Of a DNA stretch of 64,000 bases, positions 1 through 64,000 are shown piece by piece. The stretch is taken from NCBI GenBank assembly GCA_018902385.1, contig JABSSW010000029.1:519762-583761 (forward strand), in the 5' to 3' direction. The position numbers and the translations under genes are program-made. Position 1 is the stretch's first letter; each line of letters starts with the position of its first letter. This DNA comes from Physcia stellaris. Lineage: Eukaryota; Ascomycota; Lecanoromycetes; Caliciales; Physciaceae. The notes beneath the pieces are model-generated. The model worked only from the letters and a program-made list of their open reading frames with translations. It had not been told where the DNA came from and made no database searches.

Positions 1-1979
1 TAATCCTGACAATGCCGGCAGAGACCGCCGTGAGTATTACGAGTTCGATGAAGAGGAAAGTGAAATAAAAGTTTTGGGTGATGACTTCCCGCTTGCTGCG
101 CGTAGGTGCACCAACAAGCACCGCCAACTTTCGTGCTAATGCTGGTACGACGAGTTGAATCAACAAAGCGAGGAGTATAGAAACGAGAGGACCTGGTACA
201 AGTCAACAATTTATCGTTGGACGTCATTGATTGGGTTTGGAACAAGTTATCAGACGTGAAGTTTGCATATCACAAACAAGGTCGATTAGAGACCGCTCTA
301 GAGTCTATTCATATGTGAAATGAGAGAGCAGCTTACCTGATATTAGTCCAATGATCCAGCTCGGCCATTCTCTGAGCCACGAAAGCCATGATACCGAGTA
401 GCTAAGACTCCCAATTTGAGACAAAGATGAAAGGATGGTTGTAGGTATACCCCACAGTAGCAGCAAGGCAGCAAATAGGATCAGGGCGATGCAAGTCCTA
501 ACAAAGCGTCCCAGAGATGTGACGCCCATGTTAGGCCAGATGATTTCGTGTGGCGCAACCTCCAAGAAACGAGGAGACATGCGTCCGGCTAAGTTGTGGC
601 TCACTAGACTGCAAGCCATATGTGCAGCCATTTGTCTGTCGAACTGTACGAAAGCCGAATTCTGCTTCTTGAAAAGTGTCTCGTCATCCAGCTTGAGAAG
701 CAGCTCTTCGATCTCAATTGTCAAACGAGCGACTTCTGTCCGCAGCCAGGCAATCTTGGACACTTTCCGCTTTTCACCGGAGATCCAGAACCTGAAGACT
801 GAGGTGGGTTTCCACGTACCATCCTTCACCTTGACCAGAGAGATCTTGGAGGCCGTCGAGGGCTTTACGTACTTATGCCAAAGTTGCTCTTCCTCCTGGC
901 AATCTCTTTCGAATGCTATAGCGATTCGGCGCTTTTCCAGCACATCATCTGCATCGTTGTCTTCATTTGGAGCCATGGAGTCACGGGAGATGTTCTCCGT
1001 GGTTTGCTTTGGTTTTGAAGCATCGATAGTCTTTCGGTACTTCTTGTTCACCGATCGCAAAATGCTGAGCTCTTGTTTCTCCAGATTATGGCGCAGACTC
1101 CGACGCTGGGCTACCAGAGCTCTCAGAGATTTGTAGTCTCGATTTACCCAGACGTGTAATCTACTCCGGTCGTCATTGTCAACAAAGACGTCATACAGTG
1201 CTTTCAACGCCTCTTTGCTTCGGTACTCGCTCGGGATGTTGGTGATGAGGACCGTCCTCGCAGACGCCTTCAGCCTATGCTCTGGAGAAGTGAGGAATCG
1301 CTGTCTCACAGCAATGAAGTTGACTTTTTCACGATACATTCGGAACAGTGCCCAAGCAATGACTATTAGTGCGCAGACTAGATGTGCCCAGTACCGGTTC
1401 GTTCTGGCAGGATCAATATTCTGCCAGGACAAAGTATCAAGGCCAGTGACGTTCCAGCGCACCATTTCATGATTGGTGTTATTGTGTAGTCTGTTACCTT
1501 TTCCGTCGTTGTGGTTGATAGGAAGAAGGACTGTCACAATAAAAGCCATCAAGGGCACAAAGATGATGATCATTGCCCGAAGAAGCCGTATGAAGAAGTA
1601 TCCATCCAATCCGCACTTCAGCATAAGCTCATCGTCACGGAGACTGAAGATCCTGCGTAGCCATGTGAATGGGTTTGCAGGTACCTCTTCTACCCGTAAT
1701 CGGTCCTGGACAAGATATGTCTTAGGCTGGCTGTACAGGGGTCAGCTCGAAGACTTGGCAAGAAGTCAAGAAGACGCACTATATTCTCCGGCCAATGGCA
1801 GCACTTTTGAGCAGAAAGAACCCAATGACCTCGAAAGCGAAAAGAGCCAAGCTGACGGCAATGTTGAGTACGAAAGCCCTGAGCTGGATTCCGGCTTGCG
1901 CTTGGGCATCGCTTGGTGGACCACCAAACAGATCGTCCAGGGTTGAATTACTCCCGGTCGAATTGGCGTGGCTAGCCAT
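1..1979 (-). CDS. CSC1/OSCA-like calcium-permeable stress-gated channel (DUF221), 3' end outside window
   Basis: Three exons fit one protein: 1780-1979, 337-1730 and 1-192. The introns are 1731-1779 (49 nt, GTGCGT...CAG, branch-like GCTGAC) and 193-336 (144 nt, GTAAGC...CAG), and the phases match at both joints. The start at 1979 gives a polar N-terminus and a first membrane helix (about residues 33-56). Exon 2 adds the remaining N-terminal helices, then a large cytosolic domain with the RNP-like strand RTVLITNIP (about residues 225-233) and a charged, coiled-coil-like stretch. Next comes the block ending APHEIIWPNMGV, which leads into the C-terminal pore bundle. Exon 3 carries further helices to the window edge. 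About 594 residues are visible, so the last few hundred residues of this family are missing. Family members are hyperosmolality- or mechanically gated cation channels of the plasma membrane or vacuole. No lesion is seen. The methionine at 1624 is internal. Confidence 0.9.
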
Positions 1980-3114
1980 GTTAATTGCTCCGCTCGATCG
2001 TCAAGCTACGGGTCCTGATGTACACATTGATTACTTCGCTGGGGAAACCTCAGGTGGTGGACCTAGGAGCGCTGTTTTATCGTGGACTGGGGAAGACATC
2101 CTGTCGCGTGAATACTGACACAATTCACATGACAGTGGGAAGTTCACATGCTAATGATGAAGGGGAAATGTTGAGCGGTACCTAGACGATGCGACTGGCC
2201 GTATGTTTGATGACGGCGTGATGAACGTGCACTGCGTGGAAGTTTGAGACGCCAATCTCCAGAAACGCGCTAACGCCAATGCCAAGGCTTGAGCTGCCGG
2301 AATCCCGGTCCGTGTGGTGGGGGGATTGAGGGTAGAGTGCTCAGGGTTTCGGTGTTAGAACAGCTGGACTCTCGAAACAGCCATCATCAATATCACAATA
2401 CTTCATCTCCATAGTCTCTTAGTCTTTGTTCAATTCTTCATGATAATCCGGCATCTGATCTTGTCAACTATCAGCAAACCTTCAACGTTGATTTCTCTCT
2501 CACATGATCTATAACTCGACGTTCAGTAATTCCTTTTTTCTTGCACAACAACTTGAAATCTAAATACCTCATGTTTTATGCATTATCTACGGAGATCTAT
2601 TTTGGAGTCCGAATCGTATTGCATGATGCATCTACTTCAGGTGTGAATGTTCTATTTACATGCAAGGAGGTTGTATCTCTATATATTCTGTCAAGGCCCT
2701 CGGCATATCAAGTTCCAACAGTCTAGTCGAAATATTCAGTCTCCAAAAATAAAGTAGTGAGAAAAAAAAGTTAACAGTCATCTGAAGTCAAAATATACTG
2801 TTGATCATCAGTCCGTATTATTTCTAAATTGAAAAATCATGCTAATGAAGTAAGACAAAGACAACGTCGTGGAACTTCTATCTCTCTAGATTGTAAAGGC
2901 GTGATTTGTTGTGAAAACAATTCTTCGAAAAACATTTTCACTAAAGCCGAAGCTGAAGTCATTTGAACATAGAGCGGATTTCGCTAAAGTCTCTAGTTGT
3001 TCAGCGCTGTGTGTTACACGCATCTGCATTAAGCTACCTAACGTTCTCAGAGACAAGAGTCTTGACTGATGATTTCTACGTCTATGTTGACCGATCCAAA
3101 GAAGCGATTGACCA
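1980..3114. other. Intergenic spacer, no gene recognised
   Basis: This lies between the start of the CSC1-like gene and the stop of the lipase gene. It should hold the channel gene's promoter and the lipase 3' UTR. Base composition falls to moderately AT-rich around 2,400-2,880. The short open frames here show no conserved motif, and I assign none of them. Confidence 0.6.
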
Positions 3115-4557
3115 TCAAGCCGTCTGATATCCCTGAGTCGAAAACTCCACAAACCAGTCCTGCTCTTTCTGGTAAAACTTATACGGTCTCGAACTCGTAT
3201 AATTGTTTCTCTGACATCCTGGCTTGATCATATCCCCTCTGAACCTTGCTTCAATGAAGTCTAGCCACATGCGCTGACTTGCGAACATAACCGGCACATG
3301 CGTTACTCCTTGGAAAGTCATATACTGTAGTTGACTTTCCGGATACTCTGTACAAGTCTTGGCTACATATCGAGCAGTGACAGACGCTGGCACTGCCTCA
3401 TCGCCCTCACCCTGAAGAACAAGCATCGCTCCTGCGAACCGCCTTCCCGCAGGGTTTGTGCGACTGTCATACTCTCGTACCCGGGCATTTTTGGTCCAAT
3501 CCAGGTTTACCAGGTCCTCATCCGCGAAAAGCTCAGATGTTGTAGAAAAGCAGCCCTGAATCTCCGCCATCAGGTTCAACCGCCCGATGCCAGCGGGAGT
3601 CAAGACATCACCAAGTTCGAAGTCCGAATATTTGACAGTGAGTGTGCGAGCAATGTACGCTGCTAGGCCTGCATCTCCAGCTACGCCAACGGTTTCGATG
3701 AGCCCAATTAGACTGGTGACCGGAGAGCCTACGACAACGCCCAGATACCCTTCCACTGGCTTTTGTGCCTGTCGGACAGCTGCCGCCCAAGCTGCACCAC
3801 CACCCTGACTGTGTCCCATAACAACGAATCGCTTGGAAAGGGTTGAGTAAGCACTACGCGCAGCTTGGACGGCGTAGAATATGTCGTTTGCATGACTTGG
3901 GTTGTCCAAGTAGGGATGCGTTAAGGGGTTTCCCTCTGCATCCTTGGTGACTCCTAATCCGGCGTAGTCGGGCGCAACCACAACATAGCCTTGCGTTACC
4001 AGTTCAAAGATGGACGCAAACTGATACAGGAGATTTCTGTAGTTAGAAGGGGCACAATTGCCGAAGATGCCGCTGGTGCCATGGGCCCAGGCGACGATTG
4101 GAAATCCATCTGGCTGAGTACGCGGGAGATACGGCCAAAGGATGTATGCTGAGGCGGGAATCGCAGAGCCATTAGAACTCTCACTTTGATATAGAATTCT
4201 CGAAATAGCGGTATTGGGAGGAAGAGTATAAGTTGAGGTATTGGCATCAGGCTCGAGCTTCAGTAATGTCCCTGGGGCCGCCGTTGCCGACTTTTGCGGC
4301 ACGAGATAGAAAACGTCTGCCGATGCAGGCCCCTTTGCGAAATTTGAGCGCTCAAAGTTGAGAGCTACTGCTACGTTGTTGCCGAGAGTTTCGTTAATAC
4401 CTGCAGCATCTCGCTGAGTGGACGTGATTGTCAGCGAGGAGTTGAATGTGTCCGTCTGTGGCCTTAGCGATCGATATTGTGCACACACCGGCTGCCATGT
4501 TAGCAATGCCGATAGCAGCACGAAGGAAAGCCTTGGAAAAGGAGCATTGTTGAACAT
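3115..4557 (-). CDS. Secreted LIP-family lipase (alpha/beta hydrolase, Candida antarctica lipase A type)
   Basis: One uninterrupted frame of 480 codons from the ATG at 4557. A start at 4608 is also in frame and adds 17 residues, but the later ATG gives a textbook signal peptide: a short polar start, a hydrophobic core (SFVLLSALL) and a likely cut after VCA. Counting from the 4608 ATG, the nucleophile is Ser267 in GHSQGGG, the acid Asp403 in GEGDEAVP and the base His437 in GVTHVPV. The order and spacing fit the PF03583 secretory lipase family, as does the oxyanion-side motif AWAHGTSG. Such enzymes hydrolyse esters of long-chain fatty acids outside the cell. The length is normal for the family (about 450-480 residues) and no intron or lesion is visible. 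The exact substrate cannot be read from sequence. Confidence 0.9.
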   Translation of the reverse strand: MFNNAPFPRLSFVLLSALLTWQPVCAQYRSLRPQTDTFNSSLTITSTQRDAAGINETLGNNVAVALNFERSNFAKGPASADVFYLVPQKSATAAPGTLLKLEPDANTSTYTLPPNTAISRILYQSESSNGSAIPASAYILWPYLPRTQPDGFPIVAWAHGTSGIFGNCAPSNYRNLLYQFASIFELVTQGYVVVAPDYAGLGVTKDAEGNPLTHPYLDNPSHANDIFYAVQAARSAYSTLSKRFVVMGHSQGGGAAWAAAVRQAQKPVEGYLGVVVGSPVTSLIGLIETVGVAGDAGLAAYIARTLTVKYSDFELGDVLTPAGIGRLNLMAEIQGCFSTTSELFADEDLVNLDWTKNARVREYDSRTNPAGRRFAGAMLVLQGEGDEAVPASVTARYVAKTCTEYPESQLQYMTFQGVTHVPVMFASQRMWLDFIEARFRGDMIKPGCQRNNYTSSRPYKFYQKEQDWFVEFSTQGYQTA

Positions 4558-4608
4558 ATTCGGAGGAAGTCGCCGCTTAATTGATGTCCTGCAGAAGAAT
4601 TTGAGCAT

Positions 4609-7110
4609 TCAAACAGAATCATCGCCCAAGAGAGAGCGCACAGTCTCCTGCTACTAAATACCATTCGCAAACAATGAAAGCAGGTGCCTGTTGCTCCTCC
4701 AACCGCACCTCTGATCCTTCGAACCTTATGCGCAAGAGCGGGGTTGTAGGATCCGAATGCCTGTCAATTGAGAGGGTTTTCCGTGAAAGCACAAAACAAA
4801 AAAGCAAGCTCGGATTGAAGCCCTGGAAATTCTTTGGCTATGGACACCGGGACACAAGAAATGGTGGTAACTAGACACTGCATGAAGGTCCTCGTCATCC
4901 AGTGATCAATGACAGAGTTTCCAAGATAGGTTTGAAATATGAGGTCTACCCGACGGCGGCGTGGACGACGACCTAGTAAGCCATCGCTTCCCGCTACGGC
5001 GAGCCTGGAAGTCGCCCTGTGTGAGGTGATGTTTAATCCCGAGTACCCCGCTCCGGGTAGAAGTAGCCCATATTGAGCGGAGACTCTAATTCGACACTTG
5101 GACTGCAGATCATTATCGGTAGCTTGGTGTATCTCTTTGGCGATTTTCTACACCGAGGTGCACAATTCATGAGAATCCTTGGCATCGAAAAAATTAAACT
5201 TTTCCCCGTCCCCGGCAGTTTCAGCTTTTTCTTAGCAATAACCCTGAAATAACCCTGAAAACTGCTGTCAAGCGTCACTAGTCGTCGTTAAAAGCACGCT
5301 AAATTGAGCTTAAATTTTTGTATTCAAATTTTCTCTCGAACGTTGTTTTCTCAATTAATTACAACACATTCAATAATATCTCGAATTGCGTGAAATTGAA
5401 TGATCGTATTATCAACGATGTAATATATATATTTTCACATTTTCGAAACATATTGATTTGTTTTGAAGTTATTAGAAAGTCTTTATGTTCGCTGGAGTAT
5501 GTCAGATTCGCAGCCATGAGCCTGTTACGTTCCTCATTGATCCCCACTTGGATATATTTGCATGAACATGTTTGAACATGATAACAGAGCGCGCGACAAG
5601 CACGACATAATAGGTATATGTGAGAAGGATAAAGAGCTAGGATAAGACTTGTGTGGCTCTTGCGAATAACAGGTTGGGCTCTCGATTTCTATATTTGTGT
5701 CGACGGATTCCTTTGCGCTCTGCACTCGCGAAGCAGGCTGGAGATGCTAAGGGTGTAATTTCTTATTTCTTGACCTGTATGTTCCAGGACGTTGAAGCAG
5801 CGTATACTCATCCAGTTCACTATATAGCGAATTAACAAATCGGAAAATGCGGGCTTTACGAGCTAGGAATGCAGAAAATATCGGATTTCCTTGTGCCACT
5901 GTCAGTCTCCGTTTGTAGAGTCATTATTTACCAAGTGAGTATACAAATTTTCCCCGAAGCTCGAAAGCAAACACTTGTCTACTATCGGGACTGCTTACTA
6001 TATCGTTACGAATTGACGTGTGGTATATATGACCATGTAACGATGTGTCTTTCTGAAGAACCCAAACACTTCGTCTAGACTATTTCGCAGTCCGGATAGT
6101 CACTGCCCACATCTTTTGTATCCTGGCCTTCAACACTTGGTATGTCTCTCCACTTCGACTCGGGATCATCTCCTAAAAATTAGCTAAGGGCTGATCTTGG
6201 TCCCATCGATGTTCTCTATTTTTGAGATCGACTGCGCTTTGAAGTCTCTTACAAGTGGGTCCCTGACGTACGTCAAAAGTCAATAACATACCGTAGAAGT
6301 GCATTGATATATTATATACCAGTTAGAACCCTTATTTCCTTCGATTTATTTCTGGAATTGAAGCTAGAAAGTCCGCTCGCATCAAGCCTCTTCTCCGTGC
6401 CGTGAACATGATCTAAGACTACGTGCCTTTGCATGATATCTCAAACCATTGAGACACCTTGAGCAAATCACGTTTCCGGCATAAGCCCTGGCGCTGAAGC
6501 ACTCTCACCAGTCACCGGTTTACTATTTCTGGGTATGATGAGCTGAACAAGTTATAGCGATGCTTTATCACATAGCCCAGAGCACGCGGTGCGTGAAGGT
6601 CAAGCGTGGGCTTTGCAGACTGTCCCGTGGCGTAGATGGCGATGTCTTCGTAAAGACCTGGATTGTTCTTCTGTCCTTCTAATGTCCACATTACATTTTT
6701 GTAAACTCTCAATCTTCACATTTCAAGAAAAAAGGGGTTTTCATCCGTCTCCGAAACTTTCCGCTCGCACTTCTAGCCATGGCGATTGGCAAAGAAAAAA
6801 CATTCAGACTGCGTCCCAACACTCACTGGAATAATAGCCCTAGATTTTTCCCCTTCACAGTTTCTTCATGGAAAAGTAGCACGGGATCTTAAAGAATAAT
6901 TGTTCCTTAGCTTTTTGCTAATCTGTGGACGACTGTCTAATAAGTCTTGCGCCCTCGATGGGTCTTCTTACATCCTTTCTCAAAATCGGACCCTGACCAG
7001 CAATCCCACTTCCTGATTAGGTAACAGAACTAGTGATGCCACTTCTCTCTTCTGGTCAGTCACTCCGCAAGATCGTAGGGCTCAATCTTGTGCTCTTCTT
7101 TGATGGATAG
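4609..7110. other. Long spacer with a short AT-rich relic, no gene recognised
   Basis: About 2.5 kb between the lipase 5' end and the SAT4-type gene's stop. A sub-stretch at about 5,285-5,480 is clearly more AT-rich and resembles the large right-hand block in style, so it may be a small decayed repeat. Short open frames occur on both strands without motifs. No tRNA fold or conserved coding signal was found. Confidence 0.5.
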
Positions 7111-8478
7111 TCAATCAGCAAAGTCATCAGCCCGAGAGCCCAAGAAATGCCCTGTCCCCTTGAGCCCCCCAACTGTGAGATTTGCATTTCCTCCATGACT
7201 CTGGTCGTTATCTTGTGGGAAAGGCTTTGACTTGAGCTTCTCCACATCATCACTTTCCAAGTAGCCCTGTCGCATACTCTTTCTAATCCTCACAAGTGGA
7301 TACCATCTCTTGTCCTTGTTAGAATTTTGACGTTTGGAGCCATTAGATCTCTGGCCTAAACTTTCAGTGAAGGATCGAAAGTAAGACACAAATGAGGCGA
7401 GTCGTTGACGGCTAGACTCGAATTGGAAAATTGGTGTGAGGACTGGAAAACAGGCGCACATGATACCAATGTTGAGCTCTGCCGTGCTACAAAGATATTA
7501 ATCAGGCAATCAGTGAGACATCTCAATGCCACGGAACAGACCCACCTCAAAGCGTACAGAGGGACCGAATTCCAGGTGATGTCTTGGTCTGGAAAGCTTA
7601 TGACACGATATACCAATGTCCAGACGGAACAAATGCAAGCCCTACGACGGAGAACAAGATAGCTTAATATCATTTTTCTTAGTTTCATTGTCGTGAAAGA
7701 CTTACAACAGACCAGTCGCGAATATGGCACCAATCCTGATCCTCTTGCTTAATGGCAGATTCATCTGCCATAGTACAGGGATAGGTATAGTCAAGACGTA
7801 GAAGTCGGTCAGTACACTAACCACCCCGGAGAATACTTGTAGATTCACAACAGGCGTCGTGCACCTTTTGGTTACGGCTATGGATCGCCAACCGCCTTGA
7901 TCGTCCTTTCGCGGAATGCATAGAGCGCAGAATCCAATAATGGCGATGCCATATGAGACGGCAGTGAATATTATGCCCATGTGGATAAACAAGCGAGCTC
8001 GTCGGTTGGGTCCAAAGATGTGAAAATACAGCAGAAAAAGAGAGAGTTTGGTACAGAATGCAGCGATGGAGTAGGTCACTGTAGAACCGATCTATTTCTT
8101 GCTGATCTCAGGCGTCAAGTCTACCAACCGAATATTCCACTGATGAGGTCCAAGAGGATCATCGAGCAGCGAAAGGAGAATACCGCATTGAGTGATTGTC
8201 GAGAGTACGGCGAGGATACACGAAGCTTTGCCAAATTAATACAAGTCATCAACCTCGACACCGAAGAAAGACTTACTATCCTCGTAAGCCCAGGTCTTTT
8301 TGACCCACGCTCTGACATAAATGCGCAGCAAAACCACGATGAGCATCAGAGGAAGAGCAATTGCTATAGTAACAAGGATTACTCTGGCTGAACTGTACGG
8401 ATGATCGAAGTCAGGTGTTACTCCCTCCGGCGGCTGCAGAGCGGGAATCTGTTGAAAGGGTATGCTCGTCACATCCAT
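7111..8478 (-). pseudogene. SAT4-family rhodopsin-like integral membrane protein with an in-frame TAG at codon 112
   Basis: Four exons fit: 8277-8478, 7706-8225, 7546-7641 and 7111-7486. The introns are 51, 64 and 59 nt, all GT...AG, and the phases match throughout, giving 398 codons. The N-terminus has the family's IPALQPPEGVTPDF block, then a first helix and WAYED. Later come HQWNIRL, the KLSLFLLYFHIFG helix and the block AELNIGIMCACFPVLTP, which together define the Pezizomycotina SAT4 (PF20684) seven-helix family. Codon 112 (8092-8094) is TAG. Counting TAG as a residue keeps the family's spacing from the Trp to the KLS helix, so it is a point lesion. Removing it as an intron would need a 33-37 nt intron, too short. 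CAG to TAG is the simplest change. Family roles are poorly known; some members sit in metabolite clusters. If the TAG is real, the protein stops after two or three helices. Confidence 0.8.
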
Positions 8479-9646
8479 GCTTGCCTAAAGACGATATGGG
8501 GTAACCTTAGCTCTGATTGTAGGAAATTAGATAGCGATGAAGGTCAATATAGTCAACTAGCAGAAACCAAATTCAACTTATCACCAAGAAAGAGAGCGGC
8601 CTCCGCTCCATATTTGGTACAGGGAATCACTTATTGCAAGATATCACTCGTGACCACCTGCTCACTCAGTCTCACACAACTAGCGTGTTTCCCGCGGTGG
8701 CCGAATGTTTCGGCTCATTAGATTCGAAGGTGCCTTTGCGGCGTGCACATCTCGTTTCGGCAGGATGACCGCATCTCATTTGGAAGAGTCACTCGGGTAG
8801 AGGCTCGTAGAACTGGGCGCCTCGCGTTGAAGCTGAACAAATCTGACATTGATAGGATTCCCTAGGCTCGATCGCAAATCAAGAGGCTCACTGAAACAGC
8901 TGCATCAGAATGGCAAAGAAATCATCCAGATAGTCCTACAGCTAGTGAACAGGTTTTTACAGCTGAGGCGCGGAAGCACGACGAGCATCAGTTCTGGAGT
9001 GATTCAAATTAGTTGAAAAGTTAAACCCTGATAACCGTCAAGACTAATGCACGATCAAGTCCTGTATATTTCTTATCTGAATCCCCTCAAGTCTATCCAA
9101 GAGCGAGTAGAAAGTCGTGGTTTGGCGCCTATAACTTACGCCATGCCGGAGCTGAGCTGCAAGTAAATGCGGGTCGGTGGCACATGCTGCGACTTACGTT
9201 AGCGGAACCCTTCAGTGGCCTCCTTACCAGTGATTCGACAAATCTTGCATAATAGGATTCTGCGGCTGTGTGCATCAGCCGACCGAAATTGATAATATTA
9301 ATGCAGCGCTTCTAAATACTTTGCTCCACTCTTCATTGGGGCGATGCAAGATGCGCTTGCTGTTGGTGGGATTGTATAGATCGAAACGCTGTGCCATCGA
9401 GCTGAACATTTGATGATGTGACCTTCCCTGTCTCCAGAGTCCGCGGACGGCTGAGCCGATGGAAAGAAATCGATTACTGTCTTCGCGCTGGGAGATATTT
9501 TTCACTAACGAAAAGGGCTTGGCTAGTTAGGGAAATTAGAGACTACCTATGCATATGAAGGGACAGTGGTTAAGACCACCGCAACGAGTCCAGGTCGCTA
9601 AGCAATGCACAAAATGTGTGCAGACATCGCCAATATCGACTAGACT
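8479..9646. other. Spacer with one unrecognised minus-strand open frame (9275-9493)
   Basis: Between the SAT4-type gene and the P450 pseudogene. On the minus strand, 9275-9493 encodes about 70 residues with a gene-like composition (contains HHQMFSSMAQRF and RILHRPNEEW). It lacks a convincing ATG and I do not recognise it. It may be a fragment of a broken gene. The rest shows no motif. Confidence 0.35.
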
Positions 9647-11332
9647 CTACTTTCTAGTGCGAATCCTAAAAGGGACTTTCTCTTTTGGTGGAAGTCCACC
9701 CAGAGGAAAGTACCGCATGTCAGCCTTCAGATCAGATTCACTAGGCCTAAGTATCTCTATATCAAACAGAGTAGACAGAAGTGCAAATGTCCCAATAATC
9801 TCTTGCTTCGCGAAATGCCGTCCTGGGCACATTCTCTGCCCGCCTCCATAGGGAATCCAGGCCCCTGATAGTCCATTCATAGAGAATCTTGGGATGCCGT
9901 TAACTTGATCGTCGGTAGCAGAGACCTTGGGCTGATCTTTAGCTCTGCGCAAGGGGGGGTGTATCAAGAAACGTTCTGCCCAGAATTCATCCAACGGATG
10001 CGGGTCTTCTGTGGAACCAGTATTCCACAGGGTGTTGTCCATGGCTGCAGTGCGGCTGGAAACGGCGATTAATTTATCTTTTGGAAACAAAAACTCGCCC
10101 AACTGGAAGTCATCATGCTCCGGCGCCCGTGAGATTAGAATTGCTACCCTCAAGCGTAAGGTCTCCGCGTAGACGGATTGGAGAAGCTGGCCTCCACAGA
10201 TGGTAGTTATGTCAGGAATCTCTTGGTTCTCTCTCATATGATTTCTGCGAAGTTTCCAGCTCTTGTCGAAGTTCGGAGAGTAGACGACGATCCTTAAACG
10301 CTTCGAAAACGAACCAGAATGCAGCAGGTACGGCATTCGTATTAGCAGCAAATATAAGCCCCAAGTCCTCGGATGCACGAGCATCCGCATCCATAACATC
10401 CATTTTCATAGAGTATTTCTGTCTCTCTCTTACCAACTTGTGTCCAAAATATGGCTCCCAATCCGGATCGTTGGAAGCTGTCCTATTGCAGTCCGAGTGC
10501 ATATGTGCGAATGCATGCCATTTCTTGATACCCGACAGAATTTTGTCGCGGGCTGAATATTGACGCGGACATAACCATCGGGGTAGACCCTTTAAAAGCG
10601 TTCCGACTGATCGGTCAAAAGCCCATAAGTCTTCGATGAAAGTTGGATTGAGACGTAAGATGTGCTTGCCGCACATAGCTTCAATAGAGGCCTTCGCAAC
10701 TTGTATCTGGAGAAATTCATAAAGATCAGCAAAGTCCGTCCAGTCTTCACCAAGGTTAAGGTCCGAGAATTGCTGGGCCAGAATCTTCATATAGCGTTCC
10801 GCCATTGATAGAAGGCCGGGCCCAGTAAGATGTTGATGGGCGGCTCTCTGCTGGTAATAGATGATCCGATGCTCCACTCGACAAGTACTTCCGGGATAGG
10901 GTTTGGTACACATTCCTGTATCATCCGAAGCATAGAATGGGATTGTTTTTGCGGATGTACCAAAAATGTTTCGAAGCGCGATGATCATCCCTGGCTTAGT
11001 AGACATCGATCTCGAAGACTTAAAAAGAGTAACGATGTTATCAGACCCGGAAACGATGTACATCTTAATAGGTTCCAACTTTAGTCGCATCGGCGTAGAG
11101 ACTGGAAACTCTCTGAGAACACTCGATGAGAGCTGAGCAGGGTTTTTCAGAAACGCAAACAAGTTGCCAAGAAAAGGTACCAAGTAGGGCACTAATGGCG
11201 GATGCTTTGGTAAGGTACCCAGTAGGGCACTATTGGTGGATGCTTTGGTAAGGAAAGTTGAGTCTTGGCCATACGAGACAGGGCAGATGTAACGATACGA
11301 GTCAGCGGGAAGATGCATAAGAATACCAGCAT
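9647..11332 (-). pseudogene. Cytochrome P450 pseudogene (fungal CYP7/CYP8-like group), two frame lesions
   Basis: The parts of a microsomal P450 are present in order. There is a hydrophobic anchor from the ATG at 11332 (LMLVFLCIFPL region), the proline hinge LPKHPPLVPYLVPFLG, an I-helix-like block with ANTNAVPA (about 10,323-10,346), ETLR as ExxR (10,154-10,165), AERF, and the heme loop YGGGQRMCPGR with its Cys codon at 9827-9829. Two breaks disturb the frame. A 38-bp tandem duplication (11,176-11,251) repeats the hinge and throws the anchor out of frame with the rest. A second shift lies near 10,228-10,235, in a (GA)4 run on the coding strand; loss of one GA pair would explain it, and no GT...AG intron fits. 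Intact homologues oxidise sterol- or lipid-like substrates at the ER. A shorter in-frame start at 11318 exists but lacks the anchor. Confidence 0.8.
11176..11251. repeat. 38-bp tandem duplication inside the P450 pseudogene
   Basis: Two adjacent 38-bp copies (11,176-11,213 and 11,214-11,251) differ at three positions. On the coding strand both encode the P450 proline hinge when read in the P450 frame. Since 38 is not a multiple of three, the duplication shifts the frame. The mismatches argue against a sequencing or assembly artefact. Confidence 0.9.
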
Positions 11333-11398
11333 CAACGCTGGTAGACAACGGCTTGATGGTCTCGGGAGACGGTTGGTTACGTTTGAAGTCGATTCTGG

Positions 11399-11640
11399 CT
11401 ATTCAGTCTGTTAGCAAGATCATTCATCATTGAGAGCCAGGTCTAATTACGCACGTCGATCATTTCATACATGTGTAGAGACTCAGGCAGTTGCGTAGAG
11501 TTCAAGAGTATCGATGGTGGTATGGCCTGTTCTGGACGCCAGTCATACTCTTCCATTGTATCTAAATATCGCTTTAAGATATGAAAACTTGCGTCGTAGA
11601 TGACTTTGATAGCATTATACATGATATTCGACGATTTCAT
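11399..11640 (-). other. Possible upstream exon and intron of the P450 pseudogene, or a separate small frame
   Basis: An ATG at 11640 opens 62 codons (11,455-11,640) of gene-like composition, with DWRPEQAIPPSILL and LPESLHMYEMID. It is followed by a GTGCGT donor, a CTAAC branch-like site and a TAG acceptor, an intron of 56 nt (11,399-11,454). Splicing there joins in frame to the P450 anchor reading frame and removes the only stop between them. This is unusual for a P450 N-terminus, so an unrelated small gene or remnant is equally possible. Confidence 0.3.
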
Positions 11641-12726
11641 CGAGACAAGATGAGCAAAACAAACGATTTAAGAAATGACGTGAAAAAATCGTCGAATAAG
11701 GCATATTACACTTCCTGAGTCGAGCACTCCCTTTCTAGATGCTAGACGCTGGATGACTACATTGGGAAAACTATACTGAGGAGGACACCGCATGCACAGC
11801 CCTCCTTAAAGAATGAATGCGGTCATTCTATCTTACCTGAGCGTCTAGCGATCATACGCTCGCGATCATCGCCTTTTACCGAGCCTCGAGCTTGCTACAG
11901 TCCCGGACGACGCAGCATTCAAGACTGCGTTGGTGTGGCACATCGGTCAGTCAAGAAGTTTCAGGTGATACGGCACAGGCCAAGTCGCAAAAGTAAGACT
12001 TTGCCTGACAATGTGAAACCGCCATTTCATTTTACACTTTGTTCACGAAATCATAAAAAAATAACAACATGTTAAGGCTGATTTCTGCGATAATTTTACT
12101 AACGGACCAATAATTACAGTAACACAGCACGAGAAGTACATTCGGTGCGAGAGTGATTTGAATGCGAAGATTCGACTGGAATGCAGTGGCGAGGAGGACG
12201 AGAAAGAATTCGAAAATAAATTACGAAATCGAAGCAAGTTAGTACTGTATCATTCAGCAAACGCGCCAATAACAATCCGTCGCGTCATCGGATGCTGTGC
12301 CATCGCCGTGAAAACGTAATCGGCGTCTTCCCCAAGTCGCCAACGCTTCTATTGGCGACTAGGGAGGCATCGATTGTGGCTTGCAGTAGACCGTCTCAAC
12401 GCCGCAGACATGGGAGTTTGAAACATATCTGGTTGATGCTCAAATATTCGTGTGCTACGGCGCGTAAGGTACTGTCTGGCTTGAGACTTTCGATGAACAC
12501 AACCTAAAGTCAAAGTGTACACTAGTTCTCAAATTTTTCTCACCTGTCAACTGTCCACGTTTCGGCAAGGTTGATTCTTTCAGGTGATGGGGATATCCTA
12601 CATCGCGTTCCTACTTGTTCGAACTGCTGTTCTGTAAGGAGCCTTTCTGCCGACTTTACTCTGCACACTTTTTCGCAACGCATCAAAACATCGTCGTTGT
12701 CGATTTTGGGTACTAGTCACGACAAG
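11641..12726. other. Intergenic region between the two divergently oriented P450 loci
   Basis: The flanking P450 loci point away from each other, so this spacer probably held both promoters. It contains two AT-rich patches (about 11,640-11,710 and 12,015-12,290) separated by normal sequence. No gene, tRNA or recognisable element is seen. Confidence 0.5.
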
Positions 12727-14343
12727 ATGGCAATCCCCGGTGAAATGGGAAGTCTGACTACTTCATGGGTCTCAACACTACCACTTCTTCTTCAAATGTT
12801 AAGTTTCTCTGTGATCGGCTGGTCGACGTGGTATATTTATACTTTTTACATCCGTTCTCAACATATTATGCGTTCTCCACAACCACTTCCTTATTATGTT
12901 CCAATTCTTGGTAATCTTATGGGTTTCATGAAGGACTTCAATGAGCTCTTCAATTACGCGCGGATTCACTTTGGAAATACCCGCCAACCTTTCTCTGTCA
13001 CCGTCCTGGGAGAGGAATTGTACATTGTGACATCTCCAAGCGATATCTCATCAGTATACAAAAATACAAAGGCGCTAGACTTTGATCCTTTTATCCACAA
13101 TGTTGCGATGGCTTTCGGTGCCAGTAGAATTAACGCCGATAAGATGTTCGAAAGAATGCGAAGTTCCCGTGGAGGATCAGCAGAGCCGGACGCAAAGGTC
13201 AGCGGTAGTCCAAAGTCTTTTATCGAAGAGTCCCATGAAAATTACAAGCTGCAACTTCACCCAGGGCCTAAGCTTGAAGAGCTCCAGAGGGTGTTCTTGA
13301 GCCGCGTCGATGCATATTTGCAGTTTGACGGGCTGGCTTCTCGAATCATCAGGTCGTCCAGCGAGTCGCAGGTCAAGGTCGTCTCGCTCTTGGACTGGAC
13401 CAGTGGGGTACTCCTCGATGCCAGCACGCGCGCTTTTTTTGGAGATACTCTACTAGACGTTGTCCAGCCAAACCTTCTGGACAACTTTATCGTCTTCGAT
13501 GACGGAAGCTGGAAGCTAAACTACCAGTATCCCCGGATAGCTGCCAAAGCTATGTATGACGCCAAGGATGAAAGCATCGCAGCGTTTGAAAGCTACTTGT
13601 CACTCCCACATGAAAAGCGTCCAGGCGCTACATGGATCATCACTACCCTAGAGAGTGACATGCGAGCCCTTGGTATGGACACCCAGCAGATCTCGAGTAT
13701 GATCTTCATGATATACTGGGTGGTGAACGCCAATGCGTATAAATTGGCGTTCTGGATGGTGGCTCATATTGTTTTCGACCATACGTTGTTGGAAGCTGTC
13801 CGCGACGAGATTTCGTCCTGCTTCACCCCATCTCCCGGAGGTCCGCACACTGATCAAATAGCATCCCTCTCCAGACTCTTGGAAAAGACTTCCCTCCTAT
13901 CTTCAATTTACCATGAGAGTCTTCGTGTCTATAATGCTCCGATGGGCGCGCGAACCGTTACCAGCCCTTGCAGTCTGCCCAGCGCTCCAGATATCATCCT
14001 TCAACCAGGAAGGAAATTGTTGATGCCTTATCGTCAAATACACTTTGATCCTATTGCGTGGGGCAGAGAAATCCATCGCTTTGATGCAAAACGTTTCCTT
14101 GGTCCGTCCGGGGAGAAGCTCAAGAGCGGTAACACCAGCTTTCGTCCTTTTGGTGGAGGTTCCACCCACTGCCCTGGCAGATTCTTGGCATGGAGAGAGG
14201 TTGCTGTGTTCGTGGCCTGCTTGATCTGGCGGTTTGATATCGAGCTTGCCCATGCCGAGTCCGAGTTTCCCGTATTAGATGAACGGAAGCCGTCGGGTGG
14301 CATGATGGGACCTGTAAAGGGATCCAAGGGGAAGTCATCTTGA
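12727..14343 (+). CDS. Cytochrome P450 monooxygenase, single exon, ER-anchored
   Basis: 538 codons from the ATG at 12727, which has a good context (ACAAGATGG); the open frame upstream has no earlier ATG. A membrane anchor lies at about residues 17-39 (LLLQMLSFSVIGW) and is followed by the hinge PQPLPYYVPILGN. The I-helix carries NANAY at about 334-338 instead of the commoner A/G-G-x-D/E-T-T. ESLR is the ExxR motif (Glu397, Arg400), AKRF is the PERF-like motif, and FGGGSTHCPGR holds the heme Cys482. All hallmark motifs are in one frame, so the gene is probably functional. The atypical I-helix is a trait of the CYP7/CYP8-like fungal group, suggesting a sterol or lipid-like substrate, but the reaction is unknown. 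It is the last gene before the AT-rich block and shows none of that block's mutation pattern. Confidence 0.9.
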   Translation: MAIPGEMGSLTTSWVSTLPLLLQMLSFSVIGWSTWYIYTFYIRSQHIMRSPQPLPYYVPILGNLMGFMKDFNELFNYARIHFGNTRQPFSVTVLGEELYIVTSPSDISSVYKNTKALDFDPFIHNVAMAFGASRINADKMFERMRSSRGGSAEPDAKVSGSPKSFIEESHENYKLQLHPGPKLEELQRVFLSRVDAYLQFDGLASRIIRSSSESQVKVVSLLDWTSGVLLDASTRAFFGDTLLDVVQPNLLDNFIVFDDGSWKLNYQYPRIAAKAMYDAKDESIAAFESYLSLPHEKRPGATWIITTLESDMRALGMDTQQISSMIFMIYWVVNANAYKLAFWMVAHIVFDHTLLEAVRDEISSCFTPSPGGPHTDQIASLSRLLEKTSLLSSIYHESLRVYNAPMGARTVTSPCSLPSAPDIILQPGRKLLMPYRQIHFDPIAWGREIHRFDAKRFLGPSGEKLKSGNTSFRPFGGGSTHCPGRFLAWREVAVFVACLIWRFDIELAHAESEFPVLDERKPSGGMMGPVKGSKGKSS

Positions 14344-14595
14344 AGATTAGATCAAGGGAGATATCAGGCGCATAGGATAATTGCGAGAAAGAAGTAAATA
14401 GTAGACCAAGACTATGTTTCACGACATGAAGAATAATCTCATCATTCAGTTGCAATAGTCAGAAACTTGAAATGATCTAAAATGTTACGATACAATCTTC
14501 ACATAGAGTTGAAATCAGAATATCTTGACGAGAACGAATTAACGTCTTGACAATCTGATTCATATTTCGCACTCTGTCTTTGAGATAGTAACAAT

Positions 14596-17349
14596 TCAAT
14601 TTTCATTCATTTTATCATTATTCATTACGTTTATTCGTAACAATTAATAACATCATTGAACACATAAATTGACAATTTTTATCGTTGTTTTACAAACAGT
14701 TTTTAATTATCGTGTAACGTTTAATTGCAATGCAATTTCAATTTTCGTGAAATGTTTAATTCAACAAACGATAATTGTTGCAATTTTCGTGAAATATTTA
14801 ATTAAATTTGACGATAACGATTTCAATTGTTTTGCAACGTTTAATTTTCGAACAATCGAATCAAAAAATTTAATTTTCAAAACATTTAATCATTCGACAT
14901 CAAAAATTTCAATTACGAATTTTTTATTTATTTATTTATTTATTTACGAATTTTTCGCAATATTTAATTCAAAAATTTATTTATAGAAATAAAATCTTTT
15001 TATAACAAAATATTCTGAACATTTTCTAACAGAAATTTCTGATTCGATCGAAAAGTCAACTTTTCAAAATTCGAATATCAAAACTTTTGCATTTTCGTTC
15101 ATCATTATTCATTATGCATTGCACACATGAAATGAATTACAATTGTAACGTTTTTCAAGCGCATTTCAACGCATCAAAAATCAAAAAAATTCGAATAATA
15201 TTGAATATGTTATGAAATTCAAAAATATTGAAATTTTCGAATTTGTCAAATCGTTTTCGCAAATCAAAATCTTTTTCAAAATCATTTGTTAAATTCGATG
15301 TTTTTATCAATAATTAATTCAAATTTTCAATCGAAACATACGTCAAAATCATTTCAAAACTTGATGTTTCAATGTTATACAATTATTTCGCTTTTTACAC
15401 ATCAATTAACAACAACATAAAATCATTAACTTTGCGTATCGAAATTGTAAAATAAAATAAACGCATTTTAACGTTTCAAAAATTGTTAAAATCGATACAT
15501 TATCGCGAAAATTATGATGTATTTAAAATTTTCGATTTATATATATGTTGTTTAAATATTTATCGAAATTTAATTCAAATATTTTACACGCATTTGTTTA
15601 TTTATTAAATTGTTATATTTTATTTCTCATTATCAACATATTCAATATGAAAAATTTTTTCGATTTTGATTTATTTGACAATATTAAATCGCGAAAACAA
15701 ATCATTAAACACGCGAAAAAGCGACAAATACGCGAAAAACATTAACAACAACAAATGTTCGAATTTCGATTTCAATTTTTTTTTTTTTTTTTCAATTTTT
15801 TTCTGAAATTCGTTTTCACGAAAATTTGTTTTCGTTGTCAATAAACAATTTGTTAATGAACACAACGTCGTACAATACATTTACGATATGAAAACGTCAA
15901 TGATATTATGAAATTTTCTTTTCAACTCGTCGTTTTATTATGAATATTTTTGAAATTAAAAATTTTTTGAAAAGTCGATTAAAAACGCTTTGTCAATACA
16001 AACAGAAAAATTTTCGCGAAAAAAAACAAACAATAATTAAAAATGAACATCGATAATCAATTTGAATTATTGAAATATTAACGAATCAAAAAAACTCGAT
16101 ATAACGACATTCGAAATCATTTGTTAAAAATTATATTTTTTGACGTTACACGACATTGCGAAAAATCGTACGTGAAAATTTATCACAACGACGATGAAAA
16201 TGTTATGAAAAAAAATTCGATTTTATATTGAATCGAATCGATTAATTATCGAATCTGAAACAAAACAAAACGATATTAATGTTGATTGAATGTTTCTAAA
16301 ACGATTCAAAAAAATAAAAAATGAAAATTCGATAATTTTGTACAAGAATTTTTCGAACACGAAATGAAACGATTGTTCAAAAAAATTTTTTTGATTTCAA
16401 AGTACGAATGTATCGCGAATTGCAAAACGATATGATTAATATAATATCGTTTTTTCGAAAATAATCAAATTATTTCAATTTGAAAACGTTGTTAAAAATT
16501 TACGAAAAAAAAAATCATTTTGCAATTTTCAAAAATCATCGAATGTACATAAAATTCAAAATAAACGATATTAAAACAAAAATTCGATTCAAATTTTAAT
16601 ATATTAATTTTCAATAAAAATCATATCATGATTCGAAAATGTTGTTAAATTGTTTCGATTTCGAAATCAAAATATTGCACGAATTTTCGAATTCACGAAA
16701 CGAAATTTTTCGTTTTATTTTTGCGACATTGTTTTCTGATTGAATTTAAATTAATGTTATGTCATGTCAAAATCGTTAAACACGTTAATTTGATCGAATT
16801 TAACGTTTTGATCGATAAAATATAACATTTCGAAAATTTTTATTTTTTTCGTTTTCAGAATTCAATTTTATTATTATTCATAATGTTATCACGATGATTC
16901 ATTATCGTTTCGTAAACATTGCATTTGTTTGTAATCATTTGATCATTTAATCGTATATTTTTTACAATTTTGAATCGTTTAAATTTTCGTAAACGACTGT
17001 TCGATCAAATGACATCATTTAAAATTTCAAAAACATTTATTATCGTTGCGTTCGTGATTCGAAATAATATTGTTATTTCGTTTTAATTATTATCATTCGA
17101 CAACACGATCGTGAAATCGTTTTAATTTGAAATCGATCAACGAAACGAATTGATTTTAATTTATGAAAATTCATCAAACGACGAACGTATTATTGTTGTT
17201 TTTCGCGTGTCGTTTCGACGTATTATCGTCGTTTTAACGAATGTTGACGATTTCGAATTCGATAATTAAATTGATTACGCACAATTGCGAACAATTCAAA
17301 CGATAATTGAAAAAAAAAAAAAAAAAACGTGAATATAAATTGTTTTTGA
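14596..17349. other. AT-rich, heavily mutated DNA without recognisable genes
   Basis: The composition changes sharply about 250 nt after the P450 stop. From here C and G are scarce and ApG, CpT, GpG and CpC are very rare, whereas CpA, TpG and CpG are not. Open frames are short and low-complexity. I see no family motif. It is probably old repeat DNA. Confidence 0.7.
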
Positions 17350-19639
17350 AAAAATCAAACGTTTCGATACAACGTCGTTTCGAAAAAACGAAATTAATTT
17401 AATTCGCGTTGTTGAGAAAAAGCGAAAACGTTCACAAACGTTTTTCAATAACGAAAACGACGATGACAATGACGACAACGAAAAATTTCGTAATAAATTT
17501 ATTTCGAAACGTTCGCGTTTTCGACGAATTATCGAATTCAAATTCAAAAATTTATTCATTTATAACGTCAAAAATATTAAAAAATTTCAATCGTGAATTC
17601 GAAACGTCGTGTGAATTTTCGACGCAAATTTTAATTATTTTTTCAAACGTTGTATCAAAATCGTTTGAACGCAACAATTTTTTGATACGATTTCAATCGA
17701 ATTATGAAAATCGTATCAAAAAATCAATCAACATCGAAAAAATTGATGATGACGTGATCGTTTTTTCGAAATTTTTTCACAACGATGTCGAATTTTTTGA
17801 AATTCGTCGTTTTGACGTGAATCAAAAAAACAATAATGTTCAAACAAAAAAAAACGATGAATGAATTCGCGACGTATTTCGAATCGTTGAAAACAAAATT
17901 GAACGTTATCGAAAACATTAAACGAAACAAATTTCTTTATGATTTGAACGATATTTTACGAAAAATTATTATATTCGATGCAATTTCGTTTAAATTGATT
18001 GTCGAATCAAATTTCAAATCGACATGTTCGAATTTGATTTGAATTTGATTCAAATTCAAACTTTTAATTTAAAATTTGAATTTGATTTGATCAAATTTCA
18101 AATTCAATATTAAAATTTGAATTTGATTTGAAAATGACATCATATATTAATTATAATAAAAAAAGTTTTAATAATAAAAAGTTATTAATAAATGCATTAT
18201 TTTTTTGCATTTTTTTTTAAAACGTAATATTTATTTCAAATTTGATTATTTTTAAAAAAAAATCAAATCAAATCAAATTTTCAAATTCAAATTTCAAATT
18301 CAATTATAAAATTTGATTTGATGTCAAAACAAATTTCAAATTCAAAATTTCAAATTTGATTCGATTTTTTCGAATCAAATTTTTGATTCGATTCAAGTTT
18401 TTGATTCGACGCGATCAATTTAATTTCGTTGACGATTCGTTAAAAAATTTTGATCAAAATCGTCAATGCGAAACAATCGTCATTTTATCAAAATTTTCAA
18501 AACGTTTTCGATTTTCGCAGATTTTTTCGTTCGAAAATCGTAAACGTCAAAAAAACAAAAATTTCGTCAAAGATGATTTTTTTGCGCAATTTGATAAAAC
18601 GAAAAATCAATTTAATAAAAAAAAAAAAACGACGTCGATTCGTCGAAGAAAAAAATCGAAATTGTTACAATTGTTATAAATCGAAACATAAAAAAAAAAT
18701 TGTTTTTATAAAAAAAAAAAACAATCGTCGACGTCAATGCGATTCGTAAAAACAAAAACAAAATATTTTTAAAATTTATCGAAATAAAAAACGATTCGAA
18801 AAATTGAAAAAATTGTTGCGATAATCGTCGTTGTTATAACGAATTTACACAAAATTTAATCAAATAATATATTTATTCGCGTCAACGTTAATATTTTTGA
18901 AAAATAACAATCGCAAATGAATTTTATAAATTTTGTCGTTAATATAAATTGCATTTCGAAATTATTGACGAAAAAATAAAATTTGCAAAATATCGACGAA
19001 ACGTTCATGAAAATAAATAATTTCGACGTTAAAAACAAATTTTTTATTAATACGTATCAAATAAAAATAAACGTTTGTGATGACAAAAATAATTTTTTCA
19101 TTTCGATACAAAAATTTTATTTGTTTCAAAATTTGATGTATTTTTTGATAATGAATTTTTCATAAATAACAAATTTGTTCGAAATTTTTTAAAATTTTTT
19201 TTTCAAGATGATTTTGACATATGTTTCGATTAAAAATTTGAATTTTTAATTGATAAAAACATCGAATTTAACGAAAAAATTCTGATTTGCGAAACAAATT
19301 TGACAAATTTTGTAAAAATTTAAACGCGTTGACGTAAAGCAAATTTTTATAATGTATTAATTTTACGATAACGCATCGAATTATTGAAAAACGTAAAATT
19401 TAATAAATTTCAATTATTAATTATCAGCATCGTATGAATATTGTAAATGTAAAATTAATCGTTGAAATTCAACGAGAAAAAAAATGAACAATTTATTTAT
19501 ATTCGTATTTGACGTAATAATTATGACGTTTTGATTAACGTCATGATTATGATATTAATTTATGACGTTTTTATTAAACGTGCGTTTATAATTAAATTAC
19601 ATTTGAATTACATTTATTATTAATGTCAAACATTTGCGT
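17350..19639 (+). pseudogene. Degenerate gypsy-type gag-protease relic (plus strand)
   Basis: Frames at about 17,409-18,042 and 18,360-18,760 have gag-like basic composition. They end in a zinc-knuckle remnant CYNCYKSKH (C-x2-C-x4-H, 18,663-18,689) whose final Cys is lost. Downstream, 18,983-19,165 matches the pattern of a fungal gypsy retropepsin: an INTYQIKINVCD strand followed by a hydrophobic flap-side strand. An AT-rich palindromic insert splits gag at about 18,029-18,363. The relic ends where the complete gypsy element is inserted at 19,640. No plus-strand pol from it is evident beyond 27,108. It is not functional. Confidence 0.6.
18029..18363. mobile_element. Palindromic AT-rich insert within gag (MITE-like)
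   Basis: Both flanks are built from repeats of the words CAAATTCAAATTT and AAATTTGAATTTG in opposite orientation, starting CGAATTTGATTTG and ending CAAATTTGATTCG. The core (about 18,135-18,245) is A/T-only-like. The insert interrupts a gag frame that resumes after it. The inverted layout suggests a MITE or hairpin element, but no clean target duplication was found. Confidence 0.35.
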
Positions 19640-19833
19640 TGTTAAACGTGATGTGTGAATTAATTGATTTAGAAACTATAAACGACAAAATGTCAATTTA
19701 TGTACAGTAATTGCGAATCAGTTGTCTGATAATCATTCATTTAATATGAAATAACGACAAGATTTTTGTCAAAAGTCATGTCAGAATATTTGATTTAAGT
19801 TCATATTATTTAATCTGATTTTGTGTCATAACA
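19640..19833 (-). repeat. 3' LTR of the gypsy element
   Basis: 194 bp, TGTTA...TAACA. It differs from the other LTR at 17 sites: 15 transitions and 2 transversions. Confidence 0.92.
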
Positions 19834-20070
19834 ATCTGTCAATCAAAAAAAAAAAAAAAAGAAAAATCAATGTTTTTATTGAATTTCATGTTTTATCATC
19901 ATGCGTAATCATGTCATGCATCAATTTATATTTTTTTTTTTTCGTTTTTTTCTGTCGTTGCGATCATCAGAATTCTGCGAATGATTGAACTCGTATTGCT
20001 CAATGAGATTTTGAAAATTTTGTAATTCGAAAATAAATCGTCATTCGTCATATTTTGATTCATAGTCGAT

Positions 20071-20538
20071 TCATCGAACTAGATATTGAATTACGAGAAT
20101 TTTGTTGTATTTTTTGATACGTTTGTCGATTAACTTTTCGATTTCATAAGATTTGTACTGATTCGTATCGTTTTCAATTTCAATGAAGTCAAAATAATGA
20201 AAACGAGAACGATTGTAAAAATCAGCGTCAACAGATGTTGATTCGAACTGTGCAATAAACACGACGAGATGAATTCGTCACGTTGATGACAATTTCAATT
20301 TATACGTAAAACGTTCGATGCGTTCAAGAATTCGAAATGATTCGCAACGTTGTTGAAATAATTTCGAATTTGATTTGTCAAACAGTTTGTAGTTTTTGTT
20401 GAATTGTAAATAGATTTTTTCATTTTGTTTTAATCGAATAGAAATATGACGTGAATCATAGTATATTTTGATTTTGACAATTGCAAAATTCGTGACATCG
20501 ACAGTTTTTCGTTGATATTTTATGCGTTGAATTAACAA
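20071..20538 (-). pseudogene. Gypsy integrase C-terminal tail and chromodomain relic
   Basis: The frame at 20,278-20,538 reads YYDSRHISIRLKQNEKIYLQ and continues to FRILERIERFTYKLKL, the GPY/F-type tail that follows integrase in fungal gypsy elements. The frame at 20,071-20,262 includes SYEIEKLIDKRIKKY and IQYLVR, the start of a chromodomain. In chromoviruses this module reads histone marks to guide integration. A frame break separates the two. Confidence 0.8.
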
Positions 20539-21201
20539 ATTCTGTATATTTGTTGTGTTAAATTCGATTAAACTTGATATCGCGTCTTTGATTTTGAATT
20601 CGTATATGATTTCATTGAATGATAAATCTGTAACGATGTTAGACGTGTTGTTTAGCTGAACTTGAATTGCAAAAAAATTAAAATGTAATCGATGTTCGAA
20701 AACTCGATGACGAAATATTTAATAACAATTTTAACAATTTGATTGATTCGTTTTGACGAATCGTTCGTTTGCGAATGATATGTCATTGAAATTAACAATT
20801 TCGTGTTTAATTTGATGAAAAACATTTGTCAAAAATTCGACATGAATTTTGAATCACGATCGGAAATTATAGTTTCAGACATTTTTCAATCGACGATTAA
20901 TAGTTTGTTCAATAATGCGTTGATTCATTTTTTCGCTTCATAAATATTTTTGTCGAAAATCAATGAAATTCGACGAGAATGTTTACAGATTGCGAACATG
21001 ACAATGTTCATTTCGTCAAACATAATTAAAATGAAATCAATGACAATGATATGAAACGAACGCGAAACGAATGTGATAAACATTAATTTTTCGTAAAGTC
21101 GATGACGTTTGATTTGTGTTAATTGACAAATAAAACAATGTTCGATGTATTTTCTGATTTTTCGCGAAAGTCGAAATATGTATAATGTACTGAAAATTCT
21201 G

Positions 21202-21519
21202 TTATAGCATCGATGAATTTTCGAAATGATAATTTTGATCGTGAATTAAACGAAATATTTCGCGTTTCATTGTGACAAATATACACGATCGACGCGAATC
21301 AACGTCAACGTGATATATAATGTCATTCGTATTTATCGCGAAATTGATTTCTGTTTTGAATTTCTTTGATATAAATTTCGTATCGTCATTTTTTTGCTCA
21401 TTGACGTTTCGATTTTTTACGTTGTCTTCGAGCGACGACGAGATTTGAAAATTTCGAATCGACAAATTTTGTTTTTTTTCGTGCATTCGAATCGTCAACG
21501 ATTTTAACATCGTGATCAT
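21202..21519 (-). pseudogene. Gypsy integrase N-terminal region relic
   Basis: The reading INTNDIIYHVDVDSRRSCIF followed by EIFRLIHDQNYH matches the linker and HHCC zinc-binding start of gypsy integrase. The catalytic core that should follow, toward 20,540, is too broken to read as one frame. Confidence 0.7.
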
Positions 21520-21525
21520 GTTTCG

Positions 21526-22356
21526 TCACGTTTTTTCGTTTTGATATTCGTTTTTGATTTCTTTCTTTAGATTTTTCGACATGACAATAAAAATGTTTTG
21601 AAAAGCGTAACAGTCGAAATTATTCGAAAAATCGATTATTTTATCATGATATGTGTTCAAATCAAATTTATTTTTTGAATTTTTGTCGATTTGCTCATTT
21701 TCAAACGCTAATTTTGATAACGCATTCGAAACAACATGATTTTTTTTTGATTTATATTTCATTTTCAATTTAAACTGTGACAGATAAACTGAAACACGAA
21801 CAAAACGAAGATTGAATTTATCGATATTGCTCGAATTCATCGTGATTTGCTTAACGATGAAAATATTGACGACATAATTCGTGAACACAACAATGATATT
21901 CTTGATTGTTTTTATCATATGTCGAATTCTTTTGACAATTCATATTAAATCACACATTTCGAATTCGATGAATCAATATTTGATTTCGATTTCGTTCAAC
22001 ATTCGACTTAAAAATAAAATGAATTCGATGTCGTTACGTTTGAATTTGTTTGAATTATTGTTTGTTTTGAAATGATAAATTATCGCGTCGAATTCGCGTC
22101 GTTTAAACGCGTCGATGTCGATGTACAATTTTCGATCGAAATTGAAATGTATCAGAAATGAAATTTTGTTAAAAACTTTTTGCAATAATCGATATGATTT
22201 TAATTTTTCAGTTGAAAAATTGTTCATTACAATTTTTGCGAATAGATTTTGCGAATTGTTTTTTTGTTGCTTGAAAATTGACGTAAAAATAAAATTTTGC
22301 GACGTTATAACGCGTTCGTTTTTTGAACATAAAACGCGACGAAATTTCGTAATCAT
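21526..22356 (-). pseudogene. Gypsy RNase H and RT connection relic
   Basis: The frame at 21,973-22,356 contains EKLKSYRLLQKVF, the strand RKLYIDIDAFKRREF (the first RNase H catalytic Asp region) and FLSRMLNEIEIKY. The frame at 21,526-21,918 continues with KFNLRFVRVSVYLSQFKLKM and HVVSNALSKL, the end of the RNase H domain. The two pieces lie in different frames. Confidence 0.8.
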
Positions 22357-22525
22357 TTTGTAAAATTTAGATAAATTTTCAAATTCTTGAAAATATAAAG
22401 AAAATTCAATTTGATTATTGTTTTTAATTTATCGATTGCGATAATGAAATCAAAAACGTTAATTTTTTGATCAAAGTGCGATCGTAAAATAATCGAAAAA
22501 TGATTTCTTCGACGACAAACTAATT

Positions 22526-22768
22526 TCATAAATATTCAGTCGTTCGAATATCGAGTGTAAATGAAATATGTTTTTCAAAAATATTGAAAAAAACGACAAT
22601 GTCGTTTACGTAAACACGAACAAATTTGCGAAAATTTCGAAAAATGAAATCGATTCGTCGCTGTACGTATAATGATAAATATTTGAAATTCATCACGACA
22701 ACGTTAAATTGTTTTTGTTTTCTATGTGAAACAACGATAAATTTATGTCTGTTTGCAAATTTTATCAA
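22526..22768 (-). pseudogene. Gypsy reverse transcriptase palm relic
   Basis: The reading VVSHRKQKQFNVVVMNFKY followed by RVYVNDIVVF contains the polymerase active-site box (22,601-22,612). It is YVND instead of YVDD, so the catalytic pair is damaged. Confidence 0.85.
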
Positions 22769-23535
22769 TCATTGATGAAAGAAATTCGCAACGTCAAAAA
22801 CGAATATGAATTTGCAATCGATTACGACTGAAATAATGTCAAATTGAAAAAACATTGAATAAAAATCGATGAAAATGATTTTGTTTAATTCTCGTATATT
22901 CACGACGATTCGATTTTTGCGTTTTGAATCATTTGATTCAAATATTGTTTTTCATATTGCGAAAACAAAATAGTTATGCGAAATGAATTGATTAATGTAT
23001 TTTATGCGATTTTGAGCGTGCAATTTATCGAAAATCTTATCAACAAGTTTTCGATTTGCGAAATCGAAAAAATAAATCTTTGTTGTTTCGATTTTCGCGT
23101 CAAATTTGAACTCAATTGACATTCATTCATTTTTCGAAATTTTCACTGTAAATTCGTTGTCGTTTCACAGTTCTGAATAGTTTAACGCAACGTTTGCAAG
23201 TTTAATTCGAGCGTTAACGTCATCGTAAACGATAATTTCAACAAGCAACATTTTTTTTGCATTAATATTAGAATTTACAACAGTAAAATCGTTAAAATTG
23301 CGTGCAAAATTGAACACAAAATCGACATTTGCATCGACGAAATTAATCGCGATCGCATCGTGCAAACTCTTATAATTAATCGCGATAATCGCGTCAACGA
23401 TCAAAATCGAAACATCAAATTTCATAATCTGTTTGAATCAATTTCGTGAAACAAATTTATGAATATTAGCAATTAAATGAACGTATTTCGAATCAACTAA
23501 ATAACATTTTTTCTTTTCGTATTTTTGTACGAATT

Positions 23536-24161
23536 TCAAACGCGTATTTTGAAAATGTAAACATTTTCAAAATTGATATTGTTAATTTGAATCATTCTTG
23601 TATACGCATCGATGATATGAGAAAATACGTTTTCATTTTGATTTAAACGTTCAATTCGCGAGAACGTGAACATAAAATCGCGTTCAATAAATAAACTATT
23701 CTTTTCACGTAACTTGAAAAAGATCGTAAAAGTTGATTTAATTGATATTTTAATAATTTCGTTGACACGAATCACGCGTTTGATCGACGATTCAACATTA
23801 ATGACATTTAATTGAATTTTCATGTTTTTGCAATTTTCAATGATAATCATTTGTTTGTTTACATTTATATTCATTCGTTTTGAATTCAATATATCATTGT
23901 CAAAAAAATTTTTGTTTTCAGTTTTTTCATTATGTAAATTTGTCGAGTAAACGTGACGATCGTATTTTCGTCATTAATCGAAATTTCGAAAACTCGAAAA
24001 ATTAATGAAATATGATTCGTCGTGATTACAATTGCGTTTTCAATGTCGCGAATTTTGAAAAATTTCATAATTTGTCGCGCATGAATTCGATAATCAAATA
24101 TTTTTTGCATAAGAAATTTACGATCGATAAATGACGCATCGCATTTTGTATCGATGCACAT
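23536..24161 (-). pseudogene. Gypsy aspartic protease relic
   Basis: The frame at 23,886-24,161 opens with CIDTKCDASFIDRKFL, a D-T-x aspartic protease active-site loop with G replaced by K. It continues through ENAIVITTNHISL to LKTKIFLTMIY, where the family has its conserved hydrophobic-Gly strand. The frame at 23,536-23,889 covers the following connecting region. Confidence 0.7.
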
Positions 24162-24206
24162 ATTAATTAAACATTGTTCAATGTTTGTTTTTATCGTGAC
24201 GTAATG

Positions 24207-25700
24207 TCACGAGCGAAATTCAAAATTGAATTTAATGTCTGTTTTGACGTTTGATTGTATAATAAATGTTTGATAATCGTGAATGTTTTTTGTCAACGAT
24301 GTGTCAAATTTAATCGAAACAATTTGACACGAACGCAAATGTCGATGAAATTTGTTATTGAAATAAAATTTCGATTGACAACGTTTGCACGAATAAATTT
24401 TCGTTTGTTTGACAAAAATATTCACAAAATATTCGAATGATTCATGATTCACAAAATTCTCGTTAAATTTCTGAATTTCGAAATGTTTTTCGTCATGATA
24501 TTTATCATTTATCGCAAGTATTTTCGACGCGTTCTCAATATTCATGTTGTGATTATTTTGATAATCTTTTTCATCGTTTGAATAATTGTTTTTTGTTTTT
24601 TTTTTTCGCAAAGTACGTTCGTCGATATGATGTTTCATTTTGATTAAACGTTTCATTTTGATTGAAATAAGTATCTTGTTTAGACGAAAACGAAAATGAG
24701 TTTGAAAAATCAACAAAATATTGATTAAAACGTAAAAATTGCGAATATTGAAATCGCGAATCGAACGTGTTTCGATTTTTTTAAATTTCGTTTTGTTGCG
24801 ATTGTTGAAATCGATATTGCTGATTTTCGTATAAACGTTTTTGCATATTTTGTGTCGACTGTTGTCGATTTGAATAATTTGATTGATATGAACGTTGTTG
24901 AGAAATGTAAACGTTATTTTGTTTTCAAACTGATACGATGTCGAATATGAATTTGACGAAACTGCGAAAAAATTCATTGAAATTTTCGTAATTTACACGT
25001 TCATTAATAACGAAAAGAATATTATACGAATCGAATGATGCTGATAACGTTAATAATTAAAAACGATAAATGAATTGAAAACGACGTTCGTTTTCGAATT
25101 GATGATAAAATCGATATCGATTTTCGATATTTCATTATATTTTTTTTTTATCATCAAGTTGTTGAAAAAACTCATTCATTGTAATTTTTTTTGTCGATTT
25201 AATCAAATTTCGTCGAAATTTCAATTTCAACTCATTGTAAATTAAATACAGTTGCGAATAAATTGACATCATTGTCGATTTAATTTTTTTGATTATAATT
25301 TCAACGAAATCGAATGATTCGCGATGTCGACGAACATTTTTTATCGTGTATTTTTTTTTCGTGATGATCGTCAACGTTGTCGATGACGATTTTTTTCATC
25401 GTTTCAACAACAAACGTTTTTATTTTTTTACGTCATTTTCGAATTTGATCAATCGTTTTTGATTATCGTTGATTATTTTTGTGTATCAACGTAACGCGTA
25501 ATCACGCATGCAATTATAAAAATTTGTTCGAATCACGTCGACATTTTTGAACAACGTCATATTTTTGATTTTTTCAATATAAAAATGAACATTTCGAAAA
25601 TATGTATTTTTGTTCGAATGTTCGATCGAATTGTCTGTAATTTTTTTTTTTTTCGTATCACGAATCAAAAAATTCGTTTTTGAATATTTCATTTGACGTC
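24207..25700 (-). pseudogene. Gypsy gag relic with a C2H2-like zinc finger
   Basis: Frames at 25,486-25,692, 25,135-25,374 and 24,207-24,977 form the gag part. The second holds SIYSQLYLIYNELKLKFRRN and MNEFFQQLDDKKKI, a helical capsid-like stretch. The third ends in CKRCQSKFYFNNKFHRHLRSC-type spacing (Cys, Cys, His, His and a trailing Cys at 24,327-24,389), a C2H2-like finger just before protease, where most Ty3 elements carry a CCHC knuckle. Confidence 0.65.
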
Positions 25701-26909
25701 ATCATTATTGTCAGAAAATTCGATTGAATTTGATGATTCGAAAGTTTTGAAAATTTTGTCTGAATGTTGTTTTTGATATTTTCGAACAAAGTTTGAAATG
25801 TTTGTCATTGTTGTTGAATGAATTCAATGTTTTGTCAATTGTTATTTTCATTCGTCATGTTTGTATTAAATGCGAAAATAGATTCGATATTTTTGTGTTT
25901 CGAAAAATAATATTCAGCGAAATTATGATGTTATCTCGTCGTTAAGAAAACGACGTCGACGAGATGACTTGAAATTTACGACGTAAATTTTTCGAGAAAT
26001 GAACGTAAAAAATATTAAAAAAAATATTTGCAATCGTCGATTTTAAATCAAAAGTGAATGACGTAATTCGATCATTAATTCAGTCGAGAAATGATTGATT
26101 GCTTCGATACGTTTCGATGACGATCACGAAAATTTTAAAATTTTTGCGAAAACGAATTCTGTCGACGATTCACTTTGCTGAATAAACAGTGTTTGTCGAA
26201 ATTGAATGACTAATAATTGACAACGATGTTGATTTAGAACAATTAATTACGATATTGTTCACAGTAATTTTTGCAAATGTATTGACAAAATAAATTGAAT
26301 CAATTATCGATGTAATCGAATAACTCAAACGCAATGCGAATGACTTGTGATGTGAAAACAATCAAAATGACTTAAATGAAAATGATGTATCGTATTGAAA
26401 TTTGAAATAAAATGATGATAAACAAAACAAAAAAAAAAAACGAGTTGAAATTTTCAAAACTTGTTGAACAAATTACTTGTTGATGAAAAAACAAATGAAA
26501 TCGTTAAACTGAATTGTTCGAATCAAACAGAAATTCGATAATGAATTGACGTTCAAATGTGTCGTCACTGAACGATGACAAATGAATTCAAACGAAAATT
26601 TGAAATGTTCAACTATTTGAAAAAAGAAATTAGTCGTCTTTATTACGAATTGTAAAAAGTCGAAAAAACGTGATTGAATGATTCATTTTTAAATGAGTAT
26701 TGATTGTTGATAAAAATGAATGATTGATTGTCGATCGAGACGTCAATCAAATAACAATCAAGTTTTTGATTGCGATCGACAAAAAAAATACTGATGAGCA
26801 ATTGATTTGCATACAGAATGCAAAACTGTTCGAAAATTGATACGTTAAGAAACAAAAAATGATATCGTTTTGTTTACGTACAGATTATCGCTTGAATGAT
26901 ATTATCAAT

Positions 26910-27103
26910 TGTTAAACGTGTTGTGTGAATTGATTGATTTAGAAATTATGAACGACAGAATGTCAATTTATGTACAGTAATTGCGAATCAATTGTCTGAT
27001 CATCATTCATTTAGTATGAAGTGACGACAAAATTTTTGTCAAAAATCATGTCAAAATATTTGATTTAAATTCATATCATTTAATTTGATTTTGTGTTATA
27101 ACA
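26910..27103 (-). repeat. 5' LTR of the gypsy element
   Basis: 194 bp with the same termini as the left LTR and about 91% identity to it. It is followed directly by the TGCGT target duplication at 27,104-27,108. Confidence 0.92.
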
Positions 27104-27108
27104 TGCGT

Positions 27109-29945
27109 TACGTAAACGCGTATTCAAAATTAACGCATGAATTAATTGTTCGATAACGCGAACGTATTACAATTGTTTTTTTTTTTAATGCGTTGATTTT
27201 CGATGCATAAAAACAATATCAATGCAATAAATAAAAACAACATGTAAATGTTTTGATCGTAAAATTTCAAAAAATTCATTGAAATTAATATCAAAAAATT
27301 TTCAAAATTTCGAAAACAAACGAAAAAAAAAAAATTTTCAAGAAATATCATGTGCGATATCACAATGCGTTCATGTATCGTTTGTTCAAAAATTCGTTAA
27401 AAATTTTTCAAATTTTTGTTTTGAAAAAAAAAAATTTTTCATATTATTGCGCAATCGTAAAGCATGTTTTCAATGCAAATTTTGAATAACAATGTTTCAA
27501 AATCGAAAATCGAAATGTCAATATCAAAATTTGAATGACGAAATTCAAATTCAATTTCATCGAAACGTCGACGCGAATTTTTTTGTTAATAAACATGAAA
27601 TTTCGTCGATTACGAAAACAACATGTCGATAATTTTACGATATTGTTTATTAACAATTTTTTTGTTCGCATTTTTTTTTATATTTTTTTTATCACAATTT
27701 TTTTCGCGTAAAATATTTTTCAACGTTTACGTAACGTTTGTTTATGTATATAATTATTAATACGACAATTTATTTATTTTCAAATCATAATCGATTTTCA
27801 AAAAAATCGACGTAAATATCATAAAACGCGCGCGTCACGAACGCAAACAACAACAACAAATTAACATGTTATAATTTGCAAAAATTTCGCATGTATAACG
27901 TGTTTTGATCGTCATGCGTACGTTCGCGATGTTTTGAAAATTTACGAAAAATGTCGTTTTCAACATCACGATTCAAATTTTTGTCATTCGATATGTATTT
28001 GATTACGCACGCGTTGCGACAACGTTAACAATTCACAATTTTCAAAACGATTTCGACGACGAATAAAAAAAATCGTGCGCGAATTCGCAAAAATTTAACG
28101 ACGCGATCAATTCATTTTCGTTCGTATCGAAAAACGAAAAAAAAAATGCGATTGTTAATTTGAAACAATAACGTCGCAATTATGAATACATTTCGATTAT
28201 CGCAAATCGCGCACAATCAACGATCAATCGTGTTACGATTTTGACGAATCAATTTGACGAACGATTGACGAAAACGAAAAAACAAATCATTGATTTGTTG
28301 AATGAAATTGAGAAAAAAAAAAAAACGAAAAAAATGAAATTGACGAAAAAAATGAAAAAATTAAAAAAAAAAATGAAAAATTGATGAATTTTTTGATGAA
28401 AAAAATGCGCAATTGACGATAAACAAACGAAATATTTTTTAGTTTTATTTTTGCATTGATTGAATACAAAATTCTCGTTCAGAAAATGATGATTCAAAAA
28501 TCGAAAATTTCGAAAAAAATTTTTTTTTGCGATTTCGATCAACGAAATGAATTTCGATGAAACGAATTTTTCGAACATTTCGAATTTTTCGAATTCGTTG
28601 AATTTCGACTCGTTCGTTTCGAACGATTTTGATTTCGATTCAAAATAAATATGCGATAAATAAACGATTTTTTTTCTGTTCATAAATTTTCTTTGTTTGA
28701 CGTTTGACGTTTGTTTATTTTTTTTTGTTCGTAATTATATGTTGATGTTGAACGATTTTATCGTTTTTATCGTTTTAAACGATAAAACGAAAAAATCAAA
28801 TCATTGTTGACATTGAAACAAAATAAATTATTTTAAATTAATTAATGACGTCGTTTGCGTTTACGCGACGCGCGTTTATTGTATTTTTTCATCAAATTTG
28901 AAACATTTTTGAATTCATTTTTATGTAATTATTAATTATATTTCGAATTTTAATTAAATTATTTGATTTTGTATCAGATATTTTTTTTGTCATTTATTTT
29001 GTTAAAAAAAATTTCAATTTTTTATTGTTTTTCGTCATCAATTAATTTTGAAATTTGTATAAATTATTTCGCATATTTATCGTTTGTTTTATGATAATAA
29101 TTTTTCAATAACGAAACATGAAAAATATTATGAATGCGATGAATATTGAATAAAATAAAACGATACGTTTGCGCATCGATTTTATTTTTATACGAAAAAA
29201 TTCAACAAATTTGTGCGACATTTTTTTGTTAAAACGTCGTTGTTTAAAATTCTTGATATTGAACATTATTAAATCATTTACATTGAATTTTTTGATTCAT
29301 GATTTTGATTGTAATATTTCGTTTGCGTTACGACAACGAATTCAAAACGTTTTATTAACGTTTTTTTTATTTCATGCAAATGTTTTATTTTATTTTTTGC
29401 AATGAATATTTTTTTTTTTTTTGAAATCGTTTTCGATCACATAATGAATTTCTGAATGATAATCATACATTAAATAAAAAAACGAAACATTTGTAAAAAA
29501 ATAAATAACATTATTATAAACAAATTCAATTATTGAAAATATATTTGTTCATTTCGTTTGTTTCGCGTCGACGAATGTACGCAAATACGTTTCAAAATTT
29601 AATTTTAACGTTCGATTAAATCATTCGTTTGAAAATGAAAAACAATATTTAATCGTTGTTTAATGCGTGCGTGATAACACATCGAAAATCAAAAACATTC
29701 GTGAAAACAAAATTTTTGTCATTCATTATATCATTCGAAACGTCAAATCGTAAAACAATTTTTTTATAAAAGATTTTCGTCAACGCAACGACATCGATTT
29801 TGATCGTAATTGAAATGTATTTGATCATTTTGATGTATCGATTTATTATCATTAAAATCGAATCATAAACGACATCGCGACGTTTGTTAAAAAACAAATC
29901 GATAATAAAATTCATGATAATTTTCTTTCAAAAAATATTCTAACA
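27109..29945 (-). pseudogene. Truncated second gypsy element: integrase core and tail relic
   Basis: The frame at 29,649-29,915 reads MNFIIDLFFNKRRDVVYDSI and then MIINRYIKMIKYI, the integrase catalytic core. It continues in another frame to about 29,530 with a TGA at 29,549-29,551 in place of a conserved Trp. At about 29,105-29,270 KNFKQRRFNKKMSHKFVEFF and then RIHNIFHVSLLK form the integrase tail. The 5' part is missing: the relic stops at about 29,945 where GC-richer satellite flank begins. Below 29,100 only low-complexity sequence remains (28,249-28,683 is Phe/Lys/Asn-rich). Its LTR was not found. Confidence 0.65.
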
Positions 29946-30054
29946 TTCACTCTAACGGAACCGGTGCATCGGTTCCAACGATTTTGGTGAGTGGGGTTAG
30001 GGTTACTTAGCTCCGGTTTCAACGATTTGAGAAATCGTTGGAACCGGTGCGATA
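29946..30054. repeat. GC-richer inverted-repeat flank of the satellite
   Basis: 14-bp perfect inverted arms at 29,971-29,984 and 30,032-30,045 (GGTTCCAACGATTT and its complement) surround a 47-nt spacer. Within the spacer is GGGGTTAGGGTTAC, about two units of a TTAGGG-type motif. The word GGAACCGGTGC recurs here and at the satellite unit junctions. This patch keeps many GG, CC and AG pairs, unlike its surroundings. Confidence 0.6.
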
Positions 30055-30750
30055 TCTCGATGAATATTACACGTATCAAAAATCTGAAACCAGTTCTGAA
30101 ATCTACGCAAAAAACCGAGTTGAAAAGTGGTGGGGTTGGGCCGAATCGGGTTAGCGCCTGATTTTATACGAATTTTTGAAAATTTTCAAGTCGAAAATTT
30201 CTCGAAGTCCCGAGATTTCGTTGGAACCGGTGCAGTTTCTCGATGAATATTACACGTATCGAAAATCTGAAACCAGTTTTGAAATCTACGCAAAAAATGG
30301 AGTTGAAAAGTGGTGAGGTTGAGCCGAATCGGGTTAGCGCCTGATTTTATACGAATTTTTGAAATTTTTTGTGTCGAAAATTTCTCGAAGTCCCGAGATT
30401 TCGTTGGAACCGGTGCAGTTTCTCGATGAATATTACACGTATCAAAAATCTGAAACCAGTTCTGAAATCTACGCAAAAAATCGAGTTGAAAAGTGATGAG
30501 GTTGAGCCGAATCGGGTTAGCGTCTGATTTTATACGAATTTTTGAAATTTTTCGTGTCGAAAATTTCTCGAAGTTTCGAGATTTCGTTGAAACCGATGCA
30601 GTTTCTCGATGAATATTACACGTATCAAAAATTTGAAACCAGTTCTGAAATCTATGCAAAAAATCGAGTTGAAAAGTGATGAAATTGAGTCGAATCGAAT
30701 TAACGTCTGATTTTATACGAATTTTGAAAATTTTCGTCGAAAAAATGATT
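30055..30750. repeat. 183-bp satellite, three full copies and one partial
   Basis: Copies start at 30,055, 30,238, 30,421 and 30,604, each at TCTCGATGAATATTACACG, with an exact 183-nt period. Because 183 is a multiple of three, one minus-strand frame runs through all copies (30,186-30,776); I regard it as a by-product, not a gene. Mutation load rises from copy 1 to copy 4, mostly GG to GA, AG to AA and CC to TC changes. Confidence 0.92.
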
Positions 30751-32369
30751 GAAATATCGAATTTTCTTGCGTACAATCGATTTGAAAATTGACGTAAAAT
30801 TTGACAATTTTATGAAAAAAAAATCGTTATTGAAATTGCTATTAAAATTGATATATAAATTGTAAATAAAAGAAAATTAACATGTTATCACTGTATATTA
30901 AAAATAAATTAATAATTTAAATCAATATAATTCGAATTTCAAACTTACATTGTATTTCGAAAAATTATTGAATTTTATGATCACAAATTCTCAAAATAAT
31001 TTTCTTGTTCGTTCGAAAATTGAATAAATTTCTATAACAATTAGAATTTTATAATTTTTAATACAAATTATTGATTACTTACATTAGATCGTTTATATTC
31101 ACGAATTATAATTTTATTCAATCGTTTTTCATCGTTTTCGTCGTCATAAACAATATTTATTCAAAAATAATTCTCGATATTTTGTTTTGATTTAAGCAAA
31201 TAAATCAAAAGTTCGTCATTGAATATAAAAGTTGAAATTGAATCAATAAAATCAACAAAATATGTTTCGAATTCGTCGATTGTTGTAAAATAATTGTTAG
31301 AATTTTCGTGTACAAAAGTCGACATATTTATGATGAATAATAAATATATTCGTTATATGATGAATTGTGATTGAATAAATGATTTGAATCAACGAAAAAT
31401 TAAACGTGAAATGATGATTGTGTTATGATATTGACATAGTTAACTAGATGACTAGTAAATAATTGTTCGAAAATCATAATGTTTTGACACGTGTAATATT
31501 TAATCAACAATTTTTTCTAATTAGTCAATTCATTTTTTTTACATTACAAACATCTTATCATAACATATGATGAAAGATCATCAAATTTTGCTTTATTTCG
31601 AAAATTGATAATTAACAAATCGATTAGAATTTTTTTATCAACAATTGCTTGTGAAAACATCAAAATCAATTTCAGACGATTCGACACATTCGATCGATCA
31701 ATTTTCAATCAACTCGTTCGCTTCATTGCATTTTCGAATTTCGTACAATATTGCAATCTGATTTACGCATTACGAATATTGAAAACGAAAAATGATTTAC
31801 GAATTATTCACGGAATTGATTAATTAACATCGTCGTCGTCGTCAACAGTACAATTTAATTTATTTAATTGTTCAAACATCGAATTTTAACAGTAGAACGA
31901 AGTGATTTTTCTAGAAAAATCAATTGAAAAGAAGTTTGATTGATGAAATCGACTTAATCAATAAAGAAAAATCGAACTGATTTTTCTAACATTAAAACGA
32001 AGTGATTTTTCTAGCGAAATCAATTCATGACAGAGACTTGATTGATGAAATTGCTTTAATCATTTCGCAAAATAGTGAAAAATCACTTAGCGTTTGTTCA
32101 GAAAAATCAACATTTTCTGAATTGTTTGCAAATTTTCTTTGCATGCAATCAAAAACGTCATTATTTTTTGTAATATTTAAAAATCAATTCGTCATTTTCG
32201 AAACGACAATTTTCAACGTCAAAATCAAAAACATCGAGTTGATTGTCAGCAATGATTCAGACGTTTGATTCAATCACGAAATTTTCATCACGAAATTCGC
32301 GCGTTTCGTTCGATCGTTTACATGAAATTTTACAATTTCAATTATCATTTTTCATTTCATTTATTTGTT
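30751..32369. other. Mutated spacer with a 100-bp direct repeat
   Basis: No protein family is recognised. At 31,896 and 31,996 the word AACGAAGTGATTTTTCTAG recurs at a 100-nt period, with similar sequence after it. The frame at 32,002-32,268 may be the upstream part of the gene relic that follows, but it has no diagnostic motif. Confidence 0.5.
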
Positions 32370-35300
32370 TGTTCAGAGCATGATTATTGCGTATTCGTTT
32401 CGATCATTGAAAATCATTTAAAAAACAACACAAAGTGAAAGAAAAACGATTGCAAGCAGTTTTGATCGAGATTCGCATTCATGACATTCGCGATTTTCGT
32501 CAAGTTCATTCATTCAACGTCATCGAACGTGTATTCGAATTGCTCATCGAATTCGAATTTCGATGTGATGCATGCATTGAAGACAATCAATTAATCAATA
32601 AAAATCGACGTACGATTGAGAAACATTTGTCGTCGATTCATGACATCGAAAACGCAAAAAACAAAATCTCGATCAATGAAAACGACGTGCAATCAGTTTG
32701 CGTGCAATTTTTTTGTTCGATTCGCGAATATCGTTCGTTTGCGTTGCGTTTTCAATTTTTTTTTTTTTTTTCGCTCAACGATAGTCAAATTTTTCATTTT
32801 TTCGACTCGCAACATGCAAATATTTCGATGTCAAATCGCGTGCAAACGAAAATGAATCAAAAATACGAAATCAATTGCGCAACATGAAATCAAACGTTTA
32901 ACAACATGTTTTTAATCGACGTTTATGCGAATCAAACATTTTTTGATTGCGTATTACGAACATATTCAATTGAATGACGAAATTGAAAAAAAAAAAAAAA
33001 ACGTTGAGAAATTTATTGTCAGCAATTTTTAATGATAAGCATTTTCAACTTTTTCGAATTCGTTTTTTTTTTGCATCACACTATCGTATTTCAATTTTTT
33101 TTTTTTTTTTTGACGATTTTGTTGTCGAATTTCAAAATTTTAAAAATATTTTTGTTGACGATTCGATACGTTTCAATGTCGACAACGATAATTTTGAACT
33201 CGTCGAATTCGACTTTACATAACATGAAAATTGATTGCATGTTTTAAAATTCATCATTTTAATTCGAAAACATTTAATCGATCAAACGATACAACAAAGT
33301 TTCATGAAATTTCGTGACAAAATCATTTCGAACAAAATTTCTTTATTCATCAATCGACAAATTGCACGCTATTTCAATTTTTTCGAAAAAAAATCGCACA
33401 GCGACAAAAACTTTGCTAAAAATGCAAAAAAAAAATATCATGACACGATACGACACACTATAAATCAATTTGATATTGTTCTTGATTCAACTATCGAAAA
33501 ATATCGAAATTTGTTCTTTTTTGACAATTCGATATTTGACGAATTTGCTCGATTTGACAAATCAAATTAACGAAATCAAAAACATTGTTGAATTATTGTT
33601 AACAATCAATTTCAAACGTTTGTTTTTGTTGAAATGTTTTCGATCGACGAACATTTTATCGTTTTCGAACGACGAAAATTTTGACGATGAAAATTCGAAT
33701 GATAAAAATTCGAACGATAAAATTTTCAACGAAAACGTTTCAATTTTGCGATCGCGTGCAAAAATTTTTGTGCAAACAATTAACATTTTGTCGCACATTT
33801 TGATTCGTTTTCGTTGAAAAAATTCAATTTTCATTTGTTCGATCATTGATTTTGTTGCATTGCATGTGATTAATTCGAATGAATTTTGAATCGCGATCAA
33901 AAATTTTTTTTTTCGATTGAATGAATGAATTCATTGCATGCAATTGTGATTTTTGAATTATTTTTTCGTCAAATTCGTTAAATCGACGAATTCAAAAATC
34001 AATTTGCAAAAAATCGTTCGTCGACAACGAATCAAATACTTGATCAATATCGCGTTCAATTTTATATCGAAATTAAGTTGCTGACGATTGTTTATTTGAA
34101 AAATCAGCAACGACACGATACGACATTCGATCATCATCATCAACGTCGATTGCATGCAAATTTCTCATCAAAATGTCAATTTGAATTTCATGCAATGACG
34201 ACAAAATATCAACGTTATGATTCATTCGATTAATGTCATTTTAAAAAATGATTTGTTATTGAATTTGCATGAAACGTTTTTGTATTCAATGAACAATTTT
34301 GTTGACAATTATTTCGACAACAAATTCGACAAATTTTTTTTCGATGATTCACGCAATCAACTGAATGCAATTCGTGATTGATTGTACAAACGTTTTCAAA
34401 ACATTTCAATTTTGCGAAAAAAATTTTTCAAAACAAAAATTCAATTTCGAATTCGACAATTCAAAGTCAATTCGTATTTGTTAGCAATTCAACGATTTTT
34501 GCGCATGTTCAATGTGTTGATGTATCAAATTTCAAATCTGTTTTTTCGTCGTAAAAAGTTGATTGACGCGATTTGATGCAATCAAGAAATTGCACGCAAT
34601 TTGTATTTGTCGCATAAATTGATGATCGTCGTCAATGATTATCACAAAATTGCATGAAAAATCGATTTTCGTCTCATTGCGCGTTTTTTGTTGTCGAAAA
34701 TGAATGAATTATTGATGCGATATTTCATTTACGTTTCGTCGTTTGTTTTTTTCTTTGTTTTTGCATGCAATATTCGATTGATCGTGAACATTTGTTTGAA
34801 AAACGTGAACAAATATGAAACGTCGATCAATTCGACATTGTCATGAAACGACAAATCACGTTGACGTTGAATTTCGTCATCATTATCAAACAATATCGTC
34901 ATATGTTTGTATGCGTCGACAAGCGATTGTTACGAGATTTTGCATGCAAAGTGTATAAAATTTCGAAAATTTTCAACGCACAAACATCGCATGCAATTCA
35001 TGATTCGAATTCGAATTACGACGACGATTTTGAAAAAATTAATTTGTCAATTTTCAAACAAAACAACGCGAACAAAATTTATGTCATGCAAACAAATCAC
35101 ATTTTTTTCATCAATCGCATGATTTATGACAACGATATTGATTTGTTTTTTGATTTTACGAATGAATTGTTAACGAATTATTTGAAAATCAATACTCGAT
35201 GACACGAAAAAATCGTTCAATTGCATGCGATTCGCAATATGACAAAATTTCACAAACGATTTTTCAATCGCGATTTGATTTCGATTCATTTCAAACGTCA

Positions 35301-36019
35301 AAATCGAAATTTTAATTTGAAAATACGAAATGAATTATGAATTTGATCGATCATCGAGCAATGCATTGAAACAATTGTTCGATTCGCAAACAGAATTTCG
35401 CAACACGAATCAACGCAATGAATTGTTGATGATTTGATGATTGTACGCAATCGTTCGAAAATGTTCGTGATGATGTTTATTGACAACGACAAAATTTTGT
35501 TGTTTGTGATTTTTTTTCAATTGTTTCGAGCGAAAATTATCATTGTCATCGTGTCATTGATCGCGTTGAAACAAAATTTTCAAAAACGATGCAAACAATA
35601 AAACATTCATTGCATGAATTACGAGTTTTTTTTTTTTATTCGAAATCAGTTTCATGCAATATCATCGTTGTTTTTCGTGAACATTGAAAACGTCGTCATT
35701 TTTGATTTCGTTGAGTTTGCGCAATTTTTGCATGTCAATGATCGTTTGAATCGTATTGTTTTGAACGAAATTCATCAATTATTGATAATCAATCATTATC
35801 GACAAAAAATGTTTTTCATATTTCAATTTCGTGAAATTTTTGTTTCGTTCGTTTGCATGACGATCACATTGTCGTTCATCGTCGAAATGAATTTCAAATA
35901 AACGTTGCATTTCATTCGATACGATATGATGCGTTTCAACAATGATCGATTTAATTTTCAATATTGCGTGCAAACAGTTTCGTCGTCGAACGATCGTTCG
36001 TCTGAATTGATTATCATAT
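32370..36019 (+). pseudogene. Relic of an OrsD-like C2H2 plus RecQ-type helicase gene (telomere-linked-helicase type)
   Basis: The first finger remnant CSEHDYCV...HLKN starts at 32,370. The second is in 32,435-32,887 (FRCDAC with His pair HLSSIH; Cys codons at 32,564 and 32,573, His codons at 32,624 and 32,639), preceded by IRDFRQVHSF and followed by VQFFCSIREYRSFALRF. This order fits the fungal OrsD/DUF3505 C2H2 module. The middle part is broken; 34,843-35,202 includes AQTSHAIHDSNSNY. The frame at 35,614-35,901 reads RLNRIVLNEIHQLL (motif II, D changed to N, 35,764-35,775) and CMTITLSF (motif III). After it come motif IV-like IRYDMMRFNNDRFNFQYCV residues, up to 36,019. Fungal RecQ helicases with such N-termini are often subtelomeric. 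The 3' end is cut by the next insertion. Confidence 0.55.
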
Positions 36020-36627
36020 TGTTAAATGAATTCAGATTGAGATGACTTTCGTCGAATTTAGAAGTTTTCGACATCTCAAAAAGTTATTCAGTTTTTTCGA
36101 TTATTCAGTCATATCAAGCGCAATTTTCAAGATAAAATCATAGTTTCGTCTATGAAAATGTTTCTTTACACTTGATTCACAATTTAAATCTAATTATAAT
36201 ATACGATACAATCAACAACAAAAGATATTTCATTGCGCAGTATTGCGACATCCAAAATTCATTCAAATGATGATTTTTCGAATTTTCAAGTTAACAGAAA
36301 TAAATAGTAATTGACTGCAACTATTACATGATGTGATCAATTCGAAGTTTCGTCTTTTCGCTGATACGTAATTTAAATTTTTAGATTTTGTTTCAAAAAT
36401 TTAAATTACGTATCAGCGAGACTGATCATCTTTCTATTGATTTCATGCTTTGTTTATGTTTACATTTCTGTATTTTTTCAAGACGCGCTATTCACAAATT
36501 CAACATCAATTGAATTGTTTTCTGACATCATCAATCATAAGATAGTTCCATTTCAGAGCAATGAATGATAATTCTCTATACATTGTCTTACACATTCAGA
36601 GAATCATATCAGCAGTTCTTTATTACA
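36020..36627 (+). repeat. Candidate 5' LTR of the copia element
   Basis: It begins TGTTAAATG directly after the helicase reading breaks off and ends TATTACA. Three bases later comes AGTATCAGTTACAGC, resembling an initiator-Met tRNA primer-binding site. No partner LTR was recognised after 40,574, so the boundaries are tentative. Confidence 0.35.
36359..36418. repeat. Perfect 24-bp inverted repeat (hairpin)
   Basis: Arms at 36,359-36,382 and 36,395-36,418 are exact complements (outer end CGCTGATACGTAATTTAAAT), with a 12-nt loop. It lies inside the candidate copia LTR. Confidence 0.9.
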
Positions 36628-36659
36628 TCTAGTATCAGTTACAGCATAGTACTAAATCA

Positions 36660-37700
36660 CAACATGGCAGAGTATGAAGTACATCGCCGAACAGTACAGC
36701 AAATTTGTAGTATAACAACAGTATTATCTCAGTGAAGTATTCAGTCTTATCTGATCAAAAATCATTCTAATTATATTACACAGTAAACGATACTGATCTT
36801 GTTCTTCTGATTATCGATTCTGTCTAAAATCTCATTAAATCGCTTCAGCAGAGCGTCACTTTCGAGCACATCAAAGTTATCACTCAGGAAATCAAATGAT
36901 GCGATCATTATCAAAAGTTTTATCACGACATCATCGAGTGCATCATCAAGCACTCTCACCTTGTCGCTGTCAAACAAGTTCGAAAGAACAAGAAAAAGAA
37001 GCGACGCAGACACAAGAATCAACAACACAACAATGATCAAAATCAAAATCAAAATCAAAATCAAAATCAAAATCAAGCGAAAAAGAACAAAAGCAAAGAA
37101 AATAACAAGAATAAGACGAAATTTGACGAGAACTTCTGAAAATTTGTGAACGAAACGATAATTACGCATTCGACTTTGATCGAAATTGTTGCTTTTTCGA
37201 AATCGATCAATTTTGACAAACTCATTGTCGTCAAAGTTTTTTTTTTCATCTTTGTCATCATCAAGATTTTGAACTTCAGCATCGTTTGACTGTTCGATAC
37301 GAACGTTTCATTTTAATGATTAGTAATTTCATCAATTATGTTGTCATTCTCGACATCTCAATTGAAAACATAAGGAAAAACTCAAATCTTTCGATTACGG
37401 TATTGTGCGACTTCTTTGCGACACTTTCAACAGAGATCGCTACCTATTCATTCATCAGATGCTTTACGTCTCAAATTGCACTTATAATCTTTTTTTTTTT
37501 TCTTTCTCTCAATTTCAGCAAGACGATTGTTTTTTATCTATTATTTTCAACAGTTTCACAGTGAATAACAAGAACATTCATGTTTTGAAACAACAAAATT
37601 TTTACATTTTTCAACTCGACAAGTTCGTGATTTGTTTAATTGTCAATCAAAACACGTTGAAAATGTGACACGAACGATTAAATCATCTGAACATTCAAAA
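36660..37700 (+). pseudogene. Copia gag relic with an AATCAA hexamer tract
   Basis: The plus-strand reading at about 36,980-37,135 is Lys/Asn/Gln-rich and includes six perfect AATCAA units (37,041-37,076), read as Asn-Gln repeats. A possible Cys-rich knuckle remnant follows at about 37,180-37,250. I could not identify the gag start with confidence. Confidence 0.45.
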
Positions 37701-37925
37701 TATCATTTAAATAATTCATCAACATGATATTAATTTCTTTAAATCATCATCATCGAATTCGTGCATTTTCTGCGAAAAATCAATAACAAAACGAAATTTC
37801 ATCGAAAGTTTATCAAGTCAAAACGTCATGTCGACGATTTTATTCACGACGATTTGATGAGTTTTTTTTCAAAAAAACAAAATGATGTTTATTGAATAAT
37901 GATTTGAATTAACGATTTCATTCAA

Positions 37926-38540
37926 ATGTTTCACATGAACATTTTATACAACAAAACATTCCTCGAAGTTCTGATTTCATTCAAGAAGTTTCTGAATATT
38001 ATTGAACACGGTCATTCCCGTTGCATCCGCCTACGGATTGACAACGATGATGAATTCTTTGGAATTGTCTTTACGATCTATCGAGAGAAACGCGACATCA
38101 TAGTGAAATCCTCTACTGCTGAAAATCCTCAGATGAACAGATGCGCTGAGCGCTTTAATCAAATTATCATGCACAAGGTCAGCACATTTTTGAAGGACTC
38201 AGAATTGTTCATAAAATGATGATTCGAATTTGTTAATATTGTCAATCACATTCGCAACACTTTCATTTTCATCTCTGTAATCAACGACAATGACAAGTCA
38301 ATATCTTTTTATCAAAAGTTTATTGATCATGTCTATTCTATCGAAAGGTTTTGTCACATCGATCAAGAAGGGGAGTATTTGGTAATCAAGCTCAACATTG
38401 ATTGGAAGAAGTTTCAAGATCACCGTCAACATGGAATTTTGATAGGATACGATGGGGAGATCATATATCGAATGATCATCATCTCGAGCAACATTTATCG
38501 TTTTTTCAACGTCGAATGATTGAACAACAAACGATTTCAT
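37926..38540 (+). pseudogene. Copia integrase relic
   Basis: The reading FKKFLNIIEHGHSRCIRLRI is followed by STAENPQMNRCAERFNQIIM, the segment that carries the catalytic Glu of copia integrases. Two adjacent TGA codons at 38,217-38,222 stand where the family has two Trp residues. After them the frame goes on (FVNIVNHIRN) and, at about 38,430-38,475, reads GILIGYDGEIIYRM, the conserved C-terminal integrase block. Confidence 0.85.
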
Positions 38541-39250
38541 TTAGCGACAAAATCATTTACGCAAACATTTAGAAATCAAATCGACATTTTTTAAACAATT
38601 TGAAGCATGAAATTCAAAAATGACAATCATTGCATCGATGTCATTTTTCGTTTCATACAAATTCAATCGCAAAAAGTTTTTCAAAATAATGCGTTCGTGA
38701 TTTTTGACACATTCGATTTCGAAAACGATTTCGAAAAATCGCGAAAGCAACGTCAATTTGCTTTCTCGTTTTTCACTTTGAAAAATTCAATTCGATCATT
38801 CTTTACGCTGTTTAATGATAATGTCGATAAATTGATTATCAACATTTTCAATTTCGCTCAATTCGAAATCGTCAATATTGTCAATCAATTCGAAAAAACG
38901 TTGAAACAACATTTTTATTTGCGTTTTCGTCGCGATTTTTCAATGAATTTTTTGACTTTGTTGACTCAATATATTTTTTCAGATTTTCACGAATTCAAAA
39001 TTTACAATGAAACAATGACAAACGTTCAACATAAAATGAATTAACAATTAAATATGAACGATGAAATGCAATTTCATAAAAACAATGACATTTGAAAGTT
39101 CGTGTCTTTTGTGTTTCAAGATTGTAAAATTTTTTCTGATAAATGAATCTATAAAACAAAAAGAAAAATCAATGATGAAATAGTCAAATATAAAACACGT
39201 TGATGTGTTCGAGATTTCGAACAAAAAAAAAAACGTCTTGATTATCACGA
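38541..39250 (+). pseudogene. Copia linker between integrase and RT
   Basis: The frame at 38,607-39,044 is acidic/Phe-rich and ends in NFLTLLTQYIFSDFHEFKIY, matching the variable linker before copia RT in position. It is heavily mutated and has no catalytic motif. Confidence 0.5.
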
Positions 39251-40574
39251 AACATTTTCAGTCGTGATTAAATTTATAAATTACAAAGTCATTTTCGTCA
39301 TCGTCGTTGCGAATGATTGAGAAATAAAACAAATAAATGTCAAAATCGTCTTTCTGTATGAAAACATTGATGAAAAAATCTATGTGAAAATTTTTTATGA
39401 ATATATTGATTTTAAACGAAAAATGTATTGTCGTTTACGCAAAACTTTTTATGAATTTAAACAATCGTTTCGAATTTGATTCAACATTCTGATCAATTTT
39501 TTAAAAAGCATGAATTTTTCTTTCTGAATGCGAATCAAAGTGTTTTTTTTAACGACAAAATTATTATCGCTATTTACGTGAACGATTTTCTTATTGTTCA
39601 ATTCAACAAAAATTCATTCGACAAGTCAAGAAAGTTTTCAATAAACGTTTTCAAATGACGAACATGAAATCATTTGTCTACTATCTAAACATGAACGTAA
39701 CAAGAAATAAACAACAACGAATTTCTTGTTTCAGTCAAAAAGTTTATTTGGAAAAAGTTCTCAGAGATCATGAGATGTGGAATGCTAATTATAAAGTCAC
39801 ATTCATGAACGTCAACATCAAACTTGAATCTGCTGGTTTTGACTATATTTGTCTCGTCCTCGACAAACTTCGCTATCAGTCCGTCGTAAGCTTTTTCATG
39901 TACGCGATGCTTGAAATTCGTCTCGATATTGCATATGTGATATCAGCAGTAAGTCGATATGCATCTAATTTCACGGAAAATCACTGAAAGGTTGTCATCA
40001 GGATTTTCAAATATCTTCGGCACTTTCTCGATCTGTTTCTCACTTTTTCTGAACTTTTTCGCTCTCTGGCAGGCTACATCGATGTCGATCGAGCTGACGA
40101 CAAGGAAATCTGTCGCTCAATTTTCGATTATATTTTCAATCTCGATAGCGAAGTCATCAGTTGATCATTCAAACGACAAGTCATTGTAGTTCTTTCTATT
40201 TGTGAAGTCGAGTATATGGATCAAACTCAGACTGTCAAAGAGGCTATCTGGTTATCGGGTTTGTTGAACGAATTGCAACTTCTCAGTGCGATCAAGAATA
40301 ATTTAGTTGTCTATGAAACTTTTGTTTATTGTCTCGTTGTCATCATTATTTATTGTGACAATCAAAAACACAAACGTTAATTTGTAATTTCAATCAACAC
40401 GTTCGAAACAAACACATCGATATTCAACAACATTTTGTCAAAAACAAAATACAAAACGATATTTTGAATTTGCAACATGTTTTTAATGATCAACAAATTG
40501 TCGACGATTTAATCAAATTTTTGTTCAAAAACAAGTTTTTGAAATTTCGTCGCGACATTGATTTGATATAATCG
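39251..40574 (+). pseudogene. Copia reverse transcriptase and RNase H relic
   Basis: RT motifs run from EIKQINVKIVFLY (about 39,310) through LNANQSVFFNDKIIIAIYVN (active site YVND instead of YVDD) to FVYYLNMNVTRNKQQRI and YQSVVSFFMYAMLEIRLDIA. A TGA at 39,477-39,479 replaces a Trp. RNase H is readable at 40,177-40,380 (CEVEYMDQTQTVKEAIWLSG and IIIYCDNQ). Its tail, with IDIQQHFVKNKI-like residues, runs to about 40,570. The part from 39,660 to 40,380 is strikingly well preserved. Confidence 0.85.
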
Positions 40575-40714
40575 AAAAATGTTGTTATTTGACGAATTTA
40601 AATAGAATTTTTTTTTAAATAATAATTCGTTCAATCGAAATCATTTTTTGAACGATTAACACATTTTAATTCAACACACAATTTTTTTTATTCAATGATT
40701 TTCAACGAATCACG

Positions 40715-40788
40715 ATTTCATCATAATACAATTTCATTTAAAAATTTCAAAATTTCATCATAATACAATTTCATTCAAAATTTTCAAC
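40715..40788. repeat. 37-bp tandem duplication
   Basis: ATTTCATCATAATACAATTT occurs at 40,715 and again at 40,752, a 37-nt period with two similar copies. Confidence 0.75.
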
Positions 40789-42719
40789 ATTCAAATCGAG
40801 TCGATTTTCGTCAAGAATTGATTTGAAAACGTTTCAAAACAAACATTTTGAACAAACGCGAACATCAAACATTTTCGTTCGACATATTATTCAATATTCA
40901 AATTCAAAAATCGTTATTATTTTATTCGAAAAACGAAATTCATACAATTCATCGAAAATACATTAAAACAAAAAAAAATTTATAATTTCACGTTTAATTT
41001 ATCAAACAACGACATTCGAATAAATTATTCAAACGTTTAATTTTCAAATTACATATCAAATAGTACATTATTTCGAACAAAAATTATTTACTTTCGCATT
41101 TCAATCATTTGTGAAAATTATTCATTGTTTATTGTTAACGTTTGAATTATGTAAAAGTTATTCATTTGTTTTTTCGAATCATGTGAAAACATTATTCAAT
41201 ATTTTTTATTATTTATATTTTATTTTTCGTATTTTCGAAATTCATCATTTGCATTTTTTATTCATGATTTTTATTCAACAGCGAAATCACATGAAATCAT
41301 TTATATTTTTTATATATTTTTCGAATTCACTTTTGATTCAAAACAATAAACATACAGAAAAATATGAAAATTGTGAAAACGATGAAAACAAATTAAAAGA
41401 TACGAAATGTCGAAAAATAAATCTAAATGAAAATGTCAAAATTCAGATTTCGAAATTAGTCTTATATATTTGTCACGTGATTTAAACGATTTTAACGTTT
41501 CAATATGTATATAACGAATTCAAGTTCTCAACATTTTCAACAATACAATGTATTCTATCTTTTATTTTTGACATTTATTGTTTTTTTTTCTCTTTTCAAT
41601 GATTGTGTAAATTACGAAAATTTCAATAAATTTTTTTGCAAACTCGATAATCAGAAATGTTTAATTTGAAATGTAATATATTGATTTACTAATCGTTATT
41701 TTATTTCGAAATGTTGTCATCAAAAGTCGTATTTTATTATCGAAAATTTGTTCGAAACGTTCATCAAAACATTTAAAGAATTAAGTTGTTTACACATCAC
41801 GAAACATGCATTTTTTTCAAACATTTTCTTTTTTTCATCAAACAAACATTTCGTTTTATTTCAGATTTATTGCAGTTAATCAAAACATGTCGAACAATCA
41901 AAATTTGAAAAATTCAAATTCGAAATTTTTTCAACAACATACGTTCGCGAAATCGAATCGCGTCAAATTCAACAACATCAACAAATAATTTGAAAAATCG
42001 ATCATGTCATTATACAAAACATCGATTTTTTTCGTCTTTTCAGTTTCGAGATATCAATCGTTTCGTCATACAAATCGATTTGTATTTTTCGTTGCATATT
42101 CGCTATTTGTTCGTCTTTTTGATTTGTATTCAATGTTCTTTTTGTTTCGCGTTAAGTTTGTCGCATTTGTAACAATGTTTTTGAATTCAATAACAATTTG
42201 CATCATCAATCAAGAATCATTCATTTCGATCAAGCATTTTGTCGAAATCATGAAATTCTTCGCGAACACGATCGCGATATTCGCATTGAACAACGAAAAA
42301 TCGAGCTATTTTCTTATTTTTTTTGCTGTATTACTAATAGATTTCTTCATTCATGAACACATGTATCAACAAACAGCATATATTGATTGCGAAAACGCAA
42401 TTTTTTTTTTTTTGAACATCGATCACGATAAATCGTCACATAAAGCTGAAATCAAAATATTTTGATCAGAATGAATTAACGTTTTCGCAAATCTCGACAC
42501 GAATTCATATTTTGTTTTTTGTCTTTTAGATAATAACGATTCAACGATTTTATTTATTTTATATTACGATTCAAACATATTTGTTTTAACAAATTCAATC
42601 GTACAAATTGATCAATTGAAATTAACATATCGACATTTGTGCATTTTTTATGTTTCGATTCGCATGTCGTTTACAAAATCACGAAATTTTCAAAACAATA
42701 AACGATCGTCATCGATACA
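40789..42719. other. AT-rich mutated DNA, nothing recognised
   Basis: Plus-strand frames at 41,111-41,485 and 42,004-42,465 are the longest, but their composition is Phe/Ile/Asn-rich and I find no family motif. They may be remains of one or more repeats. Confidence 0.55.
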
Positions 42720-44060
42720 TTTTTCAATAATTTATATCATATCAACAGTGTAAAAGAATTTTATTTTATTATTTATTTGATATCAAACATTTTTCATTGT
42801 ATAATAATAATTTTATCATATCATTTTTATTCAAAAAAAATGATATTTCAATTTTTTCAAATTGATCATAATTCGACAACAATCGATTAATTTTGTCATC
42901 ACAATGCGTTCAATTCGAATTCTAATATAATTAAACGTAAAATACAATTTAAATTTTTCGTGTCATGATCGTTTCGAACAAACGCATAATTTAAATTTTC
43001 ATTTTGCATTAATTTATTTGTCAGAAATTGCGTTATGCATCATATGAAAAATTTTTGATTATTTTTTTTTCAATCGTTTCAAACATCGCAATATTAATAT
43101 TCAATCAATAATTTTGAATCAAAATATAATTTGATGTATATTCGATATAAAAACATATTTTATTTTGTTACAACAATGCGATATTTCAGTTTTTCATTTC
43201 ATTGAAAATTTTTCAAAATTTTTATGTCAATCAAAATTCGATAACAATCGATCGAATTCGTCACAATATGCGTTCGATTTGAATTTCAAATCGATTAAAC
43301 ATGTAATTTAAATTTTAATGTCATGTCGTTTTGAATCAACGCATAATTTAATTTTTCGTGTTGTATCAATTTATTTGTCAAAAATCGCGTCATGCATCAC
43401 ATGAAATATTTTTCATCGTTTTTTCATTTATCATTTCAAATCAAACATGAATTGTTCGAAATCAATAATTTTGACACAAATCATGATTTATTGTGTATTT
43501 GATATGAAAACATTTTTCATTGCACAATCATATTGCGATATTCGAAAATTTTATTTTTATAAATATTTTCAAAATTTTCAAGTCAAAGTTTTGCAACAAT
43601 CGATCGCAATCGACACAATACATACGTTTTATTCGAATTTCGCTTTGATCAAACGTACAATTTTAATTTTTGACAACATGTTTATTTCGAACAAACGCAT
43701 AATTTAAATTTTATCGTTGAATCGATTCATTTGTTCGAAATTTATGTCATACATCACATAAAAAGCATTTCATTAATTTTTTTATTGTTTTTGATAAAGC
43801 ATTGTTGATTTTGATAATATAAAAACATAAATTGTTGTATAATAATATTGTTATATCGAACATTTTCATTCGAATGAAAAATTTTCGAAATTTTTTATTC
43901 GAAATTTCGCAACAATCGATCGAAATTATCGTAACATGCGTTCGATTCAAATTTTGACATTCAATTCAACACGAAATTTCAAATTTCATTTTATGTTTAT
44001 TTTGAACAAACGTGTAATTCAAATTTTTGATATGTTTGTTTTCATATCAAAAATTGTTAT
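42720..44060. repeat. Degenerate tandem array, about four copies of roughly 350 bp
   Basis: The word CAATCGAT with a following TGCGTTC-like box recurs at 42,880, 43,245, 43,597 and 43,913, with spacings of 365, 352 and 316. Each copy also has the order CAAACGCATAATTTAAATTTT, then a TTATTTGTC box, then ATGCATCA(T/C)ATGAAA. The copies have diverged strongly. Confidence 0.75.
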
Positions 44061-47000
44061 TGATTAAAATATTTTTGTTTATTTTAACATTTCATGATCA
44101 ATATTTTGTCAATCGCATCAATAAAAAAATATTTTTCAATGTGTTTTTTTGTACAATTTAATAATAATTACAATATCGAAATATTGAATTCATTCGAATC
44201 AATTCAATTGTTTTGTATCAAAACAACAATTTCGATCAAAAAACAAAATTTTTTTTTCATCACGATTAAAGATTTGAACAATCACAATTTATTGACATTG
44301 AATGTTTTCATTTCATTACAATTTTTCTTTTATCATTTTTGATATATTTTCATATTTTTTTTTTGTAATATTTGAATCATCATTTATGAATTTTTTAATC
44401 AAAATCAAATTTCTATTTAAACATGAACAAATGTTGATTAAAAAAAAACTTCAAAATCGAAAAAAAAATTATTGTCAACGTTCAATACGAAATTAATTAT
44501 TTTAAATCAACAATCATCATTAACGTCGAAACGTTTTTATTATTCGATTAATTTTTTTATCATTATCATGTCGATTTCACATCAGCAATTTTTGCAATTT
44601 TACAATTATTTTGTAAATTTTTCAAAACAATTGTTTAAATATTACATATTTATATTAATTGCAAACAATGTTCAACAACATACATCGTTTCAATTTTTTA
44701 TACATGTTTCATTCAACAAAACATTCGATTTTTGTTATAAAAATAATATCGATAATTTTACAGTTCGCAACACATTTATATCGATTGTAATTTCATTTTT
44801 TCGTTTATCGTTTTTTAAATTTTTTATTTTCAATCGTTCATTTATTATTTTTACAATTTTATTAAATGTCAAATTGTTTTTTTTCAACAATTACAATATT
44901 TCATTGTCATCATTTAAATTTTTTTCAAATTTGATATTTGAAAAAGTTTCAAACGAATTGCACGAAATTAATTTTTTTCATTTAACAATTTTTTTATTGT
45001 TGACATCTTTGAGTTAAATTCGAATGAAAAAATTTCATGTTGAACAATTTCGACGAACAATTTGTTATTGATACATTTTATGAAATTGATATCGTTCGAT
45101 TTTCATTCATTATTTCGTCATTTACAAAACATTTCGAAAATTCTGTTTCAGCAAATTTTTTCGAAAATTCGACATTTCAATTTTTTTCTTTTCAAAAATT
45201 TTTTTTTTTTCACGATTTAGTTTTAAACGTTTTCGACTCATGTCAATTATATTTTCAGTGAAATCTTTATCATTTTTCAAACGACATAATCAATTTCGTC
45301 AATTTTCAATTCATTTTTCAAGATTTTTTGTTTTTTCGTTTGAATTCAAATATCGAACATTTCGAAAAGTCATCATTTTTACATTTTCGTTTAACAAATT
45401 CGAATTGCAAAATTTTGTGATCAATAAATTTATCAACAATTTAAATCACATTTCATTTTCAATCGTGTTTTTTCAATCAAATCATGATTTCATTCGATGA
45501 TTTGTCAATGATGCAAATCATTCAATCGAAAAAAACTTTTCAAAATTCAATAATTTTGTATCGATTGCACAATTTCGCAACAAATTTAATTCAACAAATT
45601 TGATTGAATTGAAACGTTTGTTTTTCAACGTAACAAATTTAATATGTTCAAACGATAATTTTCACGATCGATCATTTTTTCAATTTTTTGTTTATCAAAA
45701 TTACAATTCATATTTTTATTCGATCAATCGAAATCGAAAACAAAAAAAACATGAAACAAATGACGAATCATTGAAACAATTTGTTATGTTTCGATTTTCA
45801 CGATCGTTTTTTTTGAATCGATTTTTTTCATCAAAATCATGTGTTATTTCGCAATGAACAATACGACGATTATATTAAACGTTTTTTGAAAAAATTGTTA
45901 TGCGAACATTCAATTTTTTGAATTTTAAATTTTGATAAATTCGAAAACAATTTTTTGCGTCAATCGAATTTCGTTCAAATTATTTTACGACGTATTTATG
46001 ATATCGACAATTTCATCGCATGTATTCGCACATTGAATGTTTTTAAACACGATTTCAAATTTTGTTATTGTTCGTTTTTTTTCAACAAAATTACACAAAA
46101 TGCGCGAATCACATCGCACAATGTCATTATTCATAAAATCAAACAATTTGTCATCGATGTCGAAATGATGACAAAAAAATTGAATTATCACGTGCATATT
46201 TTTTTTTCACAATGATTTCGAATGTTCAAAAACATCATTCATTTGAACAATGATGATCAAATTTTTTGAATCGATCACATCGTGTTTTCAACATTGAAAA
46301 AATCATGCGATATCAATATCGTCGCGAAACATTTTAATTCGTTTGCACATGTTCGCAATATTGTCAAAATGAAAAACGAAATTCAAACGAATTGAATCGA
46401 TCACGTTTTTTTTGTGAAAATGTCAATTTTCGCAAAACAATTTAAAATTTTTTGAAATTTTGTTTTGCGCAACATCAATCAATTCGACAAAATTTTTTAT
46501 TCGAATCGATGACGCAATTTTTTTTTTGTTTTATTCGTTCATGATTTCAAAATTTTCATCAAACAAAACACGATACAAAAAATCGTGCAAAAATTTCGAA
46601 ATCATTTCGATTTTTGCTTTAATTGATTATTCGATTTCATTTTTCGAAAAATCGTTTGAATGAATTTTGAAATTGAAAACATTTCGAAATGTGTTGATTT
46701 TTCAAACATTATATTTTTGTGAAAAAAACATTGTTTTGAACGATGAATTATCAAATTTCGTGATTTTTTCATTTCATTTTTCAAATCACGAATTCGAATC
46801 GAACGATATTTTTGAATTTTGACACGTGATGTCGCGTCGTGTTTAATTATTATCATCACATCATTTTCGTTATATCGAAATTTTCAATTTGCATATATCA
46901 AAATTTACGTTTTGTTCAAACAACAATTCAATATTTTCATCAAAAACATTAAATCATTCGCAAATTTCATGTTTGAATTGTTGAATTATCATTTTAATCA

Positions 47001-50000
47001 AATCGTTCGTTGATACGAAATCAACAAAAAAAATTCGAATGTTTATATCGATTTTGTCGAAAATTTTCAAAAATTTATTCGTGATTTTCGACGCGTTCAA
47101 CAATTTCAATCTTTTTTGCATGTCAAAATTCGTATCGATGAAAATTTTCGTTTTTCGATCGAAACACGTCAAGATTACAAAATTCGATCGAAATTTCGTA
47201 TTGAATTTTATAATTGTTTAAATTTAATCGAATGAAAAATTCAACAATTTGATTTTATCACGTTCATCAAATCATTTCATGAAATATTTTCGAAATCGTT
47301 CATCGTCAATTCGTCGTTTGACAGTTTCGAATTCGAAAAAAATCGTTCATCATTGTTGTTTGTTGAAAATGATGATTTCATGCGAAAAAATCGCGCTGAA
47401 TTTTATCGCATGTTTTAAATTTTTTTATCAAAAAATGCAATCAGTTTTTGACAGTTTTTTTCAATCGATTTTTGAATCGACAAAAATATTCGCGTTTCGA
47501 ATCGTCAACGAAATTTCTTGTTTATCATCACGAATTACGATGATCAACAACGAAACAATTATATGATCAATGTCATGATAAGAAATTTCATTTTCATTGT
47601 TAAAAATATCAATTTTGTACAAATGTTCGAATTTTGACGCGATTATTGAAAATTTCGTTATCGCAAAACTTTGTTCGATCACGAACAATCGCGACGTCGA
47701 CGACGAATTGAATTGAATTACGAACACAACGTCAACATTTACGAAATTGTTTATTTATCACGAAATAAAATTATTTGAATTTTTTTATTTAATTTTCAAT
47801 TTCATATCATTTCACGATTCGTTTTGATTCGCAATCGAATGCAATTTTTTTCAAACATAATCAATTTCAATTCAAATTGAACAATTTTTCGCGCAAATTT
47901 ATTTTGTTCACTCAACATTTGCATGATGATTTTATTTTTAACGAAAATATTTTTTTTCAAAATACGTATACGTTTGTCGTCGAATTTTGTATTCAAATTT
48001 ATGTGATAACGATGTTTGCACAAATTCAGAAATGATAAATCAAAAACGATTTTCGATATTGTTTTTTTGACATCGACAAAACGATCATTAAACAATTTAT
48101 CATCGATCGACTCAATGCGAATCAAAAACAAAAATGTCATGATTTGAATTATTTAATTTTTGAACGTTTTTTTCAAATTTTTTTTTTGATTATTTCGATG
48201 TCAACGAATTTTTTTTATTTCAATTCAATTCGATCGACACGTTTTTCGAAATATCATTACATCGATTTATGACGTGATCGATTGAAAACGTTGTTCAACA
48301 TTCAAAAACATGATTTTATCGATTCAATCAATCGAAAATGAAAAAAAAAAATTTTCGTCAATTGATTCGAAATTTGTATCACGTTTTTTTCATCACGATC
48401 AATCAACGATTTGTTAAACATTTCATAAAAATTTTGTTCGATCATGTCGTTTTTCATTTATTGACGATTGTTCATTACGATTTCGATCATTTGATTATCA
48501 TGAAACGAAATCGAATAAAAATTTCGCAATGAATTGTCGTTCGTGTTTCTGAAAAATTACAAAACAATATGAAAAATATTTTGACATATCGCAATTTGAA
48601 ACATGTCGATCAATTTCATCAATTCGAAAAATTCGATTGAAATTTCGATTATCATCAATTTATTTTTCAAAGTTACGAGATATTTTTGATTCGTGTGTCG
48701 ATGTTGAATTCTATTTCAAAACATATAAAGATTTTGTGCAAAGATTTTTTTGAATCGATCAAAAGAAAATTGCTCAAAAATTCGAAAATAATGAAACAAA
48801 ACAGCAACATGAATTTGATTACGACATTTTTAAACGATATGAAAAACGATCGACGTGACGACATTTTCAATAACGATATCGATTTCAATGACGATTCGAT
48901 CGAATCGAAAAAATTTGTCGATAACGATTTTCGAACATAAAATCACGTTCAATCAATATTTATAATCGTCATCGTATTATCATCAACATTTCATCGAACA
49001 CAACGAAAACTTGATAAAAATTTCGATTTGAATTGATATTTTCTAAAATGTTCGATTCAGTTTTTGTTAATTCAATACAAAATTAAAATTTGTTTTTTTT
49101 TTGATTTTTTAACACAAAAAACACAATTTGCGAATATTTGTTGCATTGATACGCTTTTTTTTTTCAAATTAAAAATTCTGATGAATCGAAATTCAAAATC
49201 ATTTTTATCAAAATCGTAAAGAAAATTTTCGAACGTTAATTTGTATTTGTTTTTTCGTTTTTTATATAGAAATTTGATTCAATCGTTGTAATTTTGTATT
49301 TATCGATCAATTATTCATTTCATTCAAACATTTCACATCAGAAATTTCGTTGTCGAATATGATTCGTGTTTTTTAATCATTTCGTTCAAATTCAATGTTT
49401 CGATTATATTTAATTCGTTCAAAATTAATTCAATTTAGAATTATATTTTGTTTTGTGTTGAATTTCACGATTTGAAATTTCAAATCGAATCGCATGTCAC
49501 GAGCATATATATTCATCGTCGATATATTAAATGAATATTGATATATTTTTCACGATTCGTTTCATCGACTAAATATAACATGAACAAAAACGTTTAATCA
49601 ATTCAAATCATGTCAAATTATCATTTCGAATTCATTCAAATAATTTACAATTGTATTACGAATTGCATGCAAAATTCGATCAAATGAATTTTGTATTTCA
49701 CGTTTTCGATAATATATTTTTTCGAATTTATCGTCAAAAACGAGAAAAATATCGAATATTTTGTAATATTATTGAACATTACATCATGTTCAATCGCAAT
49801 TACATGACAAACATAAATTTGAAATTTGTGTTATTTTTTCATCATTTCATTTTCGATTCAGAATTCGTTTTTTTGAATTTGTCACAAAATATTTTCTGTT
49901 GAAAATTTAATTTTGTTTCGAATAAAATGAACGAATGAAATGTAAATCGTCATTATTTAAAAAACAAAACGCGAAATGTCGATTTGTATCAAAATTTCGC

Positions 50001-53000
50001 AAAAACGCGTTAATTTTTTTCGATCAAATCATTTCATTTTCAATTTCACGTGAAAATTAAAACGACACAAACAATCGATACAAAAATCATGTTGATCAAT
50101 ACAACGTTAACATCAACATTCACATCGATTTTTTCACAAATTCATTACAAATTGTTTAGAATTATTTTCAAACGTTTAATCGATTAATAAACATGAATGA
50201 TGTAAAAAAAAAAAAAAAAATTCATTTTTGTTTTTGTTTGATGTAAAACATAAATACATCATGTATCGATAATATTTGTCATTCGATCGTCATCAATTTT
50301 CATTTTTGTCATTTTTCGATTCATTAATTTTTGAAAATTTGTTTTTTTTTTTTTGAATTTTGTTTTGAATTGTTCAAACAAACATTCGCGATTTTTCATT
50401 TTTCATTATTCAATGTTTTTCGAATTTTTTTCATTTCGTCGAATCGACAAAAACAATTATATCATTTGTTTCATCATTCACACATTCGAATTTTCTTTTG
50501 AAATTTTTTTTCGTTTTTTGATTCAATTCGTTTTTCGTTTCGATTTTTTTTGTATTCGAATTTGTTTGAAATGTTTGAACAACGAACATTCGTTTCGATT
50601 TTTGATTTTTATCGCATAATGTGTTATTTTCGAATATTATATCATTACAAAACAAATTTATCGATGTTTTATGTTAAACATTAAATTTGTGATATTGTTT
50701 TTTTTTTCATTTTTTTTTTTTTCAAATTCAGTTTTGTTTTTTTCAAAATTCACGTCATCAAGATTTTTTGCGAAAATGAAATCGATACGAAATTTCGATG
50801 TTTGTATCACGATCGATCAATTTTCGATATCATTGTTTTCAAAATTTCAAAATAATCACAATTTTTTTTTGTTTTATCATGATTTCATTTTCGCATCGAT
50901 TGCATTATTAAATGTTACATCGTCACAATTCGAATTGTTGACAATTTCGATTTTTTTTTTCAACAATGTTTGTGTTTTTGTGCGTTGTCATTTTCGATAT
51001 TTCGTTAATGATCATTTGTGACAATGTGAAATTTTTGAACGATGACGAAAATTTTTGATGATTTGTTTGTCGATTTTTCGCACAACGACGTGTTTTTTGA
51101 TATTTTCGACAAAAACGAACACAACGATGTGTTTTTCAATGACGAAAACGATGACAAATCGATTGAAATTTTTTTCGTGATTGATATCGACAACGTCGTG
51201 ATTATCGATTTGATATTCGATTTTGAACGAATAACGACATTGAATGTTGTCAACACACGTTTGCTAACACAAGTTTTCGACATGTCGACAAAATTAAAAA
51301 ATGTTTTTGATTTGTAATTCACGATCAATTTCGCAATAATTGAAAAATAACAACAATTTGTTCGAATCAACAATCGTTGTCACGTGTCGAAATTGAACAA
51401 TCACAATGTTTGCATGTAAACAAAAATTTGCAAACAATCAACATTTTCGCAACGCGTCAAAATCAACAAATCAAAAAACGTTTATAATCATGCAATCACG
51501 TCACGACATCGATGATGTCGAACAAACATATTTTTTTTCATTTACGATCGATTTCAATGTATATTACATTTTTCAATTATCATTTTATATTCAAATTTCA
51601 AACAACGATTGAATTGATCGATTTTCGAACGAATGTTTTTTTTTCGTTGATGCGATCGTCGACATTATTATCAAATTCAAATTTTCAAATTCGAACAACA
51701 AACGTCAATTTTAATCGTTGTCGATAAAAAATATTTTGTTGTTTTTGTTATCATTTCGCAATTCAAATTAATACAAACAACAATGTTCATATATTCGATT
51801 GAATGATTGCAATCGTTCGAATTTTTATCGTTTTTTTTTTTCAATCATTTTTTCGTCATACGTATATATTTTTGACGATGATTTTTCGAATCTTGACATT
51901 TTCATCGATAAATTTCAATTTTGTTCAATTTTGTTTTCAAATTTTTTTCAAAAATAACAATTCAATTTCACAAAAACAATCACGCTTGATGTATCATGTT
52001 TTTGTGCAAAAATTCGTTTGTTTTTTTTTTTTTTCGACAAATGTTACATCAAACACACGAATAAATTTGTTTGTCGATCAAAATCAAATATATTTCGATA
52101 TTCGTCATTTCGATTCAATCGCGATTTTTTCGTTTTTACAATCTTTGTTCAAATCAAATTTCAATTTTGTTTTCAAACAATTCGTTTTCAATTTTATCAT
52201 TTCAATCATCGTCACGATAAACAAACAATTTATTTTCATTATATTTATCACAATCAATTAATCACACGCGAAATACAGAATTTCTTATTCAATCAATGTT
52301 CATCGAAATTTTATTTTATTTGCGATTCGACAATTATTATCATCATCGAAACATTCGACAAGCATTTTTTCATTTCATTTTTATTTTTGAAAATTCGAAA
52401 TTCAAATCATGCAATTCATTTATTTTTTGTATTTTTCAATCGACATGTTCAGAAAACAAATTTCATTTTTTTTGTCAATGTTATTTTCAATAACGTTTTA
52501 TTCGATTTGATTTCAATATCAAACAAATTTCAATTCGACATCGCAATAAATCGCACAAATTTTCGAACACGCGTACATCGTCTGAAAAAGTTTGAACGAA
52601 ATTTGACGAAACAAATCATGAAAAATCAACAATTATTCAATTTTAATACGCAATTCGTCAACAAACATCAACAACAATGACGAAAAAAATTGTATCAAAA
52701 ACAAAAACAACGTCGATCGAAAATCAAACGACGAGCAAATATTCGATTGACGAATCAATTCATTCGATTTTTCATTCAAGATTTCGAAATCGAATAATTC
52801 AAACAGAAACGAAATTCTGTTCGATTTCATTCATCAGTATTTCACAAATCGATGTCATGAAAAACAATTTCGAGCAAAAAAATCGTCGTTCGAATTGTCA
52901 TGTTTGTTTTTATATATCAATCGATTCACGAAACATGCGATCGATGATTGCATCATCGAAATTTGATTTTATTTTTACAACATCGTTCATATTTGTTCTG

Positions 53001-53520
53001 TATTTATTCGAATGACGATCGTTGTTTAAAAAATCATCATGTGATTGAATTATAAATATCAAATTTTCATCACGATTGTCAAGAAATTGTCAAATTTATC
53101 GATATCGATAAACGAAAATCGTCGTAACAGAAAACGATTTCAAATCGACGATGTCAAAAATTTTCGAACATTGTTTTTCATGTTTATGTGCACGTTTTTT
53201 GTAAATCAACGCTCGTGCGAAAAATCATTTAAAAACTGACAATTTTCGCAAAGTTAGATTTTCGTGTCATTCAATATATGAAAGTCGAAAAATCGCGATT
53301 GATTTTATTGTATCACGTCGATTCGTTCAATATCGATTATTGTCAAAGTATTTGCAAAACACGATCACACATATGACAAACATGAAATTCGTAATTCAAT
53401 CAAATCGAAACATCGAAAGTTCGAATATCGATAATTATGTTTTATTCAATCAATTTTATCGATTTGAATCACATGTTTTGATCGACGATAAAATCAATGT
53501 CACGACAATGAATTATCATA
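44061..53520. other. AT-rich mutated DNA with plus-strand-biased open frames, unidentified
   Basis: Longer readable frames lie on the plus strand: 44,472-45,017, 45,955-46,215, 51,042-51,317 and 52,018-52,680. The piece at 45,955-46,390 keeps a mixed, protein-like composition (HDFKFCYCSFFFNKITQNAR; a TGA-interrupted continuation with HVRNIVKMKNEIQTN). I do not recognise the family. They are not intact genes. Confidence 0.5.
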
Positions 53521-53924
53521 CAATCAAAATTGTTTTCAAGACAAATAAGCAAATTTCATAAACAAATCGTTGCGATCATTATTTTGTTTTTTGAATCATA
53601 TTTAATATCGAATTTCAAATTTTTACAGAATCATTTGTTCAATTTATTCATTTCGGCGCGTAAGAACACGTCAAACACGACAATCGTCAATCAAACAAAT
53701 CAAAAATCACGACAAAATAATGCAATCAAAATCGTTTTCAAAACAAATGAACAAATTTCACAAGCAATTCATCGCGATTATCATTTTGTTTTTTTGAATC
53801 GTATTTAATATCGAGATTTCAAATTTTTACAAAACGACATGTTCAATTTATTCATTTCGATTCGTACGAACACGTCAAACACGACAATCGTCAATCAAAC
53901 AAATCAAAAATCACGACAGAATAA
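53521..53924. repeat. 202-bp tandem duplication
   Basis: CAATCAAAAT(T/C)GTTTTCAA starts at 53,521 and again at 53,723. Both copies end in AACACGTCAAACACGACAAT and a CAAATCAAAAATCACGACA box. Confidence 0.9.
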
Positions 53925-56900
53925 CGTTTTGAAACATTTTTTCGCATTTATTTCTATATCAAACGATGTCACGAATGACGCGTAAAAAACAATCGAACAT
54001 GACAATTCAAAAATGAAATTGAAAATATCGACATGTTCGATAACGAAAACAGTCAATCGAACAATTTTTTCGCGTATTTCGATATCGTGAATGAAAAACA
54101 AACGATTGATCATGATACATTTTCAAATTTCGATGATTTTGATAACATCGATCAGATTTGAAATGATGACTATGTGAACAACGATAACGAAAAAGCAAAA
54201 AAATTTGAAATTGAATTGTTCGAAAAAATTCATCATTGAATCAAAACATTCGAAAATGTCAAAAAATTAATATGATCACGTTATCAAATCGAATAATAAT
54301 TAAAAAATTCGAAATCAACATCGATATCGAATTGCATTTGATCATGTTTATTCGAAAAATTCAATTCATTTACGAAACAATATCGTCGATTACAAACAAA
54401 TCAATTAACATGAACGTCGCGAAACACAATTTTCGAATTCAATTCAAAATTTTCAAAACGTCGATTGTTGAATTTGCAATTTTGTTTGTTGTCGAACACG
54501 ACAATTTATCAAATTTGTTCGTTCGAAACATGTATGTTCGTGTCATTTCAATCATGATTTTTATGTTAAAAACAGCATTGCGATGTCGAATCGAACGATA
54601 TTTCGCGTCAAATGATTTTGACATTTTGAAAAAAATGATCAAAATTCAAAAATTGATTTTTCGATTTGACGTTCAAATTCGCAATTGAAACACGATTTCA
54701 TTTTTCAAACGTTTCGTCAAAAAAAAATTCAATTCAGCATTCGATATTTCAAAAACAATCACTTCGAACGAAAATTGAAATTTCGACGAATGAAAAATCG
54801 AAAAATGTTGATTTTTCGACAATTTGCACGAAATCATGAAAGATTGAAAAAACAACGAAAACAAAAAACGCGAAAACGCGAATTTAAAATTGTCGTTCGA
54901 AAACAAAAAAAATTACAAATTTTACAAAAATCGAAACAAAAAAGCGATCGACGAAAAAAGACAAAAAAACAACGACAACGACAAATTTTTCGATCGATAA
55001 CAATGAAAAATGAAAAACAAACACGACAAAATTTGTTGTTTTGCAACAAATTTTTTTCGTACGAACGTAATCGATTTTAAATTTCAATTTTATAAACAAA
55101 AATTTTGTCAATCGAAAGTTGCGAGAAAAAAACGTCATTATCGAATTTTTTACAATTTGATAAAAATTTCATTTTTTTAATTTTCATATATCAATTTTGT
55201 CGAATTTGTGATCGAAACATGTACAAAATCATGTGACGTATCGTTGATATGTTTTCATTCATATTTTAAATTCACGAAATTGTTCATATAACAAACTGTT
55301 TCGATCAATCAAAAAAAATCGTGAAATCGATTATAAACGATGCATCGATTATTTTGCGTGAAAAATATCATTGATCAATGTTTGAAATCGTTTTTTGATT
55401 TTCAAAATTATTTGAACAAATTATTGTCGATCAATTCAAAATTGAACGATCGATTTTTTATATATTTTTATTTGAATCGTTTCAAAAACATAAAAACACA
55501 ATACATGAATTTCGTCTGTTTATTCATATCATTTTTATCGCATCGAATTTCAACATTGTTCAAAATTTCATGTTCGATCAATTGAATTCGTTTTCACATT
55601 TAATTTTTTTTGATTTCACATCGTCGTTTTTCAAATTTATGTCGTGTTTACAAGATTTTTATCAAAAACAAATTTTCATTATCGATATTCGTATTTGTTT
55701 AATCAAATTTTTTTTTGTTGTTTGTTTTTTTTGTTTTTAATTCAAAGTTTTTTTTTGTTGATTGTTTTTTTTTCATCAAATTTATTGAAAAATTTGATAA
55801 AAAAAATGTCAAAATTGATTTTTGTTTTTTGTAATATGAAATGTCAATAATTAAATCGAATATTATTCGATATTTTATTCACATTTTTTTTTTGTTCGAG
55901 ATTGATTTCATAATCATCGTTTGTTTTTTCGCATTTTTTTTCGAATTCATTTGTATTTTTTCACAATTTCACATGTTCGAAATTTTTTGTGTGACAAATG
56001 TTAATATCGAATTTCGATTTTTAAATTATAAATCGTTATTTAATTATTTCATTATCGTAAAAAATTCATGATATTCATTTTTTCAATCGATTTTTTCGTT
56101 GTATCGTTTTTTTATCACATGAAAAATCAAAAATCGCATTTTTTTCATCAAACAAATCGTTGTGAATTTTTTTTTTTTTTGATATTTTTTCAATCATGAT
56201 TTCTTGATTGTTTTTAACATTTCGTCGATCATAACATATCGATATTCGAGATTTTTCGACAAATTTCAACATTCACGATGACGTGTTTATCGATATCGTG
56301 TTCAGCGATGTGTTTTTCGAAATCGTCACGAATAAAATGCACGACGACGTGTTCATGAACAATGTATTTATCGACGTGCTGATTGATATTTGATTTAAAT
56401 TCGATATTGATTCAAACGCGATCGTCGAATTTTCGTCGAAATTTGAACGTGTATCGATATTGAATTTCGACAATGAAAATTATTATCACAAAAGTTTGAC
56501 GACATGCTTCAAAACAATCACAAAATAATTTTTAATTTCAAATCGCAACACGTCGTAAATGCTGTAAAATTTCGCGACAAATCATGTTCAAAAGCATCGA
56601 TTGTAATATGCAAAAATCAATCATTATCGAATTTTAAAATCAATCATGATTTGCAAGTTGTAACGTTTTCGCAACGCGCAAAGTATATCGTTTATAGCAC
56701 ATTGTATCAACATATTTATCGAACGTTATCAAACGAAATCGCATGCAACAAATTGCATGTCACGAATTTCATGCAATTTTTTTGAAACAACGCGAACGAT
56801 TGAAATTTCGTGAATTTTATGATTGCAAATTGCATGCAACGAATCGCATGCAACGCATCGTTTGCGACGAATTGTTTATGATTCATTCAATCGATTATCG

Positions 56901-59900
56901 AACGATATCGTCGTCAATTTTCAACATTATAATTAAACAAACAATTTGTTTAAAATTAATGAATCGTATCGAGAACGTCAATCATTTTTTCACGTTTTTT
57001 TTTACACAATTTTCACAGCGTTTTGATTCAACGATCAAATTATCGTTGATTTTGAAAATTTCACATTTTTTCGAATTGATATGTAAATTTTGATTTGTTT
57101 TGTTGTAATTTTTCGTGAATTTACGCATCATTTCGCAAAATATCATCGTTTTTTGATTATGATCATTGCAAATTGATATGTTCGAAATCAATCAACATTT
57201 GTTTTGCAAACGTTACAATATCGTGTCGATCGATTCGTTAAAATTTTTTTTCAAATATTTTTTTTTTTCGATTTTCGATTTGACATGTTTGATTCGATAT
57301 TATTTATTCGTTTTCAAATTTTTCGTCAAATTCGTCGTGCATATCAAAAAAGAAAATTTTTCAAATTTTCGACAAAAAAAATTCGCATCATAAAACGTAA
57401 TGCAATATTGAACGTTCGAATCGAACGTTTTCAAAAAAAAAACGTCGTCAAAAAATCAATCGATTGAAAAAAAGTTCGTTTGAAACAAAATCGAATCACA
57501 CGATTTCAAATTCGCAACGCGTTTTCTGTTTTCGTTTTTTTTGTCTTTTTATCGAATCAAATTTCATTAAACGATTTCTTGATTTCGATCAGAAAATTCA
57601 TTCATTTTGTCGATATTTCAACAATGTTTTGTGTTGTTGTCGAGTCAGAATTTGCATTTTCGATCGTATCAAAATCGATCAATCACGACGAAATTTTCAT
57701 CAAAACAATCAAATTCGAACAAATCTCGACTCAACAGTCGAATTTCATCAAGAATACATCGAATGAAAAATTTTACATGTTTATTCAGAAATTTCGAGAT
57801 TTGTTCGATTGTTGAATCAACAAATTCATTTTATTATTTTTGTTCGATCGCATAATTTCGCGATAATTGTTTGATGTTGTAAAATCGCTATTTTTTAACG
57901 CGAAAACAAAAATATTCAATTGTTCATGTCGTTCAATTCTTTTTGCAAATCACGTTGAAAAAATTCGATTCGAAATTCGTTTGATTTTAGATTTGTTTCA
58001 AATTTAACATGATTTGAAATTTCATGCATCATGAACGAATTTGTTTTGATTAGTTTGATATTTGTCGTATGATTTTCAATCGTCGTTTTTATCATTTCGT
58101 TAATCGAACGATCAGATCAGATCAAATCGCGAATCATGTAAAAAAAACATTGAAACACGAACGAAATCAAGCAAAAAAAATAATTTTCATCAAAGTTTTT
58201 TCAATTAGCATTCATTTATCACGATAGTTTTAATTCAGTTCGATTTCGTATTTTTTTTTTACAAATCAAATACAAATACAGTTTTTTCACGATCAGTTTT
58301 TTGTTGCATAACATTTTTTTGTTGTCAATTTTCGAAATTTTTTTGTTTTCATAAATTCGTTTCGACGTGTTCAACACACAACAACATGAACGAATTCGAT
58401 AATAATCATATTCGTTAATATTGTTCGATGTTAATAAAATTTCGACATCAAACGAAAATTCAAAAGTTATTTTTGCGATTGCAAATTTTTTTGTTCGTTT
58501 TATACATTTTCAATCAACAAAAATCGATTATCAATTTTTTTTTCGACGAATCGAAAATCAAAATAAACGATTCGTGTTTGTTCATGAATTACATTTTTCG
58601 ATTGATCACGATTGTATCATAAAATTATTTCATGTCGTGATTTTAATTATACAATTGAATCAATTATTAATTCGATCATCGTCGTTGTTTTTTCAAAAAA
58701 TTTTTTCATTTATCGTATTTTTCAACGATCGTCAATCGCACAATTTTTTTTTTCACAAAAAATCAATCATTTTTCGATCGTTCATATGTCGCAATTCACG
58801 ATTTTCGAAAACAATTTTGATGTCGTATTTTCGATTTGTTTCGATTCATTCAATATCACATTCAATATTTTAATCGTTCAAAACAAATTACGTCGTTTAT
58901 CGATTTCGAATTCACGTTAATTCAAACAACATTTTCGAACAACGATCACGTCATTTTTTCGTTTGTCGTTTTTGTTTTACGTTCAGATCGTTTTTCGTTC
59001 AACGACACGTCATTCAGCGAGTTCGAAATCGATTTTGATCACAAAAATCAATTTTGTCGTCGTCGATCGTGAACGAAAAAAATGAAAAAATGAAAATTTG
59101 AAATAAAAAAAATCAAAAAACAAAATCACATTATACATCGCGACAAACGATGTCGTTATTGAATCATCGTCAATTTCGATATTTGAATATCGATTTTGAA
59201 AATTTCATGTTTGCAAAAACACAAGTCGAACATTTTGTTGAATCAATCACGAAAAAAACAAAACAATGTAAAGAAAATTCATCGTTTGTTTGATTAGAAA
59301 TTTTTTCGTTTGCAATTATTTTCGACTGTTTGATGTTTTCATTTTGTATCATTTTATTCGCGAAATTGACATCAAAATCGATCGTGACGAATTCGAAAAT
59401 CAATTTTTTTCAATTAGTTTAATTTGTTTATCATGTCGAATTGAATTTGTCATTTCGTTATTATCAAGACATTTCGATCAAACATCGATTTTTTCGATAA
59501 TTCGCATCGTTTTTGCATTAATTTTTATTTTAATTTTCAATTTCGTTTTTTTGATTTATTTGCGTATGCGTTGATGAGTTTGAACGACAAAAATTCAATC
59601 ATTCGCATTTGATGTGTTATCGTGATTTTTTCTCGATCAATTTCGCATTTTTTGTTCACAATGATCACGAAAAATTCAATTAAAATATGAAAATTCATCA
59701 TTTTCATTTCATGTCATTTATCGATTGACGATTTCATTCGATTTCATTTTGTTAAATTTGTTCATTCGACATTCAAAGTTTTTTTGATTCGAATCATTTT
59801 TGTTCTTTTCGTTTTTGATAATTTTTTGATTTGACATGTTCATTAACATTTTTTCTTGTGCGCATTTAATTTTGTTACATCGTTTGATGAAAAAGTTTCA

Positions 59901-60959
59901 ACGATTCGAAACGCGATATTTGTTTGTTTAATTGAAAATCGTTTTGTATATTTTGATCGAATTTATTGCAAATAAAATCGACAAAATAATCGATGTAAAT
60001 TGAAACGCGAAATTGAACGATTTGTTCATTTCATCGAAATTTTTTTTTTTTTTGAATTAATCGAACATTTCAAAATTGATGACGATTTCGCGATTAATTT
60101 TTGAATTGTTTTTTTTATTGATTTTGTTTTTTTTGTCGTTCGATCAAAAATTTGTGTTAATCATTATTTCATTTCGAAACGAATCATAACAAAAAATCGA
60201 TTTTTATCAAAAATTTCATTTTTAATCGAATTCAAATAATTCATTTCATTAAATCGAATCAAAAAAAAAACATCGCGATGTTATCAAATTCAATCGATGC
60301 ATTTTCATCACGCGATCAAATTATAATGAAAATAAATGATAAAAAATTCGATTCGAAAAACATGTATCGTGATATTGTACATTCGAATTTTTATTGATCG
60401 ATTTCAATGATCGCGACACGTTTCGTTTTTGCAAGTTTGATTCATTCGTTTTCAATTTTTTTGACATTTTCAATATCGTTAAAAATCAACTAAAAAATCG
60501 TCGAGACGATCGAATAACAACATCGATTTCAAAAAACAATCGTTTCTTGATCGTTTTAACACAATCAAAACGAAATTAAAAATTTTCAAAACAGACATTG
60601 TCAAATTCAAAAAAAATTTCAAAATCAAAAACGATAAAAAAAAAATCAAATCGAATCATTTTCGAAAACGACAAACATTTTGATTTTTCGCAAACGTCGT
60701 TTTTCGCGATCGTCGTTATTTTCATCGATTTTCGACATTTGTTAAAAATGAAATTCGAAATTATCGATTTTGTTTCACGATGATTGTCGATGTGCATTCG
60801 TCTCGTTCGTTTTTCATTGACGTTGTTTCGTTTATATGTCAAAAATTTATCGTTATTGTTTTTTTTGTTTTTGATTTCGATGAACACAAATATTTCACAA
60901 ATCAATTGTTTTTTTTTCATTTTTTGCAGTTTTCAAAACAGATTCAAATTTCATGAATT
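53925..60959. other. AT-rich mutated DNA, unidentified relics
   Basis: Plus-strand frames at 54,236-54,688, 54,685-55,080 (strongly Lys/Arg-rich), 57,480-57,815 and 58,421-58,873 have no recognisable motif. Part of 56,250-56,500 resembles 51,080-51,310 in both DNA words and reading (HDDVF versus HNDVFF; FERVSILN versus FERITTLN), suggesting two copies of one unknown repeat family. Confidence 0.45.
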
Positions 60960-61740
60960 TTCTGTTTTTTTTTTGTTTTTTTTGAACATGTTTCGCACGA
61001 ATATTTTACACGATCATCGTTTTTTTTTATTTCGTCGAATCGCATTTTCGACAAAGTTTTAAATCGATTTTTTGCGTTTTTTTCGCGAGTTTCGACTACA
61101 TCGTACACACATTTTGCACGTATTTATCGTTTTTTTCGCATTTTTGAATCAATGTTCACGTAATCAATGCTCACGTTAACAATCGTGTGAATTTATCGTT
61201 TTTTTTTTTTTCGTTTTTAGATTCATTCGACACACAGATTTCATTTGTTTAAAATTTTTTTTTGATTTTTTTCACAAATTTGTCATTCAATCATTCATGC
61301 GTTTGTCGCGTTTTTGTCATTTTTTCGAATTTTAATTTTCATCAATATTTTAGAATTTTTTCATTTTTTTTTCGTTTTTTTTAATTATATTTTTCACACA
61401 ATCATGTCATGCGTTTATCGTTTTTTTTTTGTTTTTTCGAATTATATTTTTCGCACATTTTTCAAAATTCATCGTTTTTTTATTTTGAAATGTTTCATTC
61501 ATATCGCATTCGAATATTTTTCACGCATACAATTTGAATTTTTTTATTTTTTTTTTTGATTTTTTGATGATATTTCACGCAAATATTCGACACGTTTATC
61601 GAATTTTCATCGTTTTCGTTCATTATTTTTCACAGAAATATTTCACACATTTATCGTGTTTTTTTCATTTTTTTGCATTTTTCGTCACGCAAATCTTTCA
61701 CAATTTTATCGTTTTTGATTATTTTTTTTGATTTTCACAT
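60960..61740. repeat. T-rich minisatellite-like array, period about 57-60 bp
   Basis: The plus strand repeats a T-run, a TTTATCGTTTTT box and a TTTCAC(A/G)CA box. The boxes recur near 61,123, 61,192, 61,413, 61,471, 61,593, 61,650 and 61,707, many at 55-60 nt steps. One strand is almost purely pyrimidine-rich. Confidence 0.65.
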
Positions 61741-64000
61741 CATATCGAGAAATTGAAAATTTATTGTATTCGTTTTGACGATTTTGAATACATTTTTTTG
61801 TCATCAAAATGAATTTTGAAATTTTCGTTAAACGAAACAAATCGAAACATAACAACAAAATCACATAAATTTTCGATCAATTTCATCAAGATTTGATGAA
61901 TTGAAAATAATTATTAAAATGTTTCAATTATCGCACATTGTTTGACAATGACAAAATTTAAAAGTTGTACACAATTCGTTCAGAATCGTTTTGACGATTT
62001 TCATCATCACATCTCGTCAATTGTCGATATAACATTGATAAAAATCAGTCGAACGAAAAAGAAAATCGATCATGAAAATTTGTGAAAATTCAAACGCTCG
62101 TTTGAAATTTTTGTCGTGAAACAAATTAAAATCAAATCGATTTCAAAAACGAATTTGATGTCGATTAACGTGTTTCAATCATTTGCATCGAAAATTCGAA
62201 CATTCGTTAAATAAAAAATCGATTTTTCATTTTTTTTCATTCATCATATTCATTTTCGAAACGTTTGCAAATCATCGTTTTTGTCAACAACATGATCATT
62301 TTTTGTTGCATTTTTCGTCGTGTATACGATGTCGTTTTATTAATTTTTCATGAACATTCGAAAATACAAAATTCGTTTTTACGATTGCAAGACGATTTGA
62401 ACATCGTCATGCATCGCATCGATCGTGAAAGCGAAAACACGTTAAATTCGAATTGATTCACAATTTTTGATGATAAATTTTGTTCATTTTATTTCAATAT
62501 CGTTGATTGTCAATTTATCACAAATTTGCATCAAATTCGACGATTCATTATCGAAACAATACAATGATTCAGTTTTTTTTCATTTCAATTCTCATCGAAT
62601 TTTTTTTTTTCGATTTTTTTTTCAGCAACGTTGCGAAACAAAAATTGTTCGATTCGCAATTGATTTCAAAATTTATTTTTGTCACGCAAACAAAAATGCA
62701 AAATTCGTTTTTACGATTGCAAAGAAATTTGAAAGATGTCAATCATGTCATTCGCGAAAAAAATGTCATTTACGAGAAAAACGACGATTTTTCATTTTTC
62801 AATTGACACGCGAAAATTAACGATTGATTTCAATGATTGCACGTGATACGTTTAATTGTCAATTCGTCACAAAATTACAAATCGTCGAATATCGCATTAT
62901 CGACGCGTTAAAAATGTTTCGCAATTCGTTTTTTTTTTGCAATTCGTTATTTCGATTCGTATCAAATTTCGAAATCGAATGATTTGCGAATCGAATATCG
63001 ATTTCGCGTGTTTCGAAATCGATCATTTCGAACAACGAAAATGAACGAAAATTGTCGTTTCGTTTCGCGACATTTATTCAATCATCAACATCAAATGATT
63101 ATCATGTGCACAAAAAAGTTTTTTTCATCGAATTGTAATATGAATGAAAATGTTCGAAATAAACAAAACAAATGTCGTTAATTTATAAATTTGAAATCAT
63201 GTTAATCGATGCAATGATTATTGATCGATTCGAAACGAAACATTTCGCATGATCGATTAAATTTGTTCATTTTTCGTTAAATTTGACGAATGTGATTGTC
63301 AAAAATCGAAAAACGAAATATATTTCAAGCGTTGCATTGATTGAAAAAATCGAAAATTATCAAATCGACATTGTTCATCTAGATAGTTTTTTTGACACAA
63401 TAAATTGACATTGATTGACGCAAAATCATTGTATATTTCTGAATTCGATCGTATCAATTTCTGTTTGAAAAATTTGCAAACAATCGTAAATTCGTGTTCA
63501 TCGTTCGTGCTTTGATAAAAATCGAAATTTTAATCGTTTCATTGAATACACGAAATCGACGATTCACGAGCGACAAATCAAAATTCATTTGAATTATATA
63601 CAACGATTTGCATGCGCAATTTTTCGTTGTCATTCAGTATATGATACAGAAATTTGAAACAATTCGATAAACGCGTTTGTTTTTCGATCAAATTTACATT
63701 TTCAAATTTTTGCACATTGCAAAACAAATAACACACAATTGTAAGTTGATGATTGATCGAACGAACATTCATTTTCGAAATGCCAATCATTGTTCAATTT
63801 GTTGTCAAAAAAACGTGAATTGAAAAAAATTGAATTGTTAATGATTTTCAAAAATTTCGATTGACGCACAGTGCAATACGATAATCAATATTATGTTTTT
63901 CGATCATCAACGCAATTTCATTTTCTTTTCGATCATTATCAGATTTTTTATCGTTCGTATTGTTTTGATTCGATTTTTGCGCATCGAAAACAATCGCAAT
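61741..64000. other. AT-rich mutated DNA with a dispersed direct repeat, unidentified
   Basis: AAAATTCGTTTTTACGATTG with matching flanks occurs at about 62,368-62,390 and 62,700-62,722. The reading QNSFLRLQ is shared by both copies. Nothing else is recognised up to the window edge. Confidence 0.5.

What the first reader, a model, noticed from the sequence alone, without database searches (positions are those of the whole stretch)
14596..64000. RIP-like mutation with CpY (CpT and CpC) preference, not the classical CpA
In the AT-rich block the pairs CpT/ApG and CpC/GpG are nearly absent while CpA/TpG and CpG persist. Hand counts: the 60 bases at 55,021-55,080 contain 4 CpA, 3 TpG and 5 CpG but no CpT, ApG, CpC or GpG; the 60 at 48,841-48,900 likewise have none of those four pairs but several CpA, TpG and CpG. 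Known: classical RIP, as in Neurospora, converts CpA to TpA and depletes CpA/TpG. Inference: a deaminase-linked repeat-defence process with a different neighbour preference, or a loss of CpA specificity. Standard RIP indices built on TpA/ApT and CpA+TpG could miss it.
Basis: partly seen in the sequence, partly recalled or inferred. Interest (0 to 1): 0.88.

Follow-up and report, generated by a model that had tools for sequence, protein, structure and literature searches.

The report
Lichen fungus mutates CpC/CpT in repeats
A lichen-forming fungus has crippled its mobile DNA by turning C into T almost only where C is followed by C or T, close to the reverse of the rule known from other fungi, so the usual detection indices give no signal.

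Summary
In 14,596-64,000 the odds ratios are CpC/GpG 0.06, CpT/ApG 0.22, CpA/TpG 1.31, CpG 3.25. The window lies in the Physcia stellaris assembly, a lichen-forming ascomycete; 50 of 59 transposon loci fetched show the same pattern. Aligned Copia copies show C to T by 3' neighbour: CpC 2457/2535, CpT 3016/3641, CpA 332/4631, CpG 90/3606; three intact copies show no such bias. Trp codons became stops in 39 of 39 cases: 36 TGA (CpC route), 3 TAA, 0 TAG. Both strands are hit, the 5' neighbour does not matter, genes sampled are spared. Classical RIP cut-offs are met in 0 of 97 windows. This is repeat-directed, RIP-like hypermutation with a nearly inverted specificity: CpC > CpT >> CpA > CpG. The genome encodes two RID-class methyltransferases and a DIM-2-like one; a RID enzyme with changed target recognition is the likeliest cause, but which is not shown. 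In nine searches of open-access papers I saw CpT reported beside CpA, never CpC+CpT with CpA spared. Intact, unmutated element copies show that the process is leaky or not always active.

The parts
14596..64000 (.). AT-rich block of degenerate repeats with CpY/RpG depleted and CpA/TpG and CpG kept; runs to the end of contig C29
   Evidence: (contig length 583761)
14301..14600 (.). sharp boundary between gene-like composition and mutated block (CpY fraction falls from about 0.5 to 0.02 within about 300-400 bases)
1..14595 (.). unaffected gene block used as control (RSN1/PHM7-type transporter, LIP-type lipase, two P450 frames)
36001..41000 (+). partly mutated member of a Copia-type element family (type from the RVT_2 match inside it); most relatives elsewhere are more mutated
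   Evidence: (48 matches, itself included)
39120..39548 (+). RVT_2 (Copia reverse transcriptase) relic with 5 in-frame TGA and no TAA/TAG
   Evidence: row C29:558881-559309
29901..30743 (.). 183-base tandem array, about 3.8 units, only partly mutated (CpY fraction mostly .14-.28) inside fully mutated DNA
24210..24992 (-). 261-residue open frame in mutated DNA with no Pro, Gly or Trp but 31 His/Met/Gln/Cys
51958..52677 (+). 240-residue open frame in mutated DNA with no Pro, Gly or Trp but 38 His/Met/Gln/Cys
19639..19833 (+). dispersed repeat, first copy (91% identical to 26,909-27,103)
26909..27103 (+). dispersed repeat, second copy
42765..44085 (+). diverged tandem duplication (66-69% identical)
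53491..53924 (+). tandem duplication of a unit of about 204 bases

Best explanation
Physcia stellaris has, or recently had, a repeat-directed hypermutation process of the RIP kind. It converts C to T on both strands of transposon copies, and the target is C followed by a pyrimidine: CpC about twice as fast as CpT, with CpA and CpG almost immune. Most likely a cytosine-C5 methyltransferase of the RID/Masc1 class, with a target recognition that reads a 3' pyrimidine, marks or deaminates CpY in duplicated DNA before meiosis. Shown: the spectrum, its confinement to repeats in the DNA sampled, two-strand action, near-exhaustion of sites, and the presence of two RID-class proteins (RIDa, RIDb) and a DIM-2-like one. 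Inferred: RID as the agent, the sexual stage, and deamination of C or 5mC as the chemistry.
For: Spectrum from aligned copies. L036 against 12 copies: C->T at CpC .969, CpT .828, CpA .072, CpG .025; -ln(1-p) is about 3.5, 1.8.075.025. L035 against 3 copies.948.819.066.046. Families of L037 and L047 agree. Intact copies L038 against L039 and L050.018-.027 in every context. Window family, 23 aligned stretches.989.929.144.055. Other changes are rare: in the L036 set T->C is .009 and transversions .001-.002, so this was a burst, not slow decay. Neither the 5' base nor the +2 base matters much; both strands are hit without clustering in 6 of 6 copies. Internal codon control, L035 against 3 copies: TGG to TGA 36, TAA 3, TAG 0; CAG to CAA 29 of 33 while CAA is kept in 32 of 33; ATG kept in 42 of 48. 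Stops inside reverse-transcriptase relics: RVT_1 250 TGA, 33 TAA, 3 TAG (150 rows); RVT_2 401 TGA, 101 TAA, 3 TAG (137 rows) (summed in 61). The methyltransferase loci L001-L004 and three arbitrarily placed stretches (22 kb) have normal composition. Two proteins of the RID class are present with PPCQ and E-E-T or E-Q-T motifs.
Against: Three Copia copies, 95-97% identical over 3.2 kb, carry no CpY mutation and differ without context bias; three RVT_1 matches without stops have open frames of 833-1151 aa. So the process is leaky, dormant, or needs a sexual cycle that these copies have not met. No methylation data, cross or enzyme test exists here. CpA shows a small excess over CpG (.07 against .025 in the L036 set.144 against .055), so CpA may be a weak secondary target. 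TGA stops can also arise from CGA (a CpG change); in the one codon test all 18 CGA cases escaped it. The 183-base tandem array is only partly mutated. The sample is TE-biased: 64 loci of 258 kb, some overlapping, plus three other stretches, of a 44 Mb genome.
Confidence: 0.8

Rival explanations
1. Slow decay: DIM-2-type methylation of repeats in a CpY context, followed by spontaneous deamination of 5mC over time, without a dedicated mutator.
For: A DIM-2-like protein with PCQ and ENV motifs is present (label recalled). Loci form a graded series from unmutated to saturated.
Against: In the L036 set CpC sites are 97% converted while transversions are .1-.2% and T->C is .9%: a contrast of roughly a thousandfold with transversions, far above the tens-fold effect usual for 5mC decay (recalled). 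The boundary is sharp.
Confidence: 0.12
2. An AID/APOBEC-like single-strand deaminase, for instance one editing retroelement cDNA.
For: C-to-T/G-to-A changes prevail. Eight PF00383 deaminase-domain matches exist in the genome; they were not identified further.
Against: Both strands are mutated to similar levels (top .783-.948, bottom .664-.919 over 6 copies) with no strand clustering; cDNA editing would hit one strand. The 5' base has no effect, whereas AID/APOBEC enzymes read the 5' side (recalled). PF08210 had no match, but that search rang in no control genome and proves nothing.
Confidence: 0.05
3. Classical CpA RIP whose CpA signal has been masked by composition.
For: RID-class and DIM-2-like proteins are present.
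Against: C/(C+T) before A is .54 in the mutated block and .575 in genes. CpA conversion is 5-14% against 91-100% for CpC. TAG is 6 of 791 stops.
Confidence: 0.01
4. A refinement of the best explanation: the mutator is RIDb, the divergent paralogue, rather than RIDa. It has taken over RIP with its own recognition loop, and RIDa keeps a developmental or methylation role.
For: RIDb lies in a deep, well supported clade (38 rows, SH-aLRT 99) apart from RIDa, which groups with Usnea and Teloschistales proteins. Its segment before motif IX (TGGGLDNYYPDG in P. stellaris) differs from RIDa (TQGGGLIHPSG). Two Lecanoromycetes of other genera were reported RIP-positive with classical indices (PMC7882544, passages).
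Against: No functional link. RIDa of Physciaceae has its own changes. Among named species only Heterodermia was seen with both; no spectrum of any other lichen could be measured. The tree is a quick one on 167 columns and 124 rows, thinned from 238.
Confidence: 0.4

Closest known systems
Classical RIP (Neurospora crassa; RID-dependent, with a DIM-2 side pathway)
   Same: C-to-T on both strands, confined to repeats, genes spared, AT-rich blocks with sharp edges, RID-class and DIM-2-like proteins present
   Different: CpA is the main target there (PMC12543289, PMC2621366, passages); here CpA is spared and CpC is the best site, and TpA/ApT and (CpA+TpG)/(ApC+GpT) lie on the non-RIP side. Note that RIPCAL alignments of N. 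crassa Tad1 showed CpT changes above CpA (PMC2621366), so CpT prominence alone is not new.
RIP with a CpT component (Botrytis, Sclerotinia, Magnaporthe: Amselem et al. 2015, PMC4352252; control genomes in van Wyk et al. 2021, PMC7882544; Anisogramma, PMC10998396)
   Same: CpT-to-TpT in TE copies of RID-bearing ascomycetes; van Wyk et al. even call CpT-to-TpT the dominant form in alignments
   Different: In the passages seen CpT stands beside CpA and CpC is not a signature. Here CpC exceeds CpT and CpA is spared.
RIP-like CpG (TpCpG) hypermutation of Basidiomycota (Microbotryum; PMC4352252, passages); Rhizoctonia solani AG8 (PMC4014442, passages)
   Same: C-to-T with a non-CpA preference; in the Rhizoctonia SNP table CpC is the densest of the four classes
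   Different: CpG is the mutated site in Microbotryum and the best protected here; those species have Masc2-type and no RID-type genes. The Rhizoctonia SNPs are not denser in repeats (301 against 214 bp apart for CpC), and the authors describe a CpG bias.
RIP in the lichen Cladonia rangiformis (PMC12542154, passages)
   Same: Lichen fungus, TE blocks of very low GC, sharp edges, RID and DIM-2
   Different: The passages seen give no dinucleotide analysis; its mutated DNA peaks at about 16% GC, lower than the roughly 21-30% of mutated loci here, as expected when C before A or G survives (inference).

Membership tests
RIP (repeat-induced point mutation, broad sense) | C:G to T:A transitions, other changes rare | tested here: met
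   transversions .001-.002 and T->C .009 in the L036 set
RIP (repeat-induced point mutation, broad sense) | Restricted to repeated DNA; single-copy genes spared | tested here: met
   on the DNA sampled; but some intact repeat copies escape
RIP (repeat-induced point mutation, broad sense) | Both strands mutated | tested here: met
   6 of 6 copies
RIP (repeat-induced point mutation, broad sense) | Occurs before meiosis in the sexual cycle | not testable with these tools
   no crosses; the species forms abundant apothecia (PMC7513301, passages)
RIP (repeat-induced point mutation, broad sense) | Depends on RID and/or DIM-2 | not testable with these tools
   proteins of these classes present; dependence not testable
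Classical (CpA) RIP | CpA is the preferred target; TpA/ApT raised, (CpA+TpG)/(ApC+GpT) lowered | tested here: not met
RID/Masc1 class methyltransferase (for RIDb, L001) | C5-MTase with PPCQ and E-[QEN]-T, closer to RID-class proteins than to a DIM-2-like one | tested here: met
   PF00145, motifs; its Heterodermia orthologue P0008 has 247 bits, 44% over 306 aa to RIDa against 76 bits, 26% over 217 aa to the DIM-2-like L002. No Neurospora RID or DIM-2 sequence was in any call: the class names are recalled.
CpG-type RIP-like mutation of Basidiomycota | CpG is the mutated site | tested here: not met
   CpG .005-.064
AID/APOBEC editing | 5'-neighbour preference and one-strand bias (recalled) | tested here: not met

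The most novel reading that the evidence does not exclude
In Physciaceae a duplicated RID enzyme (RIDb) has been re-aimed from CpA to CpC/CpT, so that the whole repeat-defence system now uses an almost inverted code. Such systems are widespread in lichen fungi but have gone unseen because the standard indices look for CpA loss: 55 of 64 homologues of a mutated Physcia Gypsy frame, all from unnamed ENA assemblies, contain no Pro and no Gly at all.
Probability: 0.4. Interest if true: 0.88.

Novelty: new variant of a known kind. Interest (0 to 1): 0.82.

Why it matters
How RID chooses its cytosines and whether it deaminates C or 5mC are, as I recall, open questions, and the experimental work rests on CpA systems. 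A natural system reading a 3' pyrimidine, with two diverged RID-class paralogues in one genome, gives a direct handle: swap the recognition segment and read the spectrum. It also means that surveys using TpA/ApT and CpA indices can call strongly mutated genomes RIP-free. A 2025 survey of 1,239 fungi concluded that RIP-like defences share a CpA preference (PMC12543289, section 9 read). A simple index, (CpC+GpG+CpT+ApG)/(TpC+GpA+TpT+ApA), separates the two compartments here: mostly .00-.14 with islands to .26 in the block.57-1.08 in the gene block.34 across the edge.

Tried and rejected
Classical CpA RIP: rejected on codon outcomes and alignments. APOBEC-like editing: rejected on strand symmetry and lack of 5' preference. 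Slow 5mC decay: disfavoured by the contrast between CpC conversion and transversions. Composition chance: rejected by shuffles. Contamination or artefact: P0121 is annotated as P. stellaris on a contig of the same length as C5 (1,184,035), and the pattern is found on many contigs. Strand patches as in a partial round of RIP: none found.

Led nowhere: PF08210 search (no control rang); telomere repeats at the contig end (none); linking RIDb to a spectrum in other lichens: the collections open to me hold prokaryotes, viruses, phages and plasmids, and metagenome scans were capped at 0, so none was tried.

Print status: nine searches of open-access PubMed Central papers, and passages of 12 papers (section text of two), gave no report of joint CpC+CpT targeting with CpA spared, and none on RIP in P. 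stellaris. The genome paper PMC7513301 has no 'repeat-induced' or 'AT-rich' hit; its three 'rip' hits are not about this. Clutterbuck 2011 is cited by others but was not read.

Corrections for reading the counts: the 23 stretches include overlapping loci (L015/L019, L016/L025, L018/L027, L021/L028), so they are not 23 independent copies. The copies share descent. One search was run on five chosen sets of the 30 RVT_2 loci. RVT_1 rows are 150 scored of 527 candidates; RVT_2 rows are 137 matches, 150 scored of 165 candidates. Stop counts were transcribed by hand into. The cut-offs 1.1, 0.75 and 0 used are recalled from The RIPper.89 and 1.03 are printed in PMC10998396. For the tree I dropped P0110-P0120, rows without the motif or under 120 residues, two thirds of the unnamed P0039-P0109 and three quarters of the unnamed proteins from P0148 on. 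Some Trp in the metagenome proteins may be TGA read as Trp by gene callers, so Pro and Gly are relied on; that search is biased towards mutated relatives because its query was mutated. RIDa and RIDb are my labels; RID, DIM-2, motif names and Copia/Gypsy are recalled names.

Full report
What was checked. The block 14,596-64,000 has GC 26.6% and odds ratios CC/GG 0.06, CT/AG 0.22, CA/TG 1.31, CG 3.25 and TA 0.40; in the gene block 1-14,595 the first four lie between 0.89 and 1.10 and TA is 0.71. Two hundred base shuffles of the block never come near the observed CT+AG and CC+GG counts. The cleanest view is C/(C+T) by the following base: A .54, G .474, C .015, T .056 in the block, against .575.428.40.471 in the gene block. 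C before A or G is thus kept, while CpC is exhausted and CpT is about 88% gone. The edge of the block is sharp, within about 300-400 bases.

Where it is. The window is C29:519,762-583,761 of a 44 Mb genome in 147 contigs and runs to the contig end. A methyltransferase of contig C5 is 99% identical to a protein annotated as Physcia stellaris on a contig of 1,184,035 bases, the length of C5. The assembly paper (PMC7513301, passages) gives 46.57 Mb in 184 scaffolds, GC 43.32%, Nanopore plus Illumina, a culture from ascospores, and no RIP analysis in the passages found.

Spectrum over the genome. Of 59 loci brought in by transposon searches (L006-L064), 50 have C/(C+T) of at most .15 before C and .25 before T, with .42-.61 before A and .33-.52 before G; the nine others are the intact or little-mutated L035, L036, L038, L039, L050 and the mixed L017, L029, L030, L033. 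The methyltransferase loci L001-L004 and three arbitrarily placed stretches (22 kb) are normal. Alignments give the direction. L036, little mutated, against 12 more mutated copies: C->T at CpC 2457/2535, CpT 3016/3641, CpA 332/4631, CpG 90/3606. L035 against 3 copies: 1303/1374, 1020/1246, 95/1434, 58/1262. L037 and L047 families: CpC 1.00 and .913, CpT .84 and .725, CpA .048 and .083, CpG .005 and .064. Control, three intact copies L038/L039/L050.018-.027 in all four contexts. The window's own element family gives .989.929.144.055 (with overlapping loci). The 5' base has no effect, the +2 base little.

An internal codon control. A Trp codon can become a stop by two single changes: TGG to TGA needs C-to-T at CpC on the other strand, TGG to TAG needs it at CpA. 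Between the intact frame of L035 and three mutated copies, 36 Trp codons became TGA, 3 TAA and none TAG; CAA is kept in 32 of 33 cases, while CAG becomes CAA in 29 of 33. Over the genome, stops inside RVT_1 relics are 250 TGA, 33 TAA, 3 TAG in 150 rows, and inside RVT_2 relics 401, 101, 3 in 137 rows. Classical RIP would favour TAG and TAA (inference). The open frames of 230 or more residues found in mutated DNA (10) have 0-4 Pro+Gly+Trp and 14-56 His+Met+Gln+Cys.

Why standard tools miss it. TpA/ApT is 0.41 and (CpA+TpG)/(ApC+GpT) 1.43, composite -1.02, further from RIP than the gene block (-0.55); 0 of 97 one-kb windows pass RIPper-type cut-offs (cut-offs recalled). A CpY index separates the compartments.

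How it likely works. Both strands are hit to similar extents without strand clustering in 6 of 6 copies; this and the missing 5' preference speak against cDNA editing by an APOBEC-like enzyme. The contrast between 97% conversion of CpC and .1-.2% transversions speaks for a burst of mutation rather than slow decay. Reading the 3' base is what C5-methyltransferases do (recalled). Three genes with PF00145 matches were found: RIDa (L003/P0121, 932 aa), which groups with RID-class proteins of other lichens and is 58% identical over 304 residues to the Xylona homologue; RIDb (L001, 511 aa when spliced), in a separate 38-row clade with Heterodermia and unnamed sources (SH-aLRT 99, quick tree); and a DIM-2-like protein (L002; label recalled). 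The Heterodermia RIDb is closer to RIDa (44% over 306 aa) than to L002 (26% over 217 aa). RIDa and RIDb keep PPCQ and E-[QE]-T motifs; the segment before motif IX differs between them. RIDa, and RIDb's Heterodermia orthologue P0008, match DNMT1 chains best among solved structures. I favour a RID enzyme with altered recognition as the agent, with RIDb somewhat more likely than RIDa; this is inference.

Beyond this genome. A mutated Gypsy frame of P. stellaris (L032:2035-2808, -) has 64 relatives in the protein database, all from ENA assemblies without names. 59 of 64 have at most 2% Pro+Gly+Trp and 55 of 64 have neither Pro nor Gly, while His+Met+Gln+Cys stays at 4-14%; four methyltransferases used for comparison have 12-15% Pro+Gly+Trp. 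The mutated query favours mutated relatives, and some may come from P. stellaris itself, so this shows existence, not frequency.

Against the reading. Three intact Copia copies (L038, L039, L050; 95-97% identical over 3.2 kb) carry no CpY mutation, and three RVT_1 matches without stops have frames of 833-1,151 aa. The process therefore misses copies or is not active in each generation. The 183-base tandem array is only partly mutated. CpA is converted slightly more than CpG, so it may be a weak target. The sexual stage, the enzyme and the chemistry are untested.

Known work. CpA preference is the rule in ascomycetes, restated in 2025 from 1,239 genomes (PMC12543289, abstract, passages and section 9). 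CpT has been seen next to CpA in Botrytis, Sclerotinia and Magnaporthe (PMC4352252, passages and section 7) and in Anisogramma (PMC10998396, passages). Alignment-based counts put CpT above CpA in N. crassa Tad1 (PMC2621366, passages) and in the RIP-capable controls of van Wyk et al. (PMC7882544, passages), so a CpT excess by itself is not new; RIPCAL's authors doubted that it reflects RIP. Monilinia shows CpA plus CpC-to-TpT double changes (PMC8959702, passage). RIPCAL defined a CpC index but reported CpA as dominant in S. nodorum. CpG is the target in basidiomycetes (PMC4352252); in Rhizoctonia solani AG8 CpC is the densest SNP class, but sparser in repeats than in the whole genome (PMC4014442, passages). 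Two other Lecanoromycetes were reported as RIP-positive by the classical indices (PMC7882544), which suggests that the CpY rule arose within the lineage of Physcia (inference). What I did not find, in nine searches of open-access papers, is CpC+CpT targeting with CpA spared. Verdict: a real, strong, new variant of a known kind.

Noticed in passing
window 29,901-30,743: A 183-base tandem array belongs to a family with 106 matches in the genome, among them clusters at both ends of contig C4 and at the start of C10; satellite-like and here only partly mutated.
   Followed up: partly
L038, L039, L050: Three Copia copies with open frames of 1257-1624 aa, 95-97% identical and without CpY mutation: recent or protected elements that escaped the process.
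   Followed up: partly
L001 (C6:790057-794028) and L003 (C5:497807-501292): Two deeply diverged RID-class paralogues in one lichen genome. Haloplaca and Lecanora helva proteins P0054 and P0061 fall in a further group, and Haloplaca also has a RIDa-type protein, P0221.
   Followed up: partly
window 305-14,343: Gene block next to the mutated block: RSN1/PHM7-type transporter, LIP-type lipase and two cytochrome P450 frames, possibly part of a metabolite cluster.
   Followed up: no
window 12,571-14,343: The P450 frame ending at about 14.3 kb lies within about 300 bases of the edge of the mutated block yet keeps normal composition: little leakage of mutation into the gene.
   Followed up: no
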